Assembly (NCBI GenBank): GCA_026545225.1
Contig: CM048851.1
Span: 30,317,956 to 30,381,955 of the forward strand
DNA: 64,000 nt
Reading direction: 5' to 3'
From: Cornus controversa
Taxonomy: Eukaryota; Streptophyta; Magnoliopsida; Cornales; Cornaceae
Below are positions 1 through 64,000 of the stretch, in pieces. Made by a program: the position numbers and the translations under genes. The notes below the pieces were generated by a model, which saw only the letters and a list, made by a program, of their open reading frames with translations, was not told the origin of the DNA and did no database searches. Each line of letters starts with the position of its first letter. The stretch's first letter is position 1.

Positions 1-186
1 TGAGGTTTTCACAGAATGTGCTATTGGAAACTGTCATATTACCTATTTGTTCTGCGAAGTTGTAAATGCACATAATATGACGCATGGAAGGTGACACGAG
101 AAGAGTCCTTATTATGATTGGCTGTCGGAATTCTTCCATGAATTATTGCTCTTTGCTTATCCATCTATAAGAAAAATAATAAAAGT

Positions 187-1074
187 TGTTAAAGGCGCGC
201 CTAGGCGTGCGTCTAGGCTACAGGCACACACAGGCGCAGGGATTGCGCCTGTTGTCAACCTAGGCTCAGCTATGTTCATTAGGCACGCGCCTGGGTTGCG
301 CCTTATACAAGTCAGTCGGGCGCTCCTAGGCACGCCTGATTGATATTTCCTTTTTTCTTTTTCCTAATTCAAAAGGAAGACTTTTGTCTTGTTCGAAAGA
401 AAAGAAGAGAGAAGTCCATTATGATCACAAGACATGAACAACGCCAAAACCTCTAGTCACGATGCCAAAAGCCCTACGTCACGATGCCGATAACCTTCGT
501 TTGAGAGAGTTGCAGAGACCATCAGATACACATACTCTTCTTCTTCGTCTCTCTTCATCTAATTCCTCTCTCTCTCTCTTTTTCTCTCTCTAAATCCTAT
601 CCTGTTGTACTAAATTATTTCCTACTTTTTTTTTTAATAGTTTTTCTTTTTCTTTCTTGTTCTTATTCTTCTCTCTCTCTCTCTCTCTCATTGTATTCGT
701 CTTCTCTCTCTCTCTTTTTTTGTTTTTCTTTTCCTCTGGATTTTGTCCTAAATTACTTCTTTTTTTATTATAAAAAAAACAGTTTTTCTTTTTCTTTTTT
801 TAGTTGTCCGTCTCTCTCTCTGCGTCTTCCTTCTATTTCCTGGTATTTTTTTTGTACTTTGTTTCATTTTATAGTTCTTGAATGACATGGTTGATTGATT
901 TATTTTTTCATATTTGATATGAATTTTTAAAAATATTGATTATGAGATATGAATTCTTTTATAGTAATTTAACTTTTCAATTGTGCGCCTCACTTCACTC
1001 AGGCTCGCGCCTCACCTTGCGCCTAGGCTCCGAAGGACCTTTAGCGCCTTAGTGCACCTAGAGCCTTTGATAAC
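187..1074. mobile_element. GGCGC-rich non-autonomous DNA transposon-like repeat
   Basis: Both ends are rich in GGCGC and CCTAGGC words. The left end reads GTTAAAGGCGCGCCTAGG and the right end, on the opposite strand, reads GTTATCAAAGGCTCTAGG, so the ends are imperfect terminal inverted repeats. The middle (about 350-980) is CT-rich and T-rich filler with no coding sign. The layout fits a MULE- or hAT-like non-autonomous element, but no clean target-site duplication was found and the family is a guess. It lies upstream of the first TRAF zinc-finger exon seen, so it is probably intronic. Confidence 0.45.
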
Positions 1075-1546
1075 ATTGATATCAGCTTGTGTATGGTTGT
1101 AAGATTTGCCAAGTTGATTGGGAAAATTAAACTGCTATATAGACTCTATTTCATCTCTTCTGGCAACATTTGATATCACTAGTGTTTCCACTTTGTAAGG
1201 CATTGAAATTTATTTGTGTTAATACAGTCCATTTTTATGGCAGTTTGGTCATAAAATGATGGTTTATAAAAGCAGTATATGCTGATAGCGACCAATGATA
1301 TCCTGAATGACAAATTCAATTATAATTGCTAATATCGTGTTTTTCAATATCCAGAATATTACTCTAGTTTAAAATAAATTAAATTTGTCATTCCCAACTG
1401 TTTAGAATCAACTGTTTTATTCATTGTTAAGTAATTGATGGCCTGTTACATTTTATTAAGTTATGACTACATGTTTGTTGTAGGCTTTATTTTAGATTTC
1501 TTACCTAAAAGATCCATTGATGATCATAGAAATGTTATATTTCCAG

Positions 1547-4500
1547 TGACAGAGCTATTCCTTCTTCAAATATCGATTTGCATTACGCTCACTGCTCCCG
1601 GAATCTGGAAAGATGTAAAGTCTGTGGAGATATGGTTCCAAAAAAATATGCAGAGGAACATTTCTTAAGCATCCATGCTCCGGTACGCAAATTTATCTTA
1701 GAAAATGTTTACCTAGTGATATTGTATAGTATGTGCATCAAGGGGTTCTCTCCTAATTCTTTTTAGAGGATTTTTATTTTAATGCTGTGAAGGGGTGTTT
1801 TGCAATCACGTCGGGAAGCTTTTTGCCAGAATTATATTGTCTAAAGTTAGATGCTCAACATTAATAATAGCCCTTTTTTCTGTTGATTCAATCTACATTA
1901 TTTGGATGAAAATTTTGACCTATATTTACTTTGTCCTCCCTCTCTCTATCTGTCTCTCTGTGTTACATGTATGTCGGTGCACATCTATATGTATAATCTG
2001 TTAGTATATTTTGTGGGGACAAAGCCCTTGTTCTACTTGTATATTTCTATGAATCTGTAGGTATATTTTGTGGGGATAAAGCTCTAGTTCTAGAACAAAA
2101 GATAGAAATTTAGGGGGGAGAGAGAGAGAGAGGTGGAATTTCTTATTTGTATAATTGTACAAGGAGTGACGCACTGAGCCAGGAGGCATCATGTGGTTGA
2201 TTTGGCACATGAAAAAGCATGCAATAAGCAAAATGGCCACCACCACTGTCACTTGTTGGTATAGAGTTAGCAAGATAGTAGGGGTGATTAGACTTAACAT
2301 GGCTTGTGTGTTTTGTTTGTTCCGTAGTTGGTTGTTTTATCCCTGTTTAACTTTACATTTAATGTATTTGAAAGGGGAGGGGGCTTAAGCTCTTTTTCCA
2401 ATTTTATTTAGATCCCGGATAATATATTAACCTTAAAGCACATTTTGCTGACATCACAGTAGATATAATACATAAAGGAAGATTGTTCAGTGTATGTTAT
2501 ATGACCAGATGTTGGTGGGCTATGTTACGTTGGCTCGGGTACATGAGTCGGATGCGAGTATGTATCCAAGTGTTACGTGTCAAATCCACTAGCAAAAAGA
2601 CACATGGACACTACTAAATATTCATATTTTTACTTTTTTTTTTCTAGAGTAAAATAATTTCTTCATGTAACATTGTTTTCAATATTGACATTTCACTCAT
2701 TTTGAAATACAACACAACCAAGCCTTTTTCCCAACTACTTGGGGTCGGCTACATGAATCCTATATTTCCTCATACAATTCATGTTCGTATTGGTCATGAC
2801 AGAGTTTTACGCTGGCTGTCAAGCTACCTATTGCAAACCCCCTTCTTTATCCTGGCTTGGGACCGATTGTGTAAAGGAACACAGGCAGAGTTATTCATTT
2901 CTGAGTAATAATATAATGAAATTGAATTATTGAACATGTTTTTTAAGTGCTTGTCCAAACAAAAGTGTCTTACACATCCCATACCCATGTTTGTGCAAAG
3001 TGTCGGACACAGGCAGTCAGGCACTTCACCTACTTTTAAAGAGTCCGTATAACATAGCTAGTAGATAGGTTATTTTCTGCAGCAACATGCTTCATTTGGT
3101 CCCATGTCTAATTAAATTTCCGTTTTGTTCTCCTTTCGTTTTGCCATTTACAAAACACACAAGATAGGTACCTCCAAATCAAGGATGTGGTGGTGACTGA
3201 GCATTTGGGTCAAGGTTCGCTTAGCGCATCAAATCACGTAGCATTCTTCTCATCTCTCTCTGATCCTGATGAGTCTCTCTGTATTGATTCGCCATCTCTA
3301 CCCGTAAAGCTCCAAACTAGGCGGATGCCTCTGTCTGTAAGGCGCCAAACTGGGTAGTCAACCCAACAATTTGCACCTCTAGATGACTATAATCATGTCC
3401 GCCAGCTTGTGCATGAACATCTCCTTCCTCAGCTTCCACCTCCTCAGGCTCCTCCACCGGTGGTGGTGCTACTATAGCTTCTCCTCCTTGGGCCAATCTG
3501 GAACTTCACGTGGCGTAGCTATGACTCTCTAGTGCATATGTGAACGACTCATGTTGTAGTCATGTGTGCCATAGTGAACATTCCTTGGAAAAGCAAGCTC
3601 ATCTTCATCGACTTCGTACCCCTGTGCAGTGAACAACTAGTGAATAAAAGTAGGGAATGGGAATTCCCAGTCACTCGCACTGCCTGGTGCCTTTGTCATG
3701 ACCTTCGAATAAAATTTCTCAATCTGGTCCCAAACGATCTGTGGAAACGACAACCAATGCCCAAAATGTATAGCATATAAGGCTCAAAGGAACTTTTGAC
3801 GTCGCTCTGTCTTGTGCCCAATGGAACATACATTTTTGTATAGTACTGCGTCAAGGAACCACAAATGACTTGGCATAAAGGATTTAGAAGCAGCATTATG
3901 CTTTGGCCCAGAAAATTGGTTGGCACACAACCCTGCAACCAAATTACCCACCGAAAGATCATCGGGTAGAGGAGTGTAGATTTCTGTTAAATCAGCTGGG
4001 CATTCATGTAGACAGCCCAAGGCAATGGCAATGGCAATGGTCGACATATCAATGCGAACTTGTGTCCCATCCACCGAAGAAATAAAAACTCCCCGCTCAT
4101 CTGGTTTCGACATCAAGTTCTGGTAAAAGACCTTGACGAGCCTCGGGTATATGGTGGTGGATGATGGAGCAAAAATTGCAACAGCCCAACGACGACGGAT
4201 GTCAGAAATACCCCACCGTGTCTCGGTGAACATAGCATAAATTTCTGCAATATCAAACGTTGCCTTAAAATTTAAAGCTCTTGGGTGCCATCTCTCATGT
4301 ATTCCTTTTCGGCGAGGCCTAGAGGTAACCGGTGTCAGATCATGTCGTGCTCTTCGCGGAGTACGCGAGCTTGACGCGCCTTGGGTGTTTGCTCTCTTTG
4401 GTGCCATACAAATTCAAAAAGTGTGATTGAGGAATTAAAACAAACACTTGGTGTGCACTAATAAAGTACCACCTTCAACCTCTTATTTCGGAACCTTTTC

Positions 4501-7500
4501 ACCCCAAATTAAATAATTCAATCCACCAATGACTTCCCCCAAACTTGATCTTCAAAAGCTCTCAAAGAGATTCACTCAATTTTGAGAAATTAAAACTCCA
4601 CTTACTTGATGAAGAACTTTGAAAAAGTAAGAATTTTCTTGAGAACTTGAGATGATCATTTGATGTTGTTGATGACAATGATCAATGATAATTGCTTGTA
4701 ATAGAATCACCAATGTGAGAATTTAGAATTCCGGTTGATGTAGGAGTCGATGGAGAGCACCAAGTCTTCAAATATTCAAGTGTATGCATGTAAGCTTGAG
4801 AGAGGGCCCTTATATACCTCAAAAATTCGGCCAACCCACTATATACAGAGGGGCGATTGATCAATTGATTTCGATAGCCTCTAAAATATGCAAAATATGA
4901 GGGATTACGAATCAATTTTTGTATTTCTTCAACATTAGAAATCTGTATTTTTTTAATAATGTCTCATTTTTTTTATTGGTAGATGGATTCTCAAGTTCAA
5001 TTGACAACAAATATGAATGTTGAAGAAAATGAGGTGACGGAGGTTGGGGTGGATGGTGTAAAAATATGGGATGATGATAAAGAAGTGACATTCATCCTAT
5101 TGATGGAGGATGAAACAAAGAAAGGAAATAGGAATAAGACTACATTTACCATAACTGGTTGGAATAACCTAAAGGCGGGAATGAAACTTTTCACCAATAG
5201 GCCTTATGACAAAAATCAACTCGGACAAGTTTCACCTATTGAGGTATCACCAAAAAATATTCAAAAGATTGTTGCAAGAGACAGAAGTTGGATATTACCC
5301 AACCACTGGGAGTGGGACAATGTTAATAGAAGATGATAGGTGGGATAAATTGTTTAAGGTGTGTGTATTAGAATATATTTTCAATTTGATTTTTCACTTT
5401 CTTTGTTGTTTAGTTTATATTTTAACCCTAAGGATTGCACATTGTAGGTTATTAAGAATTGCAAGGGGTTCAAGAAAAAATTATGTAAGCACTATGATAA
5501 GTTGTGTTTCATCTTTGATGGAACAATTGCAACTGGCGGCACATCCCTCCACCATAAGCCCCTCAGATAATGATGAGAATGATAATTCTACGCCCAACAA
5601 GGAAGGTAAGAGGGAGCGTAGTCAAACCCTAAAGAGTTGTTGTAGGGCAAAGAAAGAGAGTTTTGCAAACACCATGGATAGAGTTATGGATAGATTCAGT
5701 GAGCATTCAAGGAGGATATGGTCTGAGGCAATAAAGAATTTAGGCCTACCACCCTCTTCCTCAAATGCTTTCTCTACTGGTCATTAGAGCTTGCACGATC
5801 CTGATTGTGCATCTGAGTCTGGGTCTCCAAGAATGCATTTGGTTGATGAGTGTGTTAGGGCTTTAGAGGCTATTGAGGGCCTTGAGGATGCACAAATTAC
5901 AAAAGCTCTTTTAAAGATCTATGGGGATGTAGCCTAAAGGGTGTTCTTTCTTCGAGTTCCAAAAGGAATGAGGATGGGATGATTAATGAACATGTGAGGA
6001 GGGTCTTCTTGTTTAGTTGTAGTTGTTTGCTTGCAGTGACTCTTTACTTCTAATTTTTAGTGGTCTGTAAACTTTAAGGGGTGGAAACTTTTAGAACTCT
6101 ATTTGCTTTGTCTTTGTGGTAGCTATGTAGCAAGTGACTTTTTAGATTGCATTTGGTAATGTAAGGTACTTGGGTTGCTTGAATGCTTGCAGTGACCTAT
6201 TGCATTATTTGTCATGTATTAATGCTTTGCCTTCGTTTGAATGTAAGGTATTTTGGGTGGTTTTGTTATATTTGATGTAATCTTTTTCATTATTTATCAT
6301 GTATTAATAGATGGACATAAGGACATATCTTGCTTATTATGATTCTGAAGAGGAAGAGGAAACGACTATAATATTTTATGTGCATGGCAGAGGAGTATAA
6401 AAGAAGGTTTATATGTAAAAGGCCATGTAGGAATAGTGCATTACAAGGTCATGAGTATGTTCTTGAAATAATTAGTGGTCATCCAACTAGATGCTTTGAA
6501 ATGTTTAGTATGGAGAAACATGTATTCTTGAATTTATGAAGTGTTGAAAAATGAGAAGCATAAACTCTAGGTATATCTCAATTCAAGAATAGGATTTCTT
6601 TTTATTTTAGCTCACAATGAGAGTGCGTGTTGTGTCTGAGATGGAGAGTTGGATTCTGTGTTTGCAAACTTACTAGCTACATGACTCAGGGATACTCATT
6701 TTTTGTGGTGGTTGTGGGTATGCTATTATGAGTATTTTCTTTGTTTTGATCATTGTAATATTCTTTGTTCTTATAATTGTTATTGCAAAATGAACTAGGT
6801 AGTCTAGAATGATGATCTTATTTTGGTACCTACTAGAACATGTTCATGTTTTGTATAAGATCTAACTTGTAATATTAGCATTATCCTATTTTGTATATGG
6901 GTTCTTGTCTTTTTTCAATTTTTACAACCTTTTAAATTTAGTCAATGATCCTACTATTTTTTTTTATTTTTTTTTGGTTTACCAAACATGTTTCTTATTC
7001 CTGCCTTCAAAATTTCAACACCAGATGTACGTTACCAAATGTGTTTTGCTTTTGACAGAAATGACTACCCAACAGAATCACTGCTTCGGTTTATCTCAAA
7101 TTTGAAAGAAAAATAAAACAACAATGGTTACCAGGGCCTTAATTAGTTAGTTTAAATGATGTTTTGAGTCTAAGAACTTTTTTTTTCTTTTTTGTTAAAA
7201 TTTAATTAATATAGAGGTCATTGTATGGTGCAATAGTAAAAGCTCAGTTGTCAAGCCTCAGAACGAAGATTTGAGTTTGAAGGGAACCATTTACTTGCAA
7301 ACATTGTTATAGGTTAGGTTTGTACTAGGTCTGTCCCTCCTGGCACCCTGCATTGGCAGTATCCCTGTACTAATTTTAAGTAATGGTAATTATCTTAAAC
7401 AATTAAAGAGGCTGTAACTTAATTATTTATGTAATCAAAACGTTCCCTCATGTGTTATTAAGTAGACGGCTAAAAATTAAGTATTTATTTACTGACAAAT

Positions 7501-10500
7501 TATATAATAAATATGTATAAAGCTTCAATAGTAACTTTAATATTTTCGCTTAGCCATAATCTTTGTAAAAAAGCATAATTTTTTGAAACTATCTGACTTC
7601 TCAGTTAGCGCAACCCTCATCTTCCTAACTTACCCCAAATCACCAATATACTCTATTTCTCTACTTTATCCTGTGGTCCATTATTGTTATCTCTCTCTCC
7701 AATTAGGGTTGCAAATGAAAAAGCTTTCATAGCCACTGAAGTTCTGCTTGTCTTTTACTAAGCAAGCCAAGTTGATAGCATCTTTCATATTGTTTATAGA
7801 ATGAGTGGAGCCTCAACAACCCCCTGGCTCAGTTCATTAGCCTCATGAACCTACTCATGTATGGAAGTTTCTGAACAAGAGTTCATGAGTGGGCTTGTTA
7901 GGACTTGTGAGCAGAATTCATTTATTGAGGCTCGTTATGGCTTGTACTATTTTTAATCAAACTTAAATCAAGCTCAAGCTCATGAAGGAGCTTGGCTTCA
8001 AGGTTGCATTTGGCTTAATATTCCAAACCGATTGAGCTCAAACTTCATCAAGCTTAGCTAAACCAAGCTTGATCGTTAACTTCTCGACTTGGCTCAACTC
8101 AAGCTTGAGTAGCAAATAGGCACCAATTTTCACCGATGAAGCTCAAGCAGTCAAGTATTAGGCTCAGCTTGCTTCTATAGCAGCCCTATGCTCCTATCTT
8201 GAAGACTCTATAGTTTTTTTTTTAGTATTAACAAAAAAAATTATCATCTCTGTTTTTTGCAAAAGACTCGCAATTTCTTAACTGCCTAAGATCCATTAAC
8301 CGAAATGGCATAACCTTCCCATCCATTAGTCATCTTCTTTTTGTGGACTCTTTCGTCCTGTTGGTCTGCTCGGTACCTGATCTCGACATCGTTGAACGAG
8401 AAAGCGCAGCAAGAAAGTCTCTTTGAAAGCATCTTCGTAGTCCAAGAGTTCCCCACTCAAGGCAAGATTAATAGGAACGAATCCTCCAAAACTGGAATGA
8501 GTTCGCCATCAATGGGAACGTCAAATTGATCATACTGTGTTTCTAAGTGAAATCAAGCCAATGATCAGACCTCAACAGCAAGGAACCCTTGCCATGGTCC
8601 CAAACAAACATTATATAAACTATAAAAGGAAAAGTTAAGTGAGTCTATCCTATTAATGGAAATAGAGTGAGTTAACCCTATTAATGGAATAATGGAAGTC
8701 AAGTGAGTCTTTCCTATTAATTAATGGTCAGAAAAGTGAGTCCACTCTAGTTTTTGGCCTACTTTGAGTCTTCAGTTTAGATTCGAACATCACTCGGGTA
8801 GCAAGGCTTCAAGTCCTTTTCGTATCTGTTTCTTATATGATTTTGTACTTCTTTCTTGTATGTTCATCAAAATTTCCGTTATTAAAAATATTTCTTTCAC
8901 AATAGTAACTGAATTTTACCATTAATAATGGGTCCCAACATCTTTCATGGTCCATATGTGGCATGGTTGTCCTGCAACCTTCATTCAATCGAACTCTACG
9001 TGCTATGTGGTTGTAAGCATTCAGAAAAAGTCATATACCAGGATAGGAGAGAATTTTAAGTTTTTGATAGGAAAGAGAAAATCTGTGTTAGAACCTTAAC
9101 TATTTATTTATTTTTTGGAGGATGGGGGATATTGGATTATGTAGGTTGTATTACAAATTCAACTTCTTTCATATTACACTCTACCCAGCCACACCCTGTA
9201 TGGTACATTATTGACCATTATGTTACGTATCAATATGTGTGCGTGTGTGTAGCGTCGTGTCTTTGATTGGCTTTCAAACTTACTTTCATTTTTAGATGAC
9301 TTATTGCTCCGATAGCAACTTCATTTAAATTATTAGATTCATTTACCTGCTAATGTAGATCATCACAATCTCTTCTCAAACTCAAAGCAATCAATTTATT
9401 TATTAATTCCAAAATACCCCAAAGATATTAAAGATGTGAACAAAAATAGGTTACTGAACTCGATAACTGATCTAGAAACAAATACAGAAACTACAATGTA
9501 ATTTTTTTATTACCTAAATCAATAAATATTACTACCAAATTTTTTTTTTAAAAAAAACAATTACTTAGTAATTCGGCTAGATGCCTATTACAATTAAATG
9601 GTATGTGGTATGTACACAGCATCCTAATGCTATTCTTAAATAATGGTCCCATGTATTCTCAGCTTTAACATGTCAAAAATTAGGAAGGGAAATAGAGATC
9701 GTAGTCCTAGGGTTCCTCTTTAGCTTGACAAAAATTTGATGCTTCCATTGATTGAGAAGTTTGCCGGATGCTTCAATAAGAATGAGAGTAAGCGATTATA
9801 AGGGAAATTTCTTTATTTGTAAAGGCCAATTATAGTAAGTTATTGTAAAGGAAATTTCTTTATTTGTAAAGACCAGCTAGTCAATTGGTGTAAAGATGTT
9901 TAAGATCAAGGTTTTTACATTTATGGTATTCAACCATTTGCTTTTATGGAATTCTTGGAGTATTTAATGGAGGTTCTTTAGAGTGGTAAATCTTACAGCT
10001 TCTAAAATACTCACTGTCCTATCAGTAGGATGAGTTTTTCTTGCTTAATTTCTATACTGATTTTGTGTATAATTGTTGCATTGGTGACTATTGTTTCGGA
10101 GCAGGTAGCCTGTTCGCTATGCAGTGAGACAATGGAACGTGAAATTTTAGCTGTCCATAAGGGTGAAAACTGCCCCCAAAGGATTGTGACTTGCGAGTAC
10201 TGCGAGTTTCCGTTGCCCGCAATTGATCTATTTGAGCATCAGGTAGTAACTGTCAGTGCTTTTCATTGAAGTTGAAGGAATAAATCTACTTTGGGAGTGT
10301 ATAACTTTTGTCACTTGTAATTTCAGGAGGTATGTGGTAATCGGACAGAGTATTGTAATCTGTGTGGCAGATATATTAGATTGCGTGAAATAAATGACCA
10401 TGAAAGCAGATGCAATGGTGTCCCAGATAATACTGCAGAATCTTCCAGGTAAAGAGAAGTATTTTTCTTTATTTTGCTTTTAATGAAGAAAAACATTATA

Positions 10501-11941
10501 TTCTCTTTATAATAGTTTTTTATGTAATCTATTTGCAATTAGAACCAATAAGCAAATTGTCCTGCTATTGCGTAGTGAACTTTCAATTGATCAAAGGCCC
10601 CTTATATAGCGACCATGAGGAGTTACATCTATGGTTGCGGGATCATTTAAAGCTTTATAGAAACGTCCTTTCAATTTCTCATCACCATGTTTTAGGTAGC
10701 CACTGGTTTCTTCAATGGCCAATATTGTGATGGATTTTTAATGCTCTTCAGTTTCCATGGGCACTTTGAGACATCAAAAAGCACTCTTTTTATATGAATG
10801 AATCATCATAGTTCTATGTTGCTATTCTACTTTGATCATTCTTGACAAAACTTGAAAATGTATCTGCTGCTTGATTTTAGTCTTCTTCTACACCCTTTTT
10901 TTCTGGTTTATTTAAATAAAGTTAATTTATGCTTTATTAAAAGAAGTGAGAGTCCGAGTCCTTTTCTTAACGGAGATTATTTTAGTAAAGTGTTCATTGA
11001 TATAGGAGCATTGATTCTTTTAAGAGTATTTTGTTGATAATGCTTATTGCTCCTCAATGTACCTTTCAGATGCAAAATTCTGAAGTAACTTGGAAACACT
11101 GTTATTTTGATTATAAATAGTGACCAGGTCAGCAACATTAGGATCGTTAGGAAACTATTGTTGAGTTTTAGAGTCTTATTTATTTTTATTTTTTCTGCAA
11201 GTAAATAGATAGAAAAAAATAAATTATTTAAACATTTAATGAAGGCTATGTGGAAGGACATGGAAGGGAAGTAATTCATATAAGCAAATATTCCTTGTCT
11301 TGTGGCTTCTGCCTTTTTTAGGACTGCCAATTCTTTCAGGTCTCAATGAAATATATTTATTAAAGCTTTTCCTTGAAAAGTTTGAGTAGAAGGATTCTAC
11401 AATTGGGATCATACAATCTGGGTTGCATTATCATTAAATATCTTTAAAACACAGTTAACCCATATTATCTCATACAAAAAACTATGTGAGTTCTCTACAT
11501 TGTAGAATATTGCCATTTGCCACAATTAATTTGTACTTCTAGCACCTGGGATAGGAAGGATTGTATCTCAACTCAACAAATTACATGTACTAGAACTCCT
11601 CTAGTATGTCCTGCTCTGTTGAAACACTGTTATTGTCCTAGAATCCTACCTTATCCTGTTCACTGAAGTGTCACCTGCTTATTTATTAAGCACTATTGAA
11701 CTTTCTGGAGTTTTTTTTTTTTTTAAGTGCTGTACTTTTACTTGTTTTTTCATGGGTGGTGTTCATTTGGAATTTCTGTAGGGATGCGAGGGCTGCTGAA
11801 AGAGAGCATGGTGCTCAAAGAAGGCCACGACATGAGTTTTCACGCAGACGCCTTCTATTTACCATCGCAATAACAGGCATTGCTGTTCTATTAGGTTCGC
11901 TTTTTTTCCAAAGAAAAACCGAGAACAATCAAGTGCACTAG
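1547..11941 (+). CDS. TRAF-type zinc-finger protein with C-terminal membrane segment (5' partial)
   Basis: Four exons are supported by splice sites and phase: 1547-1682, 10105-10242, 10327-10448 and 11782-11941 (TAG stop). They encode 184 residues. The first contains DRAIPSSNIDLHYAHC and CKVCGDMVPKKYAEEH, the second ACSLCSETMEREILAVHKG and VTCEYCEFPLPAIDLFEHQ, the third YCNLCGRYIRLREINDHE. These give repeated Cys-x2-Cys...His...Cys zinc knuckles of the TRAF/XAF1 type. The last exon ends in an Arg-rich stretch, a hydrophobic segment (LLFTIAITGIAVLLGSLFF) and a short polar tail, as in a tail-anchored protein. The layout closely matches Arabidopsis At1g09920, as recalled. Exon 1547 begins with the last base of a Cys codon, so a short 5' exon with the start Met is missing; it was not found in 1-1546. 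The first intron seen is 8.4 kb and full of transposon remnants. The cellular role of this plant subfamily is poorly known; an adaptor or ubiquitin-related role is inference from the domain only. Confidence 0.9.
2697..2910 (-). mobile_element. RTE-clade LINE, short deletion derivative
   Basis: On the - strand the segment ends in GGATTCATGTAGCCGACC followed by CCAAGTAGTTGGGAAAAAGG, the characteristic 3' tail of plant RTE LINEs; the same tail ends the RTE copy at 30.7 kb. Directly upstream on the same strand is CGGTCCCAAGCCAGGATAAA and a stretch that resembles the 5' region of such LINEs, recalled from other plants. A 5' leader joined nearly directly to the 3' tail suggests an internally deleted LINE or a SINE-like derivative. 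No target-site duplication was identified. Confidence 0.6.
3180..4960 (-). mobile_element. Fossil retroelement with plant transposon-associated ORF
   Basis: A - strand reading frame at 4407-3784 starts MAPKRANTQGASSS and contains FYQNLMSKPDERGVF, VDGTQVRIDMSTIA and LGCLHECPADLTEIYTPLPD. It resembles the 'putative plant transposon protein' domain often found in plant LTR elements. Recognisable related sequence continues to about 3200, so the unit is degraded. A TATA-like TATATAAGG on the - strand near 4811-4819 lies about 400 bp upstream of the Met, as expected for an element leader. No LTR pair was recognised. It sits in the long intron of the TRAF zinc-finger gene and looks old and broken. 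Confidence 0.5.
4983..5985 (+). pseudogene. Myb/SANT-like (PIF/Harbinger accessory) protein, decayed
   Basis: This is the DNA-binding partner gene of a plant PIF/Harbinger transposon (Myb/SANT-like, L10-interacting MYB type). The frame from 4983 gives WNNLKAGMKLFTNRPYDKNQL; about 5220-5245 the homology moves to another frame, RYHQKIFKRLLQETEVGYYP followed by TTGSGTMLIEDDRWDKLFK. An intron 5359-5447 with GT-AG ends follows, then KHYDKLCFIFDGTIATGG. The homology shifts frame again near 5560 into SDNDENDNSTPNKEGKRE and the helical C-terminal part (AKKESFANTMDRVMDRFSEH), and stops interrupt the tail at 5785-5787 and about 5935. At least two frameshifts and two stops show it is dead. The transposase fragment 300 bp downstream has the same orientation, the usual two-gene layout of this superfamily. 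Confidence 0.72.
6311..6660 (+). pseudogene. PIF/Harbinger (ALP1/HARBI1-like) transposase, N-terminal fragment
   Basis: The + strand reads RRFICKRPCRNSALQGHEYV followed by LEIISGHPTRCFEMFSMEKH and VFLNL, then a stop at 6537-6539. This is the N-terminal signature of plant ALP1/HARBI1-like nucleases, whose usual form is a basic stretch, GH.y..E.L.G...R....F.M....F. A weak continuation (AHNES... about 6610-6640) recalls the AHN/GHN...RVV..RFQHS motif. The DDE catalytic core is absent, so this is a truncated copy. With the Myb/SANT-like pseudogene it defines a degraded element of roughly 2 kb. Confidence 0.7.
7206..7385 (+). mobile_element. Possible tRNA-derived SINE
   Basis: GGTGCAATAGTAAAAGCTC resembles a tRNA A box, and GAAGATTTGAGTTTGAAGG about 50 bp later resembles a worn B box. 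A non-tRNA body follows. No poly-A tail or target-site duplication was seen, so the call is tentative. Confidence 0.35.
7800..8190. repeat. AAGCTTGAGCTC-rich dispersed repeat
   Basis: The segment is dense in AAGCTCAAGCT, CTTGGCTCAACTC and GAGCTCAAAC words in both orientations. Repeats of this kind are common in plant introns and often belong to non-autonomous DNA elements. No ends were defined. The rest of this intron, 8190-10104, shows only AT-rich single-copy-like sequence. Confidence 0.35.
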
Positions 11942-12516
11942 CAGTGAAGTGGAACACATTGGCACTCTTGTTCTTTATCCCTGCATACTCTATCCAACCG
12001 CATTGATGATGAGATCATACTGCTATTACCGCTGAACTCTTTTGTATCGTGTTAGTACTTTGACAAGTTATGCATACTAATTTTCTGTATGAGACGAGTT
12101 TCACCATTTGGTTGCAGTAAATATGTTTCTGTAAAATTGCATATACATGCTCACCAAAAAAAAAAAAAATCTTTGTCAATTTTTACTAGAAATGTTTGTA
12201 TTCTTGTCGAGGATGGTTCTGGTGTGCCCCTGATTTTTCAGTATCTTATGCCTCACAGGCGGCCAGATTTCAGATTTATGGATTGCCCTTGGATCCTGGT
12301 TCAAGTTTGTACTAATGGGGTTGGAATGGTGTTTTCTCAGGTCTCCAGAATTATGTACTTTAAATGGGTGATCTTCTCTATTAGAGAGCCCCCACACAAG
12401 CACACATGAAGGTTTCTAAGCCAACTCCTTTGGTTCACATATTTTATTGTTGGTTATTGATATTGTGTTTTGCATGTAGTCATTAGTGATGGAGCTCAGC
12501 TTGAGTTGGCAGGACT

Positions 12517-12723
12517 TGGATCCTCTCCAATTTTTTTTTCTCTGCAGGTTTCTCCAAGAGAACCTCTAATGGTTCCACACATGCCACGTACTCTTTTTTG
12601 TGAAGATTAAGTTGTATATGAGACCATATATGATGGGTACCTAGAACACGTGATAAGATGACACATTTGTAACCGTTAGGTATTTAGATGTGCCTTGGAA
12701 GAAAAAATCTTGGAGAGGATCTG
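12517..12723. mobile_element. Short MITE with GATCCTCTCCAA inverted ends
   Basis: The left end reads GGATCCTCTCCAATTTTTTT and the right end on the other strand reads CAGATCCTCTCCAAGATTTT, giving inverted repeats of about 20 bp around a 160-bp body. The size and lack of coding sequence fit a MITE. Target-site duplication was not resolved. It lies about 580 bp beyond the TRAF zinc-finger stop. Confidence 0.55.
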
Positions 12724-13500
12724 TTTCCGAGTAGGCTAAGTTGAAGCAAAAGCACAAACACCAACAATATAATATATTGCTTTGCTTCTAATAAGCTCGG
12801 AACACTCAACCTCTCCTTTGGAAGATGTTACCATTTTCATTGGTCTACAACTATCAATTTGCATATGGAGTATTGGCACCTTTTTTTTCTCCTTCTCTTT
12901 TTCATGTTTAGTGATATCCTCACCTGATATTTCTTACAGGCCTCGTTGGCTGTCTCTAGTCATCTTTTGAAACTACTCCATTTTAGTATTTTGGTTAATC
13001 AGTCAATAAAATTCTCTCTCATTGCAAATGACAGATCGAAATTTCAAGATGATTCAGCCTTCTAAGAAAATGCTGACCAGATCGAAATTTCATGAGTATC
13101 CTGTTATATTTTCCAAAAGGAGTTCTTGTTAAATGATTATTGTACTTTACATTTCTATTCTTGTACTTTACATGTGCGTAGCTGGGTCTTAAAAATAAGA
13201 ATAATGATACATCATTCGAAAGTCAAGATAAACAAATAGTTCAGAAGTGTTAGAATTTAGACTCTTCTATGGAGCACGCCCACACCAGTGAGTAATTTAT
13301 GAGAGTTTGAATTAATTTCCATCAACACTTCATAGTTATGTCAAAAAGTAATTTTATACTTTCGAGAAGTAATAGCGCTCTTTTTTTATTAAAAAATAGT
13401 AGAGAACTTTTATTTTACTTCATTTTTGGTAAAGTAATTTCTTTACCCTTTTTTTATTTTTTTTTATGTCTTATCATTCATTTCTGTACCTTATATTTTT

Positions 13501-13941
13501 GGGTAAATTATTTTGATTTCTCTCGAGGTTTGGCTTAATTACCCTCAGTTAAAGTTTTTACAAAATTATTTTGACATTCCTGTGAGACTAACGACCTGTT
13601 TAAACAAAATCACATATAATGTACAATTACAAAAGTACCATAAAGTTATAATACTTTTGTACAAACATAACTTCAATTTCTAATCATTTGACTGAGATTA
13701 ACATGTTTTATATATGTATTTTTTCCATCAATGTCACACCAGCACTACCGCCACCGAAAATAATTTTGACATTTTGATTCTTTTATGTTAATTGATTTTA
13801 TCGGAGTTGATTGTCAATTAACGAAAGAGATACCCAACGTAAAATCAACCAAATCTTAAAGGAGGCTCACTATCATATTTTAAAAACATTAATACGAGGG
13901 TAATTAGGCAAAATCTCATAGTGTCATAATAATTTATCTTA
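13501..13941. mobile_element. MITE with ~45-bp imperfect terminal inverted repeats
   Basis: The left arm 13501-13545 (GGGTAAATTATTTTG ... TAATTACCCTC) pairs with the right arm 13896-13941, roughly three bases in four matching. The body is about 350 bp and non-coding. This GGGTAAATTA-type end is common among plant non-autonomous DNA transposons. Confidence 0.5.
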
Positions 13942-15450
13942 TATTTTTTTGGGGCTTTGGCCTGATTAGCTTAAATCGGATTTTTTTTCTTTTTGAACCA
14001 AAAGGCAAGCTTAATGAGAAAATTTGACAATCAAGAAATGTATAAATTAAGATAATGTTTTGTAGGAAGACAATATTTCCACCCTACTTTATATATATAT
14101 ATATGTAAAAGTACCCTAATTGTCTCTAACTTTACAATTAAGAGAATAAGTACAAGAAAAAATTACACTTTTTTCAATAAAAGACAAATAAGTTTTATAA
14201 ATTTTTCTCAACTTTTTACTTAAACCCTTATCAAATTAGATTTAAAATTTTACATTTATAAATTCTATCAAAAAATTGATATGTAAGTCATTTTTTTCTA
14301 TTTGACTATTTAAACATGTCTAAAAGTTTTTTATTAGTAATTGGATTTTTTTCATTTTTTTCAAAATAATTAGTCTAGTTTTCAAAAGAATAAAATTTTA
14401 TTCAAATTGTTTCAATAAAAAGAAATTATAATATTGTATGAACTTTTTTTAATAGAATTTTCAATTTTTGTATATTAAAAACTATTTTCGTAAAATCTAC
14501 CAAAGATTTTTGGAATTGAACTTTATTAAATTATAATATATTATTCATTAATTGACTAAAACATACAAGAACATAGAAACAAAATAAAAAAAATATTAGG
14601 TATCAATTTAATGATAGAAACTATAATTGCAAAGCTTTGCTTTTATTTGGCAAGCTACAAGTGTAAATTTTAGTGATTTAGAACTTAAATATACAAAAAA
14701 ATATTCAAAAGTAGAATTTATCGGTTCTGTACAAAATTTAATGGTAAAATTTTCTAAGCATAATTAGCTTAAAGATACCTTTATCATTTATTTTGAAGGA
14801 AAAAAAAACAGTGTAGTGTAATTGTTTTCTTAAAAGAAAATAAATAAGTAAACTTGTGAATCGATTTTTGTTGCTAATTGATGTGATAATTATTGAAAAA
14901 AATATTCTATCTAATGTTGGACACATTCTACTGAAATCACACAAAAAAAAAAAAAATCCGATGGGTATTGTAACATTAATCAAGATTTTTAATAAAAATC
15001 AATTATGTATAATTATTAAATAATTTATGGATCAAATCACGTCCATCAGTACCAGGTTTACTTCTACTTATTTGATGAAAGCTAAATGTGAAAGTGAAAC
15101 TCCAAATATATAAAATATATATATATAACAAGTTGATTTTATTGATCCAACTAGCGGTGCTCTTTAACAATATTACACGATTGTTACTTTACCAAAAACA
15201 AAAATAATATTACAGATCATTATATATAGCTTAGAACGTTTTTTTCCAAAAAAGAGGATGAATAAATCGAAAAAAAGAAATCCCAGAGAGCAAGTAAAGC
15301 TATTTTTATGTAGAAGTTAATTAGATTGTGATTTCACTGAATAGTTGCTCTTTTCAATGCCTACCGTGATGAGATTCAAATTAAAGGTGTAGATTTATTA
15401 TGGGCCTATTCAATTGGAGATGAGTACCAAAGTTCCCAACTGTTAAACCT
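13942..15450. other. AT-rich intergenic DNA, no gene seen
   Basis: Very AT-rich sequence with short ORFs only. No coding homology, splice pattern or RNA gene was recognised. Confidence 0.6.
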
Positions 15451-15452
<2 letters not shown>

Positions 15453-15511
<59 letters not shown>

Positions 15512-15660
15512 CAGATTCAACATTTATCAGTTGATAACCGCTTCTTCAAAATACAATTTGAGGTAGATGAGAGGAGAATTGTAGAGAGAGAAAGATATAT
15601 ATATAGAGAGAGAGAGATGAGAGGAGAATTGTAGAGAGAGAAAGATATATATAGAGAGAG
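15453..15660. repeat. (CT)n(TA)n microsatellite and adjacent 50-bp duplication
   Basis: A run of CT is followed by TA to 15511. At about 15566-15613 and 15616-15660 a unit starting AGATGAGAGGAGAATTGTAG is repeated in tandem with nearly identical sequence. An apparent reading frame across it is low-complexity and is not called a gene. Confidence 0.8.
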
Positions 15661-15911
15661 TGGCGGCGGCGGCAAGTGGTGGTGATGGCGGTGGAGTGGG
15701 CAGCAAGTGACGGCAATAGTGTTTGTGGTCATGATTATATTACTCGTATGTATTATTATTATATATAGTATGTCATGTGGAGGTCGTGACCAGTGACGTG
15801 TACGCATGGGAGGAGGGTGTGATTTCAGAGTCATAATCAAAAGGTTGTGCACTTGTGGAAAATTCGCACAAGGTAAGGGTAACTATCTATCTATATCTAT
15901 CTATATTTATT

Positions 15912-16009
15912 TAAGTGTTTTTAATATGGTACAAGTATTTCAACTTTCAATTAACCAAAATAAGTGTTTTTAATATGGTACAAGTATTTCAACTTTCAAT
16001 TTACCAAAA
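15912..16009 (+). repeat. Perfect-period 49-bp tandem duplication
   Basis: Two adjacent copies (15912-15960 and 15961-16009) start TAAGTGTTTTTAATATGGTA and differ by one base near the end. This is a recent local duplication with no coding sign. Confidence 0.9.
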
Positions 16010-16964
16010 TTCTCGCTTTGACTTTTAATCTCACACTCATATATTGTCTTCTTTCCCAATTTGTTTGAACACAAACCCCATTAGTAACTTTTTCTCTCTT
16101 TAGGGAGAAGTTGAGTTTGATTGGGTTGGTAATAAATATTATGGCTGTGTGTACGTTTGCTCGATGTTTTGGACTTATTTGACTCAAATGATTTTAATAC
16201 ACTTTATCTATCAGAGTATAAGTTAGACCTAAAATCAGGATGGTAATACATTTTTTAAGTAACAGATTTATGTGAATTCATGAATTTGTTTAGACTTTTA
16301 TTAAAGAATTTCATTGATTTGTATAGACTTTTACAAGAGATTTTGATGAATTTTTATGTATTGATTTCTTCAACATATTTTATTTATTTGTATCCTTGAA
16401 TTCTATTTTTGCATACAAGTAAACCGATGGCTCATGGAGTAGATACAATGCAAAATGGATAATCTATCGTCTGTTTAAAAATTATTGTGTTTCTGGGAAA
16501 GAGCAAGATAATAAAGTAACTCACTTGATGAACACAAATTGCATATCAACCCTTTCTAAAATTTTAATCGCACATTATAAAAAAGAGAAAAAAAAGTACA
16601 TACTTTACTTTTATGGTCTAGGTTAAATCATTATATAGATAATTGAAGAATCTTGAACATAGTTTATATTGGATTATTAATTGGACTTCATAATCAATCC
16701 CTGTGGCTTAAGGATTGATCCGTAATAAACAATGCAGAGGAATTAATCTTCCTATAGTGCGAGAAATTGATCAACTTGTTTGAAAACTCGAGTTTTACAA
16801 GCTTTCCTAATCCAATAGAAAAAGAGAGAATATGAGAAAAGAGAGAAAAAATTAATTTTTTGTTTAATATATAGTAGTGCTATTGAAATTTGAGAACATG
16901 TAGTTAGAATAATTTAAAATAAAAGTTGCATTAGTCGGATTCGAGCATTAATTTGACAGTATAA

Positions 16965-17118
16965 AAAAGGTTCGTACACAGTGCACAAGGCTCCCGCTTG
17001 AGCGGAGTCTGGGAGAGGTGGATGTCGGCAAGCCTTACTCCCATTTTTTTGAAGAAGTCGCTCCTAAGTCTCGAATCCGCGACACATTAATTTTGGACAC
17101 CAAGGTCCGACCTCTATT
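16965..17118 (-). mobile_element. tRNA-derived SINE, minus strand
   Basis: The reverse strand reads GACCTTGGTGTCC, then GGATTCGAGACTTAGGAG (B-box like), GTAAGGCTTGCC, CCCAGACTCCGCT and finally GCGGGAGCCTTGTGCACTG. This is the order seen in plant Au/TS-like SINE families. Flanking TGACAGTATAAAAAA and TGTCAATATAAAAAA could be a worn target-site duplication. It lies between the TRAF and lyase genes. Confidence 0.65.
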
Positions 17119-17650
17119 GTCAATATAAAAAAGTTAAATTCGAATTAAAGGTATGAAATCTCTGTAATTAGAATTTTCCTCTATTTTCAAACTGGTATTG
17201 ATTATTGTCGCAAGTACTTCTTGCATTGGTAAGAAGAAAAAGAAGAAAAAAAATGATAAAGGGTTTGAAAAAGTGAGTCATTAAATGATTCTTGACAAGC
17301 ACAAATTAGCAAGATCTACTTAGATTATTGTAAAAGTGTGTAATTAATCTTGGAATTATGATAGGGAAATCTTGTTCCTTTAACATATTGCATAAAACAG
17401 TGTTTGGATTACCTTAAAACTTAGATTCTTGAAAAGATATATAATTTAATGAAGCACATATATCTATCAAGCACCATTGCCATGATTTCATGAATTGTGC
17501 TTTTGGCTTTCCCTACATAGCGACTCTTGCAAGCTATATTTAATTCACCAAACTGTGTTGGCGCATAAGTAAAGAGATTACAAAAGAAAAAGTCAAAAAA
17601 AAACAACGCTTTATCTCTAGTTCAAGGAAAGCCCAGCCCCCTGCAGAACC

Positions 17651-17698
17651 TATAAATACCCCCATCATACTTCCATTTCCTCTTCAGATCGCATAGTG
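17651..17698 (+). promoter_or_regulatory. TATA box and first leader exon of the lyase gene
   Basis: TATAAATA at 17651-17658 lies about 200 bp before the start codon. A pyrimidine-rich stretch, likely containing the start of transcription near 17680, runs to a splice donor GTAAGA at 17699. A (TA)n microsatellite follows in the leader intron, whose acceptor is at 17850-17851. Positions of transcription start are inferred. Confidence 0.6.
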
Positions 17699-17701
17699 GT
17701 A

Positions 17702-17743
<42 letters not shown>

Positions 17744-17877
17744 GAACATAATGTTCTTATCAAATTTATCATGGGTTTTGAGAAAATTTAGCTGCTAATT
17801 AATAATTTTTGTAGTATTTCATATTCAGAAATCACTGATTTCATTGTGCAGAAGTAACTGAAGATAACAAAGGATCA

Positions 17878-19369
17878 ATGCCGCATCTAGGGGTGCAATT
17901 ACATATTCAAGATGGCCATGTAAAAAAATTGCTTATATTCTATAAATTCTTTTACTCTGTTTCCATTGTAGCATAGATATTGCTTTTGAATTACTATATT
18001 GGTGAGCTTGACATGTTGTATATGATATGCTGGATAAATCCTAAAAATCAGTGGAAAATGACACCCATTTAGTAATTAAGATACAAGCTTTTAGACTAAG
18101 TTTTCGTTTTGATGTTCCAGTTCGAAAACTTCATTCTATCTTGTGTTTAGAGTTGATTATGAATACCTTAATTATCAGTAATCACGAACGTGCTTAATTT
18201 TCTGTTCCATTTATTATCATGCTCTGTATCATATGATAAGATCATGTAGTTCTGAAGAGGTCAAGTAATGAATCCTACTTTGGTTCTATCATTACTTTGT
18301 GTTTTATGATCATATCAATACGATATTGTATTTTTAGGTGATGATGGACAATGGCATACTTCAAGTCACTATATCAAAGCCAGAGGGAATTGTCACTGGA
18401 ATACGATACAATGGCATCGACAATTTGCTCGAGGTTGTCAATGATGAAACTAATAGAGGGTAATTTGGCATTAGAATCGCTTCCAATCTATTTTTCTTTT
18501 TAAATTTTCTACTGTTGAACTGTAATATAACAAGAAAATCCAAAATCTGCTATTACAAGGACTATATTCTTAACATTTTGACTCAGTTTTCCAATTTAAT
18601 ATTTAGATACTGGGACATTGTTTGGAATTCACTGGATGGTGGGAAAAATGGAATTTTTGAAGTGTATGTCCTCTCTCTCTCTCTCACACACACACATACA
18701 CACATGCACACGCACTTGTATCTGTAATATGTAATATCAAATTATCCCCTTTTTCACATACCAAAAGACTGTATACGCAGCCCTCCATTCACATATGTGG
18801 ATCCTCATATGTGATATGTGAGATGAAAGATTGTAGTTATAGCCAAAGATGTTGTATAAATAGCATTTCCCTTTTTGTATTGATTCTAATATTCAAACCT
18901 ATAACTATAACTATTACTCTGCAGGATTAAAGCAACAAATTTTGAGGCTGTAGTGGAAACCGAGGAACAGGTGGAGGTTTCGTTCTCAAGGCCATGGGAT
19001 CCCTCTCTACAGGGCAAGCTGGCTCCGATGAATATAGACAAAAGGTTCTTTTCTAAATCATACTATAATTATATCAGGGAAGTTTTAATTAATAATATTA
19101 TTATTTTCATTAACAAAAACGATGATTTAATTTCTAGGTTTATATTGCTTCGTGGTTGCTCGGGCTTCTACTCCTATGCCATTTATGAACACTTAGGTTC
19201 ATCAGAATGGCCTGGTTTTAGCCTTGGTGAAACAAGGATCGCTTTCAAGCTCAGAAAAGAGAAGTAAACAAATTTCTTCCTTGATCTTCTATAATTGTTG
19301 CATATTAATTATAGTCAATTGAAGTTGTTTATAATTTATCTATAACCATGAGTTTTTTCTTCTTATAAT

Positions 19370-19426
<57 letters not shown>

Positions 19427-22400
19427 TTTTGAGGGTGGGGGAGGGTTTGTTAACTGTGGTTCATGAATCATGGTGATTCTTTTAGGATCTAGTAACACGC
19501 ACACGCACACGCACACGCACACGCACACGCACATATATTGTGTCAGTGATAAACAATATTGATGGCCTTGGATTGGGCTGTGCCATCTCATCTGAAAACC
19601 AATTGGTTTACAGTGAGGGAAACACATGTCTGTCCCCCAACAAATAGCATTAATCAATGCTCACTAACATGTCTTGCTCAGTAAGCATAATAAACTCTAC
19701 ATTAGCATATGAAGTAACACACATATATTTGGTAAATAAAACCAAATTAGTTATCCTGAAGATTCATTTTTTTTTATCAAGTAGCTAGTCATGGACACGG
19801 TACTTAAATAAATAAAGAAAATTGAAAAATGAAAATTGACAATGTGAATGGTATGTGGAATTGGATAGGTTCCATTACATGGCCGTGGCAGATAATAGGA
19901 GAAGATTTATGCCTTTGCCAGATGACCGGTTACCAGGAAGAGGCCAACCTCTTGCCTACCCAGAAGCAGTCCTACTATTCAATCCAGTGGAGCCCGATCT
20001 AAAAGGAGAGGTAACTTAATTCTGCCACTACTCGTTCTGTTTGGCTTACAAAAAGGAAAATATTACATACATATTTTTCATTCACAATAATATAGTATCA
20101 CGATTTTATTGAATTTTTTTAAAAAAAATTGATGGTCATTTTGTTTTGAAGAAGTATTAATCAAATGAGTCATATGATTTTATGTTCGAGTTGTGAATGA
20201 AAAATTTCTTTATATAAAGACAAATTTCTTCAATACAACACTTTCTTAGGATGTTGTCCGGATTCATGGCTAGTGTAAAGCCCATGTGAGACTAACAAAA
20301 TGATGGAATCAAAACAGTAGTTGTATAATAAAATGGTACCCATTAATTAATGAATATGAGTTGCTTTATGCTAACGCTTGAAAAATGATTAGACGAGAAA
20401 ATAAGGGGAGCTATATGATTTCAGGTGCATATAGATCTGTTGTGATCATCAGATTTATTGTGTTTTGAATGATCCTGTGTTGCACAGGTGGATGACAAGT
20501 ACCAGTACTCGTGCGAGAACAAAGATCTGAGGGTTCATGGGTGGATATGTATGGATCCACCCGTGGGGTTCTGGCAAATCACACCCAGCGATGAGTTTCG
20601 ATCAGGTGGGCCCGTGAAGCAGAACCTCTCCTCCCATGTGGGCCCCACTACCCTAGCTGTAAGTGACTTGTACCATCTAAGTAAATATATAAACTGTGTT
20701 CTTAGACCTTTTTTGTCATAGAAAATAATCAACAATGTTGCTCACATGAAAAAAATGCACAATATAGTGTACAACAATATAAATAGTTTGGACTCTGGTG
20801 ATGCATCTAATTATTTTGTGGATGACTGGCATATCAGATGTTTCTCAGTGCTCACTATGCTGGGGACGATCTGGTGCCAAAAATTGGACAGGGAGAGCCA
20901 TGGAAGAAAGTTTTTGGCCCGGTTTTCATTTATCTTAATTCTGTGATGGATGGGGACCCCGATCCACAGCTTACACTATGGGAGGATGCCAAAAGACAGG
21001 TTTAATGCATAACAATATATATTTGTATATGTGTGTGTGTGTGTGTGTATATATATACATGTCATTTATAAAGGATGAGAAGATGGATATTTTGATGGTA
21101 AAGCATTGATAAATTGATTTTCAGATGATGGTTGAAGTCGAAAGCTGGCCCTACAATTTTCCAGCATCCGAAGATTTCCCATCATCAGATAAACGGGGCA
21201 ATGTTAGTGGCAGATTACTAGTCCGAGACAGGTGATAAATCTACTTCTTACTTTCTTCTCACCTTCACTTGGTTCCATGTTAAAATTTTAAATGGATCTT
21301 CTATAGTCTAAAATTACTCCCATGTAGGTATATTAGTGATGACTATATATCAGCTAATGGTGCTTATGTGGGGCTAGCCCCACCAGGAGATGTTGGATCA
21401 TGGCAAAGAGAATGCAAGGTGATTTTGTTTACTGCTCTTTTAGATTTCTTCAAATATAAATTTTAATTGAATTTTCTTAGCTTGATCATGTGATCCTTGA
21501 GTGTTGAACTTGATTCAGAAAACGGTCGAATTGTCCCCTAAAATTTAAATTATATCTGCTTCGTTGAGAATAGACTAGCATGAAATTGCTCGTATTCATT
21601 GCTTGACTAAATTAAACTGCATGACACTCTCAAAAGTTGAAAGTTTTGTCTTCTTTGAAGTCGCATCCAAAGGTATACTTCAGTAATTTCACATATTTTT
21701 TCATCAGGACTACCAATTTTGGAGCAGAGCAAATGAGCAGGGCTATTTCTCCATCAACAATATACGTACAGGCGACTACAATCTTTACGCATGGGTCCCT
21801 GGATATATTGGAGATTACAGATATGATGTCGCCGTTACCATAACCTCAGGTCTTTTTTTCACAATTTTACATTATTTTCTTCCTTTGTCTAAATTAACAT
21901 TCCATGATAATAAACATTATATGGTTTGAACAACGGCAAAGCAGGTTGTGAAATCGATATGGGTGATCTTGTGTATGAGCCTCCAAGAAATGGGCCAACT
22001 CTGTGGGAAATTGGCATCCCTGATCGTTCTGCTGCGGAATTCTATGTACCTGATCCTAATCCAATGTATATCAACAAACTTTTTGTCAATCATCCTGACA
22101 GGTTAGTTCTCCTAAGTGCAATCCTAAGGCTCCGTTTGGTTAGATGGAAATTAATTGTAGAAAGTGAAAGTAAAAGTGAAGTGAAGTGAAGTGAGTGAAA
22201 GAAAAATGAATTTTCCATCGTGGATTTTCCTCGTTGACATTTTCTATTATTTTCTTCTAATTGCAGGTTTAGGCAGTATGGATTATGGGAGCGATATGCA
22301 GAGTTATATCCAAATGGAGACTTGGTCTACACGGTTGGCGAGAGTGATTATAGTAAAGATTGGTTCTTCGCTCAGGTTACCAGGTGTGCAATTCTAATGA

Positions 22401-22652
22401 AATTAGTTTCCTCCAATGTAAATCTCATTTTCTTTAATCGAATTTTCGTTAAGGTGGGTTATTAGCATATGTTTATATTCTTTTCAATCTCTAGAAACAA
22501 GATCATGAAAGATGTCTCACTTTTGAAGAACACACTAGTAAAAATCTATACATACATTTGGACATATATAGACTGAATTGTTCGAACCAAGGACTAACTG
22601 GTGTAGTTCTATTGCTTTTAGATTATGGTAGTTCCAATCAACAGATTAAGAT

Positions 22653-22710
<58 letters not shown>

Positions 22711-23222
22711 TTCTCAAGCAATTAACAAGCTTGCTTGCATTGCAGGAAAAAAGATGACAATACATATCAAGGAACCACATGGCAGATCAAGTTCAAACTA
22801 GACAATGTCAACGAGGGTGAAACCTACAATTTGCGAGTGGCAATAGCATCTGCAGCTCTTGCAGAAATGCAGGTATATATACTACACTTCATGTTTGATC
22901 ATTACGCGATCAAGTTCATTTTCCACATCCAATTCCATATACTGACTGAAAAATTGTATCATAGGTTCGGATTAACGATCCAAACACACGACGTCCTCTA
23001 TTTTCTAGCGGACTAATTGGGAGGGACAACTCAATTGCGAGGCATGGCATTCATGGGCTGTATTGGCTGTACAATATGGACGTGCCAAGCGCTCTGCTCC
23101 GTCAAGGAGACAATACCATATATTTGACACAACCAAGGAGCGCCAGTCCTTTCCAGGGACTCTTGTATGACTATATTCGTTTAGAAGGTCCCCCATCTTC
23201 TGATTCCATAAGGACACTTTGA
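17878..23222 (+). CDS. Rhamnogalacturonan lyase, polysaccharide lyase family 4
   Basis: Fifteen coding exons: 17878-17919, 18338-18459, 18607-18663, 18925-19044, 19138-19263, 19869-20010, 20488-20658, 20838-20999, 21125-21231, 21328-21418, 21708-21849, 21945-22101, 22267-22383, 22746-22872, 22965-23222. They sum to 1941 bp with all phases agreeing, giving 646 residues. The enzyme family cleaves the rhamnogalacturonan I backbone of pectin by beta-elimination. The N-terminal catalytic part holds [47 protein letters not shown] and [11 protein letters not shown]156 and H253 or H266 are plausible catalytic residues by analogy, not proven. A fibronectin-like middle (about 338-430, [20 protein letters not shown]) and a carbohydrate-binding-like C-terminal part (about 450-646, [20 protein letters not shown]) follow. 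The start is the first in-frame ATG. The N-terminus [13 protein letters not shown] lacks a signal peptide, as in several plant relatives, so secretion is unclear. It looks intact. Confidence 0.95.
19369..19533. repeat. (TA)n and (ACACGC)n microsatellites in lyase intron 5
   Basis: A TA run of about 50 bp is followed 70 bp later by repeated CACACG/ACACGC units. Further GT and TA runs lie in other introns of the gene (near 21029-21057 and 22662-22711). An ORF here made of repeated V and Y/I residues is an artefact of these repeats. Confidence 0.9.
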
Positions 23223-23411
23223 ATTCGTTTTTTTTGTGAAAACTTACAGACAGAAATTACTATATATACATATATACGTATGCGATATAGTAAAATATTT
23301 CCTCATGCATTTGAAAGCTTGTTCTAGCATTTTCATTAGTATATATGTCAATTTAGCAATGACATTATGGTGCATATCCTCTCCATGCCGGACTTGTGCA
23401 TTTTTAATGGC

Positions 23412-23450
<39 letters not shown>

Positions 23451-24955
23451 AGTGTATTGCTCGTGCCTATGACACTATAAAAAAAATTGTTAAACTGAAT
23501 CATTTTAGAAGTGTGAGGGTAGGTGGATGTATGTGAATGTAGGTATGAATGTTGTGGGTGAATCGTGACCGTTAGATAGACGATCGAGATAATTATTTTA
23601 GACCGTAAACAACATATATATTTTGAATTCTAAGATTGATTTTTTAAACATTTTTGATCATTATATTATTATTTTTTTTTTTTTTTTTTTGAGAGAAATT
23701 CAAATGCAGTGCTTAAATGTAATATAAGAGTATATATATATTATCAAGTACTCAGATACACTTTGCTCAAGTCGGAGCTTGTACCATCCCCTTTGGGGCA
23801 AAGAGAGCAAAAGAGGAGGGTGGACAGAGTTTTCAAGGAAAGGGAAAAAACTTCTTATCTAATACTAAAATTAATAAAATATTATCAACTCTTTTGAAAT
23901 TCATACAACATAAAATATATTTTGGCAAGTTAAATGATCTTTTTACCCATCTCCTCTTTCAGAAGCAATTTACATTTACGGAGTTAAATTCGAGAGATTA
24001 AATTTCCAAAAAAACAATATGAGTGTGTAATTTTTTTGTCACGATATATATATATATATATAAGAAAATAAATTTTGATCGAGTCGATTCCTTTTATAAT
24101 TTGCAAGAGAATTTCTTCATATAATTTGCAAAATATGTGTCCATTTGAGTTGCTGACACGTTTTCATTGAAGCCGTTCAATGCATCCTTGGACCTCTATG
24201 ATTTTTAAAAGGCTAAATTGGCTTCAATCAAACACTGTACTACATTGAAATATCCAATATATATATATATATATATAGCCAATTAATAATTTAACAAACA
24301 AAGAAAATAAAACTTCAGCCGTTGTATAACCCAACCATTTTGACAAGGATAATGATTTATACCGTAAAAGTTATCATTGAATATGTAATAAAAAGGTTAT
24401 TCATTCATTGAATTGTAAAAGTGTAATAAATATTTGGATCACACTTATACTATATAAGGAAGGAGAGTGATTCAGTTCCAAATTTGGTGATAACTTCTGC
24501 CGTAACTATCATTACTCTTTTGACAATGGTTGGTCAAACACAAATCTCAATAATAAATTACCAAAAGTTTGTTCTATCCTATTTTGTGATTTTGGGGTGA
24601 CCTGGAAATACTTTAATTTTTTTTTCAAAATGGAAATTTATTATTTTTAACCCAAAAAAAGGAAAAAGATGCATTCAATCAATGTATGGCTAAAAGATTA
24701 AATTAAAAATCTATCTACACATTGTTCATGATCTCATATTTTTTTGCTTTTGGATCTTTTAATGTCTACTATTGCAAATTGTATTTAATTCACCAAAATA
24801 AAGCATGTAGAAATTTATGAGTGAGATTACAATAGATAAAGGAAAAAGAAAAAATACTATTATATCTAGTTCAACTGTCAAGACAAATGTGTATACACAC
24901 ACACACGCGCGAACAATAACTTTCTTCACAAAATTATGGTGTGTCTAAGAGAAAT
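23223..24955. other. AT-rich intergenic DNA after the lyase gene
   Basis: Holds TA and CA microsatellites (about 23409-23450, 24040-24062 and 24258-24280) and a poly-T run near 23670. No coding homology was seen. Confidence 0.6.
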
Positions 24956-24959
24956 CTAA

Positions 24960-25310
24960 TCTATACCTGTACTACTATTAAAAGTAGAAAGGGGTTTTTG
25001 AATTTCAGTACAATATTTACTTTTTTTTTATTTCAGTACAATATTTATTTATTTTTTAATTAAAAAAAATAGAGACATAACCTAAATAAACAATTAAGAA
25101 AATAGACACAACCTAAATCAACTACAAAACCTTATAAAACATAAACACCTTATAGATTTGACTAACCATATGTATAATCATGTGTATATTATGTCAATCA
25201 TTAAATATATGCCGAAAACAATTTTTTGAGTTTCAGTATAATATTTATTTATTTTTTATAAAAAAATAGAATATAACCTAAATAAATTACATAACCTTAT
25301 AAAATACAAA
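24960..25310. repeat. Imperfect ~200-bp direct duplication, possible Helitron-type end
   Basis: TTTCAGTACAATATTTATTT and a following A-rich stretch with ATAACCTAAATAAA, ACCTTATAAAA recur around 25010-25140 and 25230-25310. The left border contains TCTATACCTGTACTACTATT, which resembles Helitron 5' ends, but no matching 3' hairpin with CTRR was found. The element call is weak; the duplication is directly visible. Confidence 0.4.
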
Positions 25311-26095
25311 GACATTGACACCAAACACCGCTCTCTTCTATAGCTCTATTCACTTCAACATTAATTTTCATGCATTTAATTTATGAGTTTTTTGGGTTTC
25401 TTTTGTTCAATATCATTGCTTGTTAAGGTTTGAAAATTTTTAATTAGCGTTTTCAAATTGAAATTAGGATTTTTCAATTAGGGTATCAAAATTAGAATTA
25501 GGGTTTTCAAATTGGATTTGGGATTTTTCAATTTGTTACTATGGTTGTGAAGGATATCTGTTTGTAATAGGTTCTATTAAAACTGAAGTCAAACTTTCCA
25601 CGATGATGGTCACCAGAGAGTGGGTCCCGGTGGGAGTCCAAGCTGTCACAAAGGAGCCCACTGTTCTAGATGGATTGTAAGAAGAGGGGAGGAATTCGGT
25701 AGGAAAAAGGAGAATATCTGGGGTGTACTGGATACTGTTTTAAAAAGGTTCTTTTTATCCTGTCATTTTTGTCTCGATCCCGTTTCTTTATTTTTCTCTC
25801 ACTAGTTATAGGCAAAAATGTCTTTTCTCATCAATGGTCGAGGTTTTGCAGCGGTAAGTATCTGTGGAGTAAGGGCTGAGATTGTATTTTTCAGAAAAGG
25901 GGATTCACTCACCTCACCCGGTTATCTTCTTTCCTCTATGACAGGCCAATCCATGATGCAAGGTCCTCATCCTAACTAGAAATGAGGCCCGTCATGGATT
26001 TAGCGTACCTTGAACTCCAGCCTCCGAACCCAAGCCCTTGGTTCCCCTAAGGCAGTGATCCGAGCTCTTACCCCCCATAGGAGTGCGGAGTGCCA

Positions 26096-26460
26096 TGAGG
26101 TTTATCCGTAGGGAGGAACTTTTCGTAAAAAAGAGGTTTATCCGTAGAGAGGAACTCCTCGTAAAAATAGAGGTTGATCCGTAGAGCGGACCTCTGTGAG
26201 GTTTTATCCATAGAGAGGAGTGCCTCCTCGCTTTTGAAAAATTGATCCGTAGAGAGGATTTCTCATGATGTTTATCCGTAAAGAGGAACTCATCATCATT
26301 CGAGACTTATCTAAATGAAAGGAAAGAGACTCGTTTGAGGTTTATCCGTAGGGAGGAACTCCTCGGAAGGTTTTATCCGTAGAGAGGAATGCCTCATTGC
26401 CAAATGAAGGTTGATCCGTAGAGAGGACCTCCGCGAAGCTTCACTAGTAAAGAATGACTT
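26096..26460 (+). repeat. Minisatellite-like array of TTTATCCGTAGAGAGGAACT units
   Basis: About ten imperfect copies of (G)TTTATCCGTAGAGAGGAACT or TTGATCCGTAGAGAGGACCT occur with irregular spacing of about 25-60 bp. The array follows a stretch (25850-26090) that looks like retroelement leader sequence. The spacers vary and lack the even length of a CRISPR array. A downstream - strand ORF (26785-26516) has repeated RAP residues and is probably repeat-derived. Confidence 0.8.
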
Positions 26461-27018
26461 GCCAAAGAAAGGCAATCACACCCTGAGGCGTGCCCTACAT
26501 AATAAGGGAAAGAGCTTAATAGTAAACTTCTCTCACTAAAGGAGCTCGATTGAAATCCTCTATCCGAGGAGGGGCTCGATGGAGACTCTCTCTTCTCGGA
26601 GGAGCTCGATTGGAAGGAGAAGTCGTAGTAGGCCCATTGCCACGTGAAATTGCCGAGGGAGCTCGAAATGGAGGAAAAGTCATAATGGGCCCTGCCATGT
26701 GAACATACGTGGCAGACCCTAGATGGCCTGAATGGCCCATACCAACAATATCTTGTAAATTAAATATATAGTCCTCCATTAGCATAAGAAAATTTAGATT
26801 AATTTTTTAACTATTTTCCCCTTCGATAACTTCATACCATTTTTCGCCATCGGAATTTTGTTTATTTTTATTTTTATTTTTAATTTTACCTTTATTTATT
26901 TTTTATGCGGGTTAGGACTCTTATAAAGCCATTGATCGAAGAATTTTCTTTCCAATAAAGTAAAAGAAAATTTTGATAAAAGTCAACATAAGGTAACTCT
27001 AAAACCCAAGTGGCCAAT

Positions 27019-27696
27019 TGTTAGAGGGGTATTCTTTGTCTCACATCAAATCTAAATGAAAAAGCGAATGGGTATAAATGGGTGGGTAGGTAACACTACC
27101 CAATAGCTTAGGCTTTTGGGTCGTTGGTAAGCGTCCAACTCGTTATAGTTGGTGTCAGAGTCAAACTTAGTTCTTAATCCGGTGACACGCCTAGCGCCCA
27201 TCGGGTGGAGTCTGGGTTCGGGTTGTTACTGGGTCCTCTCATTGTGAGAGGGAATGGGTAGGCAGGGTGGTCCGACCACAATAAGGGCGTTGCGAGTTTG
27301 GGGGGGGGTTGTTACTGGCTCCTCCCGTTGTGAGACGAGTAGGAAGGGTGGTCAGACAGCAATGCCGGGGGGTTGTTATTGGTCCTCTCATTGTGAGGGG
27401 AAGATGGGTAGGCAGGGTGGTCCGACTGTAACGAGAGCTTTGAGAGGTAGGAAGGGTGGTTCAATCGCAACGCCAGGGGGTGTTACTTGATCTTCCTATT
27501 GTGAGGGAGGACAGAAAGTAGGGTGGTCCAACCGTAACGAGAGCGTTGCGAGTTCAGGTGAAAGAGAATATTAGAGGGGTTTTCTTTATCCCACATCGAA
27601 TTCGAATGAAAAAGAGAATGAGTATAAATAGGGGTAGGCAATACTATCCAATAATTTAGACTTTTGAACCACTGGTAAGCGCCCGACCCCTTTGTA
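27019..27696 (+). mobile_element. TRIM (terminal-repeat retrotransposon in miniature)
   Basis: Two direct terminal repeats of about 128 bp, 27019-27147 and 27569-27696, share TTAGAGGGGT, CACATC, GGTATAAAT/GAGTATAAAT, CCAATA and GGTAAGCG words in the same order. A primer-binding-like TGGTGTCAGAGTC lies just inside the left repeat. The internal part is made of three to four imperfect tandem units of about 65-100 bp around GTAGGCAGGGTGGTCCGAC and has no retroelement gene. The terminal repeats differ noticeably, so the insertion is not recent. A lone terminal repeat of the same family lies at 54935-55063. Confidence 0.75.
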
Positions 27697-27998
27697 TGAT
27701 ATGTTTACTATATTATCCTTATATATTATTCACAATGCATACATAAATTATCATGTATTGCACAAGAGTACAAGACTAAAAAAAAAAAAAAAAAAAGTAC
27801 TATTACAAAAAATAATAATAATCTCCTATACATTGGGTTTGCTTTTTTTTAGAAAAAAAAAACACTAGGTCCAGACATAATTGTCTTCCATCATTGCCCC
27901 CATGCGAGTTAGCATTGGCTCAAAACTCTACCCAATAATTTAAGAAGATGTATAGGGCATTTCTGTCCATTCATCTTTTCCTTATTCTAATGAACGCC

Positions 27999-28036
27999 TA
28001 TATAAGGCCAGAGCTACAAAAGTTAGGGTATAAAAG
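27999..28036 (+). promoter_or_regulatory. Double TATA box before the TFIIA-gamma gene
   Basis: TATATAAGG at 27999-28007 and TATAAAAG at 28029-28036 lie 360-400 bp before the start codon. A CT-rich leader follows the second one, so transcription probably starts near 28060. A leader intron ending at the acceptor 28378-28379 (TTTGTCAG) is likely; its donor is uncertain, with GGTATTAA near 28287 one option. Confidence 0.5.
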
Positions 28037-28398
28037 CCCCAAAATCTCTCCCTCGCTCCCTCTTTGCGCTCTCGAATTTCCGAACACTGGTCACTGCTTT
28101 CTCTCCTCTTCACATCAATTGTACTTTCGACTTGAATTACTCTGTCTCCATACATATATATATTTATATACATATATGCAGAAGATATTCATTATAAATG
28201 CGTACAATTTCTTGAGAATTAATAGTTGTTATTCAACATTTTATTGCAATATATCTTGCATTCTGCTTTGTGCATATATATATTTAGGTATTAAATTTAT
28301 TCACTGTCCAGAAAATCATGGTAGTTTTGGTTTGATATAATTTGTCCGTTTAAAGTTCTGATACGTTTGAGTTTGTCAGATCTTGACAAGGAAGAAGA

Positions 28399-31300
28399 AT
28401 GGCAACGTTCGAGCTGTACCGTAGGTCGACGATTGGGATGTGCCTTACCGAAACGTTGGACGAGATGGTTTCAAATGGAGTTCTCAGTCCTGAGCTCGCC
28501 ATCCAAGTTCTTGTTCAGTTTGACAAGGTACACCTAAAGCTCCTTAAACATTGTAGTAAACTCTCTCTCTCTCTCTATATATATATATACATACAGTTTT
28601 TTTGTCATATGATTTATTTATTTTTTTATTGTTTACATTGTTGTATGGATTTCAGTCGATGACTGAAGCTCTGGAAACCCAAGTTAAAAGCAAGGTGACG
28701 ATTAAGGTAATGGTTCATTCAGTAAGTTTTGCCTATTTTTATTATCACTTGGGAACAGAATCACTAGTCACATATTGGTGCAAGTTTAATTGATGGTGTT
28801 GAGATTTATGACGTGGTTTTTCTTTTTTTGATAAGTAATATATCATTGAAAGACGCTCAAAAGGGAAATGCAGCCCAAAGACAGAGAGACCAGCTATACA
28901 AACAGAGAATCTACAAAAGACATAATATCTCCCACAGATTTACAATTTCATCCATGTACCCAACAAAATAATGCATGTAGAATAGAGAATTTAAGCACCC
29001 AAGTCATAACCTCGACTCCATCAAAAGTTTATCTGTTCCGATCACACAATAACCCCCACCATAAGCAAAGGGGCACCAGTGCACCACCCTCCAAGCATCT
29101 CGGACTTGCCTCCTCACTGTACAACCTCTCCAAGCCTCAAGCATGCTCTTTGGGGATTTCGGCATGACCAAATGGACGCCAAAGAGAGCAAAAAATAAAA
29201 CCCAACAGTCACGAGCCACCGGACAGTGGAAGAGAAGATGACTAACAGACTTTTCATCTTTCTTACACATGCAACTCCAATTAACAGTAGTCTAACCTCT
29301 CCTTCTCAGATAATCAATAGTCGATATCCTCCCTAAAGCTGCCGTCCACCCGAAAAAGGCCACCTTGAGAGGAGCCTTGGTGCACCAAATGGCTTTCCAT
29401 GGGAAAGAAGACCCGTGATCATCCAATAAGCTCCTATAAAAGGAATGCACCTCAAAAGAACCATGTCTGGACTCCATCCAAAACCATTTGTCAGCCTCAT
29501 CTCCTCCCACCTCCCGGTGACAAAACGGCCAAGAGGTCTTTAATATCTCCCAGCTCCCAATCCTGGACCTGCCTTACAAATTGAATGTCCCAAACCAACC
29601 TCCCATTATCAGAACAAAAGCAATCAGCCACCACCCATCCACAGTTATCTGAAATAGACACGGATAGATGGACTTGAAGGATCAGTCCCCACACCATACA
29701 TCCTTCCAAAAGCGAACCCATCCTTATGAAGTGATTTTTCTTGAAAAAAATAAAAATAAAATTGCTCGCGGTAGTTAGCTACTTGCATTAGTTATAGATG
29801 AGCGAACAAAACACATTCGAAATGAGATTTCATGGTGAATTTCATGCTAATGATATTGTTTTAATTGATGAAACTAGATAATGAGTCAATGTCAAATTGG
29901 AGGATTGGAGGAAAACTCTAGAATTAAAAAGTTTAAGATAAGTAGAAATAAAGTTGAATATATGGAGTGTAATTTTAGTAAATCTAGAAATACAAATAAG
30001 GATATTGTAGATTAAGGATCAAGAGGTACAAAAAAGGTGAACATTTTTGTTATTTAGGCTCAATTATCCGTAATGAGGATGGACTTTGGCGCAACGGTAA
30101 TGTTGTTCCATTGTGACTTGGAGGTTATTGGTTCGAAATCGAAAATAGCCTATCCATGCGGAGGTAAGGTTGTATATATCTGACCCTACACAGACCCCAC
30201 AATGGCGGGAGCCTCATGCACTAGGCTAGCCCTTTTAGGCTCAATTATCCATAATGAAGGAGAATTTGGAGATGATGTTAATCTTAGAATCAAGGCACAG
30301 TGTATCCCGTTAAGATTGAAAGGAAAGTTCTATAGAATAACTATTAAACCAACTATTATTTATGGGACAAAATGTTGGGCAGATAGGAAACAACGCAAGC
30401 ATAAAGTGTGTAGCAAAATTGCGGATGTGCGGTAAGACAAGAAATGATAGAATTAGAAATGAATACATTCGTGAGATGGTTAGAGTAGCACCAATTCGAG
30501 ATACAATTAGAGGAAATCGGTTAAGGTGGTTTGGACATGTGAAAAGAAGACCTTTAAGCGTGTCAGTTAGGAAGATTGACGTGGTCCGCATTGAGGGTGA
30601 TGCTTGAGGAAGGGGAAAACCGAAGTGGGTAGAGTTAGTAAGGAAGAATATGGTAGCATGTGGTTTGACTGAGACTATGACCTTACATAGAGCGGAATGG
30701 AAAAATCGGATTCATGTAGCCGACCCCAAGTAGTTGGGAAAAGGCTTTGTTTGTTGTATTTACAAAAAGTAAGTTTGACAAATAACGAGTGTTTATGCCT
30801 TTTAGCTATGCAACTCATGTAGTACTACTTTCTCTATTATTTTTCTTTTTGTTTCTTGTATGCAAACACTATCTAAAGTAGGTGCCGCCTTTGTGACCTA
30901 AAGGTAGTCCCCTGTTCAAACCGTACAGTACCTCACTTATAAAGTAGTGGTGGGATTTGGGTTCCATATTGTAAAAATTAAATAACTAATTTCAAATGTT
31001 TAGTAGGTTTTGTAGGCAAACATAAGTACCTATAAGTTGTACTAATAGAAAACATCATTTTTTTGGGCGTTGATGCAGATACATTTACATTTCTTTAATG
31101 TCTTTTTTTAATACATGTTCTGTTATTTTTATATCAATATATTTTGTATCTTCATTCTTATCTATGTTATTTAAAGGGATGGCAGGGGTCCGATTTGGGA
31201 TGGGTATCTATTTCCTAAGTTTGTCTAGGAGATTGAGTCTTTTTCAAAATCCATCTTAGCCTTTGACTGGTTGGGTCGAGGTATAACAAAATTTTAGCAG

Positions 31301-34300
31301 GGCAGGTTCTTTAAATCCCGAATCTGCCCCAAACCTGAATCGGGTTCAGCACCTACTTCCAAACATACTATTCTATTTAATTGCTCCCAAATTCGTCCCA
31401 TTAGGGTATGGACCAGGGGCGCGGTTGCCCTCCAGGTTAAATTATCATTCATAAATTATTCATCTTTGGATTAACATTGTTTCTATTTTGATTAGAGAAT
31501 TGAATAGGACTCAAATAGTTGGGGTTATAAGGCTTTGTTAGCTGCTTTACAAGCTAAACATCGACTGATTGTGTATATCTCTGCTACATCTCAGCCTTTA
31601 AAAGAAACTAGTTGATTTTCCTATATAACACTTTAGTCTAATGGTTCTCGGGTTATGTTTCTTGCTTTAGGGTACAAGTTCAAGTTTTCTAACTTCCATC
31701 TTATAAAGTTTCCATATAAATCAAGAAAAGAAGGTTAATACATCTGACTCTCTTTTTCTTTGAGTTTATGCCTCTTTTATCTAATAGATCTCAGGGCTTG
31801 CTAGTACAACTTTTCTCAGAGTTTATGCCATTTTGTTATGTTTTTCTTTTCCTTTGCTATTTCAGACTCATGAAAGTTATATAGGCATGGGGCTGCCATT
31901 TTAGTACTAAATTCCACCCAAAATGTGCAGCATAGCCATGGTTTTCAAAGTCAGGCATGACTGTTATATAACGTGTCAAGACTGTTACCAAACCCTTTAT
32001 GGATTGCGATTAATAGGATCGCGATTACGACACCTGTTACACCAACATCCAAGGTCTGTGAAACGTTCCATCTTTTCAATAGGGTAGCAGAAAACAGCAG
32101 ATAAATTTCATTCAACATATTGGTAGTGCCAAAATTCTCTTAAGATAATATTAGGAACGGCTAATTCAAAACATTCTACCCTCCAGTTTCCCCCAAACAA
32201 AAAAGAAAAAACTAAAGGAAAAGAAAAGTTGTGATCATTTAAAAGAGAGATGATGAAACGAGAGAGTAAACAGTCAAAAGTCGTTTTAATGATATATTGT
32301 TCTACCACATGATGCTTGATGTTATGAATAAATCATGGTTTCCAATATACTAGTTATTGTTCATAATGATTAGCTACTCGCGCCATGTTATATTACTTTA
32401 GATTGTAGGTTGGTTTACAACATCCATCTTCACGTTGACTTCTCACAGAAAAATGCAGCTGGTCCTCCTTGACTAAGAATTACGCTTGTTATTATATGCA
32501 ATGCATCCTAACTCATCATAAAAAGCTTCTCAATTATCTGGTAAGGTGAGAACTGATGCTCCTGTCATTACTTTTTAATCTGTTCAGAAGCCCTTTGTGC
32601 TGAAGTCAACCATTCAGAAGTATCTTCCTTCCAGCTTCCTTTGATGTGGATTCTGGTGTTGGCCATTCCATAAGAACTCAATACTTTCTTGAGATCAGGC
32701 TGAAGTCCATTTATTGAGAACAACAAAGTTAATTAAAAATCTTTTTGCCCAAGAAAACACTTCTTCATGTTCATAATAGAGTTTTTCCTTGCAAATAACC
32801 TTCATTACTTGAGGCAAGTGCACCAAATCCAGTTCTCTTGTCGGGCTGTATATCAATATATTCATCAAAATAAACTAGTACAACTAATTCCAAGAAAGGT
32901 TTGAGTATCAAGCTCATAACTTTCATGAAAGTGCTTGACATTTTATGAAGTCCTAATGGCATCAACAACCACTCATACAATATGTCTAGTTTGGTAAAGG
33001 TTATAAAACATAAATAAAAAAATGAATATAAATTGCTAAAAGTTTTCAGCAATGGATCAAATCAAAAACAATTGCACAGTATGCTATTAGCAAATTTAAT
33101 TTAACGTATCAAAGAAGACATTCAAGCAAACATTTACATATTTTTTGAATGAACTATGTCAATCTTTATATGAAACTCTACGACTTTTAAGAGGTGTTAA
33201 ACCTTTTTTGATTGTTTTGAGATAAGTTTGGGTAGCATCCACCTTAGACTAATAGCTTTAATGTCTCTATTCTTTTTCTTTTTTTACCTGACTACCCTTC
33301 TTTTTCATTTATTATTTTCCAGTTCTTCATCAGCTTTTAATACTTCAATTTGATCACCATGTATTGTTCTTGGGGAGTATACATGTCCTCTAGAAAGTTG
33401 TATATCCTTTCCTACCTTGTTTCTATTCTCTTTGTTTAACTTTAGTCCTCAAAGTGCGATCAGTGGCATTTGAATGCGTAGGTGGGTTTAAAGTTAATAT
33501 CTCAACACTTCTTTTGAATACGTGTTACTCTAAGGCCATGTGGCCCATATCTTTATCATATGCCACAGTCTCCCTAAAGAAATACAAGCATGCTTTATAG
33601 CTATGACATCAAGACAAAACCTCATCATATTAATTATCACCCATAGGAAATTTGAGTAAACATTAGGAAGTCATTGTTGCCTCATTTCCTTTTCGAGACC
33701 GTGCCACTTTGTATAGATTAGGATGCCTCTCGATTGGCAATTTCAAGTTATCTATAGCCTTTATAGGAATAATTCACTGCTACCACCATCAAGGATGGCG
33801 TTGCTTACCTTTCCACCATGATATACTCGGTTTTGGAAATATAGAGGCACCTCCAAGCCTCTTCTTTACCTTGAGCTTACCTTTCCACCATAATATACTC
33901 GGTTTTGGACAATTTGAGGCACCTCCAAGCCTCTTCCCCTATCTTGTGTGTTGTCATGACTTATCACACTATTGGAGACTTCCCTTGTACTGACAAGACA
34001 TCCACATCTTCTTCTTAATAGTTAGACTCATAAATTGGTTTCAATATTTCCTCCTCTTCATCTTCAAATTCAACCACTCTCTCCCTATGATGTGGGCATG
34101 CACAGGATGCTGGATGCATGTCCCCTTCCGCATAAGTTAAAGATTGGCAATTTTTCTTTTGAAGCTTCCGCCAGTGTTGTTTTGAGCTTTGAATCTCAAG
34201 ATTTTGTTGCACTTTTCCTTACTGTCAATACCATCATTGTTTCTTACACTTGTCCAGCTATCTGAGGCAGCCCCTTGGTCAGTTCTTCGGTCTATTTACT

Positions 34301-37300
34301 CAATTCAAGCACCTTGGACAACAGTGTAGTTTTTTGAGTTGCACCACCACTGCATCCAGTTATAGGTTTTCCCACACTGAATGCCACTCACTCTATTTTG
34401 CCATTCCGGTATACAGTCGACTCTTCTAGGTTGAATAATTAATTATTCGCATCTCATCTCTAATGTTCTGATTCAAACCTAAGAGAATTTGAATCAACCT
34501 AAATAGATGGAATGTTAAACTCAAGTGTATTCTTGCATGACATATTCCTTTGCTATAAGTGGAATTTTTTCATATAAACGTGTTACACTGGAAAATAATT
34601 TCTTTTTTAGCTTTGTTTTTATAGTTCCCAATTGTTAATCTTTTGCTTGCTCATCAAGGACGATGCTCTTCAACTCTGTACCAACTTCGAATTTCAATGC
34701 CTTTCTACTTAATTTTCATGAATATCACTTCCCTCTTAGCTATGGTTCTCCACAAAAAATAAATTTCTAAATTTGCTTCCCCATGCAAATAGTTTCTGCT
34801 TGCAGTTTGTCAAAAATCAATTATTGATTCCTCCCTGGTTTAAATTGAGTGCTCTCTCCCCTCTCTCCTTAAATCCACCACCACGTTTAGGTTCAGTCAC
34901 GCCCCGAAATCTGGACCACCGGGACTCCCCCGATTTGAGCCTGAACTCCGAGGAAATGAGGTGTCATGATCGCCCGATCGCCACTCCACGACCCGAACAA
35001 CCATGACAAATACTACCAATATTACCCTTGGTTCCTATTTGGATCACCGAACTCATTACATACAACAGAAGTCTTTACATTTGTCAAATACATCAATCCC
35101 TCACCAGATATACCACAATGATCAACAATCTAAGTTGTGATCTCAAGTCTAGCGGAAGCCTTTCTCATACCCTTATTACAATGTGTACATGCATACATAT
35201 GCGGTTCGAGTCTATTATACGTGTCCTTTATTAAAAACAAGCATGCATAAGCCTTTTTAAAACACTAAGTGGGAACCCATTTCGCATGATTGAAATGCAT
35301 CTTTCGATTGTGTGAAGTGCATTTCGATCAATCGAAATGATGGTTTCGCATGATCAAAAATCTTGCATGATCGAAGTACTTGCGAAGTGTTATCAAGATT
35401 CCACTAGAATTTGACCGAACTTCCATCAAAAATTTCGCAACCAAGTTCGCATAATTAAAGGCATTTTGATTGAGCGAAATAGAGGTTTCGCACAATCGAA
35501 ATCCTCAAACACTGATACTCTGCAGAATTTTTCTATGTGTCATTCTCACACTTTGGTTCCCATTTTAGCATACATACCCTCCATTGTACCGATACGTCAA
35601 CGCAACCATTCTCACAAGTTTATACATGTAAAAATAAACATAAATGAAAAATTATCATTTAAATTGTTTAGCATCTACCATGCTTACAATATAATGAAAT
35701 CATAAGGCATAAACAATACATATTCTCGAAATATAAATAGTCCTTACATGTTCACCACATGCATATAGTCTACAATTCAGACATGCATTCAAATAAAACG
35801 TTTTAAGTCTTTAAATGAAATCAATATTACTCCACGCCAACTTTATCGTTGGGGAGACTCCATCACCTCCTTTCTGTTTTCTGAAAAGAGTTAATACTTG
35901 TGGGATGAGTTACAACGCGTTCAGTAGGAATGTCTAAAACACAATTCCGCAAGTTCCGTTAATACCATATAAACATACATTTGCATTTAGTCATGTTAAG
36001 CAAATGTCTATACATCACAACCATATTATAAGCAATTTACAATGTAACATGATATGCATAACTCCCTAATACTCTCCACACATTTATTGGGTTCAGTTTT
36101 ACGGGCCTCCCAATCCCACCTAACCGAGTCTCCTTTACCGGATCACCCCATCGTAGGACTCCGTTTTAGGGAGTATCCTCATCCATCTAATTGGAGCTTC
36201 TTTATCGGATCACTCCACAAGGGTTACCTTTACTAGAATACCTCGCCTTTAAGTGGACTTTACCACTCCAAATGAACTCACCACCCTCACTGTGTTTCCC
36301 AATGAATTAAGATGGATTCAAAATGCTCATATTAAACTTACACATGCAATTCAAGTTAATGTAACATTTGATTGTCATGCTTGCACATTTTCCAAATAAA
36401 CATCACATATTCTCACATTGAACATGTTTCACATATTGCACATTTCATATCACTTAGATAGACAATTAAACATGTTTCACATTTAAACATGCTTTCAAGA
36501 CATTTTATCAAGCACATAAGTGTCACCTTCACAATTATACATGATTACACATACTGGCTCACAATTCAACCTCAACATGCTTATATAATTATCTAAGGCA
36601 ATTATAAACATGTAATTACATCATTAAACATTGATAAATCACTAAGTAGTATAATCTAGCATGCTTTAACCTTGAAAGACATCTAATTATACCCACATAA
36701 CCAATTGGTTGCCATAAACAACCAACATACTCACAAAAACCCCGGATTTCATTGGTTAGGCATCCCTACCTCAATTTGGAAGAGCTTCCAAATGTTTTTC
36801 CAATTTCTCACAAGAAAATCAACTTTCTCCGAATTCGATTCCGAACGGATCAAACTCGAGTCCTCAATACATAGACCTTCTTCTTCTTATTCGGCGCCTT
36901 CTAATAATCGCTTCAAACCTCTCAAAATCAATGGAGAAGTGAAGAAGAAGATATTATTCTATATAGATATATATTGCTCTCTCTATGCGGCTGATGAGAA
37001 TGAGAATGAATTCAAAAATTCTCTACTTTGTTATTTATAGCCCTAGGTCACCTATTTACGAAATGTCACTAGTCTTTCACTAAACCTTCCCAGACTTCGT
37101 TTTCGATTTCCATAACTCCTACGGACACGAAATTAATTTCATAGTGTATCAAATGTTTTATTTAAGCTACTCTCCAAATTTGGTGTCATTCCGACACTTT
37201 TGGATTTTCTGGGCCGGCGGGGTTCGCATCCCGGGTCCACTTGACCTGAAAAAGTCAACTTTTGTCAAACGCTCCTAAAACTTTCCCGAATACTTATAAA

Positions 37301-40300
37301 GGTCTTTAAATATGTATTTTACATTTAAAACACATTAATAGTCATTTATATGCATTTAAATGAAATAAAAAGAAAACCGGCTAAAAATGATCACGGTTCT
37401 TACAAGTTCCTTCTCAAGTCCTTGTCATTGAAGAAATTAGTGTTTTTCGAGATCAGAATCTTTGGTCTCATGGCCAACTTTCAGTATACCCAAGAGGTCA
37501 TGATTGCTCTCCTTTACCACGATTGGGGCCACTATATGTTCCTTAGATGTAGAATTTGAACAGTTAACAAAAAAATCCACAAAAATGCTTCTTAACTCTC
37601 TCACCTTGGTGGTTTGGACTTGCTGTCTCTTGCTCTGCGTCCTGCCATAAAGAACCATCTACATGTATTGAATTTTGATCTGATATTAGATTTGGTGTGA
37701 AAAATATAGAAAATCAATGGTAATTCAAGAAAAAATAATCAAGAATGCAATAGTCTAAAGGCAATGAGACCCGGGGAAGTTTTGTTTACTAATTCTTAAG
37801 GAGTATAACAAGGAGCTATATACATTCTGTAAATTGTATTTATAGTGCATAGGCAACCTATTTGCCACAATAAAATAAGAGACGTATTCATACCCTCAAG
37901 AGACCGAAGCAGGATACGCTCTTGATCCTTTGTTCCTTTCCCCACCAGTTTGGGAATGCAACGAAGAGCCAGGGGTTGACATTCCGCTGGCAGCTGCTGG
38001 AATAGCAAGGGCGGAGGATAATAATTTCAGCTCTTCAGTGGCAGTGGTTCAGGGAGATAGAACTATGAGAAGTGCGAAGGAAATGGGAGAGCTGATGGGT
38101 CTAACGTTTGTTAGAGAGGATGGGCTTGACCTTGAAACTTTTCATTCTCTAGTGCAAGAATGGGATCAAACCAATTGCAAAAAGAGCTCGTCTAGGAAGG
38201 GAGAGAGAGAACTCAGAAATCTGATATCATATGTGAATTATGATGGGAGAAACGGTGGGAGGAGCGAGAGGAGTAGTGGAGGTAGGAGGGGAGAGGGGAG
38301 GGGAAAAGAATTGGTGTGTTATGAAGCTTAGAATAGTGTCGTGGAATGTCCGGGGGCTAAATGATCCGGATAAAAGAAGAGTGGTAAAGTCCTTAATCCG
38401 TAAGTGGGAGGCACACATTGTTTGCTTGCAAGAATCCAAGATTGTTGATATGACGGTTGGTCTGATAAGGAGTCTTTGGGGAGGTAGATTCATTGATTGG
38501 GAGGCCCTTGAAGCGGTAGGGTCGTCGGGGGGAATCGTGATTCTTTGGGATAAGAGGTGGGTTTCAAAAGTTGATTCGTGGAAAGGGAGGTCTTCTTTAT
38601 CCCTGAAGCTTTCTTTGGAGGAGGATGGATCCCGATTAATTTTCTCCGGGGTGTATGGACCAGTGGGGGGCGTGGAGAGGAGAGGGTTGTGGGAGGAATT
38701 GGAGTCTGTTAGATTGAGGTGGACAGGCCCGTGGTGTGTGGGAGGTGATTTCAATGAGATAAGAGATCCTAGCAAGAGATCTTCAGGGGGGAGAAGAACG
38801 CCAGCGATGTGGGAGTTTTCTGAATTCATCAATGATCATCAGCTTATTGACCTTCCTATGGAAGGAGCTCGATTCACTTGGTCGAGTGGGAGAGAGCATC
38901 CTACCCTCTCTCGTCTCGATAGATTCCTTATTTCGAATGAGTTGGAGGAGAAGTTTCCGGATGTAGCTCAAGTAGCCTTGGCTAGAGCGGTGTCGGATCA
39001 CATTCCCATTATTCTGGATTGTGGTGGGTTGAGCAGAGGGCGATCTCCTTTCCGGTTCGAAAACATGTGGTTGAAAGCGGAGGGTTTCAAGGATAAAGTC
39101 TAAAATTGGTGGACAAGCTATGATTGCAGGGGCAACGCAAGCTACAGATTGGCATATAAACTAAAGCGGTTGAAAGAAGATATCAAAAAGTGGAACAAAG
39201 AAGTCTTTGGAAATCTCAATTGGCATAAGAACAGAGCCATATCAGAAATTTTAGAGTTGGATCGAAAGGAGGGGGAAGAGGGCCTTAGTGATTTGGAGAT
39301 TTGTAGAAGGGAGGAGTGCAAGGCCGAGTTCGGGGCAATTGCAATGATGGAGGAAATTTCCTGGAGACAGAAGTCTAGAGCATTGTGGTTGAAAGAAGGA
39401 GATCGGAACACTAAATTCTTTCACAGAATTGCGAATGCTCGTCGAAGGGGAAATCATATAGGCAGGATCATTGTTGATGGGAATCTGTTATCCAGAGCAG
39501 AGGACATTCAGAGAGAGATTGTGACTTTCTATCAACAGCTTTACACGGAAAACTCTAGGCACAGGCCTTTGTTGGGAGGTCTTGAGTTTGCAGTTATTTC
39601 AGAGGAGGATAGGGTTTGGGTGGAGAGACCCTTTGAGGAAGAGGAAGCGGTGGAGGCTTTGAGAAACTGTGCCGGGGATAAAGCTCCTGGGCCCGATGGC
39701 TTCACGATGGCTTTCTTGCATCAGAATTGGGAGGTGGTTAAGGCGGAAGTGATGGAGTCCCTTTCTGAGTTCCACTCAACAGGGTACTTTGAGAAAAGCC
39801 TCAATGCATCCTTCATCGCCCTTATCCCAAAGAAGGGCGGAGCTGTAGATGCTAAGGATTTCAGGCCAATTAGTTTGGTGGGGGTTATCTACAAGGTGTT
39901 CGCCAAAATTCTCGCTAATTGGTTAAAGAGAGTCTTGGACATGGTGATTTCAGATTCACAGAACTCCTTTGTGGTAGGTAGGCAGATTTTGGATTCTGTG
40001 CTGATTGCAAGTGAGTGTGTGGAGGCAAGGGTCAGAAGTGGCCTTCCTGGAATTGTGTGCAAGTTGGACATTGAAAAGGCTTACGACCATGTAAGTTGGG
40101 ATTTTCTTCTGTATTTATTAGAGAGGATGGACTTCGGGTCTAGATGGAGAAGATGGATACATCAATGTATTTCAACTGTTAGGTTCTCTATTTTGGTGAA
40201 TGGATCCCCAGCTGGTTTCTTTCCTAGCTCTCGGGGACTGAGGCAGGGAGATCCGTTATCTTCTTTTCTGTTTATCATCGTGATGGAAGCCTTCAGCAAA

Positions 40301-43300
40301 ATGATGAAAAAGGTTGAGGAGCTAGGGGTTATCCGAGGTTTTCCAATAGGGAGAGAGCCCAACCATTTAGTGGTGTCTCATTTGCTTTATGTAGACGATA
40401 CTATTGTTTTTTGTGATGCAAGGGAGGATCAGCTGAGACATTTGAAATTCATTTTGATATGCTTTCAGGCAGTTTATGGCCTGAAAATTAACATCTGAAA
40501 GAGCGAGTTGGTCCCTGTTGGGGAAGTGGCCGGAATTCACGAGTTTGCTACTATCTTGGGATGCGGAGTTGGCTCTTTTCCGACTTCTTACTTGGGAATG
40601 CCGTTGGGAGCGTCGTCGAGAACAGTCTCCACATGGGACCCTGTCATAGAGAGATTTGAAAAGAGGCTTGCAGGTTGGAAAAAACAGTACCTATCGAAAG
40701 GAGGGCGGCTTACTTTAATGAAGAGCACTCTTTCGAATCTTCCAACTTATTTTCTGTCCTTATATCCGATGCCGATGGCAGTTGTGAGGCGGCTCGAGAG
40801 GATTCAAAGCAAGTTTCTCTGGGGCGGATTAGGGGATGAGTTCAAATACCACCTAGTGAGTTGGGGGAAGGTGTGCACTCCGATTCAAAAAGGGGGCCTG
40901 GGAATAAGGAGGTTAGAAAAATTTAACAAGGCTCTTCTGGGCAAATGGCTTTGGCGCTTCGGAGTTGAGAGGACCAGGCTGTGGAGGAGGGTTGTGGCAT
41001 GTAGAGGTGGAGAAGAAGCTGGCGGGTGGAGGTCATCGGAGTTGAACCTTCCGGTGGGAGTGGGGGTTTGGAAAGGCATTCGGAAAGGATGGGATGAGTT
41101 TTCCAAACACATTCGCTTTAGAGTAAGAAATGGGAGACATATCAGTTTTTGGGAGGACATCTGGTGCGGGGATCTACCTTTGGCCTGTAATTTCCCTAGA
41201 CTCTTCAGGATTGCATCGAATAGACAAGCCTTAGTAGCCGACTGTTATGAGCTTGATAGCGGACGACTGTCTTGGGTTGTGAGCTTTCGTAGGGCTTTTC
41301 AAGACTGGGAGCTTGTAGAGGTAGCGGAGCTGCTAACCACTTTGTATAGTCACGTGCTGGAGGGAGAGGGGATGGATGAGATGGTGTGGATGGGATCCAA
41401 GAGGGGAACATTTGAGGTTCGTTCCTACTATAGACTCCTTTCGGATCTCACGAGTCCCAACTTTCCTTGGAAGGCTATTTGGAGAACAAAGGCCCCTTTG
41501 AAGGTGGCCTTCTTCACTTGGACAGCTATCGTGGAAAAGATTCTTACCATTGACAACCTTAGGAGAAGAGGCCGTTTTATGATAAATTGGTGTTGTATGT
41601 GCAAGAGGTCAGAGGAAACTGTGAATCATCTTCTTCTTCACTGCACAGTGGCGAGGGACGTTTGGTCCATGTTCTTGGTTGCGTTTGGTATGGACTGGGT
41701 GTTTCCTAGATCCACGAAGGAGATGATAGAGGCTTGGAGAGGGTGCACAGTGGATAGCCGAGCCAGGGATGCTTGGAGGGTCACTCCCCTTTGTTTATGG
41801 TGGGGTTTGTGGCAAGAGAGGAATAGGAGGCGCTTTGAGGACGTGGAGTCTTCTATTTGGTCTCTCAAATACAATATTTTATCTCTTTTATTTTTTTGGG
41901 TATACGGGAAAAATTGTACATCGGATGGTCAAGTAGTGGACTTTCTAGATAGCTTAAATCTATAGTTGGCTGTTTTTGTTGTTCTTCGGGTTCGCTCCCC
42001 TTTGAGCGTCTTTTAATGAATTTATACTTATCAAAAAAAAAAGTTAAAAGCAGATAGAACCCATTTTTTGATGGGCATGCTTAGCCCGGCTAGGCCTCTT
42101 GGTTGCTCCTACACTAACCTTTTGACAGCTTATTGTTTTACTGATTTTCAATTAGGAATATAAGAAGATCTAACGCACTAAATAAATCTAAGATAAAGTA
42201 TATTTTGTATTCATGGTAGTATTATCAGTAATCTGCTATTATACCAGGGGAAAACCCTTTGTTTTGGTGTTTGGTGTGTCCTTCCTTGAGTTTGGCGGGC
42301 CCTATCTCGAGTACTGCCATTTAGCAGTATGAAAAGTTTTTACTTTTGATGGGTTAAAAGAACTGAAAAGAGATAATGGGACATAACTGAATGCAGTAAG
42401 AAATATGACGAGGAACGGCACTATGCATGTAAAGTGCCCCCCGCACCCCACCACCACCACCACCACCCCACCAAAAGAATTAAAAAAAACACACACCACT
42501 GGGTTATGCCAAATACCACAGTGAGCATGCTTGAGGCTTGGAGAGGTTCTATAGTGGGGCTCAAGCTACAAGCCCGAGATGTTTGGAGGGTGACTCCCCT
42601 GTATTTATGGTGGGGCTTGTCCCTGTGTTTATGGTTGGGCTTGTGGAGGAAAAGGAATAGGAGGTCCTTTGATAGAAAGGAAACTCCTATTCTTAAGTTC
42701 TCTATTATTGGTTCTTTATTTTTTTGAGTTTTTGGGAGATATTGTAAATCTATGGTGGAAATAGTGGATTTTGCGGATATGTTAAGAGCTTAAGTCACTT
42801 TGGTCCCTGTGCAGTTGTTCTTGGGATGGTCCCCTTTTGAGGGTGTTTAATGATATTTTACACATTAAAAAAAATGTAGTTATTGGATCTATTCGACTGA
42901 CATCTGAGATGAGGTATCTGACTTTATTTAAAGGTCTTATGGTTTACTTTGTCCAATGCTCAGGCCTTGCTGCATCATATAGTAGGAATTTTCCAACCAT
43001 TTAGGTTCAATTGATGGAGCCAACAACTTATTGGCTGCAAGGACCCCAAATACCATTTTAATGTGACACACATAGCATGAAAATATTTACCTCTGTGTTG
43101 CAACAATATTTATCTGCTTCAACATATAAAAATAAAATCATGTTTGATAGTACAAGCCTAGTTAGTAAATTCGCGAATGATACGCGTACGTACGTTTTTT
43201 TAAAAAATACTTCTGTTTGCCATTCACTCCTAAAAGATATGGTAAAATATGCGTATTTTAAGTTGAAAACGTATAAAAATCTTTAATTTGTCTCTCGTAC

Positions 43301-43717
43301 TAGCAACGGTTGTTTAATTCGCCTTATATCCCAACTATTTCTAAGTTTAAACCGCATTTCCAAGTTTAAACCGTATAAAACTCTTTGATTAGTCTATTCC
43401 AACTATTTCCCAAGTTAAAATTGTCTACCATAGAAGAAGTGACCGTTTAATTAACCTTATTTCCCAATCCCTTTCATTTCATTTCATTTTACAATCATAA
43501 TTGGTAAGTCTTATATCTCAACATTTTTCCATTTTCTTTAACAAATCCTAATTTCTAAGCCCATTGTCTATTGAAGATCAACAGTGTTTAATTTAAGTAA
43601 TGAAATTTTATGAATTTATGTCTTAATGACATACAATTGTATAGCAATATATATGTACACAAACTTTCTAATTATGGATTATTTGGAAATTTGGAGAATG
43701 AAATTAGATTGTTAGAG

Positions 43718-43762
<45 letters not shown>

Positions 43763-46700
43763 TGGTTATGGATTGTTTGGAACATTGTTAATTTTTTTTT
43801 TAAGTTTATGGATTTTATGATAATTGTGACAATGTCAATTTGCATGAAATAAAAATTTATTTTTATTATTTGTTACATTTTATTTTATTGCTTTTACTTT
43901 TATGAAGATATGATATATAAAAAAATAAATAACATGTTTATAGCCGAATTTTTTGTTCCGAATTTTTAACACATACAACGTATTACACGCATATGTATTC
44001 GTATTACGTTTCCGTTTTTTATAGCCGAATTTTTGTAATGTATTTTTTTTTTTAAATCGAATTATACTCGTACGTTTCTGAATCCATCTTTTTCTCATAC
44101 CGTATTTTACTAACTATGAGTACAAGGACCAAAACTTCAGTTTTGATAGAGAATTAACAAAAGGTCCATGATCTAGACCTAGAGAGGGGGGGGATGAATA
44201 GGTCATGTTTGCTGCATTAACTAACTTTGACTACTTTTCAATTTTTAACTAAATCACCAATAATTTAACATAAATCAGAACAAATAAACTGAAAATCTAT
44301 CAATCTATCCCATGAACATATCACATCAATGATATAGAAAGTTATTGTTACGACTAGCCCACACCATGTAGATATTGTCCGCTTTGTACACTCTCCTCTC
44401 AGTGCTCACAATTTTTTTCAAAACGTGTTTACACAGTTAAGAAATGTCCACACATATAAGTGTCATCAAATCTCTTCTCTTGGGCAACGTAGGACGTCAC
44501 AATCACCCCCTCTTGGGACCCAATGCCCTCGTTGACCGGTCTCTCATGAGCTTGTGCACGCTCCCCCTATTTTCGGCTAAGGATTGGCTTTGATACCATT
44601 TAGTGGTCGATACACTCTACCCTCCTAAAAAAAATTTGTCCTCGAAATTTGTGTACCTTATTTCAAGTTGACTTTGGAGTAGTATCCTCCAGTCTAGGTG
44701 GTACAAATACAAAGACTCTAGCTCCACCTTATTGCTTCTTTGTGCTCTGAGTCCCCTATTGTCCACTTAGTTGACGTTTAGGGCAAAATCCAGTTGTGTG
44801 TTCTCTTTCCTTACAGTAATGGCAATTACCCCGAATAGTATAAGGCCCTGTTGTCTTTGCATCTCCCACAGGCACAACAACTTTGGACACTAGTTACTCT
44901 TTGTCATTTTCCTGGCTGTTGTTGACCTTGTCTATTTATAGGACCCTTACCCCTCTGATCTTGTTTCTGTTCCCTCTATCTTCGGTAAGACTCATTATCC
45001 CTCTCTATCACCAAAGCTTTGTCGACTACTTTTGCACAAGTGTCGACTCGATGCCCCACTACTGACTTTCAAATTGAAGGATGCAATCCTTTTTCAAACT
45101 TTCGTACTCTACGCAACTCATCAGTCAACATCTGTGATGCAAAGCGGGACAAATTTCGCCTCATATTGGCTAACAATCAGAGTAGTTCCCTGTGCTAATG
45201 TTAGGAACTCTATTTCCTTTTGCTCTATAATTGTTATAGGGATATATTTCTTAGTGAATTTTGCCTTAAAAGTCTCCCAAGTCATCACCTCCACATCCTC
45301 CATCCGAGTCACTGACTCCCAACAATGGTAAGCACCTCTAGATAGTAAAAATGCTACCAATTTCTGCTTCTGAACCTCTATACATGTCATTAGTCTGAGA
45401 GTCATCTCTACATCAAGGATCCACTTGTCAGCCTCTAGCGGATCCACTGTCTCATTGAAGGATGTAGCACCAAGTCTCCGAAGCTCCCTAACCATAACAG
45501 ACAAGGTCACAGCTCCAGTCGGTTGCACAGGAGCCATTACTCCAGCTACTACTTGTGGTGGTGGAACCTCCTCTAGCTCTCGTCTGCTGATTATTACGCT
45601 CCAACATCTCTAAATGATCGGTCAGTGCTCTAAACATCTCCATTATCTCAGCAGTACTAGGGTTACCAGTCGGTGCTGAAGAAGTACCGGTTGTTGTGCC
45701 ACGGTTTACGGTGCCAAAGCCTGTGCCCTTACTACTGCTTCCACCTCCTCCAGCCATTTCCTTCAATAGGAAATCAAATTGATTAGTCCTATATATTACA
45801 ACTAACGATAACAACTTGAATCAAGACCCCAAATACTCCTAATTCAGATAATTGTTGAGAAAATAAGCCTCCAATCACGTACCACCAAATATTACGATGT
45901 GACGATAAGTAAACAATCACGAAGCAATTTGAAAGAACACACCAAGAATTATATGTGGTTTGGCTAAACAAGCCTATGTCCACGGAGAGCCTGATTTCAC
46001 TATATAGATTGTAACATTACAAATTGAAGAATTGTACCAGCACACTCAACTCTCAACCATTAACCCTTGTACATCCAATTTCACTCAAAAGGAACTCACA
46101 AATTCTAAACAAGAATTCTCTCTCTAAGTGCCCTCTCAAAACAATGAAAGTGACCTCTTAATTTAAAAGAGAGTATTGCCTCTTTTTTTCTTATAAATCT
46201 CAACCTATAACATAGGTAACTATTTATAGAGCCGAATTCCTTGGTGGAAAATGATTACAATTCCTTAATGCCCAAGACTTGCCTAACAAGAACTTTCTTT
46301 CCTTGAGACCAAGACTTATCTGCTAAGAAATTACATAATAAGATACAACTCTCTAATGGAAACCTAATCACAATAGGAATTTGAACCAACCCAACAAAAA
46401 CAACGGTTATGAACAATAGGTTTCACTTAAACCTAAGCTTTGTTAGAGTTCGATATCCTGAAAAGATCTTATACCTAAGCTTTGATATTATTTGTCACGA
46501 CCCGCCCACACTGTGGGAATGGCTAGAGGAGGTGGAAGTAGTGGGGCACAGTCTGTGGCACAACGGCCGGTACTTCTTAAACACTTGTTGGTATAGTGGT
46601 AACCCCGGTACAGCTGAGATAATGGAAATATTTAGAGCACTGACTGATCGTTTAGTGATGTTGGAGCGTGCTAATCAACAGACGGAAGTTAGGGGAGGTG

Positions 46701-49700
46701 ACCCAACACAACCAGAGTGAGTTGGGATAGAGGCACTAGCTCAATAGGAGAGAGTTAGAGAAGAGGTTCCACCACCATAGGTAGTAGCTAGAGTGGCGGC
46801 TCCTATGCAGTCAATTGGAGATCTATCTTTGTCTGCCATGGTTAGGGAGCTTCGAAGATTTGGTGCTACATCTTTCAGTAGGACAGTGGATTTATTAGAG
46901 GCTGACAAGTGGATCAGTGATGTAGAGAAGGCTCTTAAACTAATGACATGTTTAGAGGTTCGGAGGTAGAAATTTGCGGCATTTTTATTGTCAGGAGATG
47001 CTTACCACTAGTGGGAGTCAGTGACTCGGACGGAAGATGTGGAGGTATGACTTAGGAGACTTTTAGGATGAAATTCACTAAGAAGTATATCCCTAGGACA
47101 GTTAGAGAGCAAAAGGCAATGGAGTTCCTATCATTAGAGCAAGGAACTACTACGACTGTTAGCCAGTATGAGGCTAAATTTGCTGAGTTATCCCGCTTTG
47201 CACCTCAGATGATGAGCTGACTAGAGTACGGAAGTTTGAGCGTGGATTGCATCCTTCTATTAGGAAGTCAGTAATGGGGCATCGAGTCGACACTTATGCT
47301 CAAGTAGTGGACAAAGCCTTGGTGATAAAGAGTACCGACGATAGAGGGAACAAAAACAGGATCAAAGGAGTAAGGGTCTTATACAGGGTCAGCAACAGTA
47401 TGGGAAATGACAAAAGGTAACTAGTGGGGACCAGTTCGGAGCTGTTGTGTTTGTAGGAGAGGCGTAGAGAGCGGAGCCTTGTACTTTTTGGAGTAATTGT
47501 CATCTTTGTAAGGAAAGAGGACACACAACTACATTTTGTCCTAAACGTCAACTAGGTGGTCAACAGAGAGCTCAGAGCACAGAACAGCAACAAGGTGGAG
47601 CTAGAGTCTTTGCACTTGTACCACCTAGACTGAAGGATGCTACTCCAGAGTTAACTTGAAATAAGGTACATAAATTTTGGGAATGAAAATTTTTTTGAGT
47701 GTAGAATGTAACGACCACTAAAATTATAATATAAAATAATGATTGTTTAAAGGGGTAAAATTGTGAAATAATAATTAAGTATTTAAAATAATAATAATAA
47801 TAATATAAATATAATCCTAATCTGAATAGGAGAGTCATCTGATTAGGGAGACTATATATACATATATAGGGTTGTCTGCAAACCCTAGGGTTATACAATA
47901 CAAACCGGTCTACCGTCTTGAAGAGAGAGAATTAAAGGAGATTAGAAGAACTTGCAAAACTACCAGGTAAGTGATATTCTACTGATTTACAAGAATTTTC
48001 ATGTCTTAGTAATGTATAGAATTTAAATTAATTAGTTGATAGATAAGAAAATACTCTTTATGTATATATATATATATATATACTGGTGAATATAAATATG
48101 TTGGAACAATCAACAAGTGCTATATATGTGTGTGTGTTTGTGTGTGTGTGAGTGCTTGTGTTTATATGCGGCAGGAACCATGTAATATAGATGTGTGGAT
48201 ATATTTCCAGTAAGTGGAGGATTGTGACTTCTGCATGGCCGAACAAGGATTTGGGCAAGATTTACGTTACATCCTAGTGGAACACTTTGAACCTATGCAT
48301 GTGGGTTGTGTATGGATTAGAACACAACCTGGATTTGCACTTATAATTATTTTCGAAGATTTAAAATTTAGTACACCCATGATCTTGAGATTATTTTAAT
48401 GTCTATTAGGATTATATGGTTGTGTGCAATTCCAATCGAGCTCGTGTAGGCTCACCTAGCCAATTTGTTGGAGGCAGGCCCGGGTGGTACATTACCCACC
48501 ACCTCTGGTTCAGTGGTCGGTGAGTTTGACAGAGCACTCAGGACTCTCGCAAGAGTGGTTGCTGGCTTCTCAGATCATCGGCTAAAAAAAGCATTATGAA
48601 TGTTTGCCTGCCTTTGCTTGGAAGGGTTGGATAAGGAGCCTCTCCTCGAACTGGTCTTGCATAGTATGACATTTATACAATTCTTCATAAATGAATAAGG
48701 CTACGAGATAGAAACATAATATAATCTAAAATCAACAAACCTTGTCCACATGGCTCAACTAGCACACTAAAGTATAAATTTATACAACTCGTCATAAATG
48801 AATAAGGCTACGAGATAGATCATTATATAATCTAAAATCAACAAACCTTGCCTGCCTCTGCTTGGAAGGGTTGGATTAGGAACCTCTCCTCGAACTGGTC
48901 TTGCATAGTATGACATTTATACAACTCATCATAAATGAACGAGGCTATGAGATAGAAACATTATATAATCTCATCATAAATGAATGAAGCTACGAGATAG
49001 AAACATTATATAATCTCGTCATAAATGAATGAGGCTATGAGATAGAAACCTTGTATAATCTAAAATCAACAAACCTTGTCCACGTGTCTCAACTAGCACT
49101 AAAGTATAATCAATCATGAGCCAATTCCTTCTCATCTAAAAATAACAATGGGCATTTTCAACACCTTCAAATTATAGAAACATCTAACATTTCTAGGTAT
49201 TAGCCAATTCGATCACTCTCAAATCACAAGTGCATCCAATTCGCCTAGTGGGAAAATCAATTTCAATTACCTCCCAATCATGACCACATTTTTTTTTTCA
49301 TCTGGTTGACTAGGATGGTACAAGGCTACTGCCTGATCAACCACAAGGCTTTTAAGTGGTCTTCCAGATGATCCATGTGATGTGGGATGTCACAAAAAAT
49401 TTCATGTGAAAACCCCAAAAGAGAAAAATCACGGTTCAGTCGGATCAAATTCACTATATGAAATAGATATTAAACTAGGTTACCCCAGTTTTCTCTTGAC
49501 ACAGACTGATACACCAAACTCACTCAGAGTCTCCAGGCACACAGTCCACTCCATCCACAAATTCGGCAATCTACTTCTTCAATAGCTCTTTAATCTCCAC
49601 ATTAGTCGTCCAAACCAATCTCAAATGAGTAGGTTGATCGTGTTGAACTCTAATTCAGCTCAGCAGTAGTGGATCAACACATGCATAAAGACCCACTAAT

Positions 49701-52700
49701 CTATATGCAAAATGGTTGATGAATGAAAAACAAAATTATATGCACTCAAAAATAACCTCACACAATAAATTGTTTTCTGTTGTATGTATCTACCATATCC
49801 TCCGTGTCTCTGGTTTTCTGAAGTATTTATAGACAAAATAAGTAGTAAAGATTAGGATTCTAGTGTTTTAATCACAATAGGAAACTGCTTTTCCAAATGA
49901 TTCGATTGATCGAGTTCCGATGTCGATCGATCCACATAATTATAATTGCATGAACCGTAATTTGGTGAGTGCATGTATGTGTGTCAAATTACCTTTATAC
50001 CATTGGCTTTAATGATTAACGTTCTACCCTTGATTGTAACTTCATTTCCAATTTTGTCCTTGGACAAGAGGTAACTATCTTGACACTAACTTTCAATAAA
50101 CTAACTGAAACTAAAAATAGAATTACTGATCTTGTTTTTATCACAAAATATGTCATTCTAAGCTCTATTGACCTAACAATCTCCCCTTTGACAAATTCGT
50201 GACAACCATTAAAAAAACTTCATAATACAATACAACTGAAATCAAACATTGATATAGGCTGCAAAATAAACAGAGGCTATAGCCAATTCATTAAATCAAT
50301 GTGTGAGAAACCTATAAACCAATCATAAAAATAAATGTAAGACAATAAGAATTGAACAAAATAAAATAAAATGCCCTTAACATATGCATAACAGACCAAA
50401 CATAATCAATCAAGGTAAACATGTTAAGATAAGCATAATTACTCAATCAAAACATCCATTCTATTCCTTTTTGTCACAAAATTGACAAATTAAGCAATAT
50501 TTAAGAGAGAGACATATAAACAAACTTACTATTTCATTACTTAAAGAAGAAATACACCAATCCAAAAGTGTATTAAAGCTCTAACCAAGTCTTGTTGACT
50601 TGTACAAAATTTGGAGCATGTAGACTAAAAATTAAAACATAGATCATAATCATAATATAACCATAAAGTGCTAGATATATAGAGAAAAAGAGAACCACTA
50701 AGGATTGTTACTACCACTACTGCCACTTGATCCGGCACCTCCATAACTTCTAATCATGTCTTCAATTCGACCCATGTCGTGATGAATGTTTTGCAAGTAT
50801 TGGAGGAGCTCTTGAGGAGAAACAACATCTAGCTGTTTGTTGAGCATCCATGAGCCAAAAGTTGGTCATTGATTGCTCGAGTCTACAATTGTCATCAGTA
50901 GTGGCATAAGAAAATAGTTGAGTCAGGGAATGAGGTGGTGCTGCTGCTGCTTCTTGTTAGGGGAAGTAACCTTCTTTTTCTTCTCCTTCAGAATCACTTG
51001 AGGCGATGTTGACATGATCATATCGAAGATTAGAAGGAAGATGGGAAGTGCTTTGAGTGACCGAAATACGATTGAGAATGCTCTTAGATTTAGTCATCTT
51101 TTCTTGTGGATCAAACTGAACATCACAACTAATCTCAATGATTCATGAGATGAGTTCAAGGAAGGGTAGAGCTTTCCATTTGTTGTTATCTGTCCCAAAA
51201 CACATCATCTTCACAGTTGTCGGGAGAATGATGGCTTCACCCGTTCTAATGTAATACAAAAATTCCAACCTTTGTGTGGAGAGTTCTTGATGATCTTTCA
51301 AATCAATGTTGTGCTCCATTATTTTGTTGAGAATTTGATATTGAGACTTAGGTTGGAAGCCTAGAAACTAGCCAAATTTTGCACTTGTCAGGCACAAAGC
51401 ATGGAGTTGATGTTTTTTTATGTGATGGTGACATTATCACCATGGGCTAAGACCGATCCATTCTCAGGTTGTGCAATACCCATCACATAGCTGATCAATT
51501 TGGGATTAACTACCAATTCTATGCCATCATAAGAAGTTTTAAAGGTCAATTTATCCTAATTGATTTTGTGCATGTTGGAGAAGACTTTCACCGGGGTGTA
51601 GTAAGGAATACCATAGTGCATGCAACCCATTGCTATCCTCAAGAGTTGATCATCCCATCAATCTTACAGGAACTAAACTCGCCAAGTGTGACTCTCCTCT
51701 CCACCACAAGCAAGCGATTAGCATATACCTCATTTGTAGCGTTTCCTTGTGTTTTTTATAATGAGGTGATCATATAGGTCGGTGGAAGTGTATCATGGCT
51801 GCTCCAAGGGTGCATGAGGTTGTGATGATGTACCTTCTCCGTCCTTCTGAGCTCTCTTGGGATTTAAATGAGTTTCGTTACCGGCCATGAGCACAACCAA
51901 GGCAAGTATCCAAAGAGCAAAAGCCATTTGAGAAAACTATAGGGCACAAGAAAGTAGAAAAAGGGTTTAAGAGGGTTCTAGATAAAGAGTACTTAGAGAG
52001 AAGATACAAAGTTGGTATGAAAAAGAGTTAGCAGGGCTTGGTAATTATAGAGGATTTGATAGCCTTGTCCTTTTCTAAGGAGTGGAAGATATGTATTTAT
52101 GGGAGGTAGAAAGTTGGTAGGAAAGGGGTCCTCATAGTTGTGCGTTTTAAATTAGGAAATAATTTCAATCCCTTTGATCCATTGACGAGTCAGTCAAGCT
52201 TACTATTTCCTGTCGATCAATCAAGGTATCGATCTAGGCCTACTAAATTTAATACCCTGTGTCTTTCCAACTTTTGATTGATTGAAATCTTTTTGGAATC
52301 CATTTCAATCGATGGAGACATCGATCAAGGTTGTCTTGATCTCAGCTCTCATTTTTTGCTATTTAGTCGATGATCGACGCACACTGTTTCGAGGATAGTA
52401 CAAGGATTGAAACTCTAGGCTCTGATAGAGAGTTGGCACAAGGTATGTGATCTAGACCTAAAGGGGGAACAGGATTTGTAGGCTGTTTTAACTAACTACT
52501 TTTCAAATTTTTAACTAAATTACCAATAACTTAAACTTAAATGAAAACAATAAACTGAAAATTTGTAAATCCATCATGCCATGAACATATCACATCAATC
52601 ATATATAAAGTAAAGCAATAAGAAGCATGCACAATGGATACCAAGATTTTTACGTGGAAACCCTGAAGGGAAAAACCACAGATCCATTTCCATTCAGATC

Positions 52701-54292
52701 AAATACACTATATGAAAAAGATATTACACTAGGTTAATTGTTCAAAACCCCAGAATTCCTAGTTACCTCTTGACATGGACTGATCTACCAAACTCACACT
52801 CAAAGTTTCCAGGCACACAGTCTGCTCCGTCAACAGATTTCACAATTTGCTTCTTCAAGAGCTCCTCTTTGATCTTCAGAATAGTCGTCCAAACCAATTT
52901 CAGATGAATAGGTAGATCAGCGTTGAACTCTAATTCAGCTCAACAGTAATAGATTCTCAACACATGCATAAAACTCCCCAATCTATATGCAGAACTGTTG
53001 ATGATGAAAAACAGAATTATATGCATTCAAAAATAACCTCACACAATATATTGCTCTTTATTTTATGTCTATTTATTGTATTCTTTATGTGTGGATTTTC
53101 TGAAGTAACGAGGTATTTATAGATAAAATAAAGAAGTTGAGAGGCTAGGGTTTTAGTATTTCAATCACAAAAGGAAACTGTTTTTTTTAATGGTTTGATC
53201 GATCAATTGACGTGTGTCCTGTAGCATTGTTGAGAAAATTTCAAATAAAGTTGTTCCAAAAACTTGTAATGCATATCAAAAAGTATTTTTCCTAATCAAA
53301 ACATGAATTAGGTGACCCTAATTGATGAATGTATGAATCCAAATTTGGTGAGTGCATATATGTGTATCAATTACCTTTGTATCCTTGGCTTTGAAGATTA
53401 CCATTCTGCCCTTGGATAAAACTTTCTTTCCAACTCTACCTTGGACATGACACTGATATTCAAAAAATAACTAAAACCAAAAATAAAAATTATGGACTTT
53501 TGTTTTGATCACGAAATTTGTGAACCCAAGTCCTATTGACCTAATGCTATATTACCTCATTGGAACTTACAATGTCATGTTTGCCTCAACTGATGTTTGC
53601 TTCAATAAATGGTATAGTAAGATCTAAAATTAACAATATGCCACTGCATATATATTTGTGGAATTTGTAACGTTGAATTTCTCATCTCAGTTTTTGCAAT
53701 GGGATTATAATGCCTTTTACCACCACAATCCTCATCTGTGTCGGTTCCTCAACTGATGGTTGCCTCAGTAAATCTGGTAGACTTCAATTACCATCGTGCC
53801 TTGCCATGTATCTTTGCAGGATTTTTAACTTGGAGTTTCTCATCTCAGTTATTGCATTAAGACTGTAAAGTCTCAATGGTTGGCAAATTCATTGATGTGA
53901 TTGAATTACTTGAGCTTGAGACATTATGACTACTGTGTATGCCTTGAAAATTGCTCTTAGTGATAGGATTCTCAGTTGTTCTTTGTTTGGAGTTATTCTT
54001 GCATGCAATCATCGACTACCTGTCATTTTTTGGGTTCTTCTATTGCCTGATTTCTTGTACATCGCTCGCCTGCTTTTGTATTCCTTAATATTTGGGATTA
54101 TGTTGGATCTTAGAGTGAGTTTTATTTTTTCCCTTTTCATGTCTCCTATAGGGACATCTGCACACATACAGATTCTGTGACAACGTTTGGACCTTCATCT
54201 TACAAGATGCTCTATTTAAGAATGAGGACGCCTCGGAGAACGTTGGTCGGGTGAAGATAGTGGCATGTGACTCGAAGCTGCTCATACAATGA
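28399..54292 (+). CDS. TFIIA-S: Transcription initiation factor IIA small (gamma) subunit
   Basis: Three coding exons: 28399-28527, 28656-28706 and 54152-54292 (TGA). All junctions are GT-AG and fall between codons; joined they encode 106 residues, the usual plant length. Exon 1 gives [20 protein letters not shown] and [14 protein letters not shown], exon 2 [17 protein letters not shown], exon 3 [20 protein letters not shown] and ending [13 protein letters not shown]. The N-terminal helical and C-terminal beta-barrel parts of TFIIA-gamma are both present. The protein joins the TFIIA large subunit and stabilises TBP on TATA DNA in the nucleus. Residue 39 is Val, the common form; a V39E change is the rice xa5 resistance allele. 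Intron 1 is 128 bp, but intron 2 is 25,445 bp and loaded with nested mobile elements. An AATAAA lies near 54320. The gene looks intact; whether the long intron is spliced efficiently cannot be seen. Confidence 0.95.
28820..29738 (-). mobile_element. 5'-truncated L1-type LINE, minus strand
   Basis: On the - strand the copy encodes the C-terminal end of L1 ORF2: [53 protein letters not shown], then the zinc-knuckle-like [20 protein letters not shown] and [10 protein letters not shown]. Frames change several times, with a stop after LRRRG and shifts near the 5' end and after DAWRV, so it is dead. It ends in TTGAGCGTCTTTCAATGATA, TACTTATC and an A tail (T run at 28822 on the + strand). It is the same family as the L1 at 38-42 kb and lies just inside TFIIA-gamma intron 2. 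TGGTTTTTCT/TGATTTTTCT on the two sides may be a target-site duplication. Confidence 0.85.
29800..30762 (+). mobile_element. RTE-clade LINE, 5'-truncated
   Basis: The + strand reads [10 protein letters not shown] (reverse transcriptase region, FADD-like site altered), [29 protein letters not shown], then after an inserted [64 protein letters not shown] and [11 protein letters not shown]. It ends HVADPK, a stop, LGKGF and the RTE tail GACCCCAAGTAGTTGGGAAA. Several stops and frameshifts are present (for example TAA/TGA within ETR..VNVKL, and TGA after EGDA at 30605-30607). Only the last third of the ORF is present, the usual outcome of 5' truncation. It lies in TFIIA-gamma intron 2. Confidence 0.88.
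30079..30236 (+). mobile_element. Au-type SINE inserted in the RTE LINE
   Basis: A 158-bp unit with an A-box-like TTTGGCGCAACGGTAATG, a B-box-like GGTTCGAAATC, GTAAGGTTG, GACCCTACACAGACCCC and the end GGGAGCCTCATGCACTAGGC plus TAGCCCTTTT matches the plant Au SINE layout as recalled. It is flanked by a target-site duplication: AGGCTCAATTATCCGTAATG(AGG) at 30056-30078 and AGGCTCAATTATCCATAATG(AAGG) from 30237. The second copy reads on in the LINE frame ([10 protein letters not shown]), so the SINE clearly landed in an existing LINE. Confidence 0.9.
30763..32600. other. Intron DNA without a recognised element
   Basis: Holds a possible worn SINE near 30880-30970 (CCCTGTTCAAACCGTAC resembles a B box) and a G-rich GGGATGGGTATC / CGAATCTGCCCC stretch near 31170-31400 that looks repeat-derived. 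No coding homology was recognised. Confidence 0.4.
32600..37940 (-). mobile_element. Ty3/gypsy LTR retrotransposon fossil, minus strand
   Basis: A - strand reading frame around 33052-32771 reads [20 protein letters not shown] followed by a VVYFDD-like [10 protein letters not shown], which is a Ty3/gypsy reverse transcriptase signature. Upstream on the same strand, gag-like charged sequence lies about 34200-34000, and a primer-binding-like site (ATATCAGATC, TGGTATCAGAGC type) is near 37677. The order leader, gag, reverse transcriptase agrees with a single - strand element whose right end is near the start of the L1. It is clearly broken in many places and old. A probable solo LTR is inserted within it. 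Both ends are approximate. Confidence 0.65.
34895..37404. mobile_element. Probable solo LTR, ~2.5 kb, nested in the gypsy fossil
   Basis: The left edge near TCACGCCCCGAAATCTGG and the right edge CACGGTTCTTACA resemble the two ends of a long plant Ty3/gypsy (Tekay/Del-like) LTR. Five-base flanks GGTTC and AGTTC may be the target-site duplication. Between them is non-coding DNA with TTTCGCATGATCGAAA-type repeats (35280-35510) and a TATA-like region near 36960-37040. On either side the sequence fits the interrupted - strand gypsy element. No internal retroelement genes are present, so a solo LTR is the simplest reading. Confidence 0.55.
37940..38331 (+). pseudogene. L1 ORF1 C-terminal part
   Basis: The frame reads [20 protein letters not shown] then [15 protein letters not shown] and a basic Gly/Arg/Ser tail, ending TAG at 38329-38331. 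Plant L1 ORF1 proteins are nucleic-acid-binding, with an N-terminal DUF4283-type domain and a zinc knuckle; neither is present here because the element is 5'-truncated. The assignment rests mainly on its position just before ORF2. Confidence 0.6.
38321..41965 (+). pseudogene. L1 ORF2: endonuclease and reverse transcriptase, two in-frame stops
   Basis: One frame of 1,214 codons is interrupted only by TAA at 39101-39103 and TGA at 40496-40498; no frameshift is needed. The N-terminal APE-type endonuclease has [45 protein letters not shown] and SDHIPI. The reverse transcriptase follows with [75 protein letters not shown] and the catalytic box YVDD (more often FADD or YADD in plant L1). The C-terminal part has [58 protein letters not shown] and the Cys-His knuckle [18 protein letters not shown]. 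These enzymes nick DNA and copy the LINE RNA at the target. The copy cannot make full protein as it stands. Confidence 0.92.
42505..42874 (+). mobile_element. L1-type LINE, short 3' fragment
   Basis: Encodes [32 protein letters not shown] and [14 protein letters not shown], then after a stop [15 protein letters not shown], matching the C-terminal end of the L1 upstream. A short [12 protein letters not shown] duplication is inside. It ends GGGTGTTTAATGATATTTTA, CACATT and an A run at 42867-42874. It follows a (CCA)n run and is only 370 bp long. Confidence 0.85.
42880..44110. other. AT-rich intron DNA with a TA microsatellite
   Basis: No coding homology was seen. A TA run of about 40 bp lies at 43718-43759. 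Short repeated words AAGTTTAAACCG recur near 43340-43370. Confidence 0.5.
44117..44346 (-). repeat. First piece of the split LTR
   Basis: Matches about the first 230 bp of the right-hand LTR (AGTACAAGGA, GATCTAGACCTA, TTTTTAACTAAAT, CATGAACATATCACATCAAT). The match stops at the TGTTACGACTAGCCC border of the inserted element. Confidence 0.7.
44346..45780 (-). mobile_element. Gag-only Ty3/gypsy fossil, minus strand copy
   Basis: Read on the - strand: a start [13 protein letters not shown], then [71 protein letters not shown] and VSQYEAKF, which is a typical plant Ty3/gypsy gag. A CCHC-knuckle remnant and an element end region with LTR-like sequence (GTTACGACTAGCCCACACC on the + strand at 44347) follow. 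No protease, reverse transcriptase or integrase sequence is present. The copy is broken. It occupies the left half of the insertion in the split LTR. Confidence 0.7.
46494..48480 (+). mobile_element. Gag-only Ty3/gypsy fossil, plus strand copy
   Basis: Read on the + strand: [63 protein letters not shown] and [11 protein letters not shown], closely related to the - strand copy next to it. Gag is followed by the same short end region as in the other copy and then by an LTR-like stretch starting TGTAACGACCACTAAA near 47705, with a TATA-like CTATATATACATATATAG near 47848. No pol genes are seen. Broken, with several lesions; the right edge is approximate. Confidence 0.65.
48595..49095 (+). repeat. 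Compound tandem repeat cluster
   Basis: Five copies of CATAAATGAATAAGGCTACG followed by AGATAGAAACATTATATAAT occur with spacings of about 43-140 bp. A longer unit starting TGCTTGGAAGGGTTGGAT and including GAACTGGTCTTGCATAGTAT occurs twice, about 243 bp apart. The cluster lies inside the insertion that splits the LTR, between the plus gag fossil and the resumed LTR. Confidence 0.85.
49385..50178 (-). repeat. Second piece of the split LTR
   Basis: Matches the rest of the right-hand LTR from CAAAAAATTTCATGTGAAAA to TATTGACCTAACA. A small part of the LTR at the join (about 20 bp of the right copy) is not seen in either piece. Confidence 0.7.
52396..53546 (-). repeat. 5' LTR of the split element (intact copy)
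   Basis: This is the unbroken LTR copy and serves as the ruler that shows the left copy is split. It contains a T-rich TATA-like region (ATTTATAGATAAAATAAAG near 53110 on the + strand) and the shared words listed for the whole element. Confidence 0.7.
53580..53880 (+). repeat. Diverged ~163-bp tandem duplication in intron DNA
   Basis: CCTCAACTGATGTTTGCTTC ... GAATTTCTCATCTCAGTTTT at 53583-53690 is repeated as CCTCAACTGATGGTTGCCTC ... GAGTTTCTCATCTCAGTTAT at 53746-53860. Divergence is high, so it is an old duplication. It lies close to the last TFIIA-gamma exon in DNA that is probably native intron. Confidence 0.75.
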
Positions 54293-54934
54293 GATGCCAC
54301 ATATAAACGATAATGTTCAATAAACGGTTTTATTTCAGTCCGGTGGTAGTAGAGGGGATGTTGTAAGAGAAGAAAGGAGGTACTTATCCAGTCAGTTGTA
54401 GTCGCAGGCAAGAGATGAAAGATCGAACACTTGTAAAAAACATCAAACTGCGCACGATTATAATTGCCGGATGTCATTTAACCACAATGCGTGTGCTTTC
54501 ATCTGGAGTCTCTTATTTTATATAAGTTAGATGCCTTATAGCTTGAACATTTTGAATATGGCTTAATTGTGTTGCAATGATGGAATAGGATCTTCCTTCA
54601 AGTGACTTGGGCTTGTGCCTTTGTTTTCATTGTATGAATGGATTGGTTAATTTGGAACTCTGTTCATGAAAATATTGGATCAGTAATGTAGTACTTATCC
54701 ACAAAACTAACCTTCAAGTGTTTTAGTTTAGTAGTACTTTTCATCTTTCAAAATAAAAGGTTCGAGTTCAAGTTCTCTCATGGTGGGTATGGTTAGTGTG
54801 TGAGTTTAAGGTTTAGAACTTCTTTTTTCTCCTCTTTTTTCTTTTTCTTTTTTTTTGAGTAAATTACACAATTCCTGTGGATAGGGTAAGTTATAGAAAC
54901 TTCACCTTAGTTTTGAAAAATTACACTCACCTAT
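54293..54934 (+). other. 3' region of the TFIIA-gamma gene
   Basis: AATAAA near 54320 and further AT-rich sequence likely hold the polyadenylation region. GGTTCGAGTTCAAGTTCTC near 54762 resembles a SINE B box, but no full SINE was defined. Confidence 0.45.
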
Positions 54935-55063
54935 TGTTAGATGGGCCTTTTTTGTTCCACGCCAAATCTGAATGGAAAAGAGAATAGGTATAAATGGGCG
55001 GATATGCAAAATTACCCAATAGCAGAGACTTTTGGATCATTGATAAGCGCTTGACCTGTTACA
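54935..55063 (+). mobile_element. Solo LTR of the TRIM family seen at 27 kb
   Basis: The 129-bp segment runs TGTTAGATGGGCC ... GGTATAAATGGGCGG ... ACCCAATAGC ... GATAAGCGCTTGACCTGTTACA. It matches the TRIM terminal repeats word for word in order. Flanks CCTAT and CCTCT may be the target-site duplication. There is no second repeat or interior, so it is a solo LTR. Confidence 0.75.
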
Positions 55064-55538
55064 CCTCTTCTATAAAAGTGTGATAGGTGTTAATGTCCAT
55101 TAATGAAGAATGCTTATTTATCACATTCATTTTGTTAATAAATTAGTTTTAAATTCAAATTATAATGTATATATACACATTAGATATATAAGAGTGTGTA
55201 TTTTACTGTGTCCAAAAATTACTAAAACCTAAGGAATCGAAACAAACACAAACCTGTTGTATTCATGTAGTTTGGTTCAGCTCATACAACAGAGGCATCA
55301 AACTGCATATTTGGTTATATTATTGGACAAAGTACAATAAAACACGCTCGATGTAGTCATATAGTGCATATAATACTAATGTGTTATGTTTTGTGTATAC
55401 AAATTCTAAAGTATTTTCTACAAAAGCGCATTCATCCAAATTAAACCATACCATCAAAAAAAGGGTCTTTCTCTTAGTTCGCATATATATATAATCCAAA
55501 ACATATTAAAAGAAAAACAGAGAACATCACATGCGCGG

Positions 55539-55576
<38 letters not shown>

Positions 55577-55659
55577 GTCAGACGAGAGAGAGCTTGTAGT
55601 TGGCATTGTCCCTGTCCAATTCGCCATTTGATCCAGCTTCTCGCACGATATGAACCCAC

Positions 55660-55898
55660 AAGAATTCTCCATTGCTTCAATTCGATTATGTAAATTTTCC
55701 AATGCAACATTTAAAGCCTTGTAACTGAAAAATGCTATCACAAGAAAAATCTTGTTCAGAACTTGTTGCATCTTTAATCATTAAATCAAGGATGCACATA
55801 TCTCTAATGGTTTAAAATACTTGTTTCCTCAAAAGAGGAAGATTTAAAAATATAAGGACCCATCAAATAATAGAATTGAAGCAATGGAGAATTTTTCT
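55660..55898. repeat. Inverted repeat of a 20-bp word
   Basis: ATTCTCCATTGCTTCAATTC near 55663-55684 recurs as its exact reverse complement near 55875-55894, with partial matching beyond. It could fold with a loop of about 190 bp. A - strand reading frame of 105 codons (55771-55454, MQQVLNKIFLVIAFFSYKAL) spans the left arm; it has a hydrophobic N-terminus but runs into a TA microsatellite and is not recognised. Confidence 0.6.
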
Positions 55899-55924
55899 TA
55901 AAATGGTATCAGAGACACACAATA

Positions 55925-56435
55925 GGAGTACACACGGTTCAGTTCGGTTCGTTTCGTTTCGTTTAGGTTCCTAGGGGAACCGGAATTGTTTTCAACGGTT
56001 CCTTAAATTTGGAACCAGAACCGTTGATTTCGATTATGTTTCAGTTCTTTAGGATTCTAATGTCGATTCTAACAGTTCTTTGTCAATTTTCATTTATTTA
56101 TTTTTTAACAATGACAAAAAATACACTCATATTTGTGCACCCTTAATTATAACAATAAATTATAAGCTATTAGTATTTATTTATACATTATATATTTTAT
56201 ACTTTATAGAAAAATAGAACACTAGAATTTAGAAGCTATTAATATATATATATATATATATATATATGCTAACGGTTCCTGGACAAGGAATCGAAATCTG
56301 AACCGTATTAAACGGTTCCTAAAATTTAGAACTAGAACTGAAACCGTAGTGAAGGGAACCAAAATAAAAACTGTAGTAAATGGTTTGATTCGATTCAATT
56401 ATGGTTTCGCTCCATCGGTTCTTTGTGCAATCTTA
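55925..56435. repeat. GGTTC/GAACC-rich dispersed element
   Basis: The two ends are packed with GGTTC words: CACGGTTCAGTTCGGTTCG on the left and GAACCGTATT, AAACGGTTCC, CCATCGGTTCTTTG on the right, in mixed orientation. The middle is AT-rich with a TA run. This subterminal-motif layout is seen in hAT-like non-autonomous elements, but no inverted ends or target duplication were confirmed. Confidence 0.4.
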
Positions 56436-56971
56436 CACACACATATATATAAATATTAAGGGCTTTTTGTATTGTTCATATAACACACAATTTAATTTAA
56501 TATACAATTTTTATTTTTAATATTTCTTAACTGTTGATATAAATTCTTACATTTCACGAGAATAGTATTAAATATTTTGGAAACTATCATACCTTTGAAA
56601 ACAGAGAATTTTCATTTGATTGGAGTACGTTTTCATTAATGAGATATAAAATTTCGCCCCACCATTGACCTGATGTTGTGTATTTTCGGAGAGACTTGAT
56701 TTAACAGGGAATAGGAGTTTGAAATTTCTATATACGTACAAAGCGTGTAGAATGGGATATTCTATGGAGGTTTATAGGCGTGTGCGTGTGCGTGTGATTC
56801 ATCCTAAAAGATATACTACTAATTTGGTATCAAGGAATATCCTGGCGTTTCCTTTTCGTGTAGCTTTCTCGTGAAATTAATAAACTAAAATAAATAAATA
56901 ACAAAACTATGTTATATATCTGTGAATCAATTTTACTCTCGTATATATCACTCAACCTTGAGCCTGTAATC

Positions 56972-57006
<35 letters not shown>

Positions 57007-57315
57007 ATATCTATACATGGGATTAAATCATGAAAGAAAAATGGTTCGAGTCTTCTCATAAGGGGGAGAAACTCACACGAATATTATGACATGACTTGTG
57101 AGATGTTTAGGTGTGTCTAGAGAAATTAGTCTCACTTGAAAGGTGTGAATACCTCATATTTATAAAAAATAAAAAATTAACAAAATTGATCAAATAATTG
57201 TTTTCGTTATCCAGTTGATATAAAATTTGTGAATTGGCTAATTGTCCTCCCCATTTTTGAGACATTTTGATCATATAAATCTAAAAAAATCTTGCACATG
57301 TCACAGGTGCATAAG

Positions 57316-57368
<53 letters not shown>

Positions 57369-57817
57369 TACTCATTATGAATCCCGTTAGGCAAGTGGGC
57401 TGAAAGAGTAAAACTAGATACAAACATAACAAAAAAATTCCCCCTTAGAAATACAAACATAACATTTATTTACCCAAAAAAAGAAAATACAAACATAACA
57501 TTTGTCAAACTTAAATTGCAATGCTGGTTAATAACTTAATATAAGCTTTTAAAGATAACCTAGTAATGATTTCTAATCAGCTAAGACCAGACCTTTATCT
57601 TGGATTTTATTATTACACGTGTTTCCTTTAAAAATGATGATGAGACTTGAAAGTATAACTTTTATATATATATACGAAAATGATCGGTGAACAAAAAGTT
57701 CATCCATATCAATTATAATATGATAAAGGGAGTTACTAAAAATATATAACAATCATATCCAATAATTATTGTGATAGGTGTGAATGAAGTTTTTTCTCAT
57801 CTGTGAGCAAGAGGTCA

Positions 57818-57845
<28 letters not shown>
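56436..57845. other. AT-rich intergenic DNA with microsatellites
   Basis: TA runs at about 56975-57004 and 57321-57366 and a CT/TA run at 57814-57852. No coding homology was seen. Confidence 0.55.
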
Positions 57846-57852
<7 letters not shown>

Positions 57853-57966
57853 AGCTTGGTCAAAAATATTTTTGTTTATCTACAATTAAAATCATTCTAT
57901 CTAACCATCTAATGATTACGATTTTGAGTGCATTATAGTGTCGTAAGTACAGACATACACTAGTAA

Positions 57967-58008
<42 letters not shown>

Positions 58009-58136
58009 TTTAAGCTTGGTCAAAAATGTCTTTGTTTATCTACAATTAAAATCATTCTATCTAACCATCTAATGATTACGATTTTGAGTACATTATAGTG
58101 TCATAAGTACAGACATACACTAGTAAATATATATTA
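57853..58136 (+). repeat. Near-identical 125-bp tandem duplication around a TA/CA microsatellite
   Basis: Copies 57853-57977 and 58012-58136 both start AAGCTTGGTCAAAAAT and end ACACTAGTAAATATAT, differing at only a few positions. A TA then CA microsatellite lies between them. The high identity points to a recent duplication, possibly by slippage or unequal exchange at the microsatellite. Confidence 0.9.
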
Positions 58137-58664
58137 TATCTTTTTATGTATGAAATAACATAAAATGGATCTCATTTGATTGAAATGCATTTTGTTGAAT
58201 TTATTTTAAATCCAAACAAGAATGTGTTCTATTTTGTAATATAAAAACAAGAGAATATGATAGTAAATTAGTTAAAATATATTTTTTCCTTTATCTCCTT
58301 AATAATTTTCAAACAAGAATATTATCATTTTCTTTCTTTTCCTTCATAATTTATCCATGAATACATGTTATATATTGTTAAATTTTCTTTTCTTCATAAC
58401 TAATATTATCTTTTCTTTTCTTCTCCTTCATGTTTAGATTAAGCTAAAACCTCACATATGATGTTCTTTAGAAAATGGAATTGAACCAGTTTAAAATCGA
58501 ATATGAGTTAGATCCATAAGATTCGATAGAATTTGAATACACCATAACATTAAAGCATGAATTTAAAATGAGATTTTCACTCCAGACTTTTTTTTTCTTG
58601 GTAAATATTTCACTCCAGATTCAATTTACTCATTAGTATCAATGGAAATAGGTGTGAATGTATT

Positions 58665-60575
58665 TGTTGATCCCAAGGTTTTAACCTAAGGGTAATCTCG
58701 TAATTTTAATGATAGCAAACCATTAATGATGTTAGATACTAACATCTATTTGAGTGATTGACTAGAATGATTATGTATTATCAAATGAGCTTTTATCTTA
58801 TGTGAATATCAATAAAGAAGGAATTAGCACCTCAAACTTGAAGAATCATGTGAAACAAAGAAGTATTGTGGTAGATAGGAAATGATAAGAGCTTAAGTAT
58901 ATTTTGTAAAGCTATTCTTGAATTACCTATTTGAAACTCGTTGTCTAAAATTGAATCTAAGACCACATGCATCTTATTTTACTATCCATGATTGCCTCTT
59001 AGCACTTTAGAATATGACTTGATCTTAATGAAGTTCCTTTTCATCAGTCCTTAAGGTTATAGGTCCATTCATGCTTTAACGGAGTTACCTTTCAAATGAG
59101 TCTTAAAAACAGTCGACTTATTCAACCTGAATAGTCAACTATTTCAAACAGCATGTTTTTGGCATTTATGGAGCACTAAAGTAGAAGACTATTCTATTTT
59201 ATATAGTCAACTATCTTTCTATTTTTGTTAATAAAATTTTGTGAAATAGTCGACTATCTTTCTATTTTCAGAATAAAATTTTGTAAAATAGTCAACCTAT
59301 TGTTTTGAGAAAGTCGACTCTTTCTGGCAGCATGAATCTAATATTTTGAAGGATCAAATATAGTCGATTGCTTTAAGCAAAAATTCGATTCTTTTTTCCC
59401 ATATTCAAATTTAAACGGCTAGTTGGCGCATTTAATGATCTCACCAACCTTCCAACAACCATTTTCGTGAGAGAGACTATATATCCAGCCTATGAAGCAC
59501 GGATACTTCCATGGAGGCGTCGTGGCCGTATCAGATACGTATCTGATACGGATACGGCCAGGATACGGCAGGACATGTATCGGATACTTCCGGGAAGTAT
59601 CCGTTTTTTTTAAATAATTTTTTTATTTTCAGATACGGCAAGGATACGGTAAAGATTCTTGGGGATACGACTAGGATACTTCTCGGATACGTTTGATTTT
59701 TATTTTTTTTTGTTAATTTTTTTTTAAAGATGGTAGCCATATTGTAACATTAAAATTTAAAAAGCTTAGTTAAAATGTGGGGCTTAATTTGTAATAAATC
59801 AAAAGATCTTTAATGTTGAAAAAAAAAGATCATTTAAGTTAAAACTTAAAACTTAATTTGTGTTTTATTAATTTTTTTGTATAATATATATATATATTTT
59901 CTGTATCCCGCCGTACCCGTATCTTATTTTTTTGAGATTTGTCGTATCACCGTATCCGTATCCCGTATCTGTGTCCGTGCTTCATAGTATACAGCCCTTG
60001 GTTTACATTTACAAAAAAGCCAACCAAATATACAAGCATTGAACATACTTTCACTCTTCTCACTCTCATTCAACTAAGATTTGAGCTTCAAACTTGAGAT
60101 TCATTTATAACTATAGTTGTAAGCTTGCACTTGAGTATTTATCTTTAAGAGATACTATATTTATACTACAAATCTTCTTCTCATTTATTGTAAAGGGTTG
60201 GTTGAACCCTAAAAGACTAAGTGGAGGACTTCACTTAGCAAGAAAAATGAGGAGCTTGTGAGCTTCATTGTAAAGGTTTGATCTTCACCAGAAAAGGAGA
60301 AACCTCAGTAGATTTGAAAAATCTCAAGAGGGATCTTGAGTCGTGAAGTAGAATATTTCGAACCACGCTACATCTTGAATCACTTACATTTGATTTTCTC
60401 TATCTTTATCTCTTATGTATTGTGCACTTTATCTATTGTCTTTATTTTATCTTTGCGTAAATTTAGTTTACTTATTGCAATTTAAATTGTGGAGATAATT
60501 TCATAGTTTGCCATTGAACCTATTCACCCCTCAACCCCCCCCCCTCCTATAGGGTCAATTATTGGGTAATGATAT
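58665..60575 (+). mobile_element. Copia-type LTR-like stretch, interrupted by a MITE
   Basis: The left edge is near TGTTGATCCCAAGGTTTTAA and the right edge is near ATTCACCCCTCAAC and a C-run, which resembles the end of long plant copia LTRs. Inside are several AGTCGACT-type words (59110-59390). No second LTR or interior gene was seen in the window. The boundaries and family are uncertain; it looks old. Confidence 0.4.
59491..59986. mobile_element. GATACGG-rich MITE with matching inverted ends
   Basis: Left end TATGAAGCACGGATAC and right end, on the other strand, TATGAAGCACGGACAC form terminal inverted repeats. Both ends are dense in GATACGG/CCGTATC words, and 59527-59550 holds a perfect 24-bp palindrome centred on GATACGTATC. 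TATCCAGCC (59482-59490) and TATACAGCC (59988-59996) could be a 9-bp target-site duplication, which would suit a Mutator-like element. It lies inside the LTR-like stretch. Confidence 0.75.
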
Positions 60576-60994
60576 TAATTATAGGAAACCCTAATTTAAT
60601 ATTTAATACAACAGAGATTCAATAATAGTAATTCTCTCTCAGAAGAGAAAGTTTAGAGGAACCGAACAACGCTTTTTCTTAAAGACCAAGATTCCCTTCT
60701 ATATGAAGGAAATCATGTCCCTAATGTTGTGCGTGAAACAACGCCATTTATCTGAATGCATGGAGGGAAAGTATTTTTCGGTACTCCCTCTTCGAGGAGA
60801 GTGTCACTACACTTATTTTAAAGGGTAAACTATTATCAGACTATCTCAGATTTGCAATTTTCACCCTTGGATTAAACTATGGTAAAAAAAAATCACTATG
60901 ATTTTTCAACAAATTAACAAGTGTAATCCATTACTTGATTGTTAACTCTGTCAAAATAATTTTTTGCAATACCAAAATTACTCTTCAAATGGAT

Positions 60995-61189
60995 GAAATT
61001 ATATTTTTACCCTTAATTAATATATGATACGACAAAACTAACCCCAAATATATAACCGAAATGCCCTTATGTTTTTTCTACATAAAGTTTGTCTTCTCTA
61101 TCTCTTTCCTAATTTGAGGACATTTCGGTCATATATTTGGAGTTAGTTTTGTTGCACCACATATTGATTAAAAGTAAAAAAATAATTTC
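60995..61189. mobile_element. Long foldback (75-bp arms, ~45-bp loop)
   Basis: The arm 60995-61069 (GAAATTATATTTTTACCCTT ... CAAATATATAACCGAAATGC) is matched by the reverse complement of 61115-61189 (GAAATTATTTTTTTACTTTT ... CAAATATATGACCGAAATGT). Roughly five bases in six agree and the lengths are equal, with a pyrimidine-rich loop. This is a foldback MITE or a hairpin-RNA source. No TSD was resolved. Confidence 0.75.
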
Positions 61190-61860
61190 ATTATGTGCAC
61201 ACAAATTTTGTGTCCGAAAATCTAAGAACGAAAATTGGTAACAAATAATTTTTTTTATTAATTTAAGAAAGATGGGTACAATTCTCCGTAGATCTTTACA
61301 AAAGAAAGATAAAGATAAAGTCCTCTGATTCGATCTCCTTGGTAATCCAACTTCAAGGGTTGCTAAAGCTTTATCTTGAATTGGATTGAAACTTTGGTGA
61401 AGAACGGCACGTGGATAATGTATTTGTTGTTGTTCTTCTTCAAGGTTTAGGTGCTTTGGAACTTTGGATTTTAAATGAAGACTTGTACAGAGTTTTAGCT
61501 TTTTTTTAAGAATCTTCTGGTCTTCCTTTCTCTCACCCCTAGACCTTTATTTATAGGCTCACCGGAGGGGTAAATTTGTAACTTTCTTTTCTTCTAATAA
61601 TTATCTTTTGTGATAATTGTGATAATTATTCAATATATACATAATAATTATCTTTGTTGAGATATATATATATATATATATCCATTAGACCCATTTTTAA
61701 GTGAGCTTGGACTTTTCAGACAATTTATATCAGTACATTACCCATTTATTTGTGGTGGGTCTATGTTTTAAATTATCTGATTCAGTGGGCCACATTTCAA
61801 AGTAGGTTAAACTGAAGATAAACCTAAATTATATTTTGGGTTCATTTTGTAATTTTTTAA
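61190..61860. other. No gene recognised
   Basis: Sequence such as GGGTACAATTCTCCGTAGAT near 61270 resembles retroelement leader or LTR DNA. A TA microsatellite lies at 61660-61680. No coding homology was seen. Confidence 0.35.
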
Positions 61861-62420
61861 TGTCTACAAATTGCCCCCACTTCAAGTCTCGCGCTATATC
61901 GAGTTTGTCACGTATCTAAAGCAGGACTTGAACTATTTAATTTTCGGAAAGGTTTTTATTTTTTTTGCGAAAATCCAATTGTAAAGAGAATGTCTTCTTT
62001 GTCGAGTTGAATTAGAGTCTGAAAACCTTACTGCAAATAAGACTTTTTCTTGGTCCAAGCAGAATGGAAGACTTGAGGATCATATTGTAAACAGGATTTT
62101 TGAATTGAAGTCTTAAGGATTCTATTGCAAATAGGATTTTTTTTTCCTTATCCAAGTGAAATTGGAGACTTGAGAATCTTATTGCAAATAGAATTTTTTC
62201 TTGTCAAAGTGAAATTGAAGACTTGAGGATCCTATTGCAAATAGAATTTTTTTTTCCTTGTCCAATATGAATTGGAGTCTTGAAGATCCTATTGCCAATA
62301 GGATTTTTTTCCACTGTTATATATACGTAACTCAAGCCTCAGACCCTTCACATCAGAGAATAACTGCGAGAAATTTCACGAACTGTTACTGAAACTCCCA
62401 TTCATCAACAAAAAGGTAAA
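61861..62420 (+). mobile_element. Probable LTR or leader of a large retroelement
   Basis: TGTCTACAAATTGCCCCC at 61860 looks like a plant gypsy LTR start. Five imperfect units of about 55-70 bp around GACTTGAGGATCCTATTGCA run from 62030 to 62310. A TATA-like TATATATACG near 62318 is followed by a leader-like stretch. No element genes are in the window, and the family is unknown. Confidence 0.4.
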
Positions 62421-63004
62421 GATTTTTTTTTTTTTTTTTTTTTTTGGTAGTGCACTCTTTTTTTTTTCTTTTCTTCTCTCTATTACGCGCCATGACTGTA
62501 CACGAAGAACATACACATATAATAAATTCCCAAGCTGATGGCTCATGTTAGTAAAACCCAAAGGCAAGGTGCACTTTAGCATCTCCCATATACACTCTAG
62601 GCATAATTTAGATCATATACATGAATAAATTTTCTTTTGCCTATTTTTTTTTAATATAACGACTTACTTTTGTTGTCTGCTAGTTTCAAACCTGAGATCT
62701 CAATAATAACTATTAAAATAGCACACCATCTCTCCTATCCAACTCCATATGTTATAATTCCTTGAACCAAAATATATATGTGGCTGAACATTTAAATTTA
62801 TTTATTTATTTATTTTTTCAAATCAACTTCTACTTGTGGGCTCTGCTCAAGTTTTGTATTGCCTAACGTACAGATCCATTGAACTCATTGAAGAAGACAA
62901 CTTTACGTGAGTCACTCAACAATTTTTTTAGCAAGTTTCAAAAAAAAAATTTTGTTCAATTCTTGCAAGTCAAATCGCCTTTCTCAAAATATGGAGTTGC
63001 AGAC

Positions 63005-63420
63005 AACATTCATTAGTCCCTTCGGGGTTCCTTAGTGCATTTTGGTGTCACTTTATCGTCCCTTCGGGGTCACTTTTATTGTCCTTTCGGGGTCCCTTAG
63101 TGCACTTCGGTGTCATTTTATCGTCCCTTCGAGGTCCTTTAGTGCACTTCGGCGTCACTTTTTCATCCCTTCGGGATCTCTTAATCCCCTTCAGGGTTAC
63201 TTTTATTGTCCCTTCGGGGTCCCTTAGTGTAATTCGGTGTTACTTTTATTATCCATTCGGGGTTCCTTAGTACATTTCGGTGTCATTTTATCGTCCCTTC
63301 GGGGTCCCTTAATGCACTTCGGTGTCCCTTTATCGTCCATTCAGGATCCCTTAATGCACTTCGGTGTCACATTATCATCCATTTGGGGTCCTTTAGTGCC
63401 CTTTGGGGTCACTTTCCTTT
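63005..63420 (+). repeat. Tandem array of ~40-bp CCCTTCGGGGTC units
   Basis: About eleven units of TCGTCCCTTCGGGGTCCCTT followed by AGTGCACTTCGGTGTCACTT repeat with small changes. Reading frames across it (repeats of SLRGPLVHFGV) are by-products of the array. It follows the LTR-like stretch and may be part of the same element. Confidence 0.9.
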
Positions 63421-63515
63421 CGACCAAGTCACCACGGTGCGATAGATATCGTCAACATCTCGGCTGCAGGTCAAGTCACCACAGTGTGACAAACATCGTC
63501 AACATCTGAATTGAT
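63420..63515 (+). repeat. Two-copy ~50-bp repeat (AAGTCACCACGGTGCGA)
   Basis: AAGTCACCACGGTGCGATAG ... ATCGTCAACATCT is followed by AAGTCACCACAGTGTGACAA ... ATCGTCAACATCT. It adjoins the larger array. Confidence 0.85.
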
Positions 63516-63654
63516 GGTATGCCAAAAATTACTTATTTATTTATTTACTTTTTTTTGGATTGACAGCACTCGGAACAATCTTCCAAGATGCCTACGTACC
63601 CTGAACAGGGATCAAGTCATCACGTAATTCAATTTTTTTTATTTTTTTTGCAAA

Positions 63655-64000
63655 GATAGTTTATACTCATATCAATGAGTGATTTTTTTTTCCATATAGA
63701 TAGTTATACTCGTATCAAGGAGTGTTTTTTTTTTTTTACTTGGTTAACAGTTTATACTCGTGTCAAGGAGTGTCATTTTTATTTTGTAGACAGTTTTTAC
63801 TCATGTCAAGGAGTGTTTTTTTTTTGGTAGACAATTTATACTCGTGTCAAGGAGTGTCATTTTTTTTTTGTAGACAGTTTATACTTGTGTCAAAGAGTGT
63901 CATCTCTTATTTTTTGTAAACAATTTATACTCGTGTCAAGGAGTGTTTATTTTTTTTTTACTTGGTTGACAGTTTATACTCGTGTCAAGGAGTATCATTT
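63655..64000 (+). repeat. Tandem array of ~45-60-bp units running off the window
   Basis: About seven units of ACAGTTTATACTCGTGTCAA followed by GGAGTGTCATTTTTTTT with T runs of varied length. The array continues to the last base of the window. The short reading frame across it is repeat-derived. Confidence 0.9.

Follow-up and report, generated by a model that had tools for sequence, protein, structure and literature searches.

The window under study, a 64,000-nucleotide stretch of DNA from Cornus controversa, contains a gene for TFIIA-gamma on the forward strand. Its three coding exons lie at 28399-28527 (129 bp), 28656-28706 (51 bp) and 54152-54292 (141 bp, including the stop codon), and were placed by joining of the coding sequence and by Pfam; exon 1 can also be aligned to the corresponding exon of a paralogue on another contig, C10, and exon 3 was recovered in the genome search described below. 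The exons are separated by a 128-bp intron 1 (28528-28655) and by an intron 2 of 25,445 bp (28707-54151), which has GT-AG ends and is in phase 0. Spliced by script on the window sequence, they read in frame as a 321-bp coding sequence for 106 amino acids plus a stop. The original prediction, that the exons flanking this interval join in phase to yield a TFIIA-gamma protein and that a coding sequence of 321 bp is stretched over 28399-54292, was thereby confirmed to the exact coordinate.

The window gene is a complete, plant-length TFIIA-gamma gene, with both domains in one 106-residue chain. TFIIA_gamma_N (PF02268) matched residues 4-49 with an E value of 3.1e-22 and TFIIA_gamma_C (PF02751) residues 60-101 with an E value of 7.3e-22, both above the Pfam cut-off, and intron 2 falls after residue 60, separating the helical N domain from the C-terminal domain. 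The human TFIIA subunit 2 chain matches residues 3-102 (E 3.1e-30), and the solved yeast TFIIA chain likewise matches the protein. A TATA-like box, TATATAAGG, found by eye at 27999-28007 on the forward strand, probably represents the core promoter. The rice TFIIA-gamma encoded by Xa5/xa5 is described in two papers as a 106-residue protein specified by four exons, one of them non-coding (PMC8978965, PMC5681966). The Cornus protein resembles it in length, and its residue 39 is V, as in the other plants named there (PMC8978965, PMC5681966). Coding exons number three in each Cornus paralogue, the plant layout being three coding exons and a non-coding 5' exon, and a 3' splice-like site immediately 5' of the ATG, common to the window gene and the C10 paralogue, is in keeping with a non-coding first exon as in Xa5.

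Intron 2 is far longer than its counterpart in the paralogue (25,445 vs 2,427 bp) and mostly repetitive, and is by these criteria a large transposon-filled plant intron. About ten insertions or remnants of five kinds were recognized, namely L1-type LINEs, an RTE-like LINE, a SINE, LTR elements and a hAT-like MITE. The original prediction of five kinds of element and a minimum of eight copies holds, since ten can be listed, of which an antisense gypsy remnant is a tentative member. The names RTE, Au SINE and hAT should be taken as presumptive. The listed limits, some of them approximate or drawn by eye, sum to ~22.0 of the 25.4 kb, with 30776-32700 (~1.9 kb) outside the sum. The intron has 47 ORFs of at least 75 amino acids, 23 of which were scanned with Pfam, one batch of 10 giving no match at E 0.05, and neither an Rfam match nor an ARAGORN gene was obtained in the window.

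Nearest to exon 2 lies an antisense, 5'-truncated fragment of an L1-type LINE (28825-29723; zf-RVT, E 9.2e-10), bracketed by TSDs at 28806-28824 and 29724-29742 that agree at 17 of 19 positions, a match equalled by 0 of 300 shuffles. It is followed by a sense 3' fragment of an RTE-like LINE (29794-30775), which shares a 71-bp repeat, at 91.5%, with positions 2700-2769 of the window and whose ORF at 30341-30604 is without a Pfam match. Into this fragment a sense, Au-type SINE (30077-30233) is inserted, with a TSD matching at 23 of 24 positions (0 of 300 shuffles as good). An antisense gypsy-type LTR remnant may extend, within approximate limits, over 32700-37880; it was drawn from translations by eye and from a weak RVT_1 match (E 0.0077 at 32774-33061, below the cut-off), and is split by a 2.5-kb LTR-like unit at 34895-37404. 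The latter, for which no strand was assigned, resembles a solo LTR, its partner not being seen in the intron, and has a TSD of GGTTC/AGTTC (4 of 5). When the query 34905-37406 was compared with the genome, at least 57 matches were found among the best 40 of 5144 candidates, the only ones scored, and near-full-length relatives in this set were 78-83% identical.

A longer sense L1-type LINE, 5'-truncated and with an approximate left limit, occupies 37880-42043 and matches Exo_endo_phos (1.5e-14), RVT_1 (3e-34) and zf-RVT (2.2e-22); its ORF2 frame is interrupted by two in-frame stops. A second sense L1 3'-end fragment at 42496-42870 was recognized by self-matches to 41723-42040 and 29051-29175. 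TSDs were looked for around both and not found (42 and 111 of 300 shuffles, respectively, as good). The remainder is dominated by an antisense LTR block of ~10.4 kb (43118-53544), which belongs to a dispersed family. It consists of LTR A, which begins to the left of a MITE, runs to 44345 and resumes at 49392-50176, an internal region (50177-52396), and LTR B (52397-53544), which forms the right edge of the block. LTR A contains the 962-bp MITE in sense orientation (43157-44118), with a perfect 8-bp TSD, AGTACAAG. This MITE, which we take to be hAT-like from the TSD length, has at least 65 matches in the genome (best 40 of 153 candidates scored), and one such copy, L017, has an 8-bp TSD of its own. 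LTR A is also interrupted by a ~5-kb insert without an assigned strand (44346-49391), which shows TG...CA ends by eye, a Retrotrans_gag match (E 1.1e-7) and two gag copies in opposite orientation (44599-45761 and 46515-47722) with 84% ungapped identity over 1113 sites. The gag copies belong to a low-copy family and are each other's closest relatives (36 matches, all 32 candidates scored). Neither the LTR block nor the ~5-kb insert showed a clean TSD; TSDs are supported for four elements of intron 2. Between LTR B and exon 3, 53545-54151 is retained host intron on the forward strand that can be aligned to the paralogue. Nesting three deep had also been predicted: two levels are evident, the SINE in the RTE-like LINE and the MITE and ~5-kb insert in LTR A, while a third is plausible and depends on whether the inverted gag copies are separate insertions in the ~5-kb insert.

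The genome searched was a 771.7-Mb assembly in 61 contigs. TFIIA_gamma_C gave two matches (10 of 10 first-look candidates scored) and TFIIA_gamma_N also gave two (5 of 5 candidates scored), in each case the window gene and a locus on C10, so that by domain-family search the genome has exactly two TFIIA-gamma loci. The C10 paralogue is intact, has an identical exon layout with introns of 144 bp and 2,427 bp, and encodes a protein identical to that of the window at 98 of 106 residues (8 differ). The original prediction would be undone by a second intact TFIIA-gamma locus accompanied by an unspliced window copy; of these two, the former is present, with its short intron 2. The reading of one gene whose exons are in phase across a pile of transposons thus stands, whereas its emphasis on a load borne by a basal factor has shifted, since with an intact paralogue this factor does not depend on splicing of a 25-kb intron alone.

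When 50 kb around the C10 locus was compared with the window by BLAST, 17 rows were obtained, of which 12 were collinear and on the same strand and 5 were not; nine of the collinear rows fell in the gene upstream and three in the TFIIA gene. The C10 locus is therefore a segmental or whole-genome duplicate. The exon 2/3 split falls on an identical residue in the two genes, and the local sequence at both splice sites of intron 2 is kept. These data bear on the idea that the exon at 54152 comes from a different transcript, exons 1 and 2 being a truncated gene. Such a view might draw on the large distance between exons 2 and 3, but the phase fits, the paralogue is split at the same residue with its exons 2.4 kb apart, and the genome-wide domain searches yielded no N or C domain outside these two loci; it is therefore extremely unlikely.

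The middle of the C10 intron 2 aligns poorly with the window, and 2,427 bp is its present size, from which the ancestral size may differ. A weak collinear match between the introns at 33479-33513 (E 0.18; translated E 1.3e-4 over 13 residues) may represent an old gypsy remnant common to both, or two insertions of one family. Separately, translations inspected by eye point to an antisense gypsy-like remnant within the C10 intron itself, at about 8700-9220 of L006.

Comparison of the two introns revealed empty sites for two of the insertions. The antisense L1 fragment is absent from the paralogue, which holds a single copy of the target site, and its flanks (28707-28823 and 29724-29793) match adjoining paralogue stretches. 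The ~10.4-kb LTR block is likewise absent: 43092-43117 (E 1e-4) and the sequence from 53547 onward match adjoining stretches, homology resuming at the right edge of LTR B (53545-53547). When gaps were cheap (gap-open 4 and 7), global alignment produced small spurious blocks all along the intron, and blocks were accepted only if they recurred at a higher gap cost or in BLAST. At gap-open 9 a reversed-sequence control reached 9.2 vs 445.9, on an unequal footing, since the control was without the exons and the 3' end of the intron. As the paralogue lacks both the L1 fragment and the LTR block, much of the growth of the intron appears to postdate the duplication. An assembly artefact, in which exons 2 and 3 were bridged by a false join of unrelated repeats, might be suspected because misjoins commonly fall in repeats. 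Nonetheless, the window is without any N, TSDs bracket the antisense L1 fragment, the SINE and the MITE, and the right edge of LTR B coincides with the resumed homology while the left flank of the block matches the same paralogue site, all of which makes a misjoin hardly credible.

LTR A and LTR B are probably the pair of one insertion. LTR A is only marginally the closest long relative of LTR B (75%, vs 74% for another copy, among the best 40 of 517 candidates), and LTR B may have inserted on its own. The K2P distance between them is 0.208 over 763 sites and 0.192 over 209 sites. In comparison, the introns of the paralogues diverge by 0.249, 0.264 and 0.34, the first two values being from two stretches of the host intron retained beside exon 3, and their synonymous sites by 0.316. 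If A and B are one pair, their lower divergence makes the block younger than the duplication, in agreement with the empty site, and the block would have been present for much of the time since. Because methylation-prone transposons may diverge faster, this age may be overstated.

Has the window copy remained a working gene over that time? The alternative is that it is a recent pseudogene, with transcripts stopping in the intron and the C10 paralogue supplying all TFIIA-gamma. The intact second copy, the sense orientation of LINEs within intron 2 and the presence there of 29 sense-strand AATAAA hexamers (a raw count) are what might be expected of such a gene. However, the window copy retains an intact reading frame, both its start and its stop codon, and the local sequence around its splice sites. 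The pairwise dN/dS, taken over both branches together, is 0.145 (dS 0.316, dN 0.046); the coding sequences differ at 29 positions, 18 of the changes being synonymous and 11 nonsynonymous by the NG86 count. The human sequence polarizes two of the eight differing positions (11 and 53), and at both the window copy keeps the common residue and the paralogue has changed, so that these positions give no sign of excess change in the window copy. Furthermore, neutral simulations rarely left the frame intact. With a branch derived from the LTRs, the probability of an intact frame was 0.00035 or 0.0006 in two analyses, and 0 of 60,000 runs were both intact and within eight amino-acid changes. The joint probability was 0.00018 with the divergence of the gag arms and 0.019 at half the branch (0.05); when indels were left out, an intact frame alone had a probability of 0.23 and the joint outcome 0.00025.

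Provided that LTR A and LTR B give the age of the block, these simulations make a long-dead window copy improbable, and together with the pairwise dN/dS they speak for continued production of protein from this copy. The gene was most likely working while its intron swelled, and intron 2 would then have been removed well enough. A loss of the window copy that was very recent relative to the age of the intron would leave no trace; with this included, we consider the pseudogene view unlikely. The reading that we favour with considerable confidence, as one drawn from sequence, is that the TFIIA-gamma gene in the window is functional, belongs to a pair of duplication paralogues, and had its intron 2 enlarged by successive transposon insertions.

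The following course of events can be proposed. A segmental or whole-genome duplication would have left two TFIIA-gamma paralogues, and intron 2 of the window copy would have expanded stepwise to 25.4 kb, with at least two insertions after the duplication. The spliceosome presumably still joins exon 2 to exon 3 over this interval, since the sequence immediately around the splice sites is preserved. The bulk of transposons probably resides in silenced chromatin, and reading through it would require the usual plant machinery of the IBM2/EDM2 type. The insertions may have been tolerated owing to their position, clear of the conserved ends of the intron, and to the paralogue, which would make up for lost output. 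A further conceivable view is that the paralogues divide labour by intron length. The 25-kb copy would be slow and chromatin-dependent, silencing of its intron adjusting both the delay and the early polyadenylation, and the 2.4-kb copy would provide a constant basal amount. In that case the amount of a general transcription factor would follow the state of the transposons that its gene carries, but we regard this as quite improbable.

The observed/expected ratio of CpG is 0.50 in the whole intron, 0.53 in the 27 kb upstream and 0.31 in the paralogue intron, and by observed/expected ratios neither CpG nor CHG depletion separates intron 2 from its surroundings. A consensus scan for recursive splicing found one YAG|GTAAG site in intron 2, at 47964, a raw count that speaks neither for nor against such splicing, and none with the stricter pattern that includes a pyrimidine tract. 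The inverted gag arms would form a long hairpin in the pre-mRNA; a trans-silencing role for it was considered and is not proposed. The arms have two perfect 21-nucleotide runs in common and none longer, and beyond the window no match to them exceeds 77% identity (in the same search, with all 32 candidates scored), so that few good targets would remain.

A giant intron laden with transposons is a known plant phenomenon, and the present case belongs with examples from grapevine, conifers and rice. In the grapevine survey, large introns exceed 3 kb, one class exceeds 20 kb, and more than 80% of their content is repetitive, with LTR elements and LINEs prominent and recent LTR insertions stressed (PMC3058033). 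The Cornus intron is similar in being longer than 20 kb and filled with repeats, among them LTR elements and LINEs, but differs in the age of its LTR copies, which with 82-83% identity at the sites aligned are old (PMC3058033). Conifers are described in one report as having a few very long, repeat-rich introns, with lengths above 10 kb reported, that are conserved across lineages (PMC4108047). Here too a very long repeat-rich intron sits in an otherwise ordinary gene, whereas in Cornus it is confined to one of the two paralogues (PMC4108047). For rice, 5,809 heterochromatic introns in 4,227 gene models (~11%), many in transcribed genes, are reported, as is early polyadenylation upon loss of OsIBM2 (PMC7145194); in Arabidopsis the epigenetic state of intragenic transposons influences the use of poly(A) sites (PMC10241880). 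The IBM2 introns of both species resemble ours in that transposons lie in introns of apparently working genes; chromatin state and IBM2 dependence were measured there (PMC7145194). In the one library searched, no paper was found on a transposon-laden intron of TFIIA-gamma or on intron expansion between paralogues.

The interest of the locus lies in the paralogue pair as a natural comparison, and not in a new kind of intron. Two near-identical proteins (98/106) are encoded in one nucleus by genes whose second introns differ tenfold in length (2,427 vs 25,445 bp), mostly by transposons. Such a pair provides a within-genome test of what a heavy intronic transposon load costs in the time needed for transcription, in the accuracy of splicing and in expression, and could reveal which of the copies relies on factors of the IBM2 type. 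The locus further illustrates how far a small gene for a general factor can be stretched while its coding sequence stays constrained.

Several features surround the gene. Upstream, at 18350-23200 on the forward strand, is a rhamnogalacturonate lyase gene (Pfam Rhamnogal_lyase, fn3_3 and a CBM-like domain) that is collinear with C10. Its aligned span is about 12 kb on C10 vs 4.8 kb in the window; since the lyase gene is longer on C10 and the TFIIA intron longer in the window, growth in gene length after the duplication appears to have run both ways. A ~120-bp repeat occurs in several copies upstream (27014-27688) and downstream (54930-55056) of the TFIIA gene, 73-79% alike, and a 207-amino-acid antisense ORF at 3784-4407 resembles Transposase_32 (E 7.3e-6, below the family cut-off). 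The right end of the window, 62062-64000, is taken up by tandem arrays with units of ~40-110 bp.
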